Below are positions 1 to 64,000 of a stretch of DNA of 64,000 nucleotides, one piece after another (the stretch's first letter is position 1; each line of letters opens with the position of its first letter). The stretch lies in the NCBI RefSeq assembly GCF_023923225.1, contig NZ_CP099489.1, forward strand, positions 1,798,001 to 1,862,000. Reading direction: 5' to 3'. The translations under genes were made by a program, and so were the position numbers. This DNA is from Ornithinimicrobium faecis. GTDB lineage: Bacteria; Actinomycetota; Actinomycetes; Actinomycetales; Dermatophilaceae. The notes under the pieces were generated by a model, which was not told the DNA's origin, made no database searches, and was given only the letters and a program-made list of their open reading frames with translations.

Positions 1-1509
1 GTAGGACCGCGCCAGCTCGATCAGGGCGCGGACACCCGAGCCGGTGCCGCCGGTGGGGGTGTAGCCCCAGGCGCCCTTCTCGTTGAAGCCCGGCCCGGCG
101 ATGTCAACGTGCGACCAGCTGATCGCCTCGCCCGCAGCGTCCTTGCCGACGAACTCCTCGAGGAACTTGGCGGCGACCATCATGCCGCCGGCGCGGTCAC
201 CGGTGTGCTTCAGGTCGGCGACGGGGGAGTCCATCGAGCCACGGATCTCCTCGGGCAGCGGCATGCCCCAGGCAGCCTCACCGGCCCCGGTGGCCGCGGT
301 GGTGACGCGCTCGCGCAGGTCATCGTCGTTGGCCATGACGCCCATCGTGCGGTTGCCGAGCGCGATGACGCAGGCACCGGTCAGGGTGGCGATGTCGACG
401 ATGGCGTCCGGCTGCTGCTCGGAGGCCAGCGCGATGCCGTCGGCCATGACCAGGCGGCCCTCGGCGTCGGTGTTGATGATCTCGACGGTGCGTCCGCCGC
501 GCATGGTGACGATGTCGCCGGGGCGCTGGGCCAGGTCACCGGTCATGTTCTCCGCGAGGCAGAGATAGCCGGTGACCGCGACGGGCACCTTGAGCTCGGC
601 CAGGGCCAGGATCGAGGCGGCCACGGCGGCGGCGCCGGCCATGTCGCACTTCATGGTGACCATGCCGGTGCCGGGCTTGATGCACAGGCCGCCGGAGTCA
701 AAGGTGATGCCCTTGCCGACGAAGGCCAGGTGGACCTTGGCGCCGCGCGGCTTGTAGGTCATGGTGACCAGGCGCGGGGGACGCCCGGAGCCCTGCCCGA
801 CGCCGAGGATGCCGCCGCACCCCTCGGCCTGCAGTTTGTCGGTGTCCCAGACGTCGATCTTGACCTTGGTGCCGGCAGCGTGCTGGCTGACCGAGTGCGC
901 GAAGCTCTCGGGGAAGAGCACGTTGGGCGGGGTATTGACCAGGTCACGGGCATAGCGCACAGCGTCAGCCACCGTGGCCGACTGGCCGGCGATGTCCTCC
1001 TTGTGGCGGCCCTTGAGATAGACCTGAGCGCTGGCCAGCGGTGCCTTGGCGCTCGCCGCCTTGCCCTCGCCCAGGAAGGTCTGGAAGGCATAGCCGCCCA
1101 GCAGCACGCCCTCGGCCACGGCACGGGCCTCCTCGGCGCCGCCCCCGAGAGCGAACACGGCGGAGTCCTTGCCGGCCAGGGCGCGGACGGCGGCCCCGGC
1201 CGCGCGGCGGTGGCGCTCGCTCGCGTGGGGAGCGCTGTCGCTGGGCCTGCCGCTGGTGGGCTTGCCGGTGCCGACGACGAGCACGAGGCCCGCAGCCACG
1301 CCCGGGACTCCCGCGAGCTTGACGACCTCGTCGGCCTTGCCGCTGGCCCCTGTGGCGCTCAGGTTCTTGGTGATGTGGGTGACGGCGTTCTTGGGCAGAT
1401 CTGTGCCCTCCGCCAGCAGCGCGCCGTCCTCCCCGGCGGTCGAGGCGAGCACCAAGGCATCCACCTTGGCGGTCGCGATCCTGCTGTCAGTCAGTGTCAG
1501 TGTGGTCAT
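1..1509 (-). CDS. pepA: leucyl aminopeptidase (family M17), 3' end cut by window edge
   Basis: Cytosolic metal-dependent aminopeptidase that releases N-terminal residues from peptides. 503 codons are visible, about the normal family length, and the last visible residues are ELARSY, so probably only the stop codon is missing. The M17 signature NTDAEGRL is encoded near 446-478, and the metal/lysine motif VGKGITFDSGG near 690-722. The ATG at 1509 follows GGACAAAG. A -10-like TAGGCT (1556-1561, minus strand) would give a short 5' UTR of about 40 nt. The gene is divergent from gcvT, with 79 bp between start codons. The M. tuberculosis orthologue (pepB) also lies close to gcvT (from memory). Identity is secure. 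Confidence 0.95.
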   Translation of the reverse strand, partial: MTTLTLTDSRIATAKVDALVLASTAGEDGALLAEGTDLPKNAVTHITKNLSATGASGKADEVVKLAGVPGVAAGLVLVVGTGKPTSGRPSDSAPHASERHRRAAGAAVRALAGKDSAVFALGGGAEEARAVAEGVLLGGYAFQTFLGEGKAASAKAPLASAQVYLKGRHKEDIAGQSATVADAVRYARDLVNTPPNVLFPESFAHSVSQHAAGTKVKIDVWDTDKLQAEGCGGILGVGQGSGRPPRLVTMTYKPRGAKVHLAFVGKGITFDSGGLCIKPGTGMVTMKCDMAGAAAVAASILALAELKVPVAVTGYLCLAENMTGDLAQRPGDIVTMRGGRTVEIINTDAEGRLVMADGIALASEQQPDAIVDIATLTGACVIALGNRTMGVMANDDDLRERVTTAATGAGEAAWGMPLPEEIRGSMDSPVADLKHTGDRAGGMMVAAKFLEEFVGKDAAGEAISWSHVDIAGPGFNEKGAWGYTPTGGTGSGVRALIELARSY

Positions 1510-1575
1510 CTTTGTCCGTTCAGTCGTCGTCGACATGGGCTGCGGGGCCGGATTGAGCCTAGCTGCACCGGGGGC

Positions 1576-1581
1576 TACGGT
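1576..1581 (+). promoter_or_regulatory. -10 element of a probable leaderless gcvT promoter
   Basis: TACGGT ends exactly 7 bases before the gcvT ATG at 1589, and no Shine-Dalgarno sequence is visible. This TANNNT-N7-start layout recurs through the window and predicts transcription starting at the A of ATG. Confidence 0.5.
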
Positions 1582-1588
1582 GTGATCC

Positions 1589-2686
1589 ATGTCTGCCGAG
1601 TCGCTGAAGACCTCCCCCGTGCATGACCGTCATGTCGCCCTCGGCGCCAAGATGGCCGACTTCAGTGGGTGGCAGATGCCCATTGAGTATGCCGGGGTGA
1701 AAGCTGAGCACACCGCCGTGCGTGAGCGGGTGGGCATCTTTGACGTCTCCCACCTGGGCAAGGCCCTGGTGCGCGGCCCCGGGGCCAGGGACTTTGTCAA
1801 CAGCTGCTTCACCAATGACCTGGGCCGCATCGAGCCGGGCAAGGCGCAATACACCATGTGCTGCAACGAGTCCGGCGGCGTGGTGGACGACCTGATCCAG
1901 TATCTGAAGTCCGACGACGAGGTCTTCCTCATCCCCAACGCGGCCAACAACGCCGAGGTTGTGCGGATGCTGACGGAGGCGGCGCCCGAGGGCATCGAGG
2001 TCATCAACCAGCACACTGACTATGGCGTCCTGGCAGTCCAGGGGCCCAAGAGCGATGAGGTGCTCACTGCCCTCGGTCTGTCGGTCGGGAATGACTACAT
2101 GAGTTTTGCCGAGACGACGTGGGAGGGCAAGCCGCTCATCGTGTGCCGGACCGGCTACACGGGGGAGCGCGGCTATGAGCTGCTGCCCGCCTGGGACCAG
2201 ACCGGTGCCCTGTGGGACGCCCTGGTGGCCGCGATGGAGCCGTTCGACGGGATGGCGGCAGGGCTCGGCGCCCGCGACACACTCCGCACCGAGATGGGCT
2301 ATGCCCTGCACGGCAACGAGCTCTCCACCGAGATCACCCCGGTGATGGGCCGCACCGGTTGGGCCGTCGGCTGGAAGAAGGACACCTTCTGGGGCAAGGA
2401 CGCGCTCGCCGCCGAGCGGGAGGCCAAGAACACCCGGATCTCGTGGGGTCTGGACGTGACCGGTCGCGGCATCCCGCGGGCAGGCTGCGACGTGAAGTCG
2501 GCTGATGGCACGGTGATCGGCACCGTCACCTCCGGCACTTTCTCGCCGACCCTGGGCAAGGGCGTGGCCCTGGCCCTGCTGGACCGCACGGCCGCCGAGG
2601 GCGACGACGTCGTCATCGACGTGCGTGGGCGCGACGTCACCGCGCAGGTGAAGAAGCCCCCGTTCATCGAGGTCGGCGTCCGCTAA
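1589..2686 (+). CDS. gcvT: glycine cleavage system T protein (aminomethyltransferase)
   Basis: T protein of the glycine cleavage complex: it takes the aminomethyl group from lipoylated H protein and makes 5,10-methylenetetrahydrofolate plus ammonia. At 365 residues it has normal length. Family motifs include an N-terminal FSGWQMPIEY, FDVSHLGKA, and RTGYTGERGYE near residue 190, followed by the C-terminal beta-barrel domain. The start is supported by the promoter spacing (TACGGT-N7-ATG). No gcvH or gcvP is nearby, so the remaining subunits must be encoded elsewhere. The stop codon is followed after only 7 bases by a 32-bp repeat array. Confidence 0.96.
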   Translation: MSAESLKTSPVHDRHVALGAKMADFSGWQMPIEYAGVKAEHTAVRERVGIFDVSHLGKALVRGPGARDFVNSCFTNDLGRIEPGKAQYTMCCNESGGVVDDLIQYLKSDDEVFLIPNAANNAEVVRMLTEAAPEGIEVINQHTDYGVLAVQGPKSDEVLTALGLSVGNDYMSFAETTWEGKPLIVCRTGYTGERGYELLPAWDQTGALWDALVAAMEPFDGMAAGLGARDTLRTEMGYALHGNELSTEITPVMGRTGWAVGWKKDTFWGKDALAAEREAKNTRISWGLDVTGRGIPRAGCDVKSADGTVIGTVTSGTFSPTLGKGVALALLDRTAAEGDDVVIDVRGRDVTAQVKKPPFIEVGVR

Positions 2687-2693
2687 CCAAATT

Positions 2694-2821
2694 AATAAAG
2701 GTCTCGCACGCCCGCCCCGTCTTTTGATACAGGTCTCGTACGTCGCTCCCGGCTTTTGATACAGGTCTCGTACGTCGCTCCCGGCTTTTGATACAGGTCT
2801 CGCACGCCCTCCTCGGTGCTG
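2694..2821 (-). repeat. array A: four tandem 32-bp repeats, core CGTRCGAGACCTNTAY
   Basis: Four units start at 2694, 2726, 2758 and 2790, exactly 32 bp apart. Units 2 and 3 are identical, while units 1 and 4 differ outside the core. Read on the minus strand each contains CGTACGAGACCTGTAT or CGTGCGAGACCTKTAT, and the first three have AAAAG beside the core. The array fills the space between the gcvT stop and a glycerate kinase gene fragment. Two further arrays of the same family lie at 18851 and 38428. Function unknown; there are no unique spacers, so it is not CRISPR. Confidence 0.9.
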
Positions 2822-2827
2822 GCGACC

Positions 2828-2900
2828 CGGCTCGCTCATGGCCGAGATCCGCGCCAACCTCCTCGACCAGGGACCACAGGTCGGCGAAGCCGGTGCCACA
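2828..2900 (-). pseudogene. fragment of a glycerate kinase 3' end (duplicate of part of the gene at 3583)
   Basis: The minus strand encodes GTGFADLWSLVEEVGADLG, closely matching GTGFAAVWSLVEEVGGEAA near the C-terminus of the intact glycerate kinase at 3583-4728. At DNA level 2859-2897 and 3673-3711 agree at 35 of 39 positions. The similarity stops sharply at GTGF, and there is no start codon or upstream kinase sequence. The piece is therefore a duplicated or recombined fragment, and the GNAT gene at 3024 lies between the two copies. Confidence 0.7.
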
Positions 2901-3023
2901 GGTTGGCGGTGGAGCCCGGGTTGTCGAGCTCCGCCCACGCCGACGCTGATCGCCCGCCCGTGGCATCGCACCGTCGTGCCAGCATTGGTCCGCAGTGTCG
3001 GTGCTCGCAGTTACGTTTCGTTG

Positions 3024-3509
3024 ATGAACCTCAAGTTGTGCGAAGTCACCAGTCAGAACGTGCACGCCCTGATGGAGTTTCCGTTGCGGCCCGGCCAGGA
3101 ACGCTTCGTTGCGCCGGTCGCGAACTCGATCGCCGAGGCCTCCGTGACTCCCACAGCGTGGCCACGTGCAATCTGTGACGGCGACGATGTTGTCGGGTTC
3201 GTCATGGCCAACTTCGACCCGGACAACGAGTTGGCGGCCTTTCGCTGCGGGATCTGGAGACTGCATGTCTCGGCAGATCAACAGGGACGTGGCGTGGGGC
3301 GCTTTGCCGTCGAAGAGGTCGCCCGAGAAGCCCGGCGACGGGGGAACGAGCAGATGACTGTGCTGTGGGTTCAGGGCGACGGTGGACCAGAGCAGTTCTA
3401 TCTGCGCTGCGGCTTCGAGCCGACCGGCGAACGACTGTTCGGCCAGATCCTGGGCGCCCGCAGCACACACACTGCGGCCACTGGCACACCGCCCACACGC
3501 GCGTCGTGA
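3024..3509 (+). CDS. GNAT family N-acetyltransferase
   Basis: Predicted 161-residue acetyl-CoA-dependent acetyltransferase with unknown substrate. The acetyl-CoA-binding motif A appears as LHVSADQQGRGVGRFAVEEV, followed by the typical C-terminal FYLRCGFEPTGER segment. The ATG at 3024 was chosen because the open frame before it (from 2838) runs through the glycerate kinase fragment and has no GNAT sequence. The gene sits alone between that fragment and the intact kinase, in opposite orientation to both. This suggests it arrived by an insertion that duplicated the kinase end. Confidence 0.8.
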   Translation: MNLKLCEVTSQNVHALMEFPLRPGQERFVAPVANSIAEASVTPTAWPRAICDGDDVVGFVMANFDPDNELAAFRCGIWRLHVSADQQGRGVGRFAVEEVAREARRRGNEQMTVLWVQGDGGPEQFYLRCGFEPTGERLFGQILGARSTHTAATGTPPTRAS

Positions 3510-3582
3510 TCAGGTCGCTGGGTGACGCGGAAGTCTTGGCCGCGTGGCTCGTGGTTGTGCCCTCGTGCTCGGCGTGGCGAGG

Positions 3583-4728
3583 CTAGCGCTGCTCGCGCCA
3601 GTGTCGGACCGCACCAGCGGTGACCTCGGTCAGGCTCGCTGCAGTCTCGTGGAGCGCTGCCTCTCCACCGACTTCCTCGACCAGGGACCACACCGCGGCG
3701 AAGCCGGTGCCCTCGCGACCCTCCGGGTCGACCATGCCCGCCACCGCGATCGTGGGCAGGCCGTGCGTGGCTGCGAGCTCGGCCAGCGCCACTGGTCCCT
3801 TGCCATAGCGGCTCTGCGCGTCCAGCTTGCCCTCACCGGTGAGCACCAGGTCGGCCTGCTTCAGGGCGTCGGGCAGGCCGATCAGGTCCATCACCAGGTC
3901 GCCGCCGGGCCGGACCTCCGCGCCGAGCAACGCCATCAGCCCCCACCCGAGGCCGCCCGCTGCCCCCGCGCCGGGACGCTCGCGCAGGGGCTCGCCGTCA
4001 ACGGCTGACTCGACGACGTTGGCCACGGTCGCCAGCCCCTGATCCAGCAGGGCGACCTCGTCCGGGCCAGCGCCCTTCTGCGGGCCATAGACAGCTGCTG
4101 CCCCGGTCGGACCGAGCAGCGGGTTGGTGACGTCGGTGGCCGCGACGAAGGAAGTGCTGGTGACACGCGGGTCCAGCCCGGTGAGGTCAACAGACACCAC
4201 CCGGTCCAGCTCGCCCGGACCGACGACCTCGCCGTCAGCATCAACGAACCGAGCGCCCAGCTCGGCGACCAGCCCCGTGCCGCCATCGGTGCAGGCCACG
4301 CCGCCCAGGCCGATCGCGACACTGGTCGCACCCGCGTCCCAGGCTGCCCGGATGAGGGCGCCGACCCCGGCACTGCTGGCCCGCAGCGAGGTCCGCGGCG
4401 TCGGCGAGATCAGTTGCAGCCCGCACGCCTGCGCGGACTCGATGACCGCAGTGGTCCCGAGCATCGCGAACTGCGCTTCCACCGGGTCTCCCAGGGGTCC
4501 GGGGACCGTCAGCCGGTGCTCCGTGGCACCGGTGGCCAGGATCGCCTCGACCGTGCCCTCCCCGCCGTCGGCCAGTGGGATCTCGTCAACGACGGCATCC
4601 GGGAGCACCGCACGCACGCCAACAGCCATCGCCGCGGCCGCCGCCGGACCGCTCAGGGTGCCCTTGAACTTGTCCGGAGCCACCACGACGCGGACACCGC
4701 CAACATCACCCGGTCGGTCATCCACCAT
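3583..4728 (-). CDS. glxK: glycerate 2-kinase (GlxK/GarK family)
   Basis: Phosphorylates D-glycerate with ATP, probably to 2-phosphoglycerate as is usual for this family. At 381 residues it has family length. Motifs: APDKFKGTLSG at the N-terminus, IPLADGGEGT around residue 50, CTDGGTG in the middle, and LTGEGKLDAQSRYGKGP in the C-terminal third. The ATG at 4728 follows AGAAGG at good spacing. It lies 60 bp downstream of the D-tartrate-dehydratase-like gene on the same strand, so the two are probably co-transcribed in a sugar-acid catabolic unit under the LysR gene upstream. A fragment of its 3' end is repeated at 2828-2900. Confidence 0.9.
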   Translation of the reverse strand: MVDDRPGDVGGVRVVVAPDKFKGTLSGPAAAAAMAVGVRAVLPDAVVDEIPLADGGEGTVEAILATGATEHRLTVPGPLGDPVEAQFAMLGTTAVIESAQACGLQLISPTPRTSLRASSAGVGALIRAAWDAGATSVAIGLGGVACTDGGTGLVAELGARFVDADGEVVGPGELDRVVSVDLTGLDPRVTSTSFVAATDVTNPLLGPTGAAAVYGPQKGAGPDEVALLDQGLATVANVVESAVDGEPLRERPGAGAAGGLGWGLMALLGAEVRPGGDLVMDLIGLPDALKQADLVLTGEGKLDAQSRYGKGPVALAELAATHGLPTIAVAGMVDPEGREGTGFAAVWSLVEEVGGEAALHETAASLTEVTAGAVRHWREQR

Positions 4729-4788
4729 GGAACAGCCCTTCTGTGCCGCTGCGAGATTGCCGCCTTCACGCCCCCGCTGCCCGGAAGC

Positions 4789-5955
4789 CTAGGAGAGCAG
4801 GCTCGCACACACCTTCGCCAGGTCGGACTTGCCCTCGAAACCGATGCCCGGGAGTTGCGGCATACGGATGTGGCCGTCCTCAACGGTGCACCCGTCCGGG
4901 AAGCCGCCAAACGGCTGGAACAGGTCGGGATAGGACTCGTTGCCGCCCAGGCCCAGACCGGCCGCGATGTTGAGCGACATCTGGTGGCCACCGTGCGGGA
5001 TGAAGCGGCTGGGGGCCCAACCGAGCTCGCCGAGGGCCTTGAGGCTGCGCAGATACTCCACCAGGCCATAGCTGAGGGCGCAGTCCAGCTGCAGGAAGTC
5101 ACGCTGGGGGTCCATGCCGCCATACAGGCCGAGGTTGCGGGCGTCCCAGTGCGAGAACAGGTTCTCTCCGGTCGCGATCGGCAGGGTCCCGGCGCGCTCG
5201 GACACCAGGCGCGTGCCCTCATAGTCCAGCGGGTCGACGGGCTCCTCAAACCAGAACAGGTCGTAGTCCTTGATCGCCTCGAGGCACTCCACGGCCTGCT
5301 CACCGGTGAAGCGGCCGTTGGCGTCGACCATCAGGCGCTGACCCTCGCCCAGGATGCTGAGGGCCGCCTCGATGCGGGTCCGGTCCTCGGCCAGGGGGGC
5401 GCCACCGATCTTCATCTTCACCACGGTGTAGCCGCGGTCGAGATAGCTGGTGAGCTCGTCCTTCAGACCCTGCAGACCCTTGCCCGGGTGGTAGTAACCG
5501 CCTGCGGCATAGACGAACACGCGCGGGTCGGGGGTCCCGGTGCCATGGCGCTCGGCGAGCAGGTCGAACAACGGGCGCTCCTCGAGCTTGGCGCGCGCGT
5601 CCCACAGGGCCATGTCGAGCACGCCGACGGCGACCGAGCGCTCACCGTGGCCGCCGGGCTTCTCGTTGGTCATCATCGTGTCCCACGCGCGGTGCGGGTC
5701 GAGCAGGCCACTCTCGTCCAGCAGCGACTCTGGCTCCGCCTCGAGCAGTCGCGGCACGAACCGCTCCTTCATCAGCGCGCCCTGGCCGTAGCGGCCGTTG
5801 GAGTTGAACCCGAAGCCGACCACGGGCTTGCCGTCGCGGATCTCGTCGGTCACCACCGCCACCAGGCTCAGCGTCATCTTCGAAAAGTCGATGAACGAGT
5901 TGCGGATGGGGCTGGAGATCGGGAAGGTGCGCTCCCGAATGTCGACGATTCTCAT
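4789..5955 (-). CDS. enolase-superfamily dehydratase, probably D-tartrate dehydratase
   Basis: 388-residue member of the mandelate racemase/muconate lactonizing group. Visible active-site positions are KMK with K180/K182, metal ligands D211 (VDANGRF), E237 (FEEP) and E264 (GEN), and H321 (PHGGH). This arrangement, the length, and the N-terminus RIVDIRERTFPISSPIRNS match what I remember of Bradyrhizobium D-tartrate dehydratase, which converts D-tartrate to oxaloacetate. Substrate assignment within this superfamily from sequence alone is risky; another acid-sugar dehydratase remains possible. The flanking LysR regulator (upstream, 43 bp) and glycerate kinase (downstream) support a role in tartrate or related sugar-acid breakdown. 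Confidence 0.75.
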   Translation of the reverse strand: MRIVDIRERTFPISSPIRNSFIDFSKMTLSLVAVVTDEIRDGKPVVGFGFNSNGRYGQGALMKERFVPRLLEAEPESLLDESGLLDPHRAWDTMMTNEKPGGHGERSVAVGVLDMALWDARAKLEERPLFDLLAERHGTGTPDPRVFVYAAGGYYHPGKGLQGLKDELTSYLDRGYTVVKMKIGGAPLAEDRTRIEAALSILGEGQRLMVDANGRFTGEQAVECLEAIKDYDLFWFEEPVDPLDYEGTRLVSERAGTLPIATGENLFSHWDARNLGLYGGMDPQRDFLQLDCALSYGLVEYLRSLKALGELGWAPSRFIPHGGHQMSLNIAAGLGLGGNESYPDLFQPFGGFPDGCTVEDGHIRMPQLPGIGFEGKSDLAKVCASLLS

Positions 5956-5998
5956 GCGGTGAACCTATGGCCGGGTCGCGGCGCCTGTCCAAGACCAG

Positions 5999-6913
5999 TT
6001 ATGGATGCGGGTCATCCAGATTGCTTATGTCCGCAGGCCAGTCCAGGTCCACGGCGAGGTCCAGCAGGACCTGGGCGGCCGGTGTCAGAGCCGTATGCCG
6101 ACAGATCAGGTCGACCTCGACGCGCAGGGGCGACTGAAGTTGGCAGACCACGGCCCCGGCCCGACGGGCCAGGTCGGCCCAGGCGGACGACAGGACCGCG
6201 ACACCGACCCCGGCCAGCACGAGCGGCAGGATGGCAGAGCGGTGCTCGACCTCGACGGCGATCGTCAGGCCCGACTCGGCGCAGAGCTGGTCAGCCATCG
6301 CCCGCATCACGCTCCCGGGAGGGGAGGCGATCAGTCGCTGACCGTCCAGGTCGCCCGGTGTCAGTGGGCGATCCGAGGGAAGCGACGTGTCGGGCGGGGC
6401 GAGCAGGACCATGTGCTGTTGGCCCAACCGGTGGGCGGTGATGGCGGGAGGGTAGGGCGCTGCGAGGGCACCCACGAGCCCGAGCTCGCAGGCTCCGCTG
6501 AGGACCAGGGCCACTGCGTCGTCGCGCCCGAAGGCGGCACGGGCGTTGACGGTGATCCCGGGGTGGCGCTCGCTGAGCCGGGCGGTCAGTGAGGTGAAAG
6601 GCTCAATGCTCTGAGATGGCATGAGCGCCAGGTCAATCCGTCCGGTGTGGTCGGTGCCGATCGACTGGGTGGCGGCGCGGGCAGCGTCCAGGTCGCGCAG
6701 CACCTGCCGCGCCATCGGGACCAGCGTCGCCCCGGCGTCGGTGAGACGCACGCCGCTGGGCACACGGTGCAGCAGCGGAACCCCGAGATCCTTCTCCAGG
6801 GCGGCCACGGCCTGCGAGAGCGCCGGCTGGCTCACGTGCAGATGGGTCGCTGCCCTGCCGAAGCCGCCGTGGGTCACGACTCCGAGGAAATAGGTGAGCT
6901 GGCGAGTGTCCAT
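5999..6913 (-). CDS. LysR family transcriptional regulator
   Basis: 304 residues: an N-terminal winged helix-turn-helix (residues about 3-60, including THLHVSQPALSQAVAALEKDLG) and a C-terminal effector-binding domain. It is encoded 43 bp upstream of, and in the same direction as, the dehydratase gene. Many LysR genes are instead divergent from their targets, so here it is probably the first gene of the operon it controls and may also regulate itself. A dicarboxylic sugar acid such as tartrate is a plausible co-inducer, by context only. No clear operator was found in the 40 bp between its start and the sigma factor gene. Confidence 0.88.
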   Translation of the reverse strand: MDTRQLTYFLGVVTHGGFGRAATHLHVSQPALSQAVAALEKDLGVPLLHRVPSGVRLTDAGATLVPMARQVLRDLDAARAATQSIGTDHTGRIDLALMPSQSIEPFTSLTARLSERHPGITVNARAAFGRDDAVALVLSGACELGLVGALAAPYPPAITAHRLGQQHMVLLAPPDTSLPSDRPLTPGDLDGQRLIASPPGSVMRAMADQLCAESGLTIAVEVEHRSAILPLVLAGVGVAVLSSAWADLARRAGAVVCQLQSPLRVEVDLICRHTALTPAAQVLLDLAVDLDWPADISNLDDPHP

Positions 6914-6953
6914 GGCGGTGCCAGCGTAGTCACCAGGTCATCGGGTCATTGGG

Positions 6954-7859
6954 TCAGCGGCTCAGTTGTGCCGCGCCTCCCTGTGCCCGGCGGAGCTTCT
7001 CCGGATTGCGCATCAGATAGAGCGCGGTCACCAGACCGCGCTCCAAGCGCACGGTCACCACGACGTCGAGCTCCCCGGCTCCGAAGAAGCGCAGGGCAGG
7101 CTGTCCGTTCATGGTGGTGAGGTCATAGGTCAGCACGTCGGGATAATTGAAGAAGACCCCGGCCATCCAGCGCAACGCCTTCTCCGCGCCGTGGATCGGT
7201 CGCAGGGCCGCCTTCTTCAGCCCGCCCCCGTCGGAGAACAGCACGACATCAGGGGCCAGGAGCTCCATCAGCGGCTGGAGATCGCCGCCATCAGCCGCCG
7301 CCAGGAAGAGGCGCATGACCTTCTCGGCCTCTGGGTGCGTCCCCGGTGGGGGACGCTGGCTGCGCACCGCGCGGCCTGCCCGACTGGCCACCTGGCGCAC
7401 CGCCGCCGGTGACTTGTCCACCGCCGCCGCGATCTCGGCATACTCAAAACCGAAGACCTCGCGCAGGACGAAGACGGCCCGCTCGGTGGGGGAGAGCGTC
7501 TCCAGGACCAACAGCATCGCCGTGGAGAGCGAGTCCGCGAGCTCGACATCCTCGGCGACGTCCGGGCTGGTCAGCAACGGCTCGGGCAACCACGGGCCGA
7601 CATAGGTCTCGCGGCGGCGCTCGAGCGTGCGGATGCGGTTGAGTGCCTGGCGGGTGACGATCCGGACGAGATAGGCGCGCGGGTCCCGGACCGCAGACTG
7701 GTCCACCTCGGACCACCGCAACCAGGTCTCCTGCACCACGTCCTCGGCATCGACAGCGGACGAGAGCATCTCGTAGGCGACGGTGAACAGCAGGCTGCGG
7801 TGCTCCACGAACGGATCACTCGCCTGGTCGCTCACTGGGCCGCTCCCTGGGTCGGTCAC
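6954..7859 (-). CDS. ECF41-group RNA polymerase sigma factor with SnoaL-like C-terminal domain
   Basis: 301 residues. Sigma region 2 (AYEMLSSAVDAEDVVQETWLRW) and region 4 (AEIAAAVDKSPAAVRQVASRA) are followed by a SnoaL-like domain. Three ECF41 hallmarks are present: WLPEPL in the linker (residue 90), DGGG in the extra domain, and NPEKL near the C-terminus. In this group the extension replaces an anti-sigma factor and tunes activity. The GTG start at 7859 overlaps the stop of the AhpD-like gene (GTGA), the classic ECF41 pairing, so both are transcribed from the promoter at 8474-8500. Confidence 0.92.
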   Translation of the reverse strand: MTDPGSGPVSDQASDPFVEHRSLLFTVAYEMLSSAVDAEDVVQETWLRWSEVDQSAVRDPRAYLVRIVTRQALNRIRTLERRRETYVGPWLPEPLLTSPDVAEDVELADSLSTAMLLVLETLSPTERAVFVLREVFGFEYAEIAAAVDKSPAAVRQVASRAGRAVRSQRPPPGTHPEAEKVMRLFLAAADGGDLQPLMELLAPDVVLFSDGGGLKKAALRPIHGAEKALRWMAGVFFNYPDVLTYDLTTMNGQPALRFFGAGELDVVVTVRLERGLVTALYLMRNPEKLRRAQGGAAQLSR

Positions 7860-8422
7860 TGGGCCAACGGTGCCAGGTCGCAGGAGTCTGCGAAACCCTG
7901 GGACGTCAGCCCCATCGCCGAGTTGGCCCGGGACCGCATGTTCTCCACGGCGATGAGCTCGGTGAGCTCGACCAGCGCAGCCGACCCGAGACGCTCGTGC
8001 AGGCTGGCGACCATCTCGTCGGTCACCTCAAGAGGCGTGACGCTCATCGCCTCGGCATAGGCCAGCACGTCACGCTCGAGCGGGGTGAACACGGTGCTGT
8101 CGCGCCACATCGGGACCTGGCGTGCCTTCTCCTCGTCGAGCCCCTCGGTGTGGGCCAGGAAATAGCCGAAGTCCAGGCACCAGCTGCAGCCGACGGTGGC
8201 TGCCGACGCCATGACGGCGTAGGCCTTCAGCTGCGGGTCGCACGCGGACAGCTTGGCGAGCTTGCGCTCGAAGCCCAGGAGCGCCCGTGTGAGCGGACCG
8301 TGGTGGAGCAGGACGTAGGCAAAGTCCGGGACCTCGCCGTAGGTGCGGCGGGCGTAGGCACTGAGAATCCGCGCGAAGGGGCCGCTCAGGTTGGCCTTGG
8401 GGATCCGGAAGTTGCTGGGCAT
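7856..8422 (-). CDS. carboxymuconolactone decarboxylase/AhpD-like protein, ECF41 partner
   Basis: 188-residue alkylhydroperoxidase-D-like protein. The redox motif CSWC followed by a histidine (CSWCLDFGYFLAH) is present, as expected for peroxide-handling members. The ATG at 8422 is preceded by GAGGAG at 7 nt; the open frame extends upstream, but that part lacks family sequence and contains the promoter. Genes of this type are the usual targets of ECF41 sigma factors, and here it heads the two-gene operon and overlaps the sigma gene. The exact substrate is unknown. Confidence 0.88.
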   Translation of the reverse strand: MPSNFRIPKANLSGPFARILSAYARRTYGEVPDFAYVLLHHGPLTRALLGFERKLAKLSACDPQLKAYAVMASAATVGCSWCLDFGYFLAHTEGLDEEKARQVPMWRDSTVFTPLERDVLAYAEAMSVTPLEVTDEMVASLHERLGSAALVELTELIAVENMRSRANSAMGLTSQGFADSCDLAPLAQ

Positions 8423-8473
8423 CTGGTGCTCCTCATCGGTCGTGCGGCCCCTGGTGGGCCGGCTGACCATGAA

Positions 8474-8500
8474 GACACCGCTGCTGCCGGATCTGTGACA
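8474..8500 (-). promoter_or_regulatory. ECF41-type promoter (TGTCACA-N16-TGTC)
   Basis: On the minus strand TGTCACA (8494-8500), a 16-bp spacer and TGTC (8474-8477) match the published ECF41 consensus TGTCACA-N16-CGTC except for C to T in the last element. It lies about 50 bp upstream of the AhpD-like gene, in the right direction for autoregulation by the sigma factor encoded next in the operon. Confidence 0.75.
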
Positions 8501-8517
8501 AGACGTGCTGCGGATGC

Positions 8518-8994
8518 TCACAGGGAGCGCTTGAAACCCTCGTGGCTCGCCTGGTAGCCCAGTCTGGAATAGAAGCGCTGGGCGTCGGAGCGGGTCTTGT
8601 CCGAGGTCAGTTGAGCGAGGACCGCGCCCTGCTGTCGGCCGTGCTCGTGGGCCCACTCGAAGAGCGCCGTGCCGAGCCCGGTGCCTCGGACGGTGGAGGC
8701 AAGGCGGACCCCCTCGATCTGAAGTCTCTTGGCGCCTCCGCGCGAGAGGCCCGGGATGAGCGTCAACTGCATGGTGCCGACGAGGTTGTCCTCGCCGTCA
8801 CGCACCGTGAGCAGGAGGTGGTTCGGGTCACGGTCGATCTCGCGGAAGGCCGCGAGATAGGGCTCGAGCTCGGACGATTCTCGATGGGCACCGAGGACGT
8901 CGTCCGCTAGCAGGGCGACGAGAGCGGGGACGTCTGACTCGACCGCGCGAGCGAGCGCAAACTGGCCCTCGTCGAACTCGAATGGCTTCACCAC
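8518..8994 (-). CDS. GNAT family N-acetyltransferase
   Basis: 158 residues with a complete GNAT core: the acetyl-CoA-binding segment is RLASTVRGTGLGTALFEWA, and the C-terminal strand is AQRFYSRLGYQASHEGFK. Similar small GNATs are annotated across actinobacteria without known substrates. The gene ends just 17 bp before the ECF41 promoter on the same strand, so read-through into the AhpD-sigma operon is possible. Its ATG at 8994 has no strong Shine-Dalgarno sequence. Confidence 0.85.
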   Translation of the reverse strand: MVKPFEFDEGQFALARAVESDVPALVALLADDVLGAHRESSELEPYLAAFREIDRDPNHLLLTVRDGEDNLVGTMQLTLIPGLSRGGAKRLQIEGVRLASTVRGTGLGTALFEWAHEHGRQQGAVLAQLTSDKTRSDAQRFYSRLGYQASHEGFKRSL

Positions 8995-9059
8995 CCAAGG
9001 TGCCCATCAACGCTCACCCAGCCGCACGGCATACGGTCGGACGAATTGACGCGACCCGC

Positions 9060-9617
9060 TCAGCGGGTCCGGTAGCGCGCATAGATCAGCCCACTGTCGA
9101 ACGAGCGCTCCTCGACCAGCTCGAGGTCGAGGCGCACGCCGTCGGGGAAGAACCGCTTGCCGCCGCCGACCACGCTCGTGGTGATGAACAGGTGATACTC
9201 GTCCACCAGACCCGCCGCGATCGCCTGCGCTGCGAGGGTCGGTCCATCGACCGTGAGGTCCTGGTCTGACTCGGCCTTGAGCGCGCGGATCGCGTCCGGG
9301 TCGAAGGTCCGCTCGATCCTGGTCCGCTCGCTGGACACGGACTCCAGCGTGGTGGAGAAGACGACCTTCTCCGCCGCCCGCCAGTCCTCGGCATACTGCA
9401 GGATGTGCGGTGGTTGGTCGGGCTCGTTGCGCGCGGTCTCCCAATAGACCATCGTCTCGTACATCCGCCGGCCGTAGAGGTAGGTGCCGACGGGGCGGAA
9501 CAGGTCGTTGATGAAGGTGTGCACCTCCGGGTCTTCGGCCCCGGTGCCGAGGCCGCCCTCCTCAGCCTCGGCATAGCCGTCGAGCGAGCTGATCATGGAG
9601 TATATGAGTTTGCTCAT
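9060..9617 (-). CDS. dihydrofolate reductase family protein (RibD C-terminal domain)
   Basis: About 185 residues with a RibD C-terminal/DHFR-like Rossmann fold. The N-terminal MSKLIYSMISSLDGYAEAEE is the family start, and DLTVDGPTLAAQAIAAGLVDEYHLF is the typical central segment. I chose the ATG at 9617 because the family signature begins there; an in-frame ATG at 9650 would add 11 unrelated residues. Probably an NADPH-dependent reductase of unknown substrate. Not close enough to RibD itself to be placed in riboflavin synthesis. Confidence 0.85.
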   Translation of the reverse strand: MSKLIYSMISSLDGYAEAEEGGLGTGAEDPEVHTFINDLFRPVGTYLYGRRMYETMVYWETARNEPDQPPHILQYAEDWRAAEKVVFSTTLESVSSERTRIERTFDPDAIRALKAESDQDLTVDGPTLAAQAIAAGLVDEYHLFITTSVVGGGKRFFPDGVRLDLELVEERSFDSGLIYARYRTR

Positions 9618-9710
9618 GGGGATCTGACCCGCTCTCGCCCCGAAACTCATCGACAGAAGCTCATCGACGCCTGGGCAGCGGCGTGGACGATGTCGTGACG
9701 GTGTGACGGA

Positions 9711-10295
9711 CTAGGAGAAGGCGGGGGAGACCGCGCGGGTGGCCCCCAGCAGCGAGGGAGCGTCGCTGAGATCGACGACCCGACCGCCGACGATCAGGTG
9801 CACCCGGTCACTCTGCGCGCTGAACCGGTGATTGACGTGGGACAGCACCTCGTGGTGGGTCCGCTCGCGCTCGGTGTTGGCCGGCAGTCCCCAGCCGACC
9901 TCGTCGGAGATCGCCACGACGTCGTGCGGCAGCGAGGTGTAGGCCACCAGCAGCTCGTCGACCAGAGGGTCGATGGTGTGGATCGCCTGTGCGGGCGCGC
10001 CCCACAGGCCGTGTTCATCGAGCACCCGCCACAGCCAGTGGGACAGCGTGTCGATGATGACCGGGTGCCGGGAGAAGACCAGGGCCTGCGACAGCGCGGT
10101 CGTCTCCACCGTCTTCCAGTCCTCGGGGCGGACGGCGCGCGAGCTCTCCACCCGGTCACGCCAGACGGGGTCGGAGGAGTCGGGGATGCCCCGGCCGGTC
10201 GCCAGGTAGGTCACACGGTCATGCGCAGCGAGCAGGGACACGGCGTAGGCAGACTTGCCATTGCGCGCGGCACCGAGCACCAGTGTCGTGGTCAT
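9711..10295 (-). CDS. cobU: bifunctional adenosylcobinamide kinase / adenosylcobinamide-phosphate guanylyltransferase
   Basis: Acts late in cobalamin assembly or salvage: phosphorylates adenosylcobinamide and then transfers GMP to it. 194 residues with the P-loop GAARNGKS at residues 8-15, DTLSHWLW (usual DCLTLWL), and EVGWGLPANTERE (usual EVGxGIVP). No other cob genes are in the window; in relatives cobT/cobS lie near pepA and gcvT, so they may be just to the left. The following gene on the same strand encodes an SCO2322-like protein. No cobalamin riboswitch-sized leader precedes it. Confidence 0.85.
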   Translation of the reverse strand: MTTTLVLGAARNGKSAYAVSLLAAHDRVTYLATGRGIPDSSDPVWRDRVESSRAVRPEDWKTVETTALSQALVFSRHPVIIDTLSHWLWRVLDEHGLWGAPAQAIHTIDPLVDELLVAYTSLPHDVVAISDEVGWGLPANTERERTHHEVLSHVNHRFSAQSDRVHLIVGGRVVDLSDAPSLLGATRAVSPAFS

Positions 10296-10373
10296 GCCAA
10301 AACCCCCAGGACGAGCGGAATGCCTTCAGCCTAGTCGATGTCGCGACCGAGGATCAGGGGATTGTTGCCGGGC

Positions 10374-11411
10374 TCAGCGGCCGCCGTCGGGGTCGTCCCA
10401 ATGGTGGTCGTTGTGCTGGTTGTCGTGCTGGTCGCTGGTGGCCTCCCGCTGGGCCTCCTCGAGCCTCCGGTTGCGTGCGGAGGTGGCCACGAAGGCCAGG
10501 ATCCCGAGCAGCACCAGGATGCCAACGGCCCAGGCCCAGGGCGGTATGCCGTCACTTGAGTCATCCTCTGTGTCGGCTTCGTCGGGGGTCTCGGAGGGAG
10601 GAGCCTGCGTCTGGTCCTCGGCAGGGTCGGTCTCGGTCGCGCCCTGGGTGGACTCCTCCGTGGCCTCCTCGGTCGCCGGGTCCGTCGGTTCGTCGGTGGT
10701 CGCGTCCTGGGAGGTTGCGTCCTCTGAGGTTGCCTCGTCGGATGAGTCATCCTCGGACGTCGGCGCCGTTGTGTCTTCCTCGGTCGGCTCGTCGGTGGCC
10801 GTTGGCTCCGGCGGGGGCTCGTCCGAGGGCGCTGCCACGATGGGCGTCCCGATCGGGATGACGGGGATCTCGATCGACTCGTCGGCGGCCAACTGCTCGG
10901 GCGTCGGGTCGGCGACCTCCTCGCTGCACCCGGCTGACGGAAAGCCAGCGAGACCGCAGATCATGTTGGCGCCATCGGTCCGGACGTCCGAGACAGCCGA
11001 CTGCACCATCTCCAGGGTGGTGGCACCGGGCTCGCCGACGACGCACTGGGCGCCGGGGGTGAGCGGCGCCTCGCCGTCAGGTGCGTCGACGTCACGCCCT
11101 GGGTCGATGACCAGTGCGACTCGCTTGCTGCCGTCCTCGGCAGCGACGTCCGCACAGACGTCGTCGAACTCGAGCACGGCGCGTGGTGTGCGCACGTCCT
11201 CGCCGGAGGACACCGCGAAGCGCAGGGCCTGCACCGTCCCGTCGTCGGGGACCGTGGTGCCCACGCCCTCCACAGCGAAGGCCCACTCGTCGTCAACCAG
11301 TTGGTAGTAGCCCCAGAACTGATAACCGACGGCTTGCGCCGACAGCGGGGCAACCAGGACGGCGATCAGCGCCACCGCGAGCGCGGCGGCTGTGCGGCGG
11401 AGACGACTCAT
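10374..11411 (-). CDS. SCO2322-like secreted, membrane-anchored protein
   Basis: 345 residues: signal peptide (about 1-27, ending SAQA), a globular domain beginning GYQFWGYYQLVDDEWAFA, a Pro/Thr/Glu/Asp-rich low-complexity stalk (about residues 190-285), one transmembrane helix (WAWAVGILVLLGILAFVA) and a short basic/His-rich tail. The N-terminal pattern (YxFW...W.FA..G) resembles the SCO2322 family, which I recall lying beside cobalt-type ECF transporter genes in streptomycetes. Adjacency to cobU hints at a cobalt/cobalamin link, but no function is known. Probably anchored outside the cell with the stalk spanning the wall. Confidence 0.7.
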   Translation of the reverse strand: MSRLRRTAAALAVALIAVLVAPLSAQAVGYQFWGYYQLVDDEWAFAVEGVGTTVPDDGTVQALRFAVSSGEDVRTPRAVLEFDDVCADVAAEDGSKRVALVIDPGRDVDAPDGEAPLTPGAQCVVGEPGATTLEMVQSAVSDVRTDGANMICGLAGFPSAGCSEEVADPTPEQLAADESIEIPVIPIGTPIVAAPSDEPPPEPTATDEPTEEDTTAPTSEDDSSDEATSEDATSQDATTDEPTDPATEEATEESTQGATETDPAEDQTQAPPSETPDEADTEDDSSDGIPPWAWAVGILVLLGILAFVATSARNRRLEEAQREATSDQHDNQHNDHHWDDPDGGR

Positions 11412-11452
11412 GTTTGCGAGCCTAGTGGCCGCAGCAACCCCCGCTCGGGGCG

Positions 11453-12058
11453 TTAGCGCTTGCCGCCGAGGAGCCCGCCCAGCAGGTCATCCAGGCCGAA
11501 GCCGCCGGACTGACCCTGCGCGGGGGACTTGCCGAGGGCGCCGCCGAGCAGATCGCCCAGGAGGTCGCCGACCCCACCCTGGCCGGTCGGTGCGGTGTCC
11601 TTCGAGGTCTGCTGGGGGGCATCGCCGCCGAGGGCGTCACCGAGCACGCCGCCCAGGCCGCCGCCTCCGCTGAGCTTCCGGGCCAGCCAGGAGAGCACGA
11701 TGGGCGCCAGGATCGGCAGCAGCTTCTTGATCAGTCCGCTGCCGGCGCCGCCTCCGAGGCCGCCGAGCTGGTTGACGACGTCCTCACTCTGGTTGCCGAA
11801 GATGTGGCTGACGATCTTGGCGCCGTCGTCAGTGTCGATGGTGGACGCGTCAGTCATCGGGTCGCGGTCGGTGTGGTCGCTCAGGGCTCCGGTCAGCGCC
11901 GCGGCGCCCTCGGGCTGTTGGGCGTTGGCGCTGAGGCCACCCACCAGCGCGGGCAGGACCTGCTTGACCGCCTGCTCGACCTCGGCCTCGTCGGCGCCCA
12001 CCTGCTGCGCCAACTGGGACATGGGGATCGCGGACAGCAACTCGGTGTACTGGCTCAT
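11453..12058 (-). CDS. DUF937 domain-containing protein
   Basis: 201 residues. The N-terminal part (IPMSQLAQQVGADEAEVEQAVKQVLPALVGGL) is the DUF937 helical signature, with a second copy of the pattern near residues 80-130. The C-terminal third is Gly/Leu/Asp-rich and repetitive (DDLLGGLLGG, DLLGDLLGGALG), probably amphipathic and flexible. Conserved in many bacteria without established function. The ATG at 12058 follows AAGGGTTGGCACG. It probably forms its own transcript, divergent from the small gene at 12149. Confidence 0.85.
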   Translation of the reverse strand: MSQYTELLSAIPMSQLAQQVGADEAEVEQAVKQVLPALVGGLSANAQQPEGAAALTGALSDHTDRDPMTDASTIDTDDGAKIVSHIFGNQSEDVVNQLGGLGGGAGSGLIKKLLPILAPIVLSWLARKLSGGGGLGGVLGDALGGDAPQQTSKDTAPTGQGGVGDLLGDLLGGALGKSPAQGQSGGFGLDDLLGGLLGGKR

Positions 12059-12136
12059 CGTGCCAACCCTTCAGGTCGTCGGTCCCCGCCGGACCGAAGA
12101 GGTCACGAGACTAAGGCACACAAGGGGGTCTGTGCC

Positions 12137-12142
12137 TAGTCT
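12137..12142 (+). promoter_or_regulatory. -10 element of a probable leaderless promoter for the gene at 12149
   Basis: TAGTCT ends 6 bases before the ATG at 12149, and no Shine-Dalgarno sequence is present. Confidence 0.45.
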
Positions 12143-12148
12143 GGAGTC

Positions 12149-12370
12149 ATGAGTGATGTGTTTACGTGGCGATATGGCGACGAGACCGGGGCGACGATCC
12201 CCGACCTGGGGCTCACCGGAGTGGCCTTCCCCTCCCAGGCTGACGCGGAGGGTTGGCTCTCCGATGAGTGGCACACGCTGGCCGACGCCGGCGTGAAGTC
12301 GGTGACGCTGCTCAACGGGGACCACGAGGTCTATGGCCCGATGAGCCTGGGGCCAGCCGACATCGACTGA
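12149..12370 (+). CDS. small conserved hypothetical protein, 73 aa
   Basis: A 73-residue acidic soluble protein (MSDVFTWRYGDETG at the start, MSLGPADID at the end). I recognise the general type (short actinobacterial proteins with Trp/Tyr-rich N-termini and a predicted beta-alpha-beta pattern) but no function. Coding nature is supported by strong third-position GC bias and a leaderless promoter at the right distance. It is followed by the PhzF gene after 68 bp. No membrane segment or metal motif is visible. Confidence 0.75.
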   Translation: MSDVFTWRYGDETGATIPDLGLTGVAFPSQADAEGWLSDEWHTLADAGVKSVTLLNGDHEVYGPMSLGPADID

Positions 12371-12438
12371 CCCCGCCCGCCGGACCCCACTGTCGGACCC
12401 GGCTGGAACAACCTGATGCACGATCCCGTTGGCGCATC

Positions 12439-13305
12439 ATGACGACAACGGCTGAGATCATGCGATACACCGCCTTCTCAAGTGATCCAGACGGAGGCAA
12501 CCCTGCTGGCGTCGTGCTCGACGCCGCTGGCCTGCAGGATGCGGACATGCTGGCCATCGCCGCGGACCTCGGTTTCAGCGAGTCTGCCTTCCTGACGGCC
12601 CCACCGGAGGACCTCGAGGCTCCACCTGGGCGGGGGTTCACCATCCGGTTCTTCAGCCCCAAGGCCGAGGTCCCGTTCTGCGGGCACGCCACCGTCGCCA
12701 CCGCGGTCGCTCTGGGCGAGCGCACCGGCCCGGGGGAGTTCGTCTTTGCCACGCGTGCGGGCACGGTGCCGGTGCGGGTGGAGCAGAGCCCCGCTGGCCT
12801 GCGGGCCACCCTCACCACCGTCGCGCCGCACACCGAGGCGGTCGGGGAGGCTGACCTGACCGAGGCCCTGGCGGCGCTGGACTGGCAGCACGCTGAGCTC
12901 GACGACACCGTGCCCCCGCGGATCGCGTTCGCCGGTGCCCGTCACCTGGTGCTGGCCGCAGCGACCCGGGATCGCCTCGCGGACCTGTCCTACGACTTCG
13001 AGCGCCTCGAGGCATTGATGCGCCGCCTGGATCTGACCACTGTGCAGCTCGTGTGGCGTGAGTCAGAGAGCGTCTTTCACGTCCGGGACCCGTTCCCGGT
13101 CGGGGGTGTGGTGGAGGACCCAGCCACGGGGGCCGCCGCCGGAGCGTTCGGCGCCTATGCCCGTGAGATCGGCCTCGTGCCGTCCGCAGCGGTGCTGACG
13201 CTCCACCAGGGCGAGGACATGGGTCGCCCGGGGGAGCTCACGGTTGAGCTGCGCGAGGGCGATCCTCGCGTGCACGTCTCGGGAGTCGCATCGCGGATGG
13301 CCTAG
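12439..13305 (+). CDS. PhzF family isomerase/epimerase-like protein
   Basis: 288 residues with the two-lobed PhzF fold of the diaminopimelate epimerase superfamily. Family signatures: DPDGGNPAGVVLD at the N-terminus, SESAFL with the conserved Glu, EVPFCGHATVATA in lobe 1, and VVEDPATGAAAGAFGAY in lobe 2. Phenazine genes are absent, so this is one of the many PhzF-like proteins of unknown substrate. The ATG at 12439 was preferred; MRYTAFSS at 12460 is an alternative start. The 3' end lies 22 bp from the convergent DUF3043 gene. Confidence 0.9.
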   Translation: MTTTAEIMRYTAFSSDPDGGNPAGVVLDAAGLQDADMLAIAADLGFSESAFLTAPPEDLEAPPGRGFTIRFFSPKAEVPFCGHATVATAVALGERTGPGEFVFATRAGTVPVRVEQSPAGLRATLTTVAPHTEAVGEADLTEALAALDWQHAELDDTVPPRIAFAGARHLVLAAATRDRLADLSYDFERLEALMRRLDLTTVQLVWRESESVFHVRDPFPVGGVVEDPATGAAAGAFGAYAREIGLVPSAAVLTLHQGEDMGRPGELTVELREGDPRVHVSGVASRMA

Positions 13306-13327
13306 CGGCGGTGCCCAACCAGATGGC

Positions 13328-13921
13328 CTAGCGGCGGTGCACAACCACCGGCTCGCCGCGCTTGATCTGCGGGCGGGGCACACGGGACATCCGCATCTGG
13401 AGGGAGCGGAGCGCGACATACCAGGCGTTGCCGCGGGTGTGAGCCTCGCCGAACTCCTCGGTGACGCGCTTCTTGGCGCGTCGCCCCAGCAGCCAGGCGT
13501 CCAGGATGCCGATGACCATCACGCCGTAGACCACCGGCAGGATCAGGAGCTGCGCCTGCGGGTTCTGCCCGCCGAGCAGCATCGCCGCCAGCACGATCAG
13601 CATCAGCGGCAGCAGGAACTCACCGATGTTCCAGCGGGTGTCGACCATGTCGCGCAGCAGCCGCTTGACGGGGCCCCGGTCGCGCGGCGGCAGGTATTTT
13701 TCCTCGCCCCGCAGCATGCCCTGACGTGCTTCCTCGCGCTCGACCCGCTGACGCGCCTTCTGGTCGGACTTGACTGCCTTGGCGTTGCCCACGAGGGGGC
13801 GCCGATTGGCCGCCTCCTGGGCCTTGCGCTTCGGGGTCGGACGGTTCTTGGCGCCGGGGCGCTCCTCGACGACGGGGGCGGCCTCGGGCTCTGCGGTGGG
13901 CTTCTTGCGGGACAACACCAC
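13328..13921 (-). CDS. DUF3043 family membrane protein
   Basis: About 197 residues: a highly charged N-terminus (Lys/Arg/Glu-rich, residues 1-100), two closely spaced transmembrane helices (FLLPLMLIVLAAML and LLILPVVYGVMVIGILDAWL) and a basic C-terminal tail (MRMSRVPRPQIKRG). This is the actinobacterial DUF3043 layout; function unknown. The start is GTG 13921 or the next GTG at 13918; no Shine-Dalgarno sequence is seen. It is divergent from the M20 peptidase gene with only 36 bp between start codons. Confidence 0.85.
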   Translation of the reverse strand: MVLSRKKPTAEPEAAPVVEERPGAKNRPTPKRKAQEAANRRPLVGNAKAVKSDQKARQRVEREEARQGMLRGEEKYLPPRDRGPVKRLLRDMVDTRWNIGEFLLPLMLIVLAAMLLGGQNPQAQLLILPVVYGVMVIGILDAWLLGRRAKKRVTEEFGEAHTRGNAWYVALRSLQMRMSRVPRPQIKRGEPVVVHRR

Positions 13922-13944
13922 ACCACTGTATGCCGTGGGGCGGC

Positions 13945-13950
13945 TATCGT
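13945..13950 (+). promoter_or_regulatory. -10 element of a probable leaderless promoter for the M20 dipeptidase
   Basis: TATCGT followed by exactly 7 bases and the GTG at 13958. It lies in a 36-bp divergent gap, which leaves little room for a conventional leader. Confidence 0.5.
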
Positions 13951-13957
13951 CGGCCAC

Positions 13958-15322
13958 GTGACTTCTCAGAACCCCACCTCCCAGAACAACCCGGCGGCCC
14001 TGGCGGCACGGGTCAGCGAACTCATGCCCGGGATCCGCAGTGACCTGGAGGCCCTGACGCGCATCCCGTCGGTCTCCCTGGACTCCTTTGACCAGCAGCA
14101 CGTCGACGACTCGGCGCAGGCGGTGGCAGACCTGCTCAGTGCCGAGGGCATGGAGGTCCGGATCGTGCGGGAGGGCGGCCGTCCGGCCGTGATCGGTCAC
14201 CTGGCCGGCCCGGAGGGGGCACCGACCGTGCTGCTCTATGCCCACCACGACGTGCAGCCCCCGGGTGACGAGGCTGACTGGGACACCCCGATCTTTGAGC
14301 CGACCGAGATCGACGGGCGGCTGTATGCCCGCGGTGTCGCCGATGACAAGGCCGGTGTCCTGGCGCACGTCGCGGCACTGCGCGCCCACGGCGGGAAGCC
14401 GCCGGTCAACGTCACGGTCTTCGTCGAGGGCGAGGAGGAGATCGCCTCCGAGTCGCTGCCCGAGATCCTGGCCAAGCACGGCGACAGTCTGCGAGCGGAC
14501 GCGATCGTCCTTGCCGACAGCCAGAACTGGGAGATCGGCGTCCCCGCCCTGACCACCACGCTGCGCGGTCTGGTCCGCGTCGTGGTCGAGGTCAAGGCCC
14601 TGGACCACGGCGTGCACTCGGGCATGTTCGGTGGGCCGGTGCCCGACGGGCTGACCGCGCTCGCCCGCCTGCTGGCCACGCTGCACGACGAGGCCGGTGA
14701 CGTGGCGGTGGCCGGGCTGAAGACCTCCGAGGCTGCTGACCTGGACTATCCGGAGGCCAAGCTGCGCGCCGAGTCCGGTCTCAGCGAGGGCGTCAACCCG
14801 ATCGGCACCGGCTCGATCCTGTCGCGGATGTGGACCAAGCCGTCGATGACCGTGATCGGCATCGACGCCCCGAGCGTCGCCAAGGCCGCCAACCTGCTCA
14901 CGCCGGTCGGTCGCGCCAAACTGTCCATGCGCATCCACCCCGCAGAGGTGCCGAGCACGGCATACGAGCTGTTGAAGAAGCACCTCGAGGACAACGCTCC
15001 CTGGGGTTGCCAGGTGACCGTCACCCTCGATGACGAGGGGCCCGGCTTCGCGGCCGACGCGCAGGGACCCGTCTATGACGCCGCGCGCAGCGCCTTCCGC
15101 GACGCGTGGGATGGCGTCGAGCCGGTCGACATCGGCGTGGGCGGCTCGATCCCGTTCGTCGCCTCCTTTGCCGAGCGCTTCCCGGACGCTGCCATCCTGG
15201 TGACCGGCGTCGAGGACCCGGACACCCGGGCGCACGCCGCGAACGAGAGCCTGCACCTGGCCGAGTTCGAGCGAGTCTGCCTCGCTGAGGCACTTCTACT
15301 GGAGAGGTTGGGCAATGGTTGA
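13958..15322 (+). CDS. M20 family dipeptidase
   Basis: 454-residue zinc-dependent di-/tripeptidase of the M20 (PepV/CNDP-like) family. Metal and catalytic motifs: YAHHDVQPPG (ligand His and catalytic Asp), RGVADDKAGVLAH (bridging Asp), EGEEEIASESL (catalytic and ligand Glu), and a C-terminal ANESLHL supplying the last ligand histidine. The GTG at 13958 was chosen by promoter spacing; the open frame reaches further left, but that part is antisense to DUF3043. It overlaps the next gene by 8 bp, so the two are translationally linked. Confidence 0.93.
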   Translation: MTSQNPTSQNNPAALAARVSELMPGIRSDLEALTRIPSVSLDSFDQQHVDDSAQAVADLLSAEGMEVRIVREGGRPAVIGHLAGPEGAPTVLLYAHHDVQPPGDEADWDTPIFEPTEIDGRLYARGVADDKAGVLAHVAALRAHGGKPPVNVTVFVEGEEEIASESLPEILAKHGDSLRADAIVLADSQNWEIGVPALTTTLRGLVRVVVEVKALDHGVHSGMFGGPVPDGLTALARLLATLHDEAGDVAVAGLKTSEAADLDYPEAKLRAESGLSEGVNPIGTGSILSRMWTKPSMTVIGIDAPSVAKAANLLTPVGRAKLSMRIHPAEVPSTAYELLKKHLEDNAPWGCQVTVTLDDEGPGFAADAQGPVYDAARSAFRDAWDGVEPVDIGVGGSIPFVASFAERFPDAAILVTGVEDPDTRAHAANESLHLAEFERVCLAEALLLERLGNG

Positions 15323-16340
15323 TCAGGGCACATACGTCGAGGAGTCCTACAAACGGGACACCCGCTACATCCCGACGCGGATCACCGCCGACGGTCGTGA
15401 CGGCTTCCCCGTCGAGCCGGGGCGCTATCGGCTCGCGGTGAGCAGGGCCTGCCCCTGGGCGCACCGCTCGACCATCGTGCGCAGGCTGCTGGGCCTGGAG
15501 CCGGTGCTGTCGATGGCGGTCGCCGGGCCGACCCACGATGCCGACAGCTGGACCTTCGACCTGGACCCCGGCGGCGTCGACCCCGTGCTGGGGATCCCGC
15601 GGCTCAAGGATGCCTATGAGGCGCGCCCGGACGGCTACAAGCCCGGCGTGACCGTGCCCGCGATCGTGGACACCACCACCGGCCAGGTCGTGACCAACGA
15701 CTTCCCGCAGATCACCCTCGACTTCTCCACGCAGTGGACGCAGTTCCACCGCGAGGGTGCCCCAGACCTCTATCCGGAGGCGCTGCGCAGTGAGATCGAT
15801 GAGGTCGCCGAGCTGATCTATCAGGACGTCAACAACGGTGTCTACCGCTGCGGCTTCGCCGGCAAGCAGGAGTCCTATGAGAAGGCCTACGACCGGCTGT
15901 TCTCCCGGTTGGACTGGCTCAGCGAGCGCCTGTCCACGCAGCGTTATTTGGTCGGCGACACGATCACCGAGGCCGACATCCGGCTATTCACCACGCTGGT
16001 GCGCTTCGACGCGGTCTATCACGGCCACTTCAAGTGCAACCGCTCCAAGCTGAGCGAGATGCCGGTGCTGTGGGCCTACGCCCGCGACCTGTTCCAGACG
16101 CCAGGCTTCGGTGACACGGTCAACTTCGAGCACATCAAGTCGCACTATTACGAGGTGCACCTGGACATCAACCCGACGGGCATCGTCCCGAAGGGCCCGG
16201 ACCCCTCGGGGTGGCTCACAGCGCACGGCCGCGAGGAGTTGGGCGGGTCCCCGTTCGGCACGGGCACCCCGCCCGGCGCGGTGGCCGAGGGTGAAGAGGT
16301 CCCGCCCCTCACCGGCTCGCAGCCCAACGCTGGGGCATGA
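15315..16340 (+). CDS. glutathionyl-hydroquinone reductase-like protein (Xi-class GST)
   Basis: 341 residues of the YqjG/ECM4 type. The thioredoxin-fold domain carries the catalytic motif SRACPWAHR (Cys near residue 46), and the C-terminal all-helical domain contains YRCGFAGKQESYEKA and TEADIRLFTTLVRFD, all typical. In proteobacteria these enzymes remove glutathione from quinols; actinobacteria use mycothiol, so the real thiol here is probably mycothiol (inference). The ATG at 15315 lies inside the end of the dipeptidase gene, and its stop overlaps the transporter start (ATGA). Confidence 0.92.
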   Translation: MVDQGTYVEESYKRDTRYIPTRITADGRDGFPVEPGRYRLAVSRACPWAHRSTIVRRLLGLEPVLSMAVAGPTHDADSWTFDLDPGGVDPVLGIPRLKDAYEARPDGYKPGVTVPAIVDTTTGQVVTNDFPQITLDFSTQWTQFHREGAPDLYPEALRSEIDEVAELIYQDVNNGVYRCGFAGKQESYEKAYDRLFSRLDWLSERLSTQRYLVGDTITEADIRLFTTLVRFDAVYHGHFKCNRSKLSEMPVLWAYARDLFQTPGFGDTVNFEHIKSHYYEVHLDINPTGIVPKGPDPSGWLTAHGREELGGSPFGTGTPPGAVAEGEEVPPLTGSQPNAGA

Positions 16341-17269
16341 AAGAGCAGGGCGCCTCGCGCGATCTGACCTGGGTCGTCGCCCTCGCCGCGTGCTTCTGGG
16401 GCACCTCCGCGCTGATGCGCGAACCGCTGGCCCAGGTGCTCGACGCTGCCACGATCGTGATGTGGGAGCACCTCGTCCTGGTGTTGCTCCTGCTGCCCTG
16501 GCTGCTGCCCGCCCTGCGTCGCTGGGCTCAGGCACCGCCGCGGGTGCGCGTGGGAGCCATCATCATCGGCGCCGGCTCGTCGGCCCTGGCCACCACGCTG
16601 TTCACGGCGGCCTTCCGTCTCGGAGACCCGATCACGCCCCAGATCCTGCAGAAGTTGCAGCCGCTGATCGCCATCCTGCTGGCGGCGCTGATCCTGGGGG
16701 AGCGTCTGCGCCCTCGGTTCTGGTGGTTCGCGGTCCCGGCGCTGGTCGGGGCCTGGCTGATGACCTTTGCCGACCCGTTCTCGGTGGCGATCGGCGACGC
16801 CGAGGCTGCCCTGCTCGCGCTGGGCGCGGCGACCCTGTGGGGTGCTGGCACCGTCCTGGGGCGCCTGGTCGACGGTCACCTCGGGCCGCGCGACACCCTG
16901 GCCCTGCGCTTCGGCTTCGGCCTGCCCGCTGCGGCCGTCATCGTGCTCGTGTCCGGTGCCGGGTGGGCGATGCCGCTCAAGCAGGTGCCGATGCTGCTGC
17001 TCCTGGCGCTGGTGCCGGGCGCCCTCGCGCTCGCGCTCTACTACGTCGGCCTGCGGCGCACCGCGGCATCCCGCGCGACGCTGGCCGAGCTGATGTTCCC
17101 GGTGACGTCCGTGCTCGTCGGCGTCACGTTCTTGGACACCCAACTGACGTGGAGCCGCTGGCTTGGCGTGGCGATCGTGGTGATCTCCGTGACCGGGCTC
17201 GTGCTGCACGAGGCGCGCTCGCGGCGCACCAGCGTGGTCCAGGAGGCGTCGGCGGCGTCCCTGACGTGA
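16337..17269 (+). CDS. EamA/DMT family transporter
   Basis: 310 residues with about ten hydrophobic helices in two EamA repeats (roughly residues 10-145 and 155-295), the layout of drug/metabolite exporters. Substrate cannot be predicted. Start ATG overlaps the stop of the preceding gene by four bases, so it forms the third gene of a dipeptidase-reductase-transporter operon. The 79 bp after its stop hold no obvious strong hairpin. Confidence 0.9.
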   Translation: MKEQGASRDLTWVVALAACFWGTSALMREPLAQVLDAATIVMWEHLVLVLLLLPWLLPALRRWAQAPPRVRVGAIIIGAGSSALATTLFTAAFRLGDPITPQILQKLQPLIAILLAALILGERLRPRFWWFAVPALVGAWLMTFADPFSVAIGDAEAALLALGAATLWGAGTVLGRLVDGHLGPRDTLALRFGFGLPAAAVIVLVSGAGWAMPLKQVPMLLLLALVPGALALALYYVGLRRTAASRATLAELMFPVTSVLVGVTFLDTQLTWSRWLGVAIVVISVTGLVLHEARSRRTSVVQEASAASLT

Positions 17270-17348
17270 CGCTTGGTCCACTGACCGTTGGATTTCGACC
17301 TTGGTCATGACGCGACCGGAGCGACAACTGGTGGTCGAAATATCGAGG

Positions 17349-18659
17349 TCAGTTCGGTTCGGGGGCGCTGAGGCCATTGGCCTGGTCCTCGGCATGACCC
17401 GCCGTGCGGAGCTCCTGCACGGTGCCGGGCACCGAGGCTGCGTAGAGCGCGACCAGGACCAGTCCCGCGCTGATGGCGACCGCCAGGATCGGCCCGGTGA
17501 GCACCTGCATCCCCCACGATCCGGTGATGAAGAACGGAAAGATGACGAGCGTGACCACCGCAGACCCGAGCGCGGTCCAGGACGAGGCCAGCCACAGCCC
17601 ATCGCGTCGCCGGCCGAGACGCCACCAGTCAAAGAGCGTCCACACCTGGCCGATGACTCCGGCCATGGCGCAGAGCAGCGCCATGGTGATCAGGGTGTCG
17701 CCGCGGATCCCGTCGGACTCCATCACTGATTTCATGCCACCCCCGGTCCCGCTGATGCCAGGGTTGCCGATGGGCAACAGCATCATCCCGAACGGGGCGA
17801 CCAGCGCAACGGCCTTGAGGCACTGCAGCGCCATGTTCGAGTTGGCCAGACTGCTCGGAAGAGGGCGACGTGTGGTCTCGCCGGGCACGCTCCGCTGGAC
17901 CGGCTCCGCTGGTTTGTCGGCGTCTTTGTCTGCGTCGAGACGCCACCAGTCCCCGAGGGGGAGAGCTGCGGCCTGATCCGCGGTGGCCCGATCGACAAGG
18001 TGCCGCGTGAGCAGAACCTCGAGGACCTCTTGACGCTCTGTCAGCAGGGACTGCTGCTGCTCCTGCGGCAGCACCCGCATCAGCCCTCCGCGCGCCTGGG
18101 CGCGGGCCGCCCTCAACGTCCCGGGTCGTGAGGCGAACAGTTGCGCACCGACGGCCAGTGCCCCGAGGACGACGGCCGTCATGGTCGTGGGCCTCACCAC
18201 CTGAGGGAGCACCCCTCCGATTGCGGGCGGCGGCTCTAACCACATCAGCCAGAGCACACCGATCAGCAGGGTGACCAGCGAGGAGAGGACCGTGAGCCAG
18301 TCACGACGGCGCCCGAGGTGCCACCAGGACAGCAGCGTCCACGTCTGACCGCACAGGGCCAGCACGAAGCAGACCAGCGCGAGGTCCTGGAGCGTCTCGC
18401 CATAGACCATCCACGGCACTCGGCCCGGCTGTCCGATGCCCAGCTGGTCCGGCACCCCGAGCGGCGCCAGCAGGGCGACGACCGGTGCGGCGTAGGTGAC
18501 GAGCCGCGCGACGGGCACGACCCGTTCACCGCGGGCTCGGCCCCGCACGGACGGGACATCCCGGCCCAGGCGGGCCTCGAGAGCGGCAAAGGACACTCCC
18601 TGTTCGAACTGCGCCTGGGTGGCCACCTGCACCGCATCGCTGCGCACGGACTTACTCAT
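17349..18659 (-). CDS. hypothetical membrane protein with internal duplication
   Basis: 436 residues, not recognised. After a charged N-terminus (1-45) there are two homologous membrane modules of about three helices each. The first contains CGQTWTLLSWWHLGRRRDWL (around residue 105), the second IGQVWTLFDWWRLGRRRDGL (around residue 345). They are separated by a charged cytoplasmic linker (about 200-270) with SLLTERQEVLEVLLTRHLVDR. The repeated QxWTLxxWWxLGRRRD signature suggests an ancient tandem duplication. It is a single-gene unit divergent from trpS; the start ATG has no strong Shine-Dalgarno sequence. Confidence 0.8.
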   Translation of the reverse strand: MSKSVRSDAVQVATQAQFEQGVSFAALEARLGRDVPSVRGRARGERVVPVARLVTYAAPVVALLAPLGVPDQLGIGQPGRVPWMVYGETLQDLALVCFVLALCGQTWTLLSWWHLGRRRDWLTVLSSLVTLLIGVLWLMWLEPPPAIGGVLPQVVRPTTMTAVVLGALAVGAQLFASRPGTLRAARAQARGGLMRVLPQEQQQSLLTERQEVLEVLLTRHLVDRATADQAAALPLGDWWRLDADKDADKPAEPVQRSVPGETTRRPLPSSLANSNMALQCLKAVALVAPFGMMLLPIGNPGISGTGGGMKSVMESDGIRGDTLITMALLCAMAGVIGQVWTLFDWWRLGRRRDGLWLASSWTALGSAVVTLVIFPFFITGSWGMQVLTGPILAVAISAGLVLVALYAASVPGTVQELRTAGHAEDQANGLSAPEPN

Positions 18660-18850
18660 CGTCTGTTTCCCGTTGACTCACGCCCAGTTCCTGTTGGGTC
18701 ACGTCCATCCTCCTCGGTCATCTCCATCTTCGGGCCGGTCCAGCCCATGCCGCTCAGGCGGGGCCGACCACCCCATCGCGGGGGAGTCTGGAATCTGCGA
18801 CGCACCGTCGCGACCATCGGTTCCCGGGCCCGCGCCAGGACACGCGGGAA

Positions 18851-18946
18851 CGTACGAGACCTCTACGAAGAGGCGGGCGAGGCGTACGAGACCTCTACGA
18901 AAAGGCGGGGGAGGCGTACGAGACCTTTACGAGAATGGGTAGAGTG
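18851..18946 (+). repeat. array B: three tandem 32-bp repeats overlapping the trpS leader promoter
   Basis: Units begin at 18851, 18883 and 18915, 32 bp apart, each starting CGTACGAGACCT followed by CTACG or TTACG. Orientation is towards trpS, opposite in sequence direction to arrays A and C. Unit 3 runs into the -10 element of the trp leader (18940-18945), so the cores sit at roughly -30, -62 and -94 relative to the predicted transcription start. The rest of the 18660-18850 gap upstream shows nothing recognisable. Confidence 0.9.
18940..18945 (+). promoter_or_regulatory. -10 element of the trpS leader transcript
   Basis: TAGAGT followed by exactly 7 bases and the leader-peptide ATG at 18953, so the leader peptide itself is predicted to be leaderless. 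No TTGACA-like -35 is present at 17-18 bp; repeat unit 3 occupies that position. Confidence 0.5.
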
Positions 18947-18952
18947 GCGCCC

Positions 18953-19000
18953 ATGACGAATGTGCGCTCCTGCTGGTGGCTGTCCTCGCGACGGCCCTGA
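18953..19000 (+). CDS. trp leader peptide (15 aa, tandem Trp codons)
   Basis: Encodes MTNVRSCWWLSSRRP followed by TGA. The two adjacent TGG codons are at 18974-18979. The stop codon lies 20 bases before the terminator hairpin, and the last codons overlap the first antiterminator strand (18990-18996). This is the arrangement needed for ribosome-controlled attenuation: stalling at TGG TGG when charged tRNA-Trp is scarce frees the segment to pair downstream. Similar leaders before trp genes are known in actinobacteria. Confidence 0.85.
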   Translation: MTNVRSCWWLSSRRP

Positions 19001-19043
19001 GCACACACCCTGCACACACCAAGGCCGTCCAGTGGGCGGCCTT
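18990..19043 (+). promoter_or_regulatory. trpS attenuator: alternative antiterminator and terminator pairings
   Basis: GACGGCC (18990-18996) is perfectly complementary to GGCCGTC (19023-19029). That same segment is also the left arm of the terminator. The pairings exclude each other, so the position of the ribosome on the leader peptide decides whether transcription continues into trpS. Confidence 0.75.
19021..19043 (+). terminator. attenuator terminator hairpin upstream of trpS
   Basis: Stem AAGGCCGTCC / GGGCGGCCTT with a 3-base AGT loop: ten pairs including one G-U. It is followed by TTGACTCAT rather than a long T-run, as is common in high-GC actinobacteria. Confidence 0.75.
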
Positions 19044-19085
19044 GACTCATGTCCGGGACCGTCCTCGGGCGGCGGAAAGGCAACG

Positions 19086-20276
19086 ATGACCACCGAGACC
19101 GACCCCACGGCATACGACCCGAGCAGCCACACGGAGCAGTCCACCAGCGAGCAGTCCACCGCGACAGCCGAGGACGACGCCGCCGTCGGCGACGCGCTCG
19201 CCGCCTCCACCTCGGACGCCTCCCTGGCCCGCACCATCCTGCGCTCGGCCCAGATCGAGAAGGAGATTGACCAGGACGCCAGCAGGTTCCGGGTGCTCAC
19301 CGGCGACCGGCCGACCGGCAACCTGCACCTGGGCCACTATTTCGGCACCCTGCGCAACCGGGTGCTCCTGCAGCAGCGCGGCGTGGAGACCTTCATCCTC
19401 ATCGCCGACTATCAGGTGATCGCCGACCGCGACGGCGTCGGCCCGATCAAGGAGCGGGTCTACTCGCTGCTCGCGGACTATCTGGCGGCCGGGATGGACC
19501 CGGAGGCGACCACGATCTTCACGCACTCCAGTGTCCCGGCGCTCAACCAGCTGATGCTGCCCTTCCTGTCGCTGGTCACCGACTCCGAGCTGCGCCGCAA
19601 CCCCACCGTCAAGGCGGAGTTCGAGGCGACCGGGGGCCGGCCGATGTCCGGGCTGCTGCTGACCTATCCCGTGCACCAGGCCGCCGACATCCTGTTCTGC
19701 AAGGCCAACCTGGTGCCGGTCGGCAAGGACCAGGTGCCACACCTGGAGCAGGCCCGCGTGATCGCCCGCCGTTTCGATGAGCGCTATGGCCGCTCCGACG
19801 CGAGCACCCCGATCTTCCCGCCGCCGGAGCCCCTGCTGTCCGAGGCGGCCAGCCTGCTCGGCACCGACGGCACCAAGATGTCGAAGTCCAAGGGCAACAC
19901 GATCGAGCTGGGCATGGACGCCGACACCACGGCCAAGGTGCTCAAGAAGGCCGTCACCGACGCGGACCGCACCATCACCTATGACCCCGCGAACCGTCCC
20001 GAGGTGTCCAACCTGGTGCTGCTCGCGGCCCTGTCCAGCGGTCGGGACCCGCAGGAGATCGCGGCCGAGATCGGCGACGGCGGTGGCGGCACGCTCAAGA
20101 AGGTCGTCACCGAGGCCGTCAACGAGCACTTCGCCCCGATCCGGGCCCGTCGCGCCGAGGTGGCGGCTGACCAGGGCTACCTCGAGCAGGTGCTGGCCCG
20201 CGGCAACGAGCGCGCCAACGAGATCGCCACGGCGACGCTGGACGAGGTCCGCACCGCCATGCAGATGACTTACTGA
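19086..20276 (+). CDS. trpS: tryptophanyl-tRNA synthetase
   Basis: Class I synthetase charging tRNA-Trp; 396 residues including an unusual acidic, Ser/Thr-rich N-terminal extension of about 55 residues before the catalytic domain. The HIGH-type motif is TGDRPTGNLHLGHYFG, and the KMSKS-type motif is DGTKMSKSKGNTIELG. The ATG at 19086 is preceded by GGAAAGG. The preceding leader peptide and attenuator predict induction when charged tRNA-Trp is low. The glycerate-kinase-like gene follows after 5 bp, so it is probably co-regulated. Confidence 0.96.
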   Translation: MTTETDPTAYDPSSHTEQSTSEQSTATAEDDAAVGDALAASTSDASLARTILRSAQIEKEIDQDASRFRVLTGDRPTGNLHLGHYFGTLRNRVLLQQRGVETFILIADYQVIADRDGVGPIKERVYSLLADYLAAGMDPEATTIFTHSSVPALNQLMLPFLSLVTDSELRRNPTVKAEFEATGGRPMSGLLLTYPVHQAADILFCKANLVPVGKDQVPHLEQARVIARRFDERYGRSDASTPIFPPPEPLLSEAASLLGTDGTKMSKSKGNTIELGMDADTTAKVLKKAVTDADRTITYDPANRPEVSNLVLLAALSSGRDPQEIAAEIGDGGGGTLKKVVTEAVNEHFAPIRARRAEVAADQGYLEQVLARGNERANEIATATLDEVRTAMQMTY

Positions 20277-20281
20277 GCGCC

Positions 20282-21403
20282 GTGCGCGTCGTCCTCGCCA
20301 CCGGGTCGTATGCCGACACGCCCGGCCCCCTGGCCGCGGCAGTGAGCCTGGCGCAGGGTTGGGCACGCCACGCGCCGGCGGATCAGGTCATCGTGGCGCC
20401 GCTCTCCGACGGCGGGTCGGGCTTCGTCGAGGTGCTCGCGCACGCCCTGGACGTGCAGCCCACGCCTGTCGTGGTCACCGGCCCCACGGGCGCGGACGTG
20501 CCCGCGCAGCTGCTGCTGCACGAGGGCAGCGCCTATATCGAGGCCGGACAGGCTGCCGGCCGGCACCTGGCGGTCGAGGCGCTGCAGGAGGCGTTGGTGC
20601 CTGCTGGCGCCTCGTCAGAGGAGGCGGACCGCTCGGCGGCTGCGCTCACCTCGTTGACCAGCCGCGGGGTGGGTGAGCTGATCGCGGCAGCGCTGGAGGC
20701 CGGCGCGACCCGGATCGTGCTTGGGTGCGGTGATCTGGCCAGCCATGACGGTGGCCGCGGCCTGCTGCAGGCGCTCGGCGCGGGGGAGGACCTGACCGAG
20801 TTGCCGGCCGTGCGCGATCGCCTGCGGGGCACGACCCTGGTCCTGGCTCACGCCACGACGCTGCCGCTCACGGGCTTTCACGGGGCCAGCGCGGCCCTGG
20901 GCACCGAGCACGGCGTCCCCGCCGTCGTCACCCAGCGGTTGGAGGAGGAGATGGGGCTGCTCACCGAGCGGATCACCCGGATCCTGCCTGCCCGCAAGGA
21001 CCTGCTGACCGGCAAGCCGCTGCGGCCCGAACGCACGGAGGGTGCGGGCGTCGGTGGGGGAGTCGGCTATGCCGCGATCCTGCTCGGCGCCACACCCGTG
21101 GTGGGGGCGAGCTTCGTCATCGAGCAGGTCGGGTTGGTCGACGTGCTGCCCGGGGCCCTGTTGGTCACCGGTGGAGAGGCGTACGACTACCGCACCGTGC
21201 ACGACGGCGTCATCGCCGAGGCGGCCCAGGCGGCCCTCGAGGTCGGGACACCGAGCATCGTGCTGGCCCAGCGGATCGAGGTCGGCCGGCGCGAGGGCAT
21301 GTCGCTGGGCGTCTCGGGTGCTTATGACCCCCGCGTGGGCGAGGACCTGGCTGACCTGGCCGAGCGGGTCGCTCGCACGTGGTCGCCCCGGCATGGCGAC
21401 TGA
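20282..21403 (+). CDS. glycerate-kinase-family protein, probably degenerate paralogue
   Basis: 373 residues aligning along its length with glycerate kinases: PLSDGGSGF (usual PLADGGEGT), SHDGGRG (usual CTDGGTG) and a glycine-rich GAGVGGGVGYAAILLGA. However, the N-terminal DKFKGT motif is replaced by GSYADTPGP, and the C-terminal LTGEGK...GKGP region reads LVTGGEAYDYRTVHDGV, so catalytic residues seen in the intact kinase at 3583 are missing. It may have changed substrate or be non-catalytic. The GTG start is 5 bp after the trpS stop, which ties expression to the attenuator. Confidence 0.75.
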   Translation: MRVVLATGSYADTPGPLAAAVSLAQGWARHAPADQVIVAPLSDGGSGFVEVLAHALDVQPTPVVVTGPTGADVPAQLLLHEGSAYIEAGQAAGRHLAVEALQEALVPAGASSEEADRSAAALTSLTSRGVGELIAAALEAGATRIVLGCGDLASHDGGRGLLQALGAGEDLTELPAVRDRLRGTTLVLAHATTLPLTGFHGASAALGTEHGVPAVVTQRLEEEMGLLTERITRILPARKDLLTGKPLRPERTEGAGVGGGVGYAAILLGATPVVGASFVIEQVGLVDVLPGALLVTGGEAYDYRTVHDGVIAEAAQAALEVGTPSIVLAQRIEVGRREGMSLGVSGAYDPRVGEDLADLAERVARTWSPRHGD

Positions 21404-21504
21404 ACTGACCAGGGCCACCGGGCCGAGGTGATGACACCCGTCACTCGAGGAGAGACAGGTGTGTCACTGGGCGCGACCATCTCCGCGTCCTAGCGTCGGG
21501 GGCT

Positions 21505-22131
21505 ATGCAGAGGATGAGTGAGAAGGCAGGCGGGACGGCCGCGGCCGGACGGGGCATCAACTGGGTCGGTCACCCGGAGGTCAGCGGGTCGCTGGTCGGT
21601 GCGAGCGGCGGCACCGTCTTCGTCCTGGTCAACCGGGGAGGACTCCCGGGTGCCTGGCCGGCGATCGCGCTGGCCGCGTGGGGGGTGGCAGCCCTGGCCT
21701 ATGTCTGGACGACCTTCGTGCGGGTGCGCCTCATGCCGGAGTTGGCCCGACCGGCGACAAGCGCCCCCGTGGTCTATGTCCTGTCGGTCCTGGGCATGGT
21801 CGGCCTCATCGTGCTCGGCGCGCGGGTCCTGGAATGGGTCGACCTGCCGGAGGCCCAGCCCAGCCTCGTCGTCACCGCCGTCGGGCTGCACTTTCTGCCG
21901 TTCGCCCGGGCCTTCCGGGCACCAGTCTTCCGCGTGCTGGGGGTGGTCCTGGCAGTGATCGGCCTGTTGGGAGTGACGGGCACTGTGCTGCTGGGCCCCG
22001 TGGCTGCGGCCAGCGCCGCGGTGCTAGCCGGCCTGGTGATCTTTGCCGTCATGACGACGCTGGCCGTGCTGCCCCCGGTCCCGACACCGTCGACGGCGCT
22101 GAGGGATGCACCCTCAAGCCTGGTGACCTGA
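21505..22131 (+). CDS. hypothetical multi-pass membrane protein
   Basis: 208 residues with about six hydrophobic segments (for example ALAAWGVAALAYVWTTF and VVYVLSVLGMVGLIVLGARV) and a short charged N-terminus. No family recognised; the repeated small-residue helices resemble generic actinobacterial integral membrane proteins. A -10-like TAGCGT lies 8 bases before the ATG, suggesting its own near-leaderless transcript. MSEKAGG four codons inside is an alternative start. Confidence 0.75.
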   Translation: MQRMSEKAGGTAAAGRGINWVGHPEVSGSLVGASGGTVFVLVNRGGLPGAWPAIALAAWGVAALAYVWTTFVRVRLMPELARPATSAPVVYVLSVLGMVGLIVLGARVLEWVDLPEAQPSLVVTAVGLHFLPFARAFRAPVFRVLGVVLAVIGLLGVTGTVLLGPVAAASAAVLAGLVIFAVMTTLAVLPPVPTPSTALRDAPSSLVT

Positions 22132-22293
22132 CCTGAGCTGGCCTGGACTGGGCTCACCTGGACTGGGCATCGCGGCACGCGGGGGTGGTGGTGTTCTTTT
22201 CAGCCATCGGTCGTACGCTGGGGCCCAGGGAACAAACCCCGCGCAGCCCATGTTGCGCACGACAAGCGTTTCCCGAGAGGACAGGACGGACTG

Positions 22294-22662
22294 ATGAGCG
22301 TGCCCCAGACCCAGACCACCACTGAGACCACGACGGAGCACGGCGTAGTCCTGTCGTCCGTCGCTGCTGAAAAGGTCAAGTCCCTCCTCGAGCAGGAGGG
22401 CCGCGACGACCTGCGTCTGCGCATCGGCGTCCAGCCCGGCGGCTGCTCCGGCCTGATCTACCAGCTCTACTTCGACGAGCGCACCCTCGACGGCGACCTG
22501 AGCGTAGACTTCGACGGTGTCGCGGTCGTTGTCGACCGGATGAGTGCCCCCTATCTCGACGGCGCGTCCATCGACTTCGCCGACACCATCGAGAAGCAGG
22601 GCTTCACCATCGACAACCCCAACGCGGGCAGCTCCTGCGCCTGCGGCGACTCCTTCGGCTGA
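22294..22662 (+). CDS. erpA: A-type iron-sulfur carrier / insertion protein
   Basis: 122-residue HesB/IscA family protein that delivers Fe-S clusters to target enzymes. The three conserved cysteines are in GGCSG (around residue 50) and SCACGDSF at the C-terminus. The first 20 residues are a Thr-rich tail outside the fold. Orthologues sit beside the adenosine kinase and cytochrome oxidase genes in many actinobacteria. The downstream Rieske protein is one possible client (inference). ATG preceded by AGGA. A strong hairpin follows the gene. Confidence 0.93.
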   Translation: MSVPQTQTTTETTTEHGVVLSSVAAEKVKSLLEQEGRDDLRLRIGVQPGGCSGLIYQLYFDERTLDGDLSVDFDGVAVVVDRMSAPYLDGASIDFADTIEKQGFTIDNPNAGSSCACGDSFG

Positions 22663-22681
22663 GTCACGCCCCCTTTCTCGG

Positions 22682-22711
22682 ACGGCCGGTTCCCACGTGG
22701 GGACCGGCCGT
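22682..22711 (+). terminator. terminator after erpA
   Basis: Stem ACGGCCGGTTCCC / GGGGACCGGCCGT with loop ACGT (13 pairs, one G-U). It lies 20 bp after the erpA stop and upstream of the adoK promoter. Confidence 0.85.
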
Positions 22712-22725
22712 TCCGCGTTTCCGCA

Positions 22726-22731
22726 TAGGGT
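22726..22731 (+). promoter_or_regulatory. -10 element of a probable leaderless adoK promoter
   Basis: TAGGGT followed by exactly 7 bases and the GTG at 22739. It sits just beyond the erpA terminator, where a new transcript would be expected to start. Confidence 0.5.
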
Positions 22732-22738
22732 GGCGCCC

Positions 22739-23713
22739 GTGAGAATTGCTGTCTGTGGATCCATCGCGACCGACCACCTGATGACCTACCAGGGCCGGTT
22801 CGCCGACTCGCTCGTGCCCGATCAGCTCGCCAAGATCTCGGTGTCCTTCCTCGTCGACGACTTGCAGGTGCGCCGCGGCGGGATCGCGGCCAACATCAGT
22901 TTTGGCATGGCCCGGCTCGGTCACCATCCCGTGCTGGTCGGGGCCGTGGGGGAGGACTTCGACAGTTATCGGTCCTGGTTGGAGCGGCACGGCGTCGACT
23001 GCGATCACGTCCACGTCTCCGAGATGCGGCACACCGCACGCTTCGTGTGCACGACCGATGAGGACATGGCCCAGATCGCCTCGTTCTACGCCGGCGCGAT
23101 GAGTGAGGCGCGTGACATCGAGCTCGGCCCCATCGTGGCCGCAGTGGGCGGCGTCGACCTGGTCCTGGTCAGCGCCGACGACCCGCAGGCGATGCTGCGA
23201 CACTCCACCGAGTGCCGCACGCGCCAGATCCCCTTCGCCGCCGACGTGAGCCAGCAGCTGGCCGTCATGGACGGTGCCTCGATCCGCACCCTGGTCGACG
23301 GTGCGACCTACCTGTTCACCAATGAATACGAGGCGCACCTGACCGAGCAGAAGACGGGCTGGTCGGCCGAGGAGATCCTGGACCGGGTCGGCACCCGGAT
23401 CATCACCCGCGGCAGGGACGGCGCCAGTGTCCTGCGCCGCGGCGAGGACCCCATCGAGGTGCCGATCGCCACCGACGTGCAGCGGGTCGACCCGACCGGA
23501 GTGGGCGACGCCTTCCGGGCCGGCTTCCTGGCCGGCCTGGCCTGGGACCTGCCCCTGGAGCGCTGTGCCCAGCTCGGCTCCACCCTGGCCAGCTACGTCC
23601 TCGAGACGGTCGGCACCCAGGAATACACCTTCGACAACGCCCACTTCCTCGACCGGTTCGGGCAGGCCTACGGCGCCGAGGCTGCGGCCGAGGTCGCCAC
23701 CCACCTGGGCTGA
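22739..23713 (+). CDS. adoK: adenosine kinase (PfkB family, mycobacterial AdoK type)
   Basis: Phosphorylates adenosine to AMP for purine salvage. 324 residues: the N-terminal AVCGSIATDHLMTY and GRF segments, FLVDDLQVRRGGIAANISFGMARLG-type lid region, TDEDMAQIASFYAGAMSEAR, and the PfkB anion-hole signature DPTGVGDAFRAGF match what I remember of M. tuberculosis AdoK closely. The GTG start was chosen by promoter spacing. The aat gene follows after 15 bp and is probably co-transcribed. Confidence 0.92.
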   Translation: MRIAVCGSIATDHLMTYQGRFADSLVPDQLAKISVSFLVDDLQVRRGGIAANISFGMARLGHHPVLVGAVGEDFDSYRSWLERHGVDCDHVHVSEMRHTARFVCTTDEDMAQIASFYAGAMSEARDIELGPIVAAVGGVDLVLVSADDPQAMLRHSTECRTRQIPFAADVSQQLAVMDGASIRTLVDGATYLFTNEYEAHLTEQKTGWSAEEILDRVGTRIITRGRDGASVLRRGEDPIEVPIATDVQRVDPTGVGDAFRAGFLAGLAWDLPLERCAQLGSTLASYVLETVGTQEYTFDNAHFLDRFGQAYGAEAAAEVATHLG

Positions 23714-23728
23714 GGCAGAGGGAGCCGT

Positions 23729-24406
23729 ATGCCGATCGAGCCGGCACCCACGCAGTGGCACCTTGATCTGGGGCAGGCCAAGACAGGGGAGGACCTGGTC
23801 GGCGTCGGCGCCGACCTCGAGCCGGGCACCCTGCTGGCCGCCTACCGTTCCGGCATCTTCCCGATGGGGCTGGGCCTGCGCGGTGGCGGCACCCTCGGCT
23901 GGTGGTCACCTGACCCACGCGGGATCCTGCGGCCCCGTGACGTGCGGGTGAGTCGGTCCCTGCGCAAGTCCCACGCGCGCTTCGACTTCTCCGTCGACTC
24001 CGCCTTCGACCAGGTGGTGGCCGCGTGCGCAGCGCCGGATCGGGACGGGCGGTGGATCACCCCGGAGATCGCCCGGGCCTACGCAGAGCTGCACCGCCTC
24101 GGGTGGGCCCACTCGGTGGAGACCTGGCGGGACGGGGAACTGGTCGGTGGCCTCTATGGCGTCGCCATCGGCGGCCTGTTCGCCGGGGAGTCGATGTTCC
24201 ACCGGGCCACGGACGCCTCCAAGGCGGCGCTGGTGCACCTGGTGTCGCTGGTGTCCGACACCCACGGGCTCATCGACGTCCAGTGGCGCACCGAGCACCT
24301 GGCGAGTCTCGGCATCACCGAGGTGAGGCGCACGGCATACCTCGAGCTGTTGAGCCAGGCCCTGACCGAGCCGCTCCCGTCCGCCTTCGCCGGCCAACCA
24401 CGCTGA
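23729..24406 (+). CDS. aat: leucyl/phenylalanyl-tRNA--protein transferase
   Basis: Transfers Leu or Phe from aminoacyl-tRNA to N-terminal Lys/Arg of proteins, marking them for ClpAP/ClpS degradation (N-end rule). 225 residues. Signatures: YRSGIFPMG near residue 42, WWSPDPRGIL, HAxxE-type HSVETWRDGELVGGLYG, and AGESMFHRATDASKAAL. Reads downstream of adoK. It is followed by the promoter region of ctaC. Confidence 0.95.
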   Translation: MPIEPAPTQWHLDLGQAKTGEDLVGVGADLEPGTLLAAYRSGIFPMGLGLRGGGTLGWWSPDPRGILRPRDVRVSRSLRKSHARFDFSVDSAFDQVVAACAAPDRDGRWITPEIARAYAELHRLGWAHSVETWRDGELVGGLYGVAIGGLFAGESMFHRATDASKAALVHLVSLVSDTHGLIDVQWRTEHLASLGITEVRRTAYLELLSQALTEPLPSAFAGQPR

Positions 24407-24529
24407 GCCACGGGTGCACCACTGTGCCCAGGCGTCACAGGTCACGGCGCACGACATTCGTGTCCCACCCTGCCCCTCGGTCGCACGCGCGAGGGGGTAG
24501 GCTCTGCCCTGGTTAACCATGGCTCGATA

Positions 24530-25453
24530 GTGAGGTGCGCATTGCAACGGCAGACTGCTCCAGCCCGTCGCCGCAGGAGGGTCGGCGGACTCGGTCTTCT
24601 GGCTGCCCTCGCCCTGGTCCTGAGTGGCTGCGGCGCGGAGTTCCAACGCGGCTACCTCCCCGAGCCGGTGACCGAGATCGGGCCCAAGGTCATCAACTTC
24701 TGGAACTGGACGTGGATCGCCGCCCTGGCGGTCGGCATCCTGGTGTGGGGCCTGATCTTCTGGTGCATCGTGGCCTACCGCCGCAAGAAGGACGAGAAGG
24801 GGCTGCCCACGCAGCTGCGCTACAACGTCCCGATCGAGATCCTCTACACGGTCGTCCCGGTCCTCATGGTCGCCGTGCTCTTCGGCAAGACCGTTGAGCT
24901 GCAGCACGAGATGGTCGACACCTCTGCCGAGGCTGACGTCACTGTCAACGCCATCGGCAAGAAGTGGTCCTGGGACTTCAACTACGTCGAGGACAACGCG
25001 CACATCATCGGCACCCAGGCCACGAACCTGAACCTGGGTGAGGAGGGCCTGCACGATGACCTGCCCACCCTGGTCCTGCCCGTCGACAGCCGCATCGAGT
25101 TCGTGCTGACCTCGCGCGATGTCATCCACTCCTTCTGGGTGCCGCAGTTCCTGACGAAGCTCGACATGGTGCCTGGCCGGGTCAACACCTTCCAGGCGGT
25201 GACGACCGAGGAAGGCACCTTCCAGGGCAAGTGCGCCGAGCTGTGTGGCGCCTACCACTCCGAGATGCTGTTCCAGGTCCAGGTCGTCCCCCAGGAGGAG
25301 TACGACGCCTTCATCGAGGACCTGAAGGCCACCGGTGGCGAGGGCCTGGTCGGCAACGAGTACAACCTCTATGGGCTCCATGAGGGGCAGCCGGCCAAGT
25401 TGCCGCCGGAGCTTCTCGAGGACTACAACGCCTCGCAGGAGGAGGAGAACTGA
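24530..25453 (+). CDS. ctaC: cytochrome c oxidase (aa3) subunit II
   Basis: Carries the CuA centre that accepts electrons from the bc1 complex. About 307 residues: a lipoprotein signal ending LSGC, two transmembrane helices (near [20 protein letters not shown] and [19 protein letters not shown]), then the periplasmic cupredoxin domain with ligands in [10 protein letters not shown] and [12 protein letters not shown]. Start GTG 24530 or TTG 24542 (the latter has GAGGTG just upstream). A -10-like TAGGCT at about 24498 and a palindrome GGTTAACC precede it. Stop overlaps the ctaD start (TGATG). Confidence 0.97.
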
Positions 25454-27255
25454 TGGCCATCACCACGACGCGGCCCTCGGGTGAGATCGTCCCTTCCCGT
25501 GAGCCGGCCAAGCCCAGAAAGAGCCTGGGCAAGTTGCTGGTCAGCTGGATCACGACCACGGACCACAAGGTCATCGGCAACCTGTATTTCATCACCAGCG
25601 TTGCCTTCTTCATGCTCGGCGGACTGCTCGCGCTGATCATCCGCGCAGAGTTGTGGGCACCCGGCCTCACGGTCGTGGACAACCCCGAGCAGTTCAACCA
25701 GATGTTCACCATGCACGGCACGATCATGCTGCTGTTGTTCGCGACCCCCCTGTTTGCCGGGTTCGCCAACGCGCTGATGCCGCTGCAGATCGGTGCTCCG
25801 GACGTCGCCTTCCCGCGCCTGAACATGTTTGCCTACTGGCTGTTCGCGTTCGGTGGTCTGATCACCGTCAGCGGATTCCTCGCTCCCGGTGGCGCAGCCT
25901 CCTTCGGCTGGTTCGCCTATCAGCCCCTGGCTGGTCCGACGCACAGTCCTGGCGTGGGTGGTGACCTGTGGGTGATGGGTCTGGCCCTGGCCGGCTTCGG
26001 CACGATCCTGGGTGCGGTCAACTTCATCACCACGATCGTCTGCATGCGGGCGCCGGGCATGACCATGTTCCGGATGCCGATGTTCACCTGGACCGTCCTG
26101 GTGACCTCGATCCTGGTTCTGATGGTCTTCCCGGTGCTGGCTGCCGCGATGTTCGGCATGGCCGCTGACCGCATCGCGGGCGCGCATATCTATGATCCGG
26201 AACACGGCGGCGCCATGCTGTGGCAGCATCTGTTCTGGTTCTTCGGGCACCCCGAGGTCTATATCATCGCCCTGCCGTTCTTCGGCCTGATCTCCGAGAT
26301 CATCCCGGCCTTCAGCCGCAAGCCGCTCTTCGGTTACAAGACGATGGTCTTCGCGGTCGTCTCCATCGCTGCACTGTCGGTCAGCGTGTGGGCTCACCAC
26401 ATGTATGCGACCGGCGCGGTGCTCCTGGAGTTCTTCGCCATCATGACGATGCTGATCGCGGTCCCGACCGGTCTGAAGTTCTTCAACTGGGTCGGCACCA
26501 TGTGGGGCGGACACCTGACTTTTGAGACACCCATGCTGTGGTCCATCGGCTTCCTGGTGACCTTCTTGTTCGGTGGTCTCACCGGCGTCATCCTGGCGAG
26601 TCCGGTGCTCGACTTCCACGTCACTGACTCCTACTTTGTCGTCGCGCACTTCCACTACGTGGTGTTCGGCACCGTGGTGTTCGCGATGTTCGCCGGCTTC
26701 TATTTCTGGTGGCCGAAGTTCACTGGCCACATGCTCAGCGAGGGCTTGGGCAAGCTGCACTTCTGGATGCTCTTCCTGGGCTTCCACGGGACCTTCTTGA
26801 TCCAGCACTGGCTGGGCGCGATGGGCATGCCCCGTCGTTACCCGGACTACATGCCTGAGGACGGGTTCACCTGGATGAATCAGGTGTCCACGGCATCATC
26901 GTTCTTGCTGGGTGCCTCCATGCTGCCCTTCCTCTATGCCGTCTGGAAGAGCTTCCGGACCGAGAAGGTCACCGTCGATGACCCGTGGGGTTGGGGCGGC
27001 TCGCTGGAGTGGGCCACCTCGTGCCCGCCGCCGCGGCACAACTTCAACTCGTTGCCGCGCATCCGGTCCGAGCGCCCGGCCTTCGACCTGCACCACGCCA
27101 ATGTCGCCACGATGGAGTCGGCCGAGCCCGACAAGGGCGTGTTGGAAAAGTTGTTGGGCGGGCCGGACACGGATCCGGCGGGCAGGGATGGAACGGTGAC
27201 CGGTGGGTCCAAGGGTCACGGGAGTGACAGCGAGACGGACGGAGGCGCCCGATGA
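25453..27255 (+). CDS. ctaD: cytochrome c oxidase (aa3) subunit I
   Basis: 600-residue catalytic subunit with twelve transmembrane helices that holds heme a, heme a3 and CuB, reduces O2 and pumps protons. Key motifs: HGTIM (heme a ligand), [13 protein letters not shown] (CuB His and His-Tyr cross-link), WAHHMYATG (CuB His pair) and [10 protein letters not shown] (heme ligands). The C-terminal 60 residues are soluble and charged. Its stop overlaps the ctaF start by four bases, so ctaC-D-F form one operon. Confidence 0.98.
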
Positions 27256-27653
27256 AGGTTGAAGCCAAGCTCTTCTACTGGCTCGTCGGATTCTTCTTTA
27301 TCGTCGGTGCCATCTATACCTACTTCACCGGCTTCGAGGAGCCCGTCGGCGCGGTCGGCCTGGTGTTGACCGGCATGATGTGCGCGATGACCGCCTGGTA
27401 TCTCGCCAAGAGCGGACGCACGGTCGACCTTCGACCCGAGGACCACGAGCAGGGAGAGATTGCGGACATTGCGGGCCCCTACGGCCACTTCGCTCCGCAC
27501 TCCTGGTGGCCGTTGTGGCTGGGTCTGTCCAGTGCTGCCGTTTTCCTGGGTGTCGCCATCGGGTGGTGGATGGTCCTCATCGCCTCGCCGTTCATGGCGA
27601 TCGCCACCGTGGGCTGGGTCTTTGAGTTCTTCCACGGCGAGAAGGCCGTCTGA
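27252..27653 (+). CDS. ctaF: cytochrome c oxidase subunit IV (actinobacterial type)
   Basis: 133 residues with four transmembrane helices (the first pair near [18 protein letters not shown] and [18 protein letters not shown]). This is the small actinobacteria-specific subunit of the bc1-aa3 supercomplex. Start overlaps ctaD (ATGA). A long perfect hairpin follows 38 bp after the stop and ends the operon. Confidence 0.95.
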
Positions 27654-27691
27654 GGCTTCCTCTCGTTCACGACAGCCTGTCGTTTCACAAC

Positions 27692-27726
27692 AGCGGCCGC
27701 CGCACCGAATCGGTGCGGCGGCCGCT
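27692..27726. terminator. bidirectional terminator between ctaF and the HNH gene
   Basis: Perfect 16-bp stem, AGCGGCCGCCGCACCG and its complement, around the loop AAT. It lies between two convergent genes and can serve both. Confidence 0.9.
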
Positions 27727-27764
27727 CTGTGTCTCGCCCAAGGTCGTGTCGCCTCTGAGCTGAG

Positions 27765-30251
27765 TCAGAAGGGTGGTGGTTCGTCGGGGTCGTGGGTCCA
27801 GGGTGTGGTGGGCCCGTCGTCGGGTTTGGTGTCCCCGCTGGTCTGGTCGTCCCCGGTGGCCTGCTGGTCGTGGGTGACTCGGTCATCGGTGTCGTGGTGG
27901 CGCTGTGCCTCAGCGCGCATCGCGTCCGGGGCGGGGTGGTAGGTCCGGCGGCCACTCTCAGGAGTGTGCGTCAACGTCACGGAGTCCCAGCCGGTGAACA
28001 GCTCGCTGAAGTCGTCGTCATCCTCGGCTTCGAGCTTGGCTCCGGCGGGCCGGTAGGACAACGCCTGATATACCGCGGCGTCGACAGCGGCAGCCGGGTC
28101 GGTGCCCGTGGCGATCGCTTCGTCGACCTGTTGCGTGGCTGCGGTCAACAACTTGGTGTACTGGCGATAGTCGTGGGCTTTGGTGGTGTAGATCCTCCCG
28201 AGCAGCGTCGTCCAGGTGACGTCCCTGTTGGCGTGGATCACCGCGTCCCACAGTTTCTTAGTCTTCAGATCATGATCCGGGGTGTCCAGTGGCTGTCCGT
28301 TGGCGATACACGTGTGCCCGCCAGGGGTGCCATGTTCCTGGACGTGATCAATCTGCGCCATTGAGGCTGGCTTGAGACAGCCCGGCATGCGGCAGAAAAC
28401 ATCCGCGGCGATGATGTGCGCCCGCATCCCAGCATCGAACGGGTAGGCCTTGATCGAGCGTTCCACCAGGACCCCAGTGGCGGGGTCGGTCAGCAGCCGG
28501 TACATCGTCGAACCGGGAGTCAGCGCGAGGGTGCGGACCTCGTCCGGGGTCAGGAACACACTGTGCTTACCGATCACTTCGCCGACACCGACCTCACCAT
28601 CCGGCTCACCTGGTGCTGGTGATGGTGGCTGGGTTGGTGGGCAGTCTTGTCCTGCCTGGCCGGGGTCGGGGCAGTCTCGTCCCCTCGAACCGTCGTCGGG
28701 CGCTCGATCGGTGAATGATCCGTCGGCTTCTGCGCCGCAGGTGCACTCACAGGTACACGAGCTGAGACCATCGGTGCCCGAGGGTCGGGTGCCAGACTGG
28801 CCAGGGGTAGCACCACCGGCGGCGAAGGCTGCGGGGATCGGGTTCCCGTCAGCATCTGTCGCTGTGGTGGGGGTCAGGCCGCCTGGGGTGGTGCCGATCA
28901 GGGTGTTCAGCGGCACGATGACGTTGAGCTGCGCGGCTGGCAGGCCGTGGAGGATTTTGGTGAGGTGCTCGGACTGCTCGACCGTCACGAGTGCTGGGTC
29001 GTCGGGTAGCCCGGCCAGGTCGGCGGTGCCGTGTAACAGCAACGCGATGCTGGTGGCAGCGCGTAGTTGGGTCTGGGTGCGTGTGTCGCCGGCTTTGCGG
29101 GCGGCACGGGCTGCTTTGTCGATCCGGTCAGCGATCGCGGCACCTTGGGTGGCGGTGCACCCGATCATCACTTGCGCTGTGCCGTTGTCCTCAATCAACA
29201 CCCTGGTGTCGTTGGCCGCGAGGGAGTCTTCCCGGGTCTTCTTCGTTGCCTCGGGGTCACGGCCTTTGATCTTGTTGACCTCACGGTCCAGGGCCCGGTA
29301 GAACTCCGGGTGGTGCCACGGCCGCCCGAGGAACTCACCGGCAGAGTCGAGACGCTCACTTACAGATGCTGTGGGGTCGTCGCCGAACAGGCCGTTGGCG
29401 ACCGCAGCAGCATCCTCCGTGGTGAACGTGGAGCAGGCCCGTTGGAAACGGCGGACCAGCCGCCAGGTGGATTCACCCGTCACGAGGGAGTGGGTGACGG
29501 GTGCCGTGACGGCGGTGGGGAGGTTGGCCAGGGCGACGAGGTCAGAGACCTCCCCAGGACCCCAGCCGGTCGCGGCGCCGAGTTCTCTGCGGGTGACGCG
29601 CTTGGCCCAGGCACGCCACTTCTCCCACTGGGTGGGCGTGAGGTCGTCCGGAGACCGGCCACCTTTGTCGAGTAGGAGCACTTGGCCCTGGGCGGCGGTC
29701 AGTTCCCGAGTCGCGGTGAGCACGACCGCATCCAGGCGGCCAGCCGTCGCCGTCAACGTGTCGATGCTGCCTAGCAACGCCTGACCACGGGCGATGACGG
29801 AGGGTTGCTCGTCAACGGTGGCCACGGTCGCACAGGATTCGACCAGGCCAGTCAGGGACTCGACCATCGACTCGTCCAGACCGAAGTCGTTCAGGACGGA
29901 CCGCAGACGTGCGGGTGCGTCGAGATCGGCTGATTCCTGATCGGAGTGCCCCTGCTCTGGTGGCGGCTCGGAGGTGGGTTTGGTCGGCGGTGCGATCAGG
30001 TCGGCAAAGGAGGTCACCCACAACTCAGTAGGGACCCCGGCAGCGTGCGTGAACCCAGGGGTTGCCTCGGCAGCGTCCGTGGACTCAAGAGACCCCGCAG
30101 CGTCCATGAACTCCGGAGATTCCGTGGTGTCCGTGAGCTCGGGGGCGGTTGACGGGTCCTTGCGCCCGGCAGGACGCGACGAACGGGCCCGCACGACCGG
30201 AGGACGGCGCAGGCTCTCCCGGATCCTTCGCTGCACGACCTTGGTGTCCAT
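27765..30251 (-). CDS. DUF222 / HNH endonuclease domain protein (13E12-like)
   Basis: 828 residues: a low-complexity N-terminus with repeated SPE/SLEST/DAAE-type phrases (about 25-70), a DUF222 helical domain (about 100-420), a variable Pro/Gly-rich linker with the cysteine cluster CTCECTCG (around 505), and an HNH-like domain (CRMPGC...QIDHVQEH...GGHTCIANGQPL...DHDLK, about 640-690). The usual LCxxHHxxKH end is altered to LDTPDHDLKTKK. The ATG at 30251 follows GGGAGGAGG. This multicopy actinobacterial family behaves like a mobile or recombining element; its function is unknown. It separates ctaCDF from qcrCAB. Confidence 0.88.
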   Translation of the reverse strand: MDTKVVQRRIRESLRRPPVVRARSSRPAGRKDPSTAPELTDTTESPEFMDAAGSLESTDAAEATPGFTHAAGVPTELWVTSFADLIAPPTKPTSEPPPEQGHSDQESADLDAPARLRSVLNDFGLDESMVESLTGLVESCATVATVDEQPSVIARGQALLGSIDTLTATAGRLDAVVLTATRELTAAQGQVLLLDKGGRSPDDLTPTQWEKWRAWAKRVTRRELGAATGWGPGEVSDLVALANLPTAVTAPVTHSLVTGESTWRLVRRFQRACSTFTTEDAAAVANGLFGDDPTASVSERLDSAGEFLGRPWHHPEFYRALDREVNKIKGRDPEATKKTREDSLAANDTRVLIEDNGTAQVMIGCTATQGAAIADRIDKAARAARKAGDTRTQTQLRAATSIALLLHGTADLAGLPDDPALVTVEQSEHLTKILHGLPAAQLNVIVPLNTLIGTTPGGLTPTTATDADGNPIPAAFAAGGATPGQSGTRPSGTDGLSSCTCECTCGAEADGSFTDRAPDDGSRGRDCPDPGQAGQDCPPTQPPSPAPGEPDGEVGVGEVIGKHSVFLTPDEVRTLALTPGSTMYRLLTDPATGVLVERSIKAYPFDAGMRAHIIAADVFCRMPGCLKPASMAQIDHVQEHGTPGGHTCIANGQPLDTPDHDLKTKKLWDAVIHANRDVTWTTLLGRIYTTKAHDYRQYTKLLTAATQQVDEAIATGTDPAAAVDAAVYQALSYRPAGAKLEAEDDDDFSELFTGWDSVTLTHTPESGRRTYHPAPDAMRAEAQRHHDTDDRVTHDQQATGDDQTSGDTKPDDGPTTPWTHDPDEPPPF

Positions 30252-30393
30252 CACGCCTCCTCCCGCCCCATCGCGAACCGTCCTGATCAACTGCCACCAA
30301 CATTAGGACAGAGGTCTGACACTGCCCTCCAGAGGACGAATCGGCTGCTTGGAGGGGGAGGGCGGGAGTCAGGCGGACAGGCCAAGGGGTGGG

Positions 30394-30645
30394 CAGCTGA
30401 GACGTCGGCCTGTGAGCCTCAGACAGTCGGTCTGGCCAGCCCAAGCGGTTGGTCGGGGCAGCCCGAGACGGTCGGCCGGGGGAGCCTGACACGTGAGACT
30501 GACACGTTCCGGCCTGGGGGAGGCCTGACACGTTCCGGTCTGGGGGAGGCCTGAGACGGCCGGTCTGGGCAGCCCGAGCAGGTTGGTCTGGACGACCGGC
30601 CACGGTCGGCCTGGGGAGCCTCAGACGGTCGGTCTGGGCTGTCGT
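30394..30645. repeat. imperfect tandem repeat (minisatellite), about ten units of 22-26 bp
   Basis: Units approximate CCTSAGACGGTCGGTCTGGG plus SAG; the clearest are at 30418-30440, 30464-30485, 30549-30571 and 30618-30640. Two neighbouring units carry the variant GACACGTTCCGG and are 26 bp long. The block fills most of the 430-bp gap between the metallopeptidase stop and the HNH gene start. Open frames through it look random, so it is non-coding. The remaining parts of the gap (30252-30393, 30646-30681) show nothing recognisable. Confidence 0.75.
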
Positions 30646-30681
30646 GTGGGCAGTGTGAAGGTTTCGGTGACGCGGGACGAC

Positions 30682-31146
30682 TCAGCCCCAGCCGAGAGCG
30701 TGCAGCTTGGCGTCGTCGATGCCGAAGTGGTGTGCGATCTCGTGAACGACAGTGATCGTGACCTCCTCGATGACCTCTGCACGGTCACGGCACATGCGCA
30801 GCGTGGGGCCCATAAAGATGGTGATGCGATCCGGCATGCCGCCAAAGAATCCGTCGTCACGCTCAGTGAGTGGGACCCCGTCGTAGACGCCCAGCAGGTC
30901 GGGGTCATCGGCCGGCGGCTCGTCCTCGACGAAGAAGACGACGTTGTCCAGCAGGTTCATGAGCTCGACGGGCACGTCGTCGAGGGCATCACCCACCGCG
31001 TTCTCGAATTCTTCACGGTCCATCTCCACCGGATCTTCGGGGAGATCGTGGTCGCCATGCCGGTGATCGTCGGCAGCCGCGGAATCGGCGCCGGGGGAGT
31101 CGGGGCCGGGGGACTCTGGGCGGGGGAACTGCTCGTCGTGCGTCAC
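30682..31146 (-). CDS. small zincin-like metallopeptidase family protein
   Basis: 154 residues: an acidic, disordered N-terminus (about 1-45) followed by a minimal zincin domain with HEIAHHFGID (HExxH plus third-ligand region) near the C-terminus. This fits the metallopeptidase family PF06262, common in actinobacteria and of unknown substrate. No signal peptide, so cytoplasmic. It reads in the same direction as qcrB but lies beyond the qcrB terminator, so it probably has its own promoter. Confidence 0.88.
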   Translation of the reverse strand: MTHDEQFPRPESPGPDSPGADSAAADDHRHGDHDLPEDPVEMDREEFENAVGDALDDVPVELMNLLDNVVFFVEDEPPADDPDLLGVYDGVPLTERDDGFFGGMPDRITIFMGPTLRMCRDRAEVIEEVTITVVHEIAHHFGIDDAKLHALGWG

Positions 31147-31218
31147 CCCTCCAGTATGCCGGGGGAACGGTCAGTCTCTGCGTCAGCCTGTGCGCCTGTG
31201 CACGCAGCCACAAACGAC

Positions 31219-31253
31219 CGATGGTCGTGATGCCAGTGGCATCACGACCATCG
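31219..31253. terminator. terminator at the end of the qcrCAB operon
   Basis: Perfect 16-bp stem CGATGGTCGTGATGCC and its complement around the loop AGT, 25 bp after the qcrB stop. Confidence 0.9.
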
Positions 31254-31277
31254 GGACCGTGCGTGGGGACGAGCGCG

Positions 31278-33032
31278 TCAGTGGCGGTCGTCCGAGCGCA
31301 GACTCGCGTGCTCGTCGGTGTGCGACTCCTCGAGGGCCTCTGCGTGGCCGCCGGGCAGTGCCTCCGCCTCGCCGTGGTGGTGGGCCGCAGCGAGCTCCGA
31401 CGGGGTGACGGGGTCGATCCGGTCCTTGAAGTAGAACTCCGACAGGGCTCGGCGCGCCTTGTAGGCGATGCCACGGGGGCGGTCCACGCCGTACTCGTCG
31501 GTGTCCGATCCCTCGGTGAGCGAGAGCGGATGCATTGCCTCGTGCTGCACCAGGTGCCAGCGGTCGTGCTCGTTGAGGTCCTCGTGCACCTCGTAGAAGC
31601 GACCCTCTGCCGTCCGCATGATGCGGCCGGACTCGGTGCCGTGCAGCACCAGGTCCCGGTCGGCGCGCTGCAGGGACAGGCACAGTCGTTTGGTGACCAT
31701 GAACACGACGACCGGAGCCACGAAGAACAGGATCCGGAGGGCCACCGTGATGTCGTTGATCGAGAGGAACAACTTGACCGCGATGATGTCGTTGACCGTG
31801 GCCAGGGCCAGCACGAGATACATCGAGATGCCCGCGGCACCGATGGCCGTGCGGACTGGCGCGTTGCGCGGGCGGTCCAGCAGGTGGTGCTCCCGCTTGT
31901 CGCCGGTGACCCACTGCTCCACGAACGGATAGGCGCCCAGGATCACCCAGACCAGTGGCAGCAGGACGAGCGAGCCAAGGAAGATCTGGGGGCTGAAGGT
32001 GAAGCCCCAGAGCGTGAACTCCAAGAAGCCAGGCAACAGTCGTAGTGCTCCATCGGAGAACCACATATAGAAGTCAGGCTGTGAACCTGCGGTGACCTGG
32101 GCCGGGTCATACGGCCCATAGGCCCAGACCGCGTTGATCGTCACGGTGGCCGAGATCAACGCCGTGATGCCGAAGACGACGAAGAAGAAGCCACCGGCCT
32201 TGGCGGTGTAGACCGGCAGGAGCGGGAAGCCGACCACGTTGGTGTTGGTGCGGCCCGGGCCGGGGTACTGGGTGTGCTTCTGCCAGAACACCAGGAAGAT
32301 GTGCACGGCGAACAGTCCGACCAGGATCGCCGGCAGCAGCAACACGTGCGCGATATAGAGGCGGGGGATGATCGCCTCGCCCGGGAACTCGCCACCGAAG
32401 ACGAAGAACGTCAGGTAGGTGCCGATCACGGGGGCCGATGACATGAAGCCGTTCATCGCGCGGATGCCGGTGCCCGAGAGCAGGTCGTCCGGCAGGGAGT
32501 AACCAGCGAAGCCCTCGATGCAGGCCAGCAGCGACAGCACGGTGCCGATGACCCAGTTGAGCTCGCGCGGCTTGCGGAACGCGCCGGTGAAGAAGACGCG
32601 GGCCACGTGCAGCGCGATGCCCACGATGAACAGCAGAGCCGCCCAGTGGTGCAGCTGGCGGATCAGCAGACCGCCCTTGATGTCAAAGGAGATGTCGAGT
32701 GTCGAGGCATAGGCCTCGCTCATCCCAACGCCCTTCAGCGGCACGTAGGAGCCGTCGTAGATGACGTGGCCCATGCTGGGCACGAACCAGAAGGTGAGGA
32801 AGGTCCCGGTGATCAGGCAGATGATCATCGAATACATCGCGATCTCGCCCAACAGGAAGGACCAGTGGTCCGGGAAGACCTTCCGCATCAGGCCGCCCAT
32901 GCCCCTGCCAACGCCGAGGCGCTCATCGGCCCACACCAGGGGCGGGGGCAGGGAAGGTTTGGTGTCGTCGCTCGAGGTCTCGGTCGTGGACCGATCGCGG
33001 ACGGAGCTAGCGCCCTGCGGAATCGTCGTCAT
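31278..33032 (-). CDS. qcrB: cytochrome bc1 complex cytochrome b subunit
   Basis: 584-residue membrane subunit that oxidises menaquinol at the Qo site. Eight core helices with heme-ligating histidines, in RQLHHWAALLFIVGIALHVA and in the YIAHVLLLPAILVGLFAVHI segment. A long soluble C-terminal extension (from about residue 400) is characteristic of actinobacteria. Start overlaps the qcrA stop by one base (TGATG). Forms a supercomplex with the aa3 oxidase encoded at 24.5-27.6 kb. Confidence 0.97.
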   Translation of the reverse strand: MTTIPQGASSVRDRSTTETSSDDTKPSLPPPLVWADERLGVGRGMGGLMRKVFPDHWSFLLGEIAMYSMIICLITGTFLTFWFVPSMGHVIYDGSYVPLKGVGMSEAYASTLDISFDIKGGLLIRQLHHWAALLFIVGIALHVARVFFTGAFRKPRELNWVIGTVLSLLACIEGFAGYSLPDDLLSGTGIRAMNGFMSSAPVIGTYLTFFVFGGEFPGEAIIPRLYIAHVLLLPAILVGLFAVHIFLVFWQKHTQYPGPGRTNTNVVGFPLLPVYTAKAGGFFFVVFGITALISATVTINAVWAYGPYDPAQVTAGSQPDFYMWFSDGALRLLPGFLEFTLWGFTFSPQIFLGSLVLLPLVWVILGAYPFVEQWVTGDKREHHLLDRPRNAPVRTAIGAAGISMYLVLALATVNDIIAVKLFLSINDITVALRILFFVAPVVVFMVTKRLCLSLQRADRDLVLHGTESGRIMRTAEGRFYEVHEDLNEHDRWHLVQHEAMHPLSLTEGSDTDEYGVDRPRGIAYKARRALSEFYFKDRIDPVTPSELAAAHHHGEAEALPGGHAEALEESHTDEHASLRSDDRH

Positions 33033-34102
33033 CAGCCACGCTCCCAGTAGCTCGGGCCAATCGGCTCGGCGAAGCCGTCAGCCGCAACAAGGTAACCATT
33101 CTCCACCATGATCGGCAGCTGCGGCAGGGGCCGCTTCGCCGGGCCGAAAATGACCTCGCAGTCGTTGGTCATGTCGAAGGTTGACTGGTGGCACGGGCAG
33201 AGCAGGTGGTGCGTCTGCCGCTCATAGAGCGCCACGGGGCACCCGACGTGGGTGCAGATCTTGGAGTAGGCGACGATGCCATCGACGCCCCAGTCGAGCT
33301 GCTTCTGGCTCTGGATGTCACCGGGGTTGAGCTTGACCAGCAGGACCGAGGCCGTGGCCTTGGCCTCCATGATCTCCAGCGCGCTCGGGCCGTCCTCTTC
33401 GTGGTTGTCACCGACAAACCCCTCGGGCATCACGTGCACCACGGTGCCCTGCGTCAGGTGTTCCGGGCGGATCGGGGTGCCGGACGGGTCAATCATCAGC
33501 TTCATGCCGCGCTTCCACACGGTCGACTCGAGCGTGTCACCGGGCAACGGGCCCAGACCGAAGATGGTCGGCAGCGCCACCGGGATCGCAAAGAGTGCCA
33601 GGGCCCCGCCGGTCAGGGCCAGCAGGACCGGGCGACGGTCCAGCTGGGCCTCGCGGAAGCCGGCGGACAGGACGCCCGCAGTCTCATCGCGCGAGGCCTG
33701 GTCAGAGGCCATCAAGTGGCGCTCCTCAGCGATCTCCGTGTCGGGCATCAGGGTCTTGGCCCAGTGGATCGCGCCCAGACCGATGCCCAGCAGGGACACG
33801 GCCATCGTCAGCCCGAGGATCAGGTGATAGAGGTTCATCGGCCCGATGAGGATCAGGCGACCGCGCAGGTTGGGGTCCACCACGAAGTAGCAGACGGCGA
33901 AGGCGATGCTGGCCAGCACCGACAGGGTGAACAGGGCCGACACCTGGTGCTCGGCGCGCTTGGCGGCCTTCGCATCGACGTCGGAGCGACGCGGGCGGTG
34001 CGGGGGGAGTCCGGGGTTGTCGAACCGGTCGATTGTGTCGGTGCCGCCGGTGGTCGCCGGCGTCGCGTGCGGCTCGGGCACCGCGATCTGGTCGTCACTC
34101 AT
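33032..34102 (-). CDS. qcrA: cytochrome bc1 complex Rieske iron-sulfur subunit
   Basis: 356 residues: a charged N-terminus, three transmembrane helices (ALFTLSVLASIAFAVCYFVV, the YHLILGLTMAVSLLGIGLGA segment, and the helix at residues about 165-185), as in other actinobacterial Rieske subunits, and a C-terminal 2Fe-2S domain with CTHVGC and CPCHQS. The start is 4 bp downstream of the qcrC stop. The erpA product encoded 11 kb away could load its cluster (inference). Confidence 0.97.
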   Translation of the reverse strand: MSDDQIAVPEPHATPATTGGTDTIDRFDNPGLPPHRPRRSDVDAKAAKRAEHQVSALFTLSVLASIAFAVCYFVVDPNLRGRLILIGPMNLYHLILGLTMAVSLLGIGLGAIHWAKTLMPDTEIAEERHLMASDQASRDETAGVLSAGFREAQLDRRPVLLALTGGALALFAIPVALPTIFGLGPLPGDTLESTVWKRGMKLMIDPSGTPIRPEHLTQGTVVHVMPEGFVGDNHEEDGPSALEIMEAKATASVLLVKLNPGDIQSQKQLDWGVDGIVAYSKICTHVGCPVALYERQTHHLLCPCHQSTFDMTNDCEVIFGPAKRPLPQLPIMVENGYLVAADGFAEPIGPSYWERG

Positions 34103-34106
34103 GTGC

Positions 34107-34916
34107 TCAGGCAGCCTTTCGTCCGAGCCAGATCGCCACCGCGATCAATAGGCCGATACCGATGGTCCAGATGAACAGGGCATCACCGGCCGGGCCCATG
34201 GAGCCCAGGGTGTGACCACCGAAGTCGTTGCCGCCCTCCTCGATGTTCTTGACGAAGGCGATGACGTCTTCCTTCTCCTGCGGCGTGATGGTGTGGTCGT
34301 TGAAGACCGGCATCGACTGCGGGCCGGTGAGCATGGCCTCGTAGATGTGCTTGGACTCGACACCCATCAGCGAGGGGGCGTACTTGCCGCGGGTCAGCGC
34401 GCCACCCTGAGCGGAGGAGTTGTGGCACATCGCGCAGTTGGTGCGGAAGATCTTGCCACCGTTGGCGATGTCGGCGTTGACCAGGTCGATGTACTGCGCG
34501 TCCGGCACCGAGGGGCCCGGGCCCAGGGAGTCAATGAAGATGCCGAGCTGCTCGATCTCCTTGTCGGTGAAGACCTTCGGCTTTTCCGGCGCCTGGACGG
34601 CAGGGTTAGCCATCGGCATACGGCCGGTGCCGACCTGGAAGTCGACCGCTGCCGAGCCGACGCCGACGAGGGACGGACCGGCGGTGTTGATGCCCTTCTT
34701 GCCCTCGGCGTTGGTGCCGTGACAGCTGGCGCAGTTGGCGAGGAAGAGCTTCTTGCCCTCCTCAGCGTCGTCACTGGCCGTTGCGGAGGCCGCGGTGGCG
34801 TCCGGGGAGGTGGAGGGCTGCAGGGCCGCGTAGGCGGTGCCGGTGAAGGTCAGGCCCAGGAAGAGCAGAACGATCAGGGCGATCGGGCTGCGTCGGGATG
34901 CGGCAAGCTTGCTCAC
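34107..34916 (-). CDS. qcrC: cytochrome bc1 complex diheme cytochrome c subunit
   Basis: 269 residues: N-terminal signal/anchor helix (IALIVLLFLGLTFTGTAYA), two cytochrome c domains with heme sites CASCH and CAMCH, and a C-terminal membrane helix (LFIWTIGIGLLIAVAIWLG). The diheme subunit replaces soluble cytochrome c by passing electrons directly to CuA of subunit II. The GTG at 34916 has GAGGAG 6 nt upstream; the open frame extends further, but that part is not conserved sequence. Confidence 0.97.
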   Translation of the reverse strand: MSKLAASRRSPIALIVLLFLGLTFTGTAYAALQPSTSPDATAASATASDDAEEGKKLFLANCASCHGTNAEGKKGINTAGPSLVGVGSAAVDFQVGTGRMPMANPAVQAPEKPKVFTDKEIEQLGIFIDSLGPGPSVPDAQYIDLVNADIANGGKIFRTNCAMCHNSSAQGGALTRGKYAPSLMGVESKHIYEAMLTGPQSMPVFNDHTITPQEKEDVIAFVKNIEEGGNDFGGHTLGSMGPAGDALFIWTIGIGLLIAVAIWLGRKAA

Positions 34917-34965
34917 GCGGCGCTCCTCGGTCGGGGGTGGGTCAGGGGATGTGGCTGGCGGGCGG

Positions 34966-35634
34966 TCATTGGAGGACGTAGATGATGAAGAACAGGGCGA
35001 CCCACACGACATCAACGAAGTGCCAGTAGTAGGACACCACGTGGGCGCCGACCTTCTGGGCGTGCGTGTAGCGCTTGGCGGTGAAACTGCGGCCGATGAT
35101 CAGCAGGAAGGCGATCAGGCCACCCGAGACGTGGATGCCGTGGAAGCCGGTGGTGATGTAGAAGACCGAGCCGTAGGGGTCGGAGTTGAGCATGACGCCC
35201 TCGCTGATCAGCGTCGCGTATTCCCAGACCTGGACGGCGACGAAGACCGAGCCGAAGAGGTAGGTCAGGACGAACCACTCGCGCATGCCCCACTTGCGGA
35301 AGTCGAGCAGACCACCGGACCGGGAGACCTTGCCCTCCTCGGCGCGGAACACACCAAACTGGCACCACGCGGAGGAGATGACCAGGATCAGGGTGTTGGT
35401 CAGCGCGAAGGGCACGTTGAGCAGGGCAGTCTTCTCGTCCCACAGCTCGGTGGAGACGGCGCGGATTGTGAAGTACATCGCGAACAGGCCCGCAAAGAAC
35501 ATGATCTCGCTGCCCAGCCACACCATCACGCCGACCTGGGTCATGTTGGGTCGGGTCGCTGGTCCCTGGGTCGCCTCCAGGGGACGCCCTGGTGCGCCTG
35601 ATGTTGCTGCTGTTGTCATCGCCACGCGGGCCAT
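34966..35634 (-). CDS. ctaE: cytochrome c oxidase (aa3) subunit III
   Basis: About 222 residues with five transmembrane helices (for example MVWLGSEIMFFAGLFAMYF) and the conserved YITTGFHGIHVSGGLIAFL segment. First gene of the ctaE-qcrC-A-B operon, 49 bp before qcrC. The start is uncertain: ATG 35634, GTG 35625 or ATG 35619 are in frame, and TAGGCAATAAT upstream could be the -10 of a leaderless transcript. The 212-bp gap to the divergent receiver gene holds both promoters. Confidence 0.96.
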   Translation of the reverse strand: MARVAMTTAATSGAPGRPLEATQGPATRPNMTQVGVMVWLGSEIMFFAGLFAMYFTIRAVSTELWDEKTALLNVPFALTNTLILVISSAWCQFGVFRAEEGKVSRSGGLLDFRKWGMREWFVLTYLFGSVFVAVQVWEYATLISEGVMLNSDPYGSVFYITTGFHGIHVSGGLIAFLLIIGRSFTAKRYTHAQKVGAHVVSYYWHFVDVVWVALFFIIYVLQ

Positions 35635-35833
35635 TATTGCCTACCCGGGGGGCAGAGGGACAGTGACCCTCCGTTCGGGCGTGCCCCGCAGCACCCGAAG
35701 GGTGGTTGTGCCGTATGCGGAGTGGTCCCGCAGGTGCACCGGCCCCACCCTGAGTGGGCGGCTCAGCGCGGGCTTCGAGGGTGCCTCGGGGCACGTCGTG
35801 CCACCGGTTCACGAGGTGGGGCGCAGAGATGGG

Positions 35834-35839
35834 TACGAT
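35834..35839 (+). promoter_or_regulatory. -10 element of a probable leaderless promoter for the receiver-trpD operon
   Basis: TACGAT followed by exactly 7 bases and the ATG at 35847; no Shine-Dalgarno sequence. Confidence 0.5.
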
Positions 35840-35846
35840 TCGACTC

Positions 35847-36257
35847 ATGACCGTCCAGACCGAGGCCAAGTCCGCCGTCACCGGCATCTCCGTCCTGCTC
35901 TACAGCGACGACCGCGCCACGCGCGACGCGGTGCGCATGGGCGTCGGTCGACGCCCGGCCGAGGGTGTGACCGTCGAGTCCTGGCACGAGTGTGCAACCT
36001 CCGACGCCGTCATGTTGGCGCTGAAGGAGGAGAAGTTCGACGTCCTGATCCTGGATGGCGAGGCCCAGCCGTATGGCGGTCTCGGGGTGTGCCGCCAGAT
36101 CAAGAACGAGGTCTTCGACTGTCCGCCGATCATGGTGCTCATCGGTCGCCCCGGCGACGGGTGGCTCGCGGCCTGGTCGCAGGCCGACGCCGTCGTCTCC
36201 CACCCGCTGCGCCCGGCCGAGCTGGCCGAGGGCCTCGCGGGTCTCGTCCGCCCGTGA
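35847..36257 (+). CDS. atypical (degenerate) response-regulator receiver domain protein
   Basis: 136 residues, a stand-alone CheY-like fold. The acidic pair D21/D22 and the acceptor position D70 (LILDGEAQP) are kept, but the switch Ser/Thr after strand 4 is glycine (VLIGRPGD), and the conserved lysine of strand 5 is replaced by His119 (VSHPLRPAEL). Phosphorylation-driven switching is therefore doubtful. It has no output domain and no nearby histidine kinase. Its stop overlaps the trpD start, so the two proteins are co-produced. Function unknown. Confidence 0.8.
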   Translation: MTVQTEAKSAVTGISVLLYSDDRATRDAVRMGVGRRPAEGVTVESWHECATSDAVMLALKEEKFDVLILDGEAQPYGGLGVCRQIKNEVFDCPPIMVLIGRPGDGWLAAWSQADAVVSHPLRPAELAEGLAGLVRP

Positions 36258-37318
36258 GTGAGGAGCCGACCACGACCTGGTCGGACCTGCTGACCACGCT
36301 GTGCTCCGGCGGTGACCTGAGCACGCAGGAGGCTGCCTGGGCGATGGACCGGGTCATGCTCGGTGAGGCCTCTCCCGCGCGGCTGGCTGCCTTCCTGGCC
36401 GCGCTGCGCACCAAGGGCGAGACCGCCGACGAGATGCAGGGCCTGGCGGACATGATGCTCTCGCACGCCCTGCGCTTCGAGGTCACGGGACCCAGCCTGG
36501 ACATCGTCGGCACCGGCGGCGACCGGGCCCACACCGTGAACATCTCCACGATGTCCGCCGTGGTGGCCGCCGGAGCCGGCGTGCCGGTCGTCAAGCACGG
36601 CAACCGCGCCGCCTCGTCATCGTCCGGGTCTGCGGACGTCCTCGAGGCACTCGGGATCCGGCTGGACGCCACGCCCGAGCAGGTCGTGCGGGTCTTCCAC
36701 GAGGTCGGGATCACGTTCTGCTTCGCGCTGACCTTCCACCCCTCCTTCCGGCACTCCGCCGTGGTGCGCAAGGACCTGGGGATCGCGACGGCCTTCAACT
36801 TCCTGGGGCCGCTGACCAACCCGGCGCAGCCGCGCTATGCCGCCGTCGGCGTGGCCGATGCCCGGATGGCGCCGCTGGTGGCCGGGGTCTTCGCCGGCCG
36901 CGGCAAGGACGCGGCCATCTTCCGTGGTGATGACGGTCTGGACGAGCTGACCACCTCCGGCACCTCGCACGTCTGGTGGGTCCACGACGGCACGGTCCGC
37001 GAGTTCACGCTGTCTCCCGAGATGGTCGGTCTGAGCCCTCACCCGGTGTCCGAACTGCGCGGCGCTGACGCCGAGCACAACGCGGGAGTGGCCCGTCGCC
37101 TGTTTGACGGCGAGCAGGGTGCCGCACGGGTGGCGGTGCTGCTCAACGCCGGCACTGCCCTGGCGGTGGCTGCGGCCGACACGGACGCTCAGCACCCGCA
37201 GACCCAGGAAGAGTTCGAGGCCCTCATCGGCTCCGGGGTCGCACGGGCAACGGACTCGATCGATGCTGGGAAGGCCGCGGCGGTCATCGACCGTTGGGTT
37301 GCGGCAACGGGTTCGTAA
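36254..37318 (+). CDS. trpD: anthranilate phosphoribosyltransferase
   Basis: Second step of tryptophan synthesis: joins anthranilate and PRPP. 354 residues with DIVGTGGD (PRPP loop, near residue 80), VNISTMSA, KHGNRAASSSSGSADVLEALG, and the Mg-binding-type GDDGLDELT. The GTG at 36254 overlaps the stop of the receiver gene (GTGA). The position beside ctaE is conserved in actinobacteria, away from other trp genes, and no attenuator is visible here, unlike trpS. Confidence 0.96.
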   Translation: MSEEPTTTWSDLLTTLCSGGDLSTQEAAWAMDRVMLGEASPARLAAFLAALRTKGETADEMQGLADMMLSHALRFEVTGPSLDIVGTGGDRAHTVNISTMSAVVAAGAGVPVVKHGNRAASSSSGSADVLEALGIRLDATPEQVVRVFHEVGITFCFALTFHPSFRHSAVVRKDLGIATAFNFLGPLTNPAQPRYAAVGVADARMAPLVAGVFAGRGKDAAIFRGDDGLDELTTSGTSHVWWVHDGTVREFTLSPEMVGLSPHPVSELRGADAEHNAGVARRLFDGEQGAARVAVLLNAGTALAVAAADTDAQHPQTQEEFEALIGSGVARATDSIDAGKAAAVIDRWVAATGS

Positions 37319-37415
37319 AGATTCGCACTCGTTGCGGCCAGACGCTGGCCATGGTTGGCCCTCAGGTGCGCGCTGAGCTGCTCCCAGGCCCACACGCCGT
37401 GCCACGGTGGACCCT

Positions 37416-38420
37416 GTGAGCACGAGCACGCGGGTCTCGATCGTCGGCGGTGGGATCGCGGGGCTCGCCCTGGCCGCCGCGCTCGACCCGGCACGCTTCG
37501 CGGTCACCATCCACGAGGCTGAGCCCGACCGGGCTGCCTCGGGCAGCGCCCTGACGCTCTGGCCGGCGGCGACCCGAGCACTCCGGCGCATCGGTGCTGG
37601 GGAGGTGGTGGATCGGCATACGGCCTCCGTGGCGGGCGGCACGATCCGGGACCTGCGCACTGGCCGTCGTCTCCTGCCCTCCGCCAGCGCGCGGCTGACG
37701 ATCGTGCCCAGGCCCGAGCTGCTCGCCGCGCTGGAGGCCTGCCTGCCGTCGACCGTTCGTCGCGAGCAGGCGCTGATCAGTGACCCGAGCGCGCTCGACG
37801 CCGACATCGTTGTGGGGGCCGACGGTGTGCGCAGCCGGGTGCGTGCTCTGGTGCGGCGCAGTCGTCCCGAGCGGACGCCCACGGGCTATCTGGCGCTGCG
37901 GGGGCTCTCGGAGCAGCCCCCGGACACTGGCGACGTGGGGGAGTACTGGGGCCGCGGCCGACTCTTCGGGCTGGTGCCGCTGCAGTCCGGTGCCTACTGG
38001 TTCACCACGCACCGCAGCACCCTCGGGCCGGAGCCGATCAACCCACGGGAGGCGCTGGCGGAGGTGCGGGATGTCTTCTCCGGCGTCGCCGCACCGGTGC
38101 AGCAGGTCCTGGCCGGCGCGCGGGCAGAGCGCGTCGTGGTCACCAAGCTCTGGGTGGCGCCCGGCATGGGGCGCTATGCCAGGGGCCGCTATGTGCTGAT
38201 CGGGGACGCCGCGCACGCCATGACACCCAACCTCGGGCGCGGCGCCGGCGACGCGATCATCGACGCCGTCAGCCTGGCCCCTGTCCTGGGGTCACGGTTC
38301 GGCCTGGCGCGCTGGCAGGCCCGCCGGCTGCCGTTTACGCAGGGCGCACGCGTGGCCTCGGGCTGCGTGATGAACCTCGCGCTCAGCGGCCAACCCCAGC
38401 GGATGCTCGGACGCGCCTGA
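37416..38420 (+). CDS. FAD-dependent monooxygenase
   Basis: 334 residues of the PHBH-like flavin monooxygenase class. Rossmann dinucleotide-binding motif VSIVGGGIAGLALAAAL at the N-terminus, the DG motif ADIVVGADGVRSRVR in the middle, and the second FAD motif YVLIGDAAHAMTPNLGRGAG near the C-terminus. Shorter than the usual 390-400 residues, with a reduced C-terminal part. The start may be GTG 37416 (CACGGT 7 bases upstream) or GTG 37407. Substrate unknown; no pathway partners adjacent. Confidence 0.9.
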   Translation: MSTSTRVSIVGGGIAGLALAAALDPARFAVTIHEAEPDRAASGSALTLWPAATRALRRIGAGEVVDRHTASVAGGTIRDLRTGRRLLPSASARLTIVPRPELLAALEACLPSTVRREQALISDPSALDADIVVGADGVRSRVRALVRRSRPERTPTGYLALRGLSEQPPDTGDVGEYWGRGRLFGLVPLQSGAYWFTTHRSTLGPEPINPREALAEVRDVFSGVAAPVQQVLAGARAERVVVTKLWVAPGMGRYARGRYVLIGDAAHAMTPNLGRGAGDAIIDAVSLAPVLGSRFGLARWQARRLPFTQGARVASGCVMNLALSGQPQRMLGRA

Positions 38421-38427
38421 CCCCCGC

Positions 38428-38524
38428 AAAAAGATAAAGGTCTCGCACGCCCACCCGGAAAAAGATAAAGGTCTCGCACGCCCTACCCGCAAGAAGATAG
38501 AGGTCTCGCACGGTCAGGGGCGCG
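38428..38524 (-). repeat. array C: three tandem 31-32-bp repeats of the CGTRCGAGACCTNTAY family
   Basis: The GATA of each unit is at 38433, 38464 and 38496 (spacing 31 and 32). On the minus strand all three read CGTGCGAGACCT followed by TTATC or CTATC, with A/T-rich sequence next to it. The array starts about 10 bp after the monooxygenase stop, in the gap between that gene and the convergent Lrp-like gene. The remaining 38525-38620 shows nothing recognisable. Confidence 0.88.
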
Positions 38525-38620
38525 CTCATCTTGAGGTCGGGCCAGGCCGAGACAGGGACGACCCCGGGGCCAGGCGCGGCGGCCGATGATGTGGTCACAT
38601 CACGCCCCCGGCGCGTGGAG

Positions 38621-38899
38621 TCACTCCAGGCCGATGGAGAAGGCAGCCTCAAGGTCCTCGGAGGAGTAGGTGCGGAACGCGATGTGCGTCTCGGTCTCCT
38701 GCACACCGTCGATCTTGTTGAGGCGGTCGGCAATGACGTCGGCGAAGTCCTCGTGCTTGGACACGCGGGCCACCGCGATCAGATCGACGTTGCCGGTCAC
38801 CGAGTAGACCTCGGAGATCCCCTCGATCTCGGCGATGGCCTGGGCGGCCTCGGGTATGCGGGCTACGTCGGCCTTGATCAACACGATGGCGGAAATCAC
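38621..38899 (-). CDS. stand-alone Lrp/AsnC ligand-binding (RAM) domain protein
   Basis: 92 residues containing only the amino-acid-sensing RAM domain of Lrp/AsnC proteins (SAIVLIKADVARIPEAAQAI at the N-terminus, VYSVTGNVDLIAVARV in the middle); the DNA-binding half is absent. Such single-domain proteins form oligomers that bind small effectors or other proteins. It lies 33 bp downstream of the nuclease gene on the same strand. Same type of neighbour is usual in actinobacteria; the ligand is unknown. Confidence 0.92.
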   Translation of the reverse strand: MISAIVLIKADVARIPEAAQAIAEIEGISEVYSVTGNVDLIAVARVSKHEDFADVIADRLNKIDGVQETETHIAFRTYSSEDLEAAFSIGLE

Positions 38900-38932
38900 A
38901 GCACCACTCTAATGCGGACCGGGCTGCGCCGG

Positions 38933-40702
38933 TCAGCCGCTCGCCCGCAGGGCACCGGGCGGCCGCTCCAGAGGCTTGACCGACGGCGGCTCACCCCACG
39001 GCTCGGAGAACTCGCTCCAGCGGCGCGACATCGGCTCCAACTCGGCGCGGGCACCCCCGGCACCGCCGACGGGGCAGGTCCATTCGCCCTCCATGGTGAC
39101 CAACCGGGTGCCGGGGGTCTCCAGCCACTTCAGCACCAGCTCTGCCTCCTCCGGGTGGGCGGCGGGCGCCGGGGCGGTCGGCTCAGCCACCACCTCGGCC
39201 GTGGCGCGCAGTGCGTCGATGTAGGGCATCGGGTCCGCGCCCCGCGGGGTGATTGTCGTCCCGGCCAGCCGGCCGTAACGAACACAGACGACCTCCCACC
39301 CGCCAGACTCGCGGCGCTGAGCCGCGACGATCTCGGGCGCCTGCGACAGCGGTGCCAGACGTTGCGCCCGTGCAGACGCGCGGACCAGGGCAAGCATCCG
39401 GTCACGCAGCGAGGTGGCGTCCTCGAAGCGCTCCTGCTCGGCCAGGGTGTCCAACCGGGCGCGCAGCGCACTGAGCACGTCCCGACCATCTCCGATCAGG
39501 GCCGTGGCCGCCTGACCGGCGACCTCGGCATACTCCTGGCTTGTCTGCTCACCGATGCAGGGACCGCCGCACCGACCCATCTCGAAGAGCACACAGGCGC
39601 TCTTGCGGGACCGCTCAGACAGGGCCTGCGTGCACTGCCGCAGCGGCACCACCTCGTGGACCGCGGTGACAGCAGCCTCGGCACTCTTGCGGGACCCGAA
39701 CGGGCCGGCATAGTGCGCACCGTCGCCGCGCACCTGACGCACGATCGACAGCCGCGGGAAGGGCTCGACCGTCAACTTGACCCACAGGGCCTTCTCCGGG
39801 TGCCGGGATCGACGGTTGTAGCGCGGTTTGTGCTCGGCGATCAGCCGCAGCTCGCGCACCTGCGCCTCGAGGCGGGTCGCGCACACAATCGGGGTGATCG
39901 ACTCGGCGATGCCCACCATCTCGGCCATCCGCCGTCGGGTCTCCGAGGCCGTGAAATAGGTGCGGGTGCGCCGCCGGATGTCGACGGCTGTGCCGACATA
40001 GAGCGGCTCGCCACGGTGATCCTTGAAGACGTAGACCCCTGGGGCAGAGGGCATCTCGTCGGCCAGGAAGCGCTTGCGGCGCTGCGCCGGGGTCACCCTG
40101 CTGTGATAGCTCTGCAGCTCCTCAAGGGTGTGCACCCCGAGGTTGCCGACCCGCTCGATCAACCCGTGCAGCACGTCCACCGTGGCCCGCGCGTCGTGCA
40201 GGGCCCGGTGATCGGGGGTGGTTGTCGCGCTGAACAGGGCCGCCAGGCTGGACAGCTTGTGGTTGGGTGCCTCGTCGCGGTGCACCAGCTGGCGAGCCAG
40301 TCGCACCGTGTCCAGCACCGCAAACCCCGGCCACCGGTGGCCGGTCTGGGCCGCGGCCGCCTTGAGGAAACCGACGTCGAAGCCAGCGTTGTGGGCGACC
40401 AGGACCGAGCCGCGCGCAAACTCCAGGAAGGCCGGCAGGGCCGACGCGATGCGGGGCGCGTCGGACACCATCGCGTTGGTGATGCCGGTCAGCACCGAGA
40501 TGAAGGCCGGGATCGGCGTGCTCGGGCGCACCAGCGTCTGGAACTCGCCGAGGATCTCACCGCCGCGCACCTTGACGGCGCCGATCTCGGTGATGCCGCA
40601 GTCGGCGGGGGAGCCGCCCGTCGTCTCGAGGTCGACGACCACGAACGTCACATCCGACAGGGCGACCCCCAGGTCGTCGAATGTCTCTTGCACCATCTGC
40701 AT
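38933..40702 (-). CDS. DEDD exonuclease fused to UvrC/Cho-like GIY-YIG nuclease
   Basis: 589 residues. Domain 1 (about 10-185) is a DnaQ-type DEDDh exonuclease: VVVDLETTGG, HNAGFDVGFL, HRALHDARAT. Domain 2 (about 215-300) is GIY-YIG: GVYVFKDHRGEPLYVGTAVDIRRR, followed by the UvrC-like middle region with CVLFEMGRCGGPC and a UVR-like coiled segment (LDTLAEQERFEDATSLRDR). The fused arrangement is known in actinobacteria (Rv2191 type) and probably acts in DNA repair; its role is unproved. Two nuclease activities with different polarity in one chain suggest incision plus trimming (inference). Confidence 0.92.
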   Translation of the reverse strand: MQMVQETFDDLGVALSDVTFVVVDLETTGGSPADCGITEIGAVKVRGGEILGEFQTLVRPSTPIPAFISVLTGITNAMVSDAPRIASALPAFLEFARGSVLVAHNAGFDVGFLKAAAAQTGHRWPGFAVLDTVRLARQLVHRDEAPNHKLSSLAALFSATTTPDHRALHDARATVDVLHGLIERVGNLGVHTLEELQSYHSRVTPAQRRKRFLADEMPSAPGVYVFKDHRGEPLYVGTAVDIRRRTRTYFTASETRRRMAEMVGIAESITPIVCATRLEAQVRELRLIAEHKPRYNRRSRHPEKALWVKLTVEPFPRLSIVRQVRGDGAHYAGPFGSRKSAEAAVTAVHEVVPLRQCTQALSERSRKSACVLFEMGRCGGPCIGEQTSQEYAEVAGQAATALIGDGRDVLSALRARLDTLAEQERFEDATSLRDRMLALVRASARAQRLAPLSQAPEIVAAQRRESGGWEVVCVRYGRLAGTTITPRGADPMPYIDALRATAEVVAEPTAPAPAAHPEEAELVLKWLETPGTRLVTMEGEWTCPVGGAGGARAELEPMSRRWSEFSEPWGEPPSVKPLERPPGALRASG

Positions 40703-40891
40703 GCACCGAACGTATGACCGACCACTGACACAGCGCCGCAGACATCCCGGGCACGGGGGTTCTGACCCCAGAATCGAGCTCGTGGATCCCGGGCGTGTCG
40801 TCGGATCGAGAGCGAGCGTGTGACGCCTGGGACGGGTGGGGCTTATGAGGTTCGGAAGTCACGTGTCGGGGGGTCTGTCAGTCCTCGCCCC

Positions 40892-40897
40892 TAGCGT
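40892..40897 (+). promoter_or_regulatory. -10 element upstream of the CxxC mini-protein
   Basis: TAGCGT lies 39 bp before the ATG at 40937. The predicted leader contains a strong GGAGGTGAG Shine-Dalgarno sequence, so this is a leadered transcript. Confidence 0.4.
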
Positions 40898-40936
40898 TTT
40901 TGCACATCAGGAGAAATCCAGACGGAGGTGAGAGCG

Positions 40937-41209
40937 ATGAGCTTGACCATTGACTGCGAGTCGTGCCCGGTCCGCGGGCGGCACTGCGGCGACTGTTTCG
41001 TGCCGGTGCTGGCCAGGGCGTGGCTGGAGGAGCCGAGACCACGACGTCTCGAGCTCGCGGAGGAGCCACGAGAGCGTGCGGCCACGATGTCGCTGGACTT
41101 TGAGGAGACCGAGGCTGTTGAGGCGTTCGCGCGGGCCGGGCTGATCAGCCGGGTCGAAGCGCACGGCGCACGCGCCCAGAGCACGACGCCCAGCGTGGCG
41201 GTGGGCTGA
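40937..41209 (+). CDS. conserved small protein with paired CxxC motifs
   Basis: 90 residues. The N-terminus carries CESC (Cys7, Cys10) and CGDC (Cys17, Cys20), a four-cysteine knuckle that probably binds zinc or an Fe-S cluster; the rest is helical and acidic, ending AVEAFARAGLISRVE. The type is widespread in actinobacteria but uncharacterised. The ATG at 40937 has GGAGGT 7 nt upstream. Short distance (80 bp) to the lipoprotein gene on the same strand, though that gene appears to have its own promoter. Confidence 0.82.
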   Translation: MSLTIDCESCPVRGRHCGDCFVPVLARAWLEEPRPRRLELAEEPRERAATMSLDFEETEAVEAFARAGLISRVEAHGARAQSTTPSVAVG

Positions 41210-41277
41210 GACGGGCCGTATGCCGAGGTGCACCTCGGCAGCACCGGTGCACCACCCCCTTTCTCACCCGACACCTC

Positions 41278-41283
41278 TAACCT
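41278..41283 (+). promoter_or_regulatory. -10 element of a probable leaderless promoter for the lipoprotein peptidase
   Basis: TAACCT followed by 6 bases and the GTG at 41290; no Shine-Dalgarno sequence. Confidence 0.45.
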
Positions 41284-41289
41284 GACGCG

Positions 41290-42099
41290 GTGAGGACGAC
41301 GAGGGCTCGGGGCCGCGGTGCGGTGCTGGCTGTGCTGTCGGTCCTGGTCCTGGCTGGCTGCGGTGGGGCAGAGATCCAGGTCAGCGGGACCGCGCCGGGC
41401 GAGCGCATCGAGGCCTACGAGGCGATGGCCGGGGTCGCGCTGGGTCAGGTCGAGGATCTCTGGGGTGAGGACGCTGTCGCCCGGCCAGTCGAGGTGGTCC
41501 TGCCCGGCTCGGCCGCGGAGTTCGCCGAGCTGACCGGAGGAGCTCCCGCGAGCCAGGAGGCGCCCGCCGTGACCGTGGGCAGCCTCGACGAGGCGCATGT
41601 CGTCGTCCATCCCGACTCCTGGGACCGGTTGACTCCAGAGGGACGGCAGGCGGTCCTCACGCACGAGGTGACGCACCTGAGCATGCAAGGTGACGGGGGA
41701 GTGCCGGGCTGGCTGGGCGAAGGACTGGCCGAATACACCGCCCACCGGACCTCGGACCTGGCGCCCGCCGCGATCGCCGGGTCAGCCCTGGACCCTGTGC
41801 GGGCTGGCCAGGTGCCGACCGACTGGCCAGACCTGGGGTCTGCACCGGTTGCGCCAGGTCCCGTCGGTGCCGCGGGTGACGGAGCAGACGAGCCGGCGGA
41901 GGGCAGCACGTGGGGCGGCTATGCCCTGGCGTGGCTGGCCTGTCTCTATCTGGCCGACACCTGGTCGGAGGAGCAGCTTGTCGAGCTCTATGAGGTGGTC
42001 GCCGGCGGCAGCACGCTGACGGATGCGGTGCCACAGGTGCTTGGCGTGTCCGAGGCTGAGGCCCTCGCAGGCTGGGGCGAGTGGCTCACCACACTCTGA
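41290..42099 (+). CDS. lipoprotein, gluzincin-type metallopeptidase
   Basis: 269 residues. The signal peptide ends in a lipobox (VLVLAGC), so the mature protein is lipid-anchored outside the membrane. The catalytic domain shows HEVTH (HExxH, near residue 125) and, about 20 residues later, GWLGEGLAEYTAH with the third-ligand Glu, the peptidase MA-like arrangement. Start GTG 41290. The substrate is unknown; it is followed by a large secreted nuclease gene, suggesting a cell-surface/secreted degradative region. Confidence 0.85.
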   Translation: MRTTRARGRGAVLAVLSVLVLAGCGGAEIQVSGTAPGERIEAYEAMAGVALGQVEDLWGEDAVARPVEVVLPGSAAEFAELTGGAPASQEAPAVTVGSLDEAHVVVHPDSWDRLTPEGRQAVLTHEVTHLSMQGDGGVPGWLGEGLAEYTAHRTSDLAPAAIAGSALDPVRAGQVPTDWPDLGSAPVAPGPVGAAGDGADEPAEGSTWGGYALAWLACLYLADTWSEEQLVELYEVVAGGSTLTDAVPQVLGVSEAEALAGWGEWLTTL

Positions 42100-42327
42100 G
42101 CATCCTGATCTTCTGCCCCTGCCACCCGCTGACCGGCACGCGTCCTGGCGGGGTGCGCCTCCGCATACGGCCAGTGGTGTTGGCCGATTGGTTCACCTTC
42201 CCGGCAGATGTCGTTCACAGACTGCTTGGCCGAAAGCCTTCCGCGGCGACCCTGGGCGCTCTAGGCTCAGCGCCACCTCCCGCGCCAGTCGCGGGCTCAC
42301 CCTGTCCCGAACGAAGGTGTTCATCTC

Positions 42328-45597
<3,270 letters not shown>

Positions 45598-45676
45598 GTC
45601 AACACCGCCGCTGGCGGCTCGGACAGGTCAACGCTGACCCAAGACACTGACTGAGCTGCCAGTGGGGTGAGACCGC

Positions 45677-45719
45677 GTGTAGTGACACGACGTGCAGTGA
45701 CACGGCGTGCAGTGACACA
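45677..45719 (+). repeat. three short direct repeats (14-15 bp, GTGCAGTGACAC)
   Basis: GCGTGTAGTGACAC, GACGTGCAGTGACAC and GGCGTGCAGTGACAC follow one another without spacers, immediately before the terminator at 45721. Meaning unknown. Confidence 0.7.
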
Positions 45720-45720
45720 G

Positions 45721-45754
45721 AAGGGGCGCAGGTGACCATCCACCTGCGCCCCTT
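45721..45754. terminator. bidirectional terminator between the nuclease and fadD genes
   Basis: Perfect 14-bp stem AAGGGGCGCAGGTG and its complement around a 6-base loop ACCATC, followed by CATCG. Both flanking genes converge on it. Confidence 0.9.
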
Positions 45755-45784
45755 CATCGTGCTTCCGCCCTCAGCGGGGCCTCG

Positions 45785-47572
45785 TCAGCTGTAGAGCGCC
45801 TTGATCTGCGCGGCGTAGTCCTTGACCACCAGGTTGCGCTTCAGCTTCAGGGACGGCGTCAGATAACCGTTGTCCTCGGTGAAGTCGTTCTCCAGCAGGT
45901 CGAACTTGCGGATCGACTCGGCCTTGCTCACCGACTCGTTTGCGGAGTTGACAGCCCGCTGGACCGCATCGCGGAGCACGTCGTTCTCACGCAGCTCGGC
46001 GAAAGACAGGCCGACCAGGTCGTGCCGCTCCAGCCAGCCTGGCAACACCTCTGGGTCCAGGGTGATGAGGGCCGCCACAAAGGGCTGGCCCTCGCCGACG
46101 ACGAGCGCCTGGGAGATCAGCGGCGTGGCCCGCAGCTGGTCCTCGAGCGGGCCGGGGGAGACGTTCTTGCCGCCGGCGGTCACCAGGATCTCCTTGGCGC
46201 GACCGACGATCTTGATGAAGCCCTGCTCGTCGAGCTCGGCGAGGTCACCGGTGCGGAACCAGCCCTCGTCGTCGTGGGCGGCAGCGGTGGCCTCCGGGTT
46301 GTTCAGATAGCCCTGGAAGACGTTGACGCCTCGGACCAGCAGCTCGCCGCGCTCGATCTTGACGCCCACGCCGGGCAGCGGCTGACCGACGGTGCCGATC
46401 TTGATGAGCTCTGGGGTGTTCACCGAGATCGGGGCGGTGGTCTCGGTCAGGCCATAGCCCTCCAGGATCGTCACGCCGATCCCGCGGAAGAAGTGGCCCA
46501 TGCGCTCGCCGAGCGCCGCGCCGCCGCTGACGGCATAGGTGACCTGGCCACCCATCGCGTCGCGGAGCTTCTTGTAGACCAGGGCGTCGAAGAGCTTGTG
46601 CTGCGCCTTGAGCAGCAGCCCCGGGCCGCCGGTGTCCTGGGCGCGGCTCCAGCGCTGGGCCACGTCAGCGGCCCGCAGGAAGATGGCGCCCCGACCGCCG
46701 TCGATCGCCTTCTGCGCGGCCCCGTTGTAGACCTTCTCGAAGACGCGAGGCACCGCCAGCAGGAAGGTGGGCTGGAAGGACGCCAGGTCGGGCAGCAGGT
46801 TCTTGATGTCGGGGGTGTGTCCGAGGCGCATGCCGGCCTGGAGCACGACCACCTGGATGAGGCGGGCAAAGACGTGCGCCAGCGGCAGGAACAGCAAGGT
46901 GCTGGCCCCGTCGGCGCGGACCACCTGATCCAGGCGCTCGATGGTGTTCTCGCTCAGGTTGAGGAAGTTGCCGTGGGTCAGCTCGGCACCCTTGGGGCGA
47001 CCAGTCGTGCCCGAGGTGTAGATGATGGTCGCGAGATCCGAGCGGGTCACCTGTCCGCGACGGTCCTCGATGTCCGTGTCGGGCACGTCGGCACCGGCAG
47101 CCACGAGCTCGTCCAGGCCGCCAGCCTCGATCTGCCACACGTCGCGCAGCTCGGGCGCGCCGTCGCGGATGCTAGCGATCAGCTGGCTGTGGGCGGGAGC
47201 CTCGACGACGACGGCGACGGCCCCGGAGTCCTGCAGGATCCAGGTTGCCTGCGAGGCGGAGGACGTCTCATAGATCGGGACGGGCACGGCTCCTGCGGTC
47301 CACAGCGCGAAGTCGCAGAGGGTCCACTCATAGCGCGTCCGGCTCATCACACCGACCCGGTCACCCACCTGGATGCCTGCGGCGATGAAACCCCTGGCCA
47401 GAGCACGCACCTCGCGGGAGAACTCTCCGGCGGTGACGTCACGCCATCCCTCGTCGTGCTGCCGGGAGAGCAGGGGCCGCTGCGGTGCACGCTCGGCCCA
47501 GTCCTGCACGATGTCGGACAGGTTGCCCTCCTCACGCGGCGGGATCAACGGTGGGACCTCAAACTCCTGCAC
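45785..47572 (-). CDS. long-chain fatty acid--CoA ligase (FadD15-like)
   Basis: 595-residue adenylate-forming enzyme that activates fatty acids as acyl-AMP and then acyl-CoA. Motifs: P-loop-like YTSGTTGRPKGAELTHGN, GYGLTETTAPIS, and the hinge/C-terminal GDLAELDEQGFIKIVGRAKEI with GGKNVSPGPLED. The GTG at 47572 has AGGAGG 4 bases upstream; the open frame extends 31 codons further but without family sequence. Divergent from the SRPBCC gene, as in other actinobacteria where fadD15 neighbours this cluster. Confidence 0.94.
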   Translation of the reverse strand: MQEFEVPPLIPPREEGNLSDIVQDWAERAPQRPLLSRQHDEGWRDVTAGEFSREVRALARGFIAAGIQVGDRVGVMSRTRYEWTLCDFALWTAGAVPVPIYETSSASQATWILQDSGAVAVVVEAPAHSQLIASIRDGAPELRDVWQIEAGGLDELVAAGADVPDTDIEDRRGQVTRSDLATIIYTSGTTGRPKGAELTHGNFLNLSENTIERLDQVVRADGASTLLFLPLAHVFARLIQVVVLQAGMRLGHTPDIKNLLPDLASFQPTFLLAVPRVFEKVYNGAAQKAIDGGRGAIFLRAADVAQRWSRAQDTGGPGLLLKAQHKLFDALVYKKLRDAMGGQVTYAVSGGAALGERMGHFFRGIGVTILEGYGLTETTAPISVNTPELIKIGTVGQPLPGVGVKIERGELLVRGVNVFQGYLNNPEATAAAHDDEGWFRTGDLAELDEQGFIKIVGRAKEILVTAGGKNVSPGPLEDQLRATPLISQALVVGEGQPFVAALITLDPEVLPGWLERHDLVGLSFAELRENDVLRDAVQRAVNSANESVSKAESIRKFDLLENDFTEDNGYLTPSLKLKRNLVVKDYAAQIKALYS

Positions 47573-47626
47573 GGGGCCTCCTGGCACGCATGGTTGATGG
47601 GCATCCCACTCTAACTGCGGCCGGTA

Positions 47627-47632
47627 TACCCT
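47627..47632 (+). promoter_or_regulatory. -10 element of a probable leaderless promoter for the SRPBCC-glucokinase operon
   Basis: TACCCT followed by exactly 7 bases and the ATG at 47640. Confidence 0.5.
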
Positions 47633-47639
47633 GCGGTGC

Positions 47640-48101
47640 ATGGCCGACCGCACCGAGTCCAGCATCCTGATCCCCGCGCCCCCGCACGAGGTGATCGCCG
47701 TGATCTCTGATTTTGAGCACTATCCGGAGTGGGCCGACTTCAAGTCGGTCGAGGTGCTCTCGGAGAATGACGGGGGCTGGGCGCAGGAGGTCGAGTTCAG
47801 CATCGAGGCAGGCCTGATCAAGGACACCTACGTCCTGGACTACGACTGGGCGTTCACCGAGAGCGGCGAGGGCCGCGTCTCCTGGGACCTGGTGCGCGCC
47901 GGTTCGCTGAAGGCGATGACTGGTGCCTACGACCTGAAGGCGGTCGATCTGGAGGGTGCCCCGGACGGTGTGGGGACCGAGGTCATCTACCAGCTGCAGG
48001 TCGATGTCAAGATCCCGATGCTGGGTGCCATGAAGCGCAAGGCCGAGAAGATGATCGTGGACACCGCCCTGAAGTCCCTGTCCGAGAGGGTGGTCCAGTG
48101 A
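47640..48101 (+). CDS. SRPBCC (START-like) family protein
   Basis: 153 residues with the helix-grip fold of the polyketide cyclase/START superfamily; the N-terminus SSILIPAPPHEVIAVISDFEHYPEWADFKSVEV is the typical entry strand and first helix. Probably binds a hydrophobic ligand. Orthologues of this actinobacterial type (Rv2185c-like) lie beside fadD15, consistent with a lipid-related role, but no ligand is known. First gene of an operon; the stop overlaps the next start (GTGA). Confidence 0.9.
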   Translation: MADRTESSILIPAPPHEVIAVISDFEHYPEWADFKSVEVLSENDGGWAQEVEFSIEAGLIKDTYVLDYDWAFTESGEGRVSWDLVRAGSLKAMTGAYDLKAVDLEGAPDGVGTEVIYQLQVDVKIPMLGAMKRKAEKMIVDTALKSLSERVVQ

Positions 48102-48688
48102 CCGGGGCCGCTGGGGTGAGTGAGCAGGTCGAGCGCGAGGCCAGACAGTTGGTCGAGGCCGCGACGCGCTGGTTGTCCGCAGTGCCAGACGACTCGGCAG
48201 GACCAGGCAACACCGAGTATGCCGCTCGCACAGGTGATCTCGACACCGACGCCGAGGCGTCGGCCGGGTTCGGTGCGGGCGGGGTGAGCGCAGAGGGTCC
48301 CCTGGGACAGGAAGATCAGACGCGTGAGGACGAGCACAAGCAGGAGCGCGAACACGCTGAGGAGCACCTGTGTCGTGGGTGCCCGTGGTGCCGCGCCAAG
48401 GCGGCGGCCGGGCCGATCGGGGCAGACACCCTGGACTCGCTCGCGCACCTGCTGAGCACCGCAGCCGAGAGCCTGTCGCTGTTTGCCCAGTCCCGGCGTG
48501 AGGCGAGCCACGACCCAGGTCCGGAGACCGACCCCGCGCCGCCAGAGGCTGGCGCAGCGCACTCAGCGGCTGATGCTGGCCCAGCCGGTGCCGTCATCGA
48601 CTGGGACGACGAGGACGAGGACGAGTTGCGCGCAGGTGAGGATGACCAGCCGAAACAGAGCCCGACCAAGGAGCGGAGGGCTCGGTGA
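48098..48688 (+). CDS. hypothetical protein with CxxCxxC-like centre
   Basis: 196 residues, acidic and largely low-complexity. A central LCRGCPWCRAKA segment (Cys near residue 91, 94 and 97) is flanked by helical stretches (QVEREARQLVEAATRWL and DSLAHLLSTAAESLSLF). The C-terminus is very acidic (DWDDEDEDELRAGEDD). This pattern is conserved between the SRPBCC and glucokinase genes in actinobacteria, but function is unknown. The cysteines could bind a metal. Overlaps neighbours by four bases on both sides, so translation is coupled. Confidence 0.8.
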   Translation: MTGAAGVSEQVEREARQLVEAATRWLSAVPDDSAGPGNTEYAARTGDLDTDAEASAGFGAGGVSAEGPLGQEDQTREDEHKQEREHAEEHLCRGCPWCRAKAAAGPIGADTLDSLAHLLSTAAESLSLFAQSRREASHDPGPETDPAPPEAGAAHSAADAGPAGAVIDWDDEDEDELRAGEDDQPKQSPTKERRAR

Positions 48689-49731
48689 CAGGTGATGCGG
48701 TGACGGTCAACGTCGGGATCGACGTCGGGGGGACGGGGATCAAGGGAGCCGCAGTGGCGCAGGACGGCACCCTGCGTCACCGCAGCGAGCGGCAGACCCC
48801 GGCGCAGGACGTCGACGCCATCGCCCAGACCATCGCGGACCTCGTGCGTGAGCTCACCGACAAGTGCCGCGCTGATGGCGATGAGGTGGGTGCCGTGGGG
48901 GTGGCCTGCGCAGGCTTCGTGGATGCCGCCGGTGGGACGGTGCTGTTCGCCCCCAACCTGGCCTGGCGTGACGCCCCGCTCAAGGCGCGGCTGGACGAGA
49001 TCGTCGGCCGACCGATCTTCCTGGAGAACGATGCCAACGCCGCAGCCTGGGGGGAGTTCCGCTTCGGCGGGGCCAGCGAGGCGGACGACATGCTGCTGGT
49101 CACCATCGGGACCGGCGTGGGTGGAGGCATCGTCAGCGACGGCGAGCTGTTGCGCGGCTCCGAGGGCATCGCCGCCGAGATCGGACACCTGCGGGTCATG
49201 CCCGAGGGCAACCGGTGCGGGTGCGGCAACAGGGGGTGCCTCGAGGCCTATGCGTCGGGCACGGCCCTGGTGCGCGAGGGCCGCGAACTGGTCGGCGGCG
49301 GCAGCCCGCACGCCGGGACCCTGAGCGACCTGTGCGACGGCGACCCGGAGCAGTTGACCGGGCACATGATCACGCAGGCAGCCACCGACGGAGACGCCGC
49401 CGCGACCGAACTCTTTGCTGATGTCGGGCGCTGGCTCGGCGAGGGCGTGGCCAGTCTGGTGGCCGTCCTGGATCCCGAGCTGATCGTCATCGGCGGTGGT
49501 GTCAGCGAGGCCGGGGACCTGCTGCTCGAGCCCACCCGGGCCGCCTTCGGTCGGCAGCTGACCGGGCGCGGCCACCGGCGACAGGCCGAGATCGTCCTGG
49601 CTCAACTGGGCAACGACGCCGGCATGATCGGCGCTGCAGACCTGGCCGCACGCCGGGCAGGGGTCACCACGGCGCCCGACGCCCAGCCAACCACCGACCG
49701 TCCCGCAGCGGACGCGCCGGCCGGCGACTGA
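48685..49731 (+). CDS. ROK family glucokinase (copy 1)
   Basis: 348 residues. N-terminal ATP motif VGIDVGGTGIKGAAV, catalytic ENDANAAAWGE (Asp base), ROK signature and zinc site around GHLRVMPEGNRCGCGNRGCLEAYASG. The zinc cysteines CGCGNRGC are intact. Probably phosphorylates glucose with ATP or polyphosphate. The C-terminal 25 residues are a low-complexity tail. It is followed after 13 bp by a paralogue with the same domain layout. GTG start overlaps the preceding stop. Confidence 0.9.
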   Translation: MTGDAVTVNVGIDVGGTGIKGAAVAQDGTLRHRSERQTPAQDVDAIAQTIADLVRELTDKCRADGDEVGAVGVACAGFVDAAGGTVLFAPNLAWRDAPLKARLDEIVGRPIFLENDANAAAWGEFRFGGASEADDMLLVTIGTGVGGGIVSDGELLRGSEGIAAEIGHLRVMPEGNRCGCGNRGCLEAYASGTALVREGRELVGGGSPHAGTLSDLCDGDPEQLTGHMITQAATDGDAAATELFADVGRWLGEGVASLVAVLDPELIVIGGGVSEAGDLLLEPTRAAFGRQLTGRGHRRQAEIVLAQLGNDAGMIGAADLAARRAGVTTAPDAQPTTDRPAADAPAGD

Positions 49732-49744
49732 CGGCATACGGCTC

Positions 49745-50758
49745 GTGGTCACTGAGCAAGCCCTGACGATCGGCGTGGATGTCGGCGGCACCAAGGTCGT
49801 CGCCGGACTGGTTGATGAGTCGGGATCCGTTGTGGCACAGACCCGTCGGGACACTCCGGGGCGGACGACCCAGCCGTCGGTCGTCGAGGAGGTCATCGTC
49901 GACGCGGTGGCCGAGATGCTCGCTGCTGCAACAGGACCCGTCCTCGGGGTCGGGCTGGGGGCGGCCGGATTCGTCTCGGCCGACCGCCGCACCGTCGTCT
50001 TCGCTCCTCATCTGGCCTGGCGCGACGAGCCGATCCGCGACCGTCTCGCGCAGCGGCTGGGCCTGCCGGTCGTGCTCGACAACGACGCCAAGGCGGCGGC
50101 GTGGGCGGAGTTCCGCTTCGGGGCCGGACGTGACGAGTCGCGGCTGCTGCTGGTGACGCTGGGCACTGGCATCGGCGGCGCCCTGGTGATCGACGGGCGT
50201 GTGGAGCGTGGCCGGCACGGACTGGCGGGCGAGTTCGGCCACATGCAGGTCGTCCCCGAGGGTGAGCGCTGCGAGTGCGGCAACCGGGGGTGCTGGGAGC
50301 AGTACTCCTCGGGTCGTGCCATGCAGCGCGAGGCCCGGGAGATGCTCGAGCAGGACAGCCCGTATGCCGCGGGGCTGGCGGCCTATTGCGACGGTGACCC
50401 CGCGCGGGTCGAGGGGCATCACGTCACGCAGGCGGCGCGGGCCGGTGACGTCGCGGCGCTGGAGCTCATGGGCGACGTGGGGCGGTGGCTCGGGGTGGGC
50501 CTGGCCAACCTGGCCGCGGCACTGGACCCGGGCCGGATCGTGGTCGGTGGCGGGGTGAGTGAGGCAGGGGACCTGCTGCTGGAGCCGGCCCGCGAGATGT
50601 TCGGGCGCCGGCTGACCGGACGTGGGCACCGCCCGGTTGCCCCGATCCTGGCCGCCGAGCTCGGGCCCCTCGCTGGCATGATCGGTGCCGCTGACCTGGT
50701 GCGAGTGGAGGCCGGTCAGCACAGTGAGGCCACGCGGCTGGGGACGGGACGAGGATGA
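49745..50758 (+). CDS. ROK family glucokinase (copy 2)
   Basis: 337 residues, clearly paralogous to copy 1: IGVDVGGTKVVAGLV, DNDAKAAAWAE (in place of ENDANAAAWGE), GHMQVVPEGERCECGNRGCWEQYSSG, and the nearly shared C-terminal GGGVSEAGDLLLEP and LTGRGHR. All ROK catalytic and zinc residues are present, so both copies look active. They may differ in sugar or phosphate-donor preference (for example ATP versus polyphosphate). Start GTG 49745; stop overlaps the next ATG. Confidence 0.9.
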   Translation: MVTEQALTIGVDVGGTKVVAGLVDESGSVVAQTRRDTPGRTTQPSVVEEVIVDAVAEMLAAATGPVLGVGLGAAGFVSADRRTVVFAPHLAWRDEPIRDRLAQRLGLPVVLDNDAKAAAWAEFRFGAGRDESRLLLVTLGTGIGGALVIDGRVERGRHGLAGEFGHMQVVPEGERCECGNRGCWEQYSSGRAMQREAREMLEQDSPYAAGLAAYCDGDPARVEGHHVTQAARAGDVAALELMGDVGRWLGVGLANLAAALDPGRIVVGGGVSEAGDLLLEPAREMFGRRLTGRGHRPVAPILAAELGPLAGMIGAADLVRVEAGQHSEATRLGTGRG

Positions 50759-51486
50759 GTTCACGGATCAGGGTCGCCAGCTATAACCTGCGCGGACTGA
50801 AGGACGACCCCGCCGCGGCAGCCGAGGTTGTGCGCCGCATCGACCCCGACGTGCTTCTGCTCCAGGAGGTGCCGCGGCACCCGTTCTCTGGCTGGCGCAT
50901 CGCCCGCTTCGCGCGCAGCTGCGGCCTGCTGTGGTCCGGGCGCACCCGGCGGCTGTCGGGGACCGGCATGCTGACCAGCTCCCGCCTGGAGTCGACGGAC
51001 TCGGTCGACAAGAAGCTGCCGGTGGCGCCGAGGGCGAACCCGCGCAGCTACACCGCCGCGCAGGTGCGTGTGCCCGGTGGCCAGGACATCACGGTGGCCT
51101 CGATCCACCTGTCCCTGCTCGCGGACGAGCGCCTGCGGCACGCGACGCTGGTGCTCGAGGAGCTCGCGGCCAACCCGTTGCTGGCGGACGGTCCGTTCGT
51201 GATCGGCGGCGACCTCAACGAGAGCTCGCAGGGCAAGGCGTGGCGGGTGTTGGGGGAGCGGCTCACGCTGGCCTCCCCAGACCGCCCGACCTTCCCGTCG
51301 GCCGGTCCGAAGAGTTGGATCGACGCGATCTTCGCCAGCCCCGAGCTGACCGTTTCGTCGCACCAGGACGTGACGCTGGAGCGCGAGCTCGTCTCCGCGG
51401 CGACCGACCACCTGCCGGTCTGGATCGACCTCGAGATCGCCCAGGGTGGCGACCCGGCGATCGAGGACACCACCCCCGCCGGTTAG
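50755..51486 (+). CDS. endonuclease/exonuclease/phosphatase (EEP) family protein
   Basis: 243 residues with the EEP metal-dependent hydrolase core: RVASYNLRGLKDD (Asn), LLLQEVPRHP (metal Glu), IGGDLNESS (Asp/Asn) and TDHLPVWIDL (Asp-His). No signal peptide, so intracellular; the substrate could be a nucleic acid or a phosphoester. Last gene of the operon that starts at 47640. A small hairpin follows at 51538. Confidence 0.9.
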   Translation: MSSRIRVASYNLRGLKDDPAAAAEVVRRIDPDVLLLQEVPRHPFSGWRIARFARSCGLLWSGRTRRLSGTGMLTSSRLESTDSVDKKLPVAPRANPRSYTAAQVRVPGGQDITVASIHLSLLADERLRHATLVLEELAANPLLADGPFVIGGDLNESSQGKAWRVLGERLTLASPDRPTFPSAGPKSWIDAIFASPELTVSSHQDVTLERELVSAATDHLPVWIDLEIAQGGDPAIEDTTPAG

Positions 51487-51495
51487 CCAGCCACC

Positions 51496-51536
51496 GCGCG
51501 CTGCGCCCTGCCGCGAGTGCGCTGCGCCCTGCCGCG
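51496..51536. repeat. two copies of a 21-bp direct repeat
   Basis: GCGCTGCGCCCTGCCGCGAG plus T occurs twice in succession just after the EEP gene stop. The arrangement looks like a simple local duplication. Confidence 0.6.
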
Positions 51537-51537
51537 A

Positions 51538-51559
51538 GTGCTCACCCTTCGGTGAGTGC
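51538..51559. terminator. weak terminator hairpin between convergent genes
   Basis: CTCACC-CTTC-GGTGAG with outer G-U pairs, a 6-9 bp stem. It lies between the EEP gene and the convergent gene ending at 51608. Confidence 0.5.
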
Positions 51560-51607
51560 GCTCACCGACCCGGGAGGGGCGTTGGGTGCACTCACGAGGT
51601 GATGGGG

Positions 51608-52345
51608 TTAGACCTGTGCTCCGCCGGAGGAGTCGGTGTAGTCCCGGTTCTTGGGCAGGCGCAGGAACAGCAGGACGATGCCGCCGACCGACAGCAGGAT
51701 GCCGGTCGCTGTCCACCAGCCGCTGTCGAGCACGTGGAACATCGAGCTGAGGACCAGCAGCAGTGGTCCGCCGAGCAGGCCGATGACGATCGCCCACAGG
51801 TGCAGGTCACCGGCGGGCAGGGACGGGGTCGGCTGGACGAAGTGCTCCTCCTCGTCCGACTCCTCCCAGCCGCGCCAGGACGGCTCCGGGGGTGCTGGAG
51901 GCATCCGCGGAGGCTCGCTCCCGCGGTCAGCCGGCCTGATCGGAGGCTGGCCACCCGCCGGTTGGTCCGGTCCGGGGGTGGAAGGGCCCGGCCGTTGGTC
52001 CGGTCGGGGGGTTGGTGGGCCGGACCAGGGCGGGTTGGTGCCGTCGACGGGGCCCGGAGTGTTGCGTCCCGTGCCCGGAGACGATGTGCCCCCAGATGAT
52101 GTGCCGGGCGCTGACGCATCGGGGCGGCGTGGGCTGCCAGGAGGCCACGGGTTGGGGTTGTCGAAGCCCTCGAGTGGGCGGTTCGCGGAGCGGCGCTGCT
52201 GGTTGGCGCGCCGGAGCTGCTCGCGCAGGTGCGCCTTGGTGGCGTCCTGCTCGGCCCGCAGGCCGGAGACGATCTCTTCGAAGCGGGCGTCGATGTCGTC
52301 CGCGTCGTCGGGGCGGTCTTCGCGCCCCGGTCCCTCAGTGGCCAT
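51608..52345 (-). CDS. hypothetical membrane protein with Pro-rich disordered N-terminus
   Basis: 245 residues: an acidic helical N-terminus (DIDARFEEIVSGLRAEQDATK), a long Pro/Gly/Ser/Arg-rich disordered middle (about 55-170), and two C-terminal transmembrane helices (HLWAIVIGLLGGPLLLVLSSMF and TATGILLSVGGIVLLFLRL). Function unknown. The ATG at 52345 overlaps the end of the esterase gene by 11 bp. Such N-in disordered tails with two helices are common in actinobacterial envelope proteins. Confidence 0.8.
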   Translation of the reverse strand: MATEGPGREDRPDDADDIDARFEEIVSGLRAEQDATKAHLREQLRRANQQRRSANRPLEGFDNPNPWPPGSPRRPDASAPGTSSGGTSSPGTGRNTPGPVDGTNPPWSGPPTPRPDQRPGPSTPGPDQPAGGQPPIRPADRGSEPPRMPPAPPEPSWRGWEESDEEEHFVQPTPSLPAGDLHLWAIVIGLLGGPLLLVLSSMFHVLDSGWWTATGILLSVGGIVLLFLRLPKNRDYTDSSGGAQV

Positions 52346-53102
52346 GCTCCATCCTGCCCACGAACTGCGTTGTGAGCGCAATCAGCTCCTCGGCGTCGTG
52401 GTCCAGCGGGGCCACGTGACCGGAGTCTTCCAACCACCGCACGGTGACGTCCTCGCTGCCGATCGCGCCCAGGAGCGTCTCTGCGGAGACCGGCGGGACG
52501 ATCCGGTCGTGGCGTGAGCGCACGAGGAGCACGGGCTGGTGGACGTCAGGGAGTTGGCGCACGAGCCGGGGCCACTGCTCGACGAAGGAGTCGAACGCCT
52601 TCAGCGGTGTCCACCGATAGGCGAGCTCTCGCGGAGGTCCCGCTCGCCGGATGTCGTCAGCGAGAGCCTGGGCAACCGGGACGAGGGATTTGACGTGCGG
52701 AATGACTTTCAGGCGCCAGTCGGTCGCGGCGAAGGCCGGGTTGACCAGCACCAGTGCATCGACCAGCTCGGGGCGTCGCGCAGCGACGTCGCTGAGCAGC
52801 GCGCCACCCATGCTGACCCCGAAGCCGACCACCGTCTCGTGCTCGGCGCGCAACGCCTCCAGGGAGGAGACGGTGGCAGCCAGCCAGTCGGCATACCGCG
52901 TCGTGGCCATGTCCTGCCAGGTCGTGCCGTGCCCGGGCAGCAGCGGCGAGGAGACGGCAAACCCCTGGTCGGCCAGGTGCTGGGCGACAGGGCGGACCAT
53001 CTGCGGGGTGGAGGTGATGCCGTGCAGGAGGAGCACCGCGGTGCCGGCGTGCTCGCCGACCCCGGCGGACTGATGGGGATGAGCGCCCTGAAGGATCTGC
53101 AC
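52335..53102 (-). CDS. alpha/beta hydrolase (carboxylesterase/monoacylglycerol lipase-like)
   Basis: 255 residues. Oxyanion-region LLLHGITSTPQ, nucleophile elbow GFGVSMGGAL (Ser), acid in SRHDRIVPP and catalytic His in DSGHVAPLDHD: a complete triad of Est30-type carboxylesterases. Start GTG 53102. The orthologous position next to plsC is held by a similar hydrolase in mycobacteria (from memory), so a role in acylglycerol turnover is plausible. It is divergent from plsC, with 107 bp between starts. Confidence 0.9.
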   Translation of the reverse strand: MQILQGAHPHQSAGVGEHAGTAVLLLHGITSTPQMVRPVAQHLADQGFAVSSPLLPGHGTTWQDMATTRYADWLAATVSSLEALRAEHETVVGFGVSMGGALLSDVAARRPELVDALVLVNPAFAATDWRLKVIPHVKSLVPVAQALADDIRRAGPPRELAYRWTPLKAFDSFVEQWPRLVRQLPDVHQPVLLVRSRHDRIVPPVSAETLLGAIGSEDVTVRWLEDSGHVAPLDHDAEELIALTTQFVGRMEHGH

Positions 53103-53209
53103 AAGTCGATCTTGTCATGACAGACTGCCCCTGCGGTTGTCCGTGTCCCCGGGCGGCGACCACGCCCGTGGCGCTCTGGTGCGACCGGGATGCGAACAAG
53201 GAGGTCCTG

Positions 53210-54220
53210 GTGCTCTATTGGCTGATGAAGAACGTCCTGATCGGCCCTGTCGTCAGGACGCTGTTCAAGCCGTGGGTCGAGGGTGAGGAGCACGTGCCCG
53301 AGCACGGGGCGGCGATCTTTGCCAGCAACCACCTGAGCTTTTCGGACTCGATCTTTCTCCCGCTGGTGGTGGACCGGAGGATGACCTTCCCGGCCAAGAT
53401 GGAGTATTTCACCGGCACCGGGATCAAGGGCTGGATGACCAAGACGTTCCTCACCGGCCTGGGGCAGATCCCGATCGACCGCTCCGGTGGCAGTGCGAGC
53501 ATGGCCGCGCTCAACTCCGGCCTGCGGGTGTTGAACCGTGGCGAGCTGTTCGGCATCTATCCCGAGGGCACGCGCAGCCCGGACGGCAAGCTCTACAAGG
53601 GCAAGACCGGGGTCGCACGGATGGCGCTGGAGGCCAAGGTGCCGGTCATCCCGGTCGCCATGATCAACACCGAGAAGGCCCAGCCCACCGGTCAGGTCAT
53701 CCCCAACATCGAGCGTGGTCAGGTCGGCGTCCGCTTCGGCAAGCCGCTGGACTTCTCCCGCTATGACGGCATGGAGGACGACCGCACTGTCCTGCGCTCG
53801 ATCACCGACGAGATCATGTATGAGCTGATGCAGCTCTCGGGTCAGGAGTATGTCGACGACTATGCCGCTTCGGTCAAGGAGCGCATCGCCGCCCGCGCCA
53901 AGGCTGCCGTCGAGGGTGCCCGCACGGCCGTGGACAAGGCCGTCGACCAGACCAAGGTGACCGCCGAGCAGGTGCGCCTGCAGGTCGAGGAGCGGGCCGC
54001 GACGGCGCGCACGCAGATCGAGGGTCAGCTCGAGACGGCCCGCACCCAGATCGAGCAGGTCGGCGAGCAGTTGCGCTCCCGCCAGGGCAAGGGCGAGGAG
54101 GCCGCCGACGATGAGGTGGCAGCCGAGGAGACCACCGCGGACGCGACCACCGACGAGGTGACCGCGACGCCGGAGGCGAGCGACGGCATACAGCAGGACG
54201 GCGACGAGCAGCACCGGTGA
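53210..54220 (+). CDS. plsC: 1-acyl-sn-glycerol-3-phosphate acyltransferase (PlsC family)
   Basis: 336 residues. The acyltransferase motifs NHLSFSDS (HX4D), GQIPIDRS and YPEGTRS are in order within the first 150 residues; the C-terminal third is a charged Ala/Glu/Gln-rich coiled coil (about 215-310) and an acidic tail, features not needed for catalysis. Makes phosphatidic acid for phospholipid synthesis. The GTG at 53210 has AGGAGG upstream. An in-frame ATG at 53117 would add 31 residues with a CPCGCPCP cluster; I consider the shorter form more likely. Confidence 0.9.
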   Translation: MLYWLMKNVLIGPVVRTLFKPWVEGEEHVPEHGAAIFASNHLSFSDSIFLPLVVDRRMTFPAKMEYFTGTGIKGWMTKTFLTGLGQIPIDRSGGSASMAALNSGLRVLNRGELFGIYPEGTRSPDGKLYKGKTGVARMALEAKVPVIPVAMINTEKAQPTGQVIPNIERGQVGVRFGKPLDFSRYDGMEDDRTVLRSITDEIMYELMQLSGQEYVDDYAASVKERIAARAKAAVEGARTAVDKAVDQTKVTAEQVRLQVEERAATARTQIEGQLETARTQIEQVGEQLRSRQGKGEEAADDEVAAEETTADATTDEVTATPEASDGIQQDGDEQHR

Positions 54221-54242
54221 CGATCAGGGCCCTCCGGGCTTC

Positions 54243-54248
54243 TACGAT
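54243..54248 (+). promoter_or_regulatory. -10 element of a probable leaderless aroG promoter
   Basis: TACGAT followed by 6 bases and the GTG at 54255. It starts 22 bp after the plsC stop. Confidence 0.45.
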
Positions 54249-54254
54249 GGCCAG

Positions 54255-55616
54255 GTGACCACGGACGTGACCGGACCGCCCCCCATCGGGCAACACTTCG
54301 ACTGGGCGGACCTGCCCGCCAAGCAGCAGCCCACCTGGGGCGATGCCGAGGCCCTCGAGCGTGCCGTCACGACGCTGAAGGGCTTCCCACCGCTGGTCTT
54401 TGCCGGCGAGTGTGATCTGTTGCGCGACAAGCTGGCTGCGGTGACGCGGGGCGAGGCCTTCCTGCTCCAGGGCGGGGACTGTGCCGAGACGCTCGACGGC
54501 GTCACCGGCCCCAACATCCGCGAGCGCATCAAGACGATCCTGCAGATGGCGGTGGTGCTGACCTATGGCGCGGGGATGCCGGTGGTCAAAGTCGGCCGGC
54601 TGGCCGGGCAGTTCGCCAAGCCGCGCTCCTCCGACTTAGAGACCCGCGAGGACGTGACGCTGCCGGCCTATCGCGGGGACATGGTCAACGGCTTCGAGTT
54701 CACCCCGGAGGCCAGGGCGCACGACCCCAACCGGATGGTCAGCGTCTATCACGCCAGTGCCTCGACACTGAACCTGGTGCGGGCCTTCACCACCGGTGGC
54801 TATGCGGATCTGCGCAGCGTGCACACCTGGAACAAGGGCTTCCTGGCCGGGCCGGCGCAGTCGCGCTATGAGCAGATGGCCGGTGAGATCGACCGTGCCG
54901 TGCGCTTCCTGGAGGCCTCCGGTGTCGCCGACGCCGAGGAGTTGCGGCGGGTGGAGTTCTATTCCAGCCACGAGGCGCTGGTGCTGGACTATGAGCGGGC
55001 GCTGACCCGTCGCGACTCGCGGACCGGCCTGCCCTACAACACGTCTGGTCACTTCATCTGGGTGGGCGAGCGCACCCGCGGCCTCGACGACGCCCACATC
55101 GACTTTGTCTCCCAGGTCCACAACCCGATCGGGGTCAAGCTGGGTCCGACCGCGACCCGTGACGACGTGCTGCGCCTGGTGGACAAGCTCGACCCGGAGG
55201 GCACGCCCGGCCGGTTGACCTTCATCACCCGCATGGGTGCCGGCAAGATCCGCGACCTGCTGCCACCGCTGCTGGAGAGCGTCGGTGAGGTGGCCCACCA
55301 GGTGGCCTGGATCTGCGACCCGATGCACGGCAACACCTTCACCTCGCCCAGCGGTCACAAGACCCGCCGGTTCGAGGACGTCATCGACGAGGTCGCCGGC
55401 TTCTTCGAGGCGCACCGCGCGGTCGGCACCTGGCCCGGCGGCATCCACGTCGAGCTGACCGGCAACGACGTCACCGAGTGCGTCGGCGGCTCCGGTGCGC
55501 TGGACGTGGCGGACCTCGGCCTGCGCTATGAGACGCTCTGCGACCCGCGCCTGAACCACCAACAGAGCCTGGAGATGGCCTTCCAAGTCGCCTCGATGCT
55601 GGAGGCCGGGCGGTGA
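54255..55616 (+). CDS. aroG: 3-deoxy-7-phosphoheptulonate synthase, class II
   Basis: First enzyme of the shikimate pathway (PEP + erythrose 4-phosphate to DAHP). 453 residues, class II (plant/actinobacterial type): FAGECDLLRDKL, LLQGGDCAETL (metal Cys), VKVGRLAGQFAKPRS, WICDPMHGNTF (metal His), and ECVGGSG. Feedback control by aromatic amino acids is expected from the family. It feeds the tryptophan genes trpD and trpS elsewhere in the window. Stop overlaps the next start (GTGA). Confidence 0.97.
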   Translation: MTTDVTGPPPIGQHFDWADLPAKQQPTWGDAEALERAVTTLKGFPPLVFAGECDLLRDKLAAVTRGEAFLLQGGDCAETLDGVTGPNIRERIKTILQMAVVLTYGAGMPVVKVGRLAGQFAKPRSSDLETREDVTLPAYRGDMVNGFEFTPEARAHDPNRMVSVYHASASTLNLVRAFTTGGYADLRSVHTWNKGFLAGPAQSRYEQMAGEIDRAVRFLEASGVADAEELRRVEFYSSHEALVLDYERALTRRDSRTGLPYNTSGHFIWVGERTRGLDDAHIDFVSQVHNPIGVKLGPTATRDDVLRLVDKLDPEGTPGRLTFITRMGAGKIRDLLPPLLESVGEVAHQVAWICDPMHGNTFTSPSGHKTRRFEDVIDEVAGFFEAHRAVGTWPGGIHVELTGNDVTECVGGSGALDVADLGLRYETLCDPRLNHQQSLEMAFQVASMLEAGR

Positions 55617-56674
55617 GCGAGGCCGTGGCCGACGTGACGGCTGACCTGCGCTCGGACACGCTGACCCGCCCCACGCAGGCGATGCGCGAGGCAATGGCGA
55701 GCGCGCCGGTCGGCGACGACGTCTATGGCGAGGACCCGACGGTCCTGGCGCTGCAGCGTCAGGTCGCCGACCTGCTCGGTCACGAGGACGCGCTCTTCAC
55801 CCCCACCGGCTCGATGGCCAACCAGCTGGGGGTCCGCCTCCACGTGGCGCCCGGTCAGGAGCTCGTCACCGACGATCTCGCGCACGTGCTGCGCGCCGAG
55901 ATGGGGGCGGCAGCGGTGCTCAGTGGCATCTCCGCCCGCAGCTATCCCACGACCGGTGGTCTCCTCGACGTGGACGCGGCGATGGCCCTCGCGGTCACCG
56001 AGGGCGGTGCTTATCAGGTCGGCACGGCCTGTGTCGTGGTCGAGAACACGCACAACTTCGGCGGCGGCACGATCCAGCCGCTGGAGGCGATGCAGGACCT
56101 GCAGGAGCGGGCCCACGCGCGCGGCATGGCGGTCCACCTCGACGGCGCCCGCCTGTGGAACGCGCACGTCGCGACCGGCACCCCGCTGGCCGACTATGGC
56201 GCCTGCGCCGACACGGTCTCGGTCTGCTTGAGCAAGGGGCTGGGTGCCCCGGTCGGCTCCCTCCTGGTCGGCTCGTCAGACCGTATGCAGCAGGCGCGGG
56301 TCTGGCGCAAGAGGTTCGGCGGAGGCATGCGGCAGGTGGGCATCCTCGCGGCGGCCGGTCGTTATGCGCTGGAGCACCAGCTGGACCGACTGGCCGAGGA
56401 CCACGCACGCTGCCAGCAGGTCGCGCAGGCCGTGGCCGCCGTGAACCCCGAAGCCGTCGACCCGGGCGCGGTGCACACCAACATCCTGGTCCTGCGCGTG
56501 GCGCCCGCCGGGTGGAGTGCTGCCGACTTCATCGAGGCCGCGGGGGAGCGGGGCGTGCTGGGCTATGCGACCGGGCCGGAGCACGTCCGCTTCGTGTGGC
56601 ACCTGGACGTCGACGACGCTCAGACGGACCACGCCGCGGCCGTGCTCACCGAACTGTTGGCCTCACGCGCCTGA
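55613..56674 (+). CDS. low-specificity L-threonine aldolase family protein
   Basis: 353-residue PLP enzyme (fold type I) that splits threonine/allo-threonine to glycine and acetaldehyde. Motifs: LRSDTLTRPTQAM at the N-terminus, GSMANQLGVRLH, HLDGARLWNA (PLP Asp) and the Schiff-base lysine in SVCLSKGLGAPVGS. GTG start overlaps the aroG stop. Its end overlaps the end of the convergent gene by 12 bp. Confidence 0.93.
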   Translation: MSEAVADVTADLRSDTLTRPTQAMREAMASAPVGDDVYGEDPTVLALQRQVADLLGHEDALFTPTGSMANQLGVRLHVAPGQELVTDDLAHVLRAEMGAAAVLSGISARSYPTTGGLLDVDAAMALAVTEGGAYQVGTACVVVENTHNFGGGTIQPLEAMQDLQERAHARGMAVHLDGARLWNAHVATGTPLADYGACADTVSVCLSKGLGAPVGSLLVGSSDRMQQARVWRKRFGGGMRQVGILAAAGRYALEHQLDRLAEDHARCQQVAQAVAAVNPEAVDPGAVHTNILVLRVAPAGWSAADFIEAAGERGVLGYATGPEHVRFVWHLDVDDAQTDHAAAVLTELLASRA

Positions 56675-57271
56675 CTGACCTGACGCCAACTGTGCGGCAG
56701 CGGGATGGAACAGCGACGGGATGAGCCGGCGGTGGACCGCGGAGAGCGGGGGCCACACGACGGAGCCGATGGGACGGTCATACTGCAGGGCCGTCGTCAG
56801 CGACACCGACTCCCCGTCGGTGTGGATGACGAGGCTGGCGCGCAGTGCCCAGGACTCGGTCTCCAGCCTGATCCAGCCCTCACCGGCCCCGGCGTCATCA
56901 CTGATCTCGGCGATCCGCCAGCCGGCGACGGTCAACGGCGAGCGCCCGTTGGCCAGGTGCAGCTGCAGGACGCCCTGCCAGATGAACCGCTCACCCAGGC
57001 TCGGGACGTCGCCGAACAGGGCGCGCGCCCACTGCTCAGCCGTTGGGGTCGGAGATGTCGCCGCGATCGGAGCGAGGGTGAAGTGGTCGACGTAGTCGAC
57101 ACAGGGCAGCCCGGTGCGCTCGAGGACGGAGGCCTCCACCTCGGAGACGCCGACGGCGCCCGTGATGCGAGGACGATCAGGACCGACCGGACGGTGGGGT
57201 GCCTGCCCAGCGGACGGTGTCGTGGTCGGTGTCGTGGGCGGGGTGCTGGCCAGGGGCTGGCTGTTGGACAT
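56663..57271 (-). CDS. hypothetical protein, possible DUF2867 family
   Basis: 202 residues: a Pro/Thr-rich N-terminus (about 1-35), then a compact domain beginning DYVDHFTL and containing RFIWQGVLQLHL, TESWALRASLVIH and RLIPSLFHPAAAQL. This resembles DUF2867-type SRPBCC-related proteins, which I recall beside TetR genes; assignment is tentative. Divergent from the TetR gene across two palindromic operators, so it is probably the repressed target gene. Confidence 0.6.
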   Translation of the reverse strand: MSNSQPLASTPPTTPTTTPSAGQAPHRPVGPDRPRITGAVGVSEVEASVLERTGLPCVDYVDHFTLAPIAATSPTPTAEQWARALFGDVPSLGERFIWQGVLQLHLANGRSPLTVAGWRIAEISDDAGAGEGWIRLETESWALRASLVIHTDGESVSLTTALQYDRPIGSVVWPPLSAVHRRLIPSLFHPAAAQLASGQSGA

Positions 57272-57282
57272 GGGAACCTCTC

Positions 57283-57304
57283 ATTTATACGGATGCGTAT
57301 AAAT
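57283..57304. promoter_or_regulatory. operator O1 (perfect palindrome) between the hypothetical and TetR genes
   Basis: ATTTATACG-GATG-CGTATAAAT: two perfect 9-bp arms around a 4-bp spacer. It begins 11 bp from the start of the gene at 57271, a position that would block its transcription. Confidence 0.75.
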
Positions 57305-57318
57305 TGAGCGTAACGCCA

Positions 57319-57338
57319 TGTGTACGGTGGCGTATACA
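57319..57338. promoter_or_regulatory. operator O2 (near-perfect palindrome) upstream of the TetR gene
   Basis: TGTGTACG-GTGG-CGTATACA: 7 of 8 arm positions pair, sharing TACG-N4-CGTA with O1. Centre-to-centre distance from O1 is 35 bp, and it lies 25 bp before the TetR ATG. Confidence 0.7.
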
Positions 57339-57363
57339 GGTTTTCTGCTCAGGAGGTGCAGGC

Positions 57364-57942
57364 ATGGCAGCCACGACGCTCACGCCGCGTGAGAAGTGGA
57401 TCGAGCAGGGGCTGCAGGCCCTCGCCTCGGGCGGCCCTGAGTCGGTCCGCATCGAGGCGCTGGCCAAGGGCCTGGGCGTCACCAAGGGCGGCTTCTATGG
57501 GCACTTCAAGGATCGTCGCGCGCTGCTGACGGCCATGCTCGACTCCTGGGAGCGCGAGAGCACCGACGAGGTCCTCGTGACCATCGAGCGCGAGGGTGGC
57601 GACCCGAGGACGCGGGCTCGACGTGCCGGTGCCCTGACCTTCTCCGACGACCGGCTCCGGCCGCTCGACCTCGCGATCCGGGACTGGGCGCGCCGGGACG
57701 GTGCCGTCGCCGAGCGGCTGCGACGCGTGGACAACGCCCGGATGGGCCTGCTGCGCGAGATGATCGGCACCGTCTGTGCCGATCCCGACGAGGTCGAGGC
57801 GCGCAGTCTCCTCGCGTTCTGTGTGGCGATCGGGGAGGGCCTGCTGGCCGTCGACCACGGGGAGCGCACGAGGTCGCAGGTCCTGGCCGCGGCAACAGAC
57901 CTGCTGTTTGCCACACCCGAGCCGATCCAGGACCGGACCTAG
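57364..57942 (+). CDS. TetR family transcriptional regulator
   Basis: 192 residues. The N-terminal helix-turn-helix (about 10-55) is VRIEALAKGLGVTKGGFYGHF; the rest is the helical ligand-binding/dimer domain. ATG preceded by AGGAGG at 7 nt. The two palindromes (O1, O2) in the divergent 92-bp gap are its probable binding sites, giving autoregulation and control of the neighbouring hypothetical gene. Ligand unknown. Confidence 0.92.
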   Translation: MAATTLTPREKWIEQGLQALASGGPESVRIEALAKGLGVTKGGFYGHFKDRRALLTAMLDSWERESTDEVLVTIEREGGDPRTRARRAGALTFSDDRLRPLDLAIRDWARRDGAVAERLRRVDNARMGLLREMIGTVCADPDEVEARSLLAFCVAIGEGLLAVDHGERTRSQVLAAATDLLFATPEPIQDRT

Positions 57943-58147
57943 AGAGCCTGACCTGGCCCTCGGCATACCGTGCACCCGGACAGGCAACGTGGACGACCGC
58001 TCGGCATCGTCGCAGGTCAGACGCCTGGGCCTGCTGACTGGCCTCGACATCGCCTGTTTGGCTGCACGCCTCAGCCACTCAACGGACGGGCCACCCAGCG
58101 GAAGGGGCGGCAGCGTCTGAGGCGGGCAGCGTCTGGCGGGCAGCGGG
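57943..58147. other. intergenic, nothing recognisable
   Basis: 205 bp between convergent genes. No convincing hairpin, repeat or ORF with coding character was seen; short GGCAGCGTCTG direct repeats occur near 58110-58145. Confidence 0.5.
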
Positions 58148-60112
58148 TCAGACGATCTCGAGCACGACCTCGGTGCCCCGCTCGACCATCTCGCCGGCGT
58201 CGACGCTCTGCGTGCGCACGGTGCCGAAGTATCCGCCCAGGACGTCCTTGCGGGAGGCCTCGAAGCCAGCGTCGGTCAGGATCTGCTCGGCCTCGCCCCA
58301 CTGCTTGCCGATCACCGAGGGCACCTCGATCAGCTCGGGGCCCTTGGAGACGGTCAGCGTCACGGTGTCGCCGCGGAAGCCGGTGCCGCTCGCAGGGCTC
58401 TGTGAGACGACATCGCCCTCCTCGACCGAGTCGCTGAAGACCCGGTCGGGGTTGACGACGACCTCGAAGCCCGCCTCGGTCAGCGTCTCCTCGGCGTCGG
58501 TCTGCGAGTCGCCGGTGACGTCCGCGATCTCGATCGGCTCACGGCCCTGGCTGACGGTCACGGTGACCTCGGCGTCCGGTTTGAGCTCGGCGCCCTCCTC
58601 GGGCTCGACGGAGATGACCTGACCCTCCGGGATCGTCTCGTCATAGACCAGCTCCGGCTCGCCGACGGTCAGGTTGGCGTCCTCGATCATGGGCGTCGCC
58701 TGCTCCAGCGTGCGACCAATCACCAGGGGCACGGCATACCGCTCCGGACCCTGCGAGACGGTGAGGGTGACGTCGCTCCCGTGCCGCAGGGAGGTGCCCG
58801 GCGAGTGGGAGGCGTCCATGACGATGTCGGGGGCCACGGTCTCGGAGTATTCGAGCTCGACGACCGTGTCCAACTGCTCGGCGTCCAGCGCCGCGCGCGC
58901 GTCGGTCTCGGTGAGCCCCTCCAGCGTCGGCACGGGGGAGTGCACGCCGGGTCCCTCGGTGAAATACCAGGCAGCACCCGCTCCGGTGGCCCCGATCAGG
59001 ACCAGCAGTATGCCGAGGAGCCAGCCCGCGACCTTCATCCGTCGGCGGGGGCGCCGGGGAGCGGAGGTGGTGGCCGGTGCCGGTGTGCGGGCCGGTTTCG
59101 TCTTGGTCTTGCGGGGCTTGTTGCCGCTGGTCTTCGCGTAGTGCTCGGGAGCCTGCCGGGGGACGGCCATGGTGTCGGTGGGCCGCAGGGGACGGGTGTG
59201 GTCGAAGGCCTGCGTCAGGTCGGGGTCGCTCACCCGCTGACCCGGCAGCGCGTCGAGCTCGCTGTCGGAGAGCTGCTGGGTCGAGTGGCGCAGCTCGGTC
59301 AGGGCCGCGCTGCCGTCGGTGGGTCGCCGCTCGGGGTCGGTGGCGGCCGCCCACTGGATGAAGGCGTCGATCTCGGCCGGCACGGTCGCGACGGTGTCGG
59401 AGGCCCGCGGGACCTCGCCGTGGACGTGGGCATAGGCGACCTGCACGGGGCTGTCGCCGGGGAAGGCCTTGACGCCAGTGAGCAGTTCATAGAGCAGCAG
59501 CCCGGCCGAATAGATGTCGCTGCGCTCGTCGGTGCGACCGCGCTCGACCTGCTCGGGTGCCAGATAGGCAGCGGTGCCCCAGACCAGCTCGTTGCTGTGG
59601 CTGGACGTGGCGGCCGTGACCGCTCGGGCCAGGCCGAAGTCTGCGACCTTGACCATGCCGTCGTGACGGATCAGGACGTTCTCGGGCTTGACGTCGCGGT
59701 GGGCCAGGCCAGCCTCGTGGGCGGCCGAGAGTGCCTGCAGCACAGGATCGATGAAGCGCACGGCGTCGCGGACGCTGTGCGCCCCGTGCTCGGTGATCTC
59801 CTCGCGCAGCGTGCGCCCCTCGACCAGCTCCATGGCCAGGAAGACCAGGTCGTCGTCCTCGCCCTGGTCAAAGACCGAGACCACGTGCGGGTGGGACAGG
59901 CGGGCCGCGGTGCGGGCCTCCTGGCGAAAGCGCGTGACGAACTCCTCGTCGCGGGCCAGGTGGGCGTGCATGATCTTCAGCGCGACCTTGCGGTCCAGCC
60001 GCAGATCGGTGGCGCTGTAGACGGCCGCCATCCCGCCCTTGGCGAGCAAGGACTCAACTCGGTATCGACCGTCGAGGACACGGTCGATCACGGCGGAGGT
60101 CGCGGTGCTCAC
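58148..60112 (-). CDS. PASTA-domain serine/threonine protein kinase (PknL-locus type)
   Basis: 654 residues. Hanks-type kinase domain (about 17-275): catalytic Lys46 (VALKIM), HRDVKPEN (138-145), DFG (158-160), APEQ. A basic juxtamembrane segment and one transmembrane helix (WLLGILLVLIGATGAGAAW, about 365-385) lead to four extracellular PASTA repeats (from about residue 390 to the end). PASTA domains bind muropeptides/lipid II, so this kinase senses wall state. The Rv2175c-like DNA-binding protein encoded nearby is its likely substrate. GTG start; the -10 TATCCT (60119-60124, minus) is 6 bases upstream, so probably leaderless. Confidence 0.94.
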   Translation of the reverse strand: MSTATSAVIDRVLDGRYRVESLLAKGGMAAVYSATDLRLDRKVALKIMHAHLARDEEFVTRFRQEARTAARLSHPHVVSVFDQGEDDDLVFLAMELVEGRTLREEITEHGAHSVRDAVRFIDPVLQALSAAHEAGLAHRDVKPENVLIRHDGMVKVADFGLARAVTAATSSHSNELVWGTAAYLAPEQVERGRTDERSDIYSAGLLLYELLTGVKAFPGDSPVQVAYAHVHGEVPRASDTVATVPAEIDAFIQWAAATDPERRPTDGSAALTELRHSTQQLSDSELDALPGQRVSDPDLTQAFDHTRPLRPTDTMAVPRQAPEHYAKTSGNKPRKTKTKPARTPAPATTSAPRRPRRRMKVAGWLLGILLVLIGATGAGAAWYFTEGPGVHSPVPTLEGLTETDARAALDAEQLDTVVELEYSETVAPDIVMDASHSPGTSLRHGSDVTLTVSQGPERYAVPLVIGRTLEQATPMIEDANLTVGEPELVYDETIPEGQVISVEPEEGAELKPDAEVTVTVSQGREPIEIADVTGDSQTDAEETLTEAGFEVVVNPDRVFSDSVEEGDVVSQSPASGTGFRGDTVTLTVSKGPELIEVPSVIGKQWGEAEQILTDAGFEASRKDVLGGYFGTVRTQSVDAGEMVERGTEVVLEIV

Positions 60113-60182
60113 CCCTTGAGGATACGGAGACTCCTCGGGAAAACCTTGGAGGCGGGGTGGTGAGCGGCCCCGCCCGCGCCCC

Positions 60183-61367
60183 TCACATGCGGTCGCGCAG
60201 GTTCTGGATCGCCTTCACGTAGTTCTGGGTGTCGGGATACATCCCGTTGTTCTGCACTCCGGCCAGACCCTGGTAGTAGCCCGCGATGGCCTGGTCCTCG
60301 TTGTCGGCCGAGCGCAGCAGGGCGCGCATCACGACGGTGCCCGCAGTGGCGTTGTCCTGCGGGTCCAGCAGGTTGAGCTTGCGCCCGACCATCGAGGAGG
60401 CCCAGTCACCGGTGGAGGGGATGACCTGCATGGCGCCGATGGCGTTGGCGGGGGAGACGCTGCGGTGGTTCCAGCCCGACTCCATGTAGCTCAGCGCGAG
60501 CATCAGGTCCGGGGAGACCCCGTGGCGGTTGGCAGTCTCGCGGATGATCTGGGACATGTCGTCGCGGCTGGGGACCGGCGCCTGCGCCAGGTGCTCCCGG
60601 TTGGCGGCGGCCGAGCCGGCGACCTCGTCGCTGTAGGTGTAGTGCAGGAAGGTGTTCGGGGCGCCCTCCTTGGCTCCCTCCCCATCGCGGTATGCCGCGG
60701 TGCGGGTCGCGCTCGCCGGCAGACTGACCTTCTGGCCGACCTGGAGGCCCCGGGCGTTGACGCCCGGGTTGGCGTTGAGCAGCGCACTCAGCGAGACGTC
60801 GTGGCGGAGCGCGATGCCGGAGAGGGTGTCACCCGAGCGGACGGTCACCGAAGCGCCCGAGGTGCTGCCGGACGTGCTGCCCGAGGAGCTCGAGCCGCTG
60901 TCGGACGTGGCGGCCGAGGCGCTCTTGGAGCCGGGGACGGCGAGCCGTTGGCCGGGATAGATCATGGCCGAGGGCAGCTTGTTGGCCTTGATGATCGCCG
61001 ACACCGAGACGTCGTGACGGGCGGAGATGTGCGAGAGCGTGTCGCCGGGGCGCACCGTGACGGTGGCCGACGAGGAGCTCGAGGAGCTGCTGCCGCTGGA
61101 GGACGAGCCGGACGAGGAGGCCTTGCGCGGCACCTCGATGACTGACCCGGCCTGGAGATAGCCACTGATCTCGTTGCGCTTGGCCAGCGCCGAGACGGTG
61201 GTGTCGTGGGCGTTGGCCAGGTCGTAGAGCGTGTCCCCGGGCTTGACCCGATAGTCCTGCCAGGCCTTCTTCGAGGTGGCGAGCCGGCCCAGCGGGGCGC
61301 GGTTGGCAAGGTCGACGACCGGTGTCTGGACGGTGAGGACGGGGGGCAGGTCCGCGACGGGGCTCAT
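60183..61367 (-). CDS. LysM-repeat lytic transglycosylase-like protein
   Basis: 394 residues. Three LysM peptidoglycan-binding modules (YRVKPGDTLYDLANAHD, VTVRPGDTLSHISARHD, VTVRSGDTLSGIALRHD) are joined by Ser/Gly-rich linkers; a C-terminal SLT-type domain has the catalytic-Glu region ALSYMESGWNHRSVSPANAIGAMQVIP. No signal peptide or upstream in-frame start codon is visible, although the protein must act outside; export may use another route, or the true N-terminus is missed. It lies 70 bp upstream of the PASTA kinase, in the same direction. Confidence 0.9.
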   Translation of the reverse strand: MSPVADLPPVLTVQTPVVDLANRAPLGRLATSKKAWQDYRVKPGDTLYDLANAHDTTVSALAKRNEISGYLQAGSVIEVPRKASSSGSSSSGSSSSSSSSATVTVRPGDTLSHISARHDVSVSAIIKANKLPSAMIYPGQRLAVPGSKSASAATSDSGSSSSGSTSGSTSGASVTVRSGDTLSGIALRHDVSLSALLNANPGVNARGLQVGQKVSLPASATRTAAYRDGEGAKEGAPNTFLHYTYSDEVAGSAAANREHLAQAPVPSRDDMSQIIRETANRHGVSPDLMLALSYMESGWNHRSVSPANAIGAMQVIPSTGDWASSMVGRKLNLLDPQDNATAGTVVMRALLRSADNEDQAIAGYYQGLAGVQNNGMYPDTQNYVKAIQNLRDRM

Positions 61368-61563
61368 CAGTGGGCCTTTCGGTGGGGCCAGTGCTCGGGG
61401 AGTGGCCTGAGATGTCGTTGTGTTGTCTTGGTGGTGCAGTGTTGCGTGGTGGTGCTGTGCTGCCTGAGGGCAGTGGTGATCCTGTGACCAACGTGAAAGT
61501 ACCTGAGAAAAGCCTGCGGCGCCAGATTTACGGCGTGTCGATCCATGTGGCAGACTGGGTTAT

Positions 61564-61944
61564 GTGGTAAACGACAGCGATGTAACTCCCGCCCCCGACG
61601 ACAACGACACGACCGGCTGGCTGGCCGTGCCCGACATCATGGAACTCACTGGCGCCTCGTTGGCCCAGGTCAAGACCTGGCTCGCGGACCGCGAGCTCAT
61701 CGGTGCGCGACGGGGCCCGAACCAGGCGCTCTATGTGCCGGAGTCCTTCCTGACGCAGGAGGGACCGCTGTTCCCGCTGCGCGGCACCTTCACGGTGCTC
61801 AGCGACGGTGGCTACAGCGACGAGGAGATCATCGCCTGGCTGCACGAGCCCGACGACACGCTCCAGGGTGGCAGCGCGATCGCCTCCCTGCGCGAGGGCA
61901 ACAAGACCGAGGTGCGCCGCCGCGCCCAGGAGAGGGCGATGTAG
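61564..61944 (+). CDS. Rv2175c-like winged-helix DNA-binding protein
   Basis: 126 residues. The N-terminal tail is short, acidic and Thr-containing (VNDSDVTPAPDDNDTTGW), matching the segment that kinase PknL phosphorylates in the mycobacterial orthologue; then a winged helix (LTGASLAQVKTWLADRELIG) and a C-terminal helical part. Start GTG 61564; CAGACT 7 bases upstream is a weak -10. In mycobacteria phosphorylation weakens DNA binding. Nearby kinase makes the same link likely here. Target genes unknown. Confidence 0.88.
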   Translation: MVNDSDVTPAPDDNDTTGWLAVPDIMELTGASLAQVKTWLADRELIGARRGPNQALYVPESFLTQEGPLFPLRGTFTVLSDGGYSDEEIIAWLHEPDDTLQGGSAIASLREGNKTEVRRRAQERAM

Positions 61945-61992
61945 GTCTCGCCCTGGCAGTGACTCAGGCGGTCCGGCCCGCGTGGCCGCGAC

Positions 61993-62406
61993 TCAGGTGA
62001 CGTTGCCTGAGGCAGCCGCGTCCGCGTGCTGGACGCAGGTGCGCGCCGTGGGCCGGACCTCCAGGCGCTCCCGAGGGATCGGAAGCCGGCAGACCTCGCA
62101 GCGGCCGTAGGTGTCGTCCGCGATCCGCTCGAGCGCCGCATCGATCTCTTGCAGGTGCCTGCGCACCTGGTCGGTCACGGCCGCGAGCTGGGCTCGCTCG
62201 AAGGCGATCGTCTGCCCCTCCGGGTCGTGCTCGTCGTCGGCGTTGGAGTCGCGGGAGGCCTCAAAGAAGGAGCCCATGTCCTCGGCCAGTGCTCCGAGCC
62301 GGGACTGTAGGGCCGCGCGCTGTTCCCGGAGGTGCTGGGCGGGATCGAGGTGCTGGGCGGGAATGAGGTGCGGGGTCGGGTCGGGGGCGCCGGTGGCGGA
62401 GGTCAT
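61993..62406 (-). CDS. TraR/DksA-type zinc finger protein
   Basis: 137 residues. Central coiled coil (LREQRAALQSRLGALAEDMGSF through AERIADD) and a C-terminal zinc finger of the C4 type in the DksA/TraR family: CEVC (ligands 1, 2) and CVQH, in which the last cysteine is replaced by histidine. Such proteins bind RNA polymerase. The ATG at 62406 overlaps the stop of the DUF5990 gene. Function unknown. Confidence 0.88.
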   Translation of the reverse strand: MTSATGAPDPTPHLIPAQHLDPAQHLREQRAALQSRLGALAEDMGSFFEASRDSNADDEHDPEGQTIAFERAQLAAVTDQVRRHLQEIDAALERIADDTYGRCEVCRLPIPRERLEVRPTARTCVQHADAAASGNVT

Positions 62407-62789
62407 GGTCCGACGGTGATCGTGGTGGGCTGGACCCTGGCGCAACGTGGCATCCCGGACTCGTCGGTGAGATCGAGGTCGAGCGTGATCTGTTCGGCGT
62501 CTCCCGGGAGTCCGTCCAGCATGACCTTCGCGCGACGGAACATGGTGAAGGAGTCGGCCTCCACGGTGCCCCAGGTGAGATAGACAAAGCGCTCGCCCCT
62601 CCGGCCATGGACGGCGGGGCCGTGGAAGTCACCGTTGTCGGTCCGCAGGTTGGTGACCCACTGTGCCGAAACAGCATCCGCAGGCACCAGATCGACGGGG
62701 TCCTGGCGGACCTGGAGGCCGACGTGAATGTTGGCGTGCGGGCCGCATGTCCGTCCGGGCAGTCGGTGACCGCGGATGACCAGGCGCAT
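62403..62789 (-). CDS. DUF5990 family protein
   Basis: 128 residues. Begins MRLVIRGHRLPGRTCG and contains GPAVHGRRGERFVYLTWG and TMFRRAKVMLDGL, features I recognise as DUF5990. Predicted beta-rich soluble domain; no function is known. First gene of a two-gene operon with the zinc-finger gene, the stop and start overlapping as ATGA. Confidence 0.85.
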   Translation of the reverse strand: MRLVIRGHRLPGRTCGPHANIHVGLQVRQDPVDLVPADAVSAQWVTNLRTDNGDFHGPAVHGRRGERFVYLTWGTVEADSFTMFRRAKVMLDGLPGDAEQITLDLDLTDESGMPRCARVQPTTITVGP

Positions 62790-62887
62790 TCCGCCAGGCT
62801 ACGCGCCCGACTGAGTCGCACTCACTCGCTCAAGGAGGTCACGGCATACGGTCACTGGTTGCGGACGACCTCGCCGACCAGGTGCGG

Positions 62888-63271
62888 TTAGCGAGCAACG
62901 AGCTCGATCTCGACCCGTGCGCCCAGAGGAAGTTCTGCCACAGCGACCGTGGTGCGGGCCGGGTAGGGCGCCTCGAAGACAGTCGCATAGACCTCATTGA
63001 CGGCCGCGAAGTCGGCCATCGAGATCAGGTAGACGTTCACCTTGATCACATCGGCCAGCGTGCACCCGGCGGCACCGAGCACGTGCTTCAGATTCGCGAA
63101 GACCCGTTGGGTCTGGGTGCCGACATCGCCGTCGACCAGTTCGCCGGTTGCCGGGTCGATCGGGGTCTGACCGGAGACGAAGAGCAGACCTGCCCCTTTG
63201 TCTCGCACGGCGGGGGAGTAGGGACCGATCGGCTGGGGTGCCTCGGGTGCGGAGATGGCGGTGCGGCCCAC
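62888..63271 (-). CDS. RidA family protein (enamine/imine deaminase)
   Basis: 127 residues, full RidA length. Hydrolyses reactive enamine/imine intermediates released by PLP enzymes such as threonine dehydratase; the threonine aldolase at 55613 is one PLP enzyme in the window. Conserved QPIGPYSPAV, LLFVSGQTPIDP, and the active-site Arg in PYPARTTVAVAELPLGARVEIE. Start GTG 63271. Confidence 0.93.
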   Translation of the reverse strand: MGRTAISAPEAPQPIGPYSPAVRDKGAGLLFVSGQTPIDPATGELVDGDVGTQTQRVFANLKHVLGAAGCTLADVIKVNVYLISMADFAAVNEVYATVFEAPYPARTTVAVAELPLGARVEIELVAR

Positions 63272-63427
63272 GGGATCCTGCTTTCGTCAGAGGTTGTCGG
63301 GAGTCTAGGACTCTCGCTCAGGCTCGGGCGCTGAACCCGGCTGCTGGCCGGAGCACCTGTCTCGTTACGGTGCTAGGTGCCCCGCCAGCCACGGGGCGTC
63401 CCCGTCGCCTGGTGAGGAGCAGCAAGC

Positions 63428-64000
63428 ATGTCGGACGAACAGCGTTATCTCAGGGTGAGTGGTCCGCGCACTCTGGAGGAGTCGGTCTTCACCACCCCCG
63501 AGCCCGGTCCTGGACGCGTCGTTGTCGACATCACCTATGCCGGCATCTGCGGCACAGATGTGCACGGCTACACGGACGGCAGCATGCTCCCACCGGCCGT
63601 GTTTGGTCATGAGTGGACCGGCACCGTCGCGGCGGTGGGCGACGGCGTCACCCTGGTCGTCCCCGGGGATCGGGTCGTCGGTGGTGTCGGCTCAGCGTGC
63701 GGACGCTGCGCACAGTGCCTGGCTGGTCACTCGAAGAACTGTGACGTCGTCTTCGCCGAAGCCAACGGCGTCGACGAGGAGGCTGCGGACCATGGTGCCT
63801 TTGCCTCGCAGGTTGAGGTCTCGCAGCGTCGAGTCATCCCGGTCCCGACGGCACTGTCGGACGTGGATGCTGCGCTGGTGGAGCCAGCAGCGGTCACCTT
63901 CCACGCTGTCCGCCGCGCGAACGTTGAACCCGGCTGCCTTGCCGTTGTGGTCGGTGCTGGGCCGATCGGACTGTTGACCGCCCAGAACGCACGCGCAGCA
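63428..64000 (+). CDS. zinc-dependent medium-chain alcohol/butanediol dehydrogenase, 3' end cut
   Basis: The first 191 codons of an MDR-family dehydrogenase. Catalytic zinc ligands in GICGTDVHGY and FGHEWTG; structural zinc cysteines CGRCAQCLAGHSKNC; start of the Rossmann motif VVVGAGPIGLLTAQ near the window edge. Family best fits 2,3-butanediol or L-threonine dehydrogenase-like enzymes. The ATG at 63428 has GAGGAG about 9 bases upstream. Confidence 0.88.
   Translation, partial: MSDEQRYLRVSGPRTLEESVFTTPEPGPGRVVVDITYAGICGTDVHGYTDGSMLPPAVFGHEWTGTVAAVGDGVTLVVPGDRVVGGVGSACGRCAQCLAGHSKNCDVVFAEANGVDEEAADHGAFASQVEVSQRRVIPVPTALSDVDAALVEPAAVTFHAVRRANVEPGCLAVVVGAGPIGLLTAQNARAA

Follow-up and report, generated by a model that had tools for sequence, protein, structure and literature searches.

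MIRU of mycobacteria are units of about 40–100 bp that span stop and start codons in operons, and TTF-I sites are roadblock terminator sites. The DUS dialects of Neisseriaceae are reported to occur in species-specific versions that follow phylogeny and to be associated with gene ends; the versions are thought to track the binding protein ComP, and copies number in the thousands, e.g. 2426 and 5918 (PMC3630211). REPs are described as palindromic, and REPINs as inverted units that form hairpins; a RAYT transposase is reported to go with them (PMC3116915, PMC12306157). Blocking of RNA polymerase by Rap1p has been reported to depend on orientation (PMC10310618).

The repeat arrays described here share with REPs and REPINs, as these are reported, a dispersed extragenic distribution, a preference for doublets, a placement partly within 15 nt of stop codons and inheritance by lineage (PMC3116915, PMC12306157), but they are direct, mostly unstructured repeats accompanied by no Y1 transposase in the 31 genomes of the genus. 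Tandem intergenic placement is common to the arrays and the TAACTGA direct repeats of Beggiatoaceae, which differ in that the unit is described as 7 bp long without a spacer and as lying mostly directly upstream of start codons (PMC4679880). The arrays may work like Rap1 and Reb1 roadblock sites, where a bound protein halts RNA polymerase behind a gene, although those proteins are eukaryotic and the arrays bacterial (PMC10310618). No description of the array family was found in the literature searched, most subscription journals lying outside the search.

Anatomy and spacing of the arrays

The window, i.e. the whole 64-kb stretch of DNA analysed, contained ten exact copies of CGTRCGAGACCTNTAY in three arrays (Table 1), four and three of them on the minus strand and three on the plus strand, all at the places given in the first-pass annotation. 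The same three arrays were recovered by Tandem Repeats Finder. When up to three mismatches were allowed, 14 matches were found, comprising the ten exact copies and four with three mismatches, a number reached in 0 of 100 shuffles (mean 3.69). The core positions bear out the period of 32 bp, with 31 bp once, that had been described for the window.

Table 1. Arrays and neighbouring genes in the window; gene calls, here and throughout, are from our own codon-usage finder, not from annotation.
Feature	Position	Strand	Remarks
gcvT	1589..2686	+	PF01571, PF08669; array A core strand reads toward its stop, 8 nt away
Array A	2695..2806	-	cores 2695-2710, 2727-2742, 2759-2774, 2791-2806
GNAT acetyltransferase	3024..3509	+	co-directional, next called gene after gcvT, beyond array A
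Predicted gene, no Pfam match	17349..18659	-	divergent neighbour of array B
Array B	18851..18930	+	cores 18851-18866, 18883-18898, 18915-18930
15-codon ORF MTNVRSCWWLSSRRP	18953..19000	+	contains two Trp codons side by side; separates array B from trpS
Class I tRNA synthetase, W and Y family	19086..20276	+	PF00579; trpS according to the first-pass annotation
FAD-binding protein gene	37416..38420	+	PF01494; array C just past its stop, toward which it reads, 13 nt away
Array C	38434..38512	-	cores 38434-38449, 38465-38480, 38497-38512
AsnC-type protein gene	38621..38899	-	PF01037; convergent neighbour of array C

Arrays A and C had both been placed at convergent gene ends. This holds for array C and not for array A, since gcvT is followed by a co-directional acetyltransferase gene. 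Array B lies upstream of trpS as annotated. The start codon closest to it, however, belongs to the 15-codon ORF, toward which the array reads at a distance of 22 nt; array B is one of a minority class that does not lie at a stop codon.

In the home genome (G000, one contig of 4,620,106 bases), CGTRCGAGACCTNTA was present in 86 exact copies, 43 on each strand, compared with 0 for the reversed pattern, and CGTRCGAAACCNNTAY in 74 exact copies. With position 8 of the core as R and up to one mismatch, the number of copies was 111 + 101 = 212, against 1 for the reversed control. These counts, 86 exact copies and 212 within one mismatch, exclude a motif that is rare and confined to the window, which had been named in advance as telling against the family. 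The core had also been given as a fixed GAGACC, which did not survive the genome-wide count, position 8 being A or G.

The unit consensus over 214 units from fetched G000 loci was CGTRCGARACCTYTAYSAAAATGCGGG followed by about 5 linker bases. Its conserved half of 11 bp is followed by a few variable bases, then by an A/T tract and by a half rich in G (~27 bp in all), before the linker begins. Core positions 2, 7, 9, 10 and 11 were 99% fixed, positions 4 and 8 carried A and G in approximately equal shares, and the spacers and linkers drift. At 32 bp, the unit is shorter than those of MIRU. Unit positions 18–21 hold either an A-tract or a T-tract, one replacing the other, and the T-tract was commoner in the unit nearest the gene: of the 83 last G000 units, 41 carried CTTTTT or ATTTTT, while CTTTTT was found in 11 of 130 non-last units, counted from the eight commonest sequences only. 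Covariation in G000 was local, with the ten strongest pairs all at most 3 positions apart; weaker distant pairs, such as 8–24 and 8–14, exist in G006.

Unit spacings over seven genomes (n=331) were 32 bp in 287 cases, 31 in 34, 33 in six and 30 in four, i.e. 31–33 bp in 327, from a finder that accepts strong partners only at 30–34 bp. In a previous scan, in which cores were joined over distances of up to 70 bp, the spacing was 32 bp in 75 cases, 31 in 21, 33 in two and 55 in one. Where neighbouring spacers were less than 60% identical, the 32-bp period was found in 52/58 (G000), 33/35 (G006), 17/17 (G014) and 27/29 (G023) pairs; G018 was looser, with 9/14. A period kept over diverged spacers suggests that the length is held, not merely copied. 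No lone units were seen among 165 exact G000 cores; the arrays have a minimum of two units. The three cores that the script left outside arrays all have a neighbouring unit, two being in one four-unit array and one having a degenerate partner 32 bp away when read by eye. Because units whose sequence context was identical entered the count a single time, the unit number of some arrays is too low, for example that at 1165068, which has four units and was counted as two.

The conserved core, the drifting spacers and the period of approximately three helical turns are as expected of bound sites, and the interchange of A-tract and T-tract fits sites read by DNA shape. The first-pass annotation had already read the repeats as bound sites, and its dispersed family, conserved core, drifting spacers and period stood, whereas its fixed core sequence and its convergent ends for array A did not. 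The stop-codon polarity, the two-unit minimum, the species-specific core versions and the restriction to one clade are additional to it. Our preferred reading, to which we assign a probability of roughly 40%, is that the arrays are tandem sites for a putative clade-specific, sequence-specific DNA-binding protein that would act where genes end and might block transcription in a polar manner. At least two copies of the putative protein would bind to the same face of the helix, separated by about three turns, and their binding would be cooperative. Weighing against bound sites, no binding protein emerged from the analysis and the spacing in G018 is looser.

Polarity and hairpins at gene ends

The arrays were found to be polar with respect to genes. 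A stop codon lay within −40 to +25 nt of the 3′ side of the last core in 131 of 210 arrays, compared with 24 on the other side. The nearest gene end 3′ of the last core was a stop in 59/83 (G000), 32/43 (G006), 23/29 (G014), 16/21 (G018), 3/6 (G008), 1/2 (G019) and 15/26 (G023) arrays, with three of the 26 G023 arrays having no called gene on that side; for all genomes apart from G000, the arrays come from fetched pieces only and were mostly found by motif. In 36 arrays, the stop codon ended between 5 nt inside the core and 3 nt from it. A minority of 15 of the 210 arrays read toward a start codon within 25 nt, a few of them sitting between co-directional genes a few dozen nucleotides apart. 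Stop-side arrays were at convergent gene pairs in 33/58 (G000), 22/32 (G006) and 15/23 (G014) cases, against a baseline over five unbiased sequence sets of 0.27–0.36 for all gene ends and 0.50–0.52 for transcription-unit-like ends.

Ten array-bearing genes were searched against NCBIfam. Six scored above cut-off, these being purB, cysE/epsC, purE, ctaB, guaB1 and polyphosphate glucokinase, and the remaining four matched only below cut-off. Where arrays flank a gene on both sides, the gene product was inspected by eye as a possible cognate enzyme, and none was convincing; the products included a TetR-like, an IS3 OrfA-like, membrane and heme-synthesis-like proteins, some of them weak calls. Replication-polar sites such as KOPS and Ter were also considered and rejected, because they call for one orientation per replichore and 47 of 83 G000 arrays were co-oriented with replication, as inferred from the GC skew of fetched loci.

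The marked polarity relative to the gene, at a distance of some 20 nt or less from the stop codon, would also be expected if the arrays were 3′ UTR elements that work at the RNA level, with unstructured tandem motifs that might attract a ribonuclease or another protein that binds RNA, or might influence ribosomes as they terminate. Each unit has an A/T-rich single-stranded stretch that would suit such a role, and REPs at most 15 nt from a stop codon have been reported to stall ribosomes (PMC12306157). We nevertheless consider this reading unlikely: a fixed period over diverged spacers would be unnecessary in RNA, the arrays show little structure and the start-codon minority lies in the opposite sense.

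Mean fold z on the core strand was 0.36 (G000), 0.19 (G006), −0.32 (G014), −0.01 (G018) and −1.60 (G023), and on the opposite strand 0.61, −0.23, −0.13, −0.15 and −0.94 respectively, by script logic from at most 30 arrays per genome, though 80 (G000) and 41 (G006) were printed. A hairpin element was thus rejected for four of the five genomes, where fold z was near 0, with G023 as the exception. REP or REPIN membership was examined as well. The arrays do form many dispersed extragenic copies; membership was rejected on structure (fold z and direct units) and on the missing transposase, with RAYT-type Y1_Tnp (PF01797) found in 0 of 31 genus genomes and the control search positive in 5 of 14.

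Over the first 100 nt, hairpins were weaker at gene ends with their own array than at the remaining transcription-unit-like ends (108 vs 150 ends pooled, p 1.1e-5). The same one-sided rank test gave p 0.0013 for G000, p 0.0015 for G014 and a non-significant p 0.10 for G006. Fold z was below −2 at 12 of 66 array ends compared with 50 of 144 others (Fisher p 0.015), which indicates that the hairpins have not merely been pushed outward. An earlier comparison over whole convergent gaps showed no difference in hairpins with and without arrays (G000, 24 vs 27, p 0.95), and only eight orthologous array-free ends were found in other genomes. An intrinsic terminator, which combines a G+C-rich hairpin with a run of T behind it, was rejected, as the arrays lacked excess fold energy and the hairpins at array ends were weaker.

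Under the preferred reading of bound sites, the proteins would pause or stop RNA polymerase as it leaves the gene, taking the place of a hairpin terminator; this step is our committed guess. If the arrays do end transcription, they would constitute a sequence-specific, protein-dependent terminator system in bacteria. The start-directed minority, some of it between closely spaced co-directional genes, fits badly with a terminator role, and the lack of a hairpin difference over whole convergent gaps and the G006 value taken alone also speak against it.

Distribution among relatives and core versions

Paired cores 32 bp apart with up to three mismatches were present in 7 of 196 relatives, all of one genus, and in 7 of the 31 genomes of that genus, compared with 0 in all 196 for the reversed control. 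Among 97 relatives, the exact G-type core was found only in G000, plus one copy in G019. A class-wide sample of 296 genomes, which lacked the other six carriers, was positive only for G000. By GcvT identity, the seven carriers were closest at 84–90%, with other genus members at 75% or less and G022 having no good GcvT match. The array family is confined to one clade of the genus.

A scan of named GTDB genomes, from which records of the home genome may have been excluded, returned one record, the Actinomycetales MAG JAAYYA010000050.1, which was 100% identical to a G023 locus over 3,016 bases. A tandem pattern with fixed GAGACC, which is blind to A-type cores, matched 69 other genomes of 396, by eye without the CTNTAY part. 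When the non-carriers G016 and G013 were scanned for intergenic repeats of period 18–50 bp, over 200 kb per genome, none of period 32 was found; two period-33 repeats in G016 and one period-34 repeat in G013 were of unrelated sequence. In carriers, the period scan gave three period-32 repeats in the window, four in G019 and five in G018, of which one of the four and two of the five respectively resembled the array family by eye.

Copy number was unequal among the carriers and the expansion was lineage-specific. Both observations would suit a mobile repeat that serves the host in no way, was carried about by a putative enzyme with a preference for gene ends and was then inherited, the repeat supplying a new stop where it cuts a gene end. 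The 36 arrays whose stop codon falls inside the core or at most 3 nt from it are consistent with this, as are some C-termini that end at a stop provided by the repeat and are not the same in all species, and the gcvT array, which is present in four carriers and absent from the 230 nt examined in G019, G006 and G014. No recent copies were seen, however: between loci, G000 arrays reached at best 93% identity over 60 nt, with unrelated flanks. The core is kept while spacers drift, lone units are absent, Y1 transposases were found in 0 of 31 genomes and two array patterns gave 0 matches in viral contigs, a result on which a viral origin was rejected as well. We regard mobility as doubtful, while still giving it some weight; should the arrays prove mobile, both their shape and their mechanism would set the family apart from REPs.

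The first-pass annotation had named conservation of arrays at corresponding places in related genomes as support, and such arrays were found. A junction was shared with a G000 array by 17/43 G006, 11/29 G014, 6/26 G023, 3/6 G008 and 1/21 G018 arrays, and with a G006 array by 9/29 G014 arrays. Chance expectation, assuming 4,000 gene ends, was 0.9 (G006), 0.6 (G014), 0.5 (G023) and 0.3 (G006–G014).

The core versions differed between carriers, being CGTRCGARACCT in G000, CCTACGAAACC in G006, CCKACGAAACC in G014, CGTACGAAACC in G023 and CCARCAAAACC in G018; the patterns that recovered most of the G006, G014 and G023 loci were themselves version-specific, which builds part of the contrast in, and one genome represents each species. 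Agreement over core positions 1–11 between genomes was 0.75 for orthologous arrays, from 22 groups listed by hand, and 0.76 for unrelated arrays. Within genomes it was 0.87 in G000 and 0.85 in G006 and only 0.77 in G014 and G023.

Dispersal as short sites and an association with gene ends are features in common with DUS as reported, whose versions follow the species (PMC3630211), as the array versions may do; such features would be expected of DNA uptake or similar self-recognition sequences kept by biased transformation. The array copies run to hundreds, not thousands, and are tandem direct repeats of at least two units at a fixed period with strong polarity to the gene, whereas DUS at terminators are reported often as inverted pairs (PMC3630211). 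We consider an uptake role very improbable.

With the arrays read as bound sites, the specificity of the putative protein would have changed and the sites followed, giving core versions that differ by species at the same loci. If bound, the arrays would provide the clade with a ready-made series: each genome has dozens of sites of altered sequence, many of them still at the same genes, and protein-site co-evolution would be directly measurable. It is conceivable, though we hold it only tentatively and at rather low probability, that the clade has evolved protein-dependent gene ending or insulation, with polar phased arrays replacing hairpin terminators and site and candidate protein changing together by species. 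The within-genome agreement of G014 and G023, hardly above that between genomes, counts against the preferred reading, as does the partly built-in contrast of core versions. At the gcvT locus, which was found by protein and is free of the bias from version-specific patterns, the four carriers with an array have four core versions behind the same stop.

Core versions and their spacing

A second version of the core, in which CCTCCCT replaces CCTNTAY, was found at four loci of the home genome (G000), with units likewise spaced at 32 bp. In the nearest carrier, G019, one array had a quite different core (CGTTCCGAACCTCCCC). A further intergenic tandem repeat, in the carrier G018, has a G-rich unit unlike that of the array family. 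Other tandem repeats of the window, at three places between predicted genes, also differ from the family in sequence.

Coordinates of the small ORF and of repeat loci
Feature	Location	Strand	Period (bp)
15-codon ORF MTNVRSCWWLSSRRP, upstream of trpS	window 18953-19000	+	
CCTCCCT core, L036	G000, about 507073		32
CCTCCCT core, L042	G000, about 1164947		32
CCTCCCT core, L057	G000, about 2721369		32
CCTCCCT core, L066	G000, about 3669631		32
Array, G019	L231:3207-3265		32
G-rich repeat, G018	L249:17737-17954		31-34
Tandem repeat	window 30391-30569		23-26
Tandem repeat	window 45676-45718		15
Tandem repeat	window 51960-52016		17

Small ORF ahead of trpS

The small ORF contains two adjacent Trp codons and looks like a leader peptide for attenuation. 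No Rfam family matched anywhere in the window.

Apparently repeat-encoded protein ends

At array loci L033, L034 and L044 (G000), L313 and L334, proteins end in PAKR, QFS or QKI; these C-termini apparently come from the last repeat unit, which supplies the stop codon.
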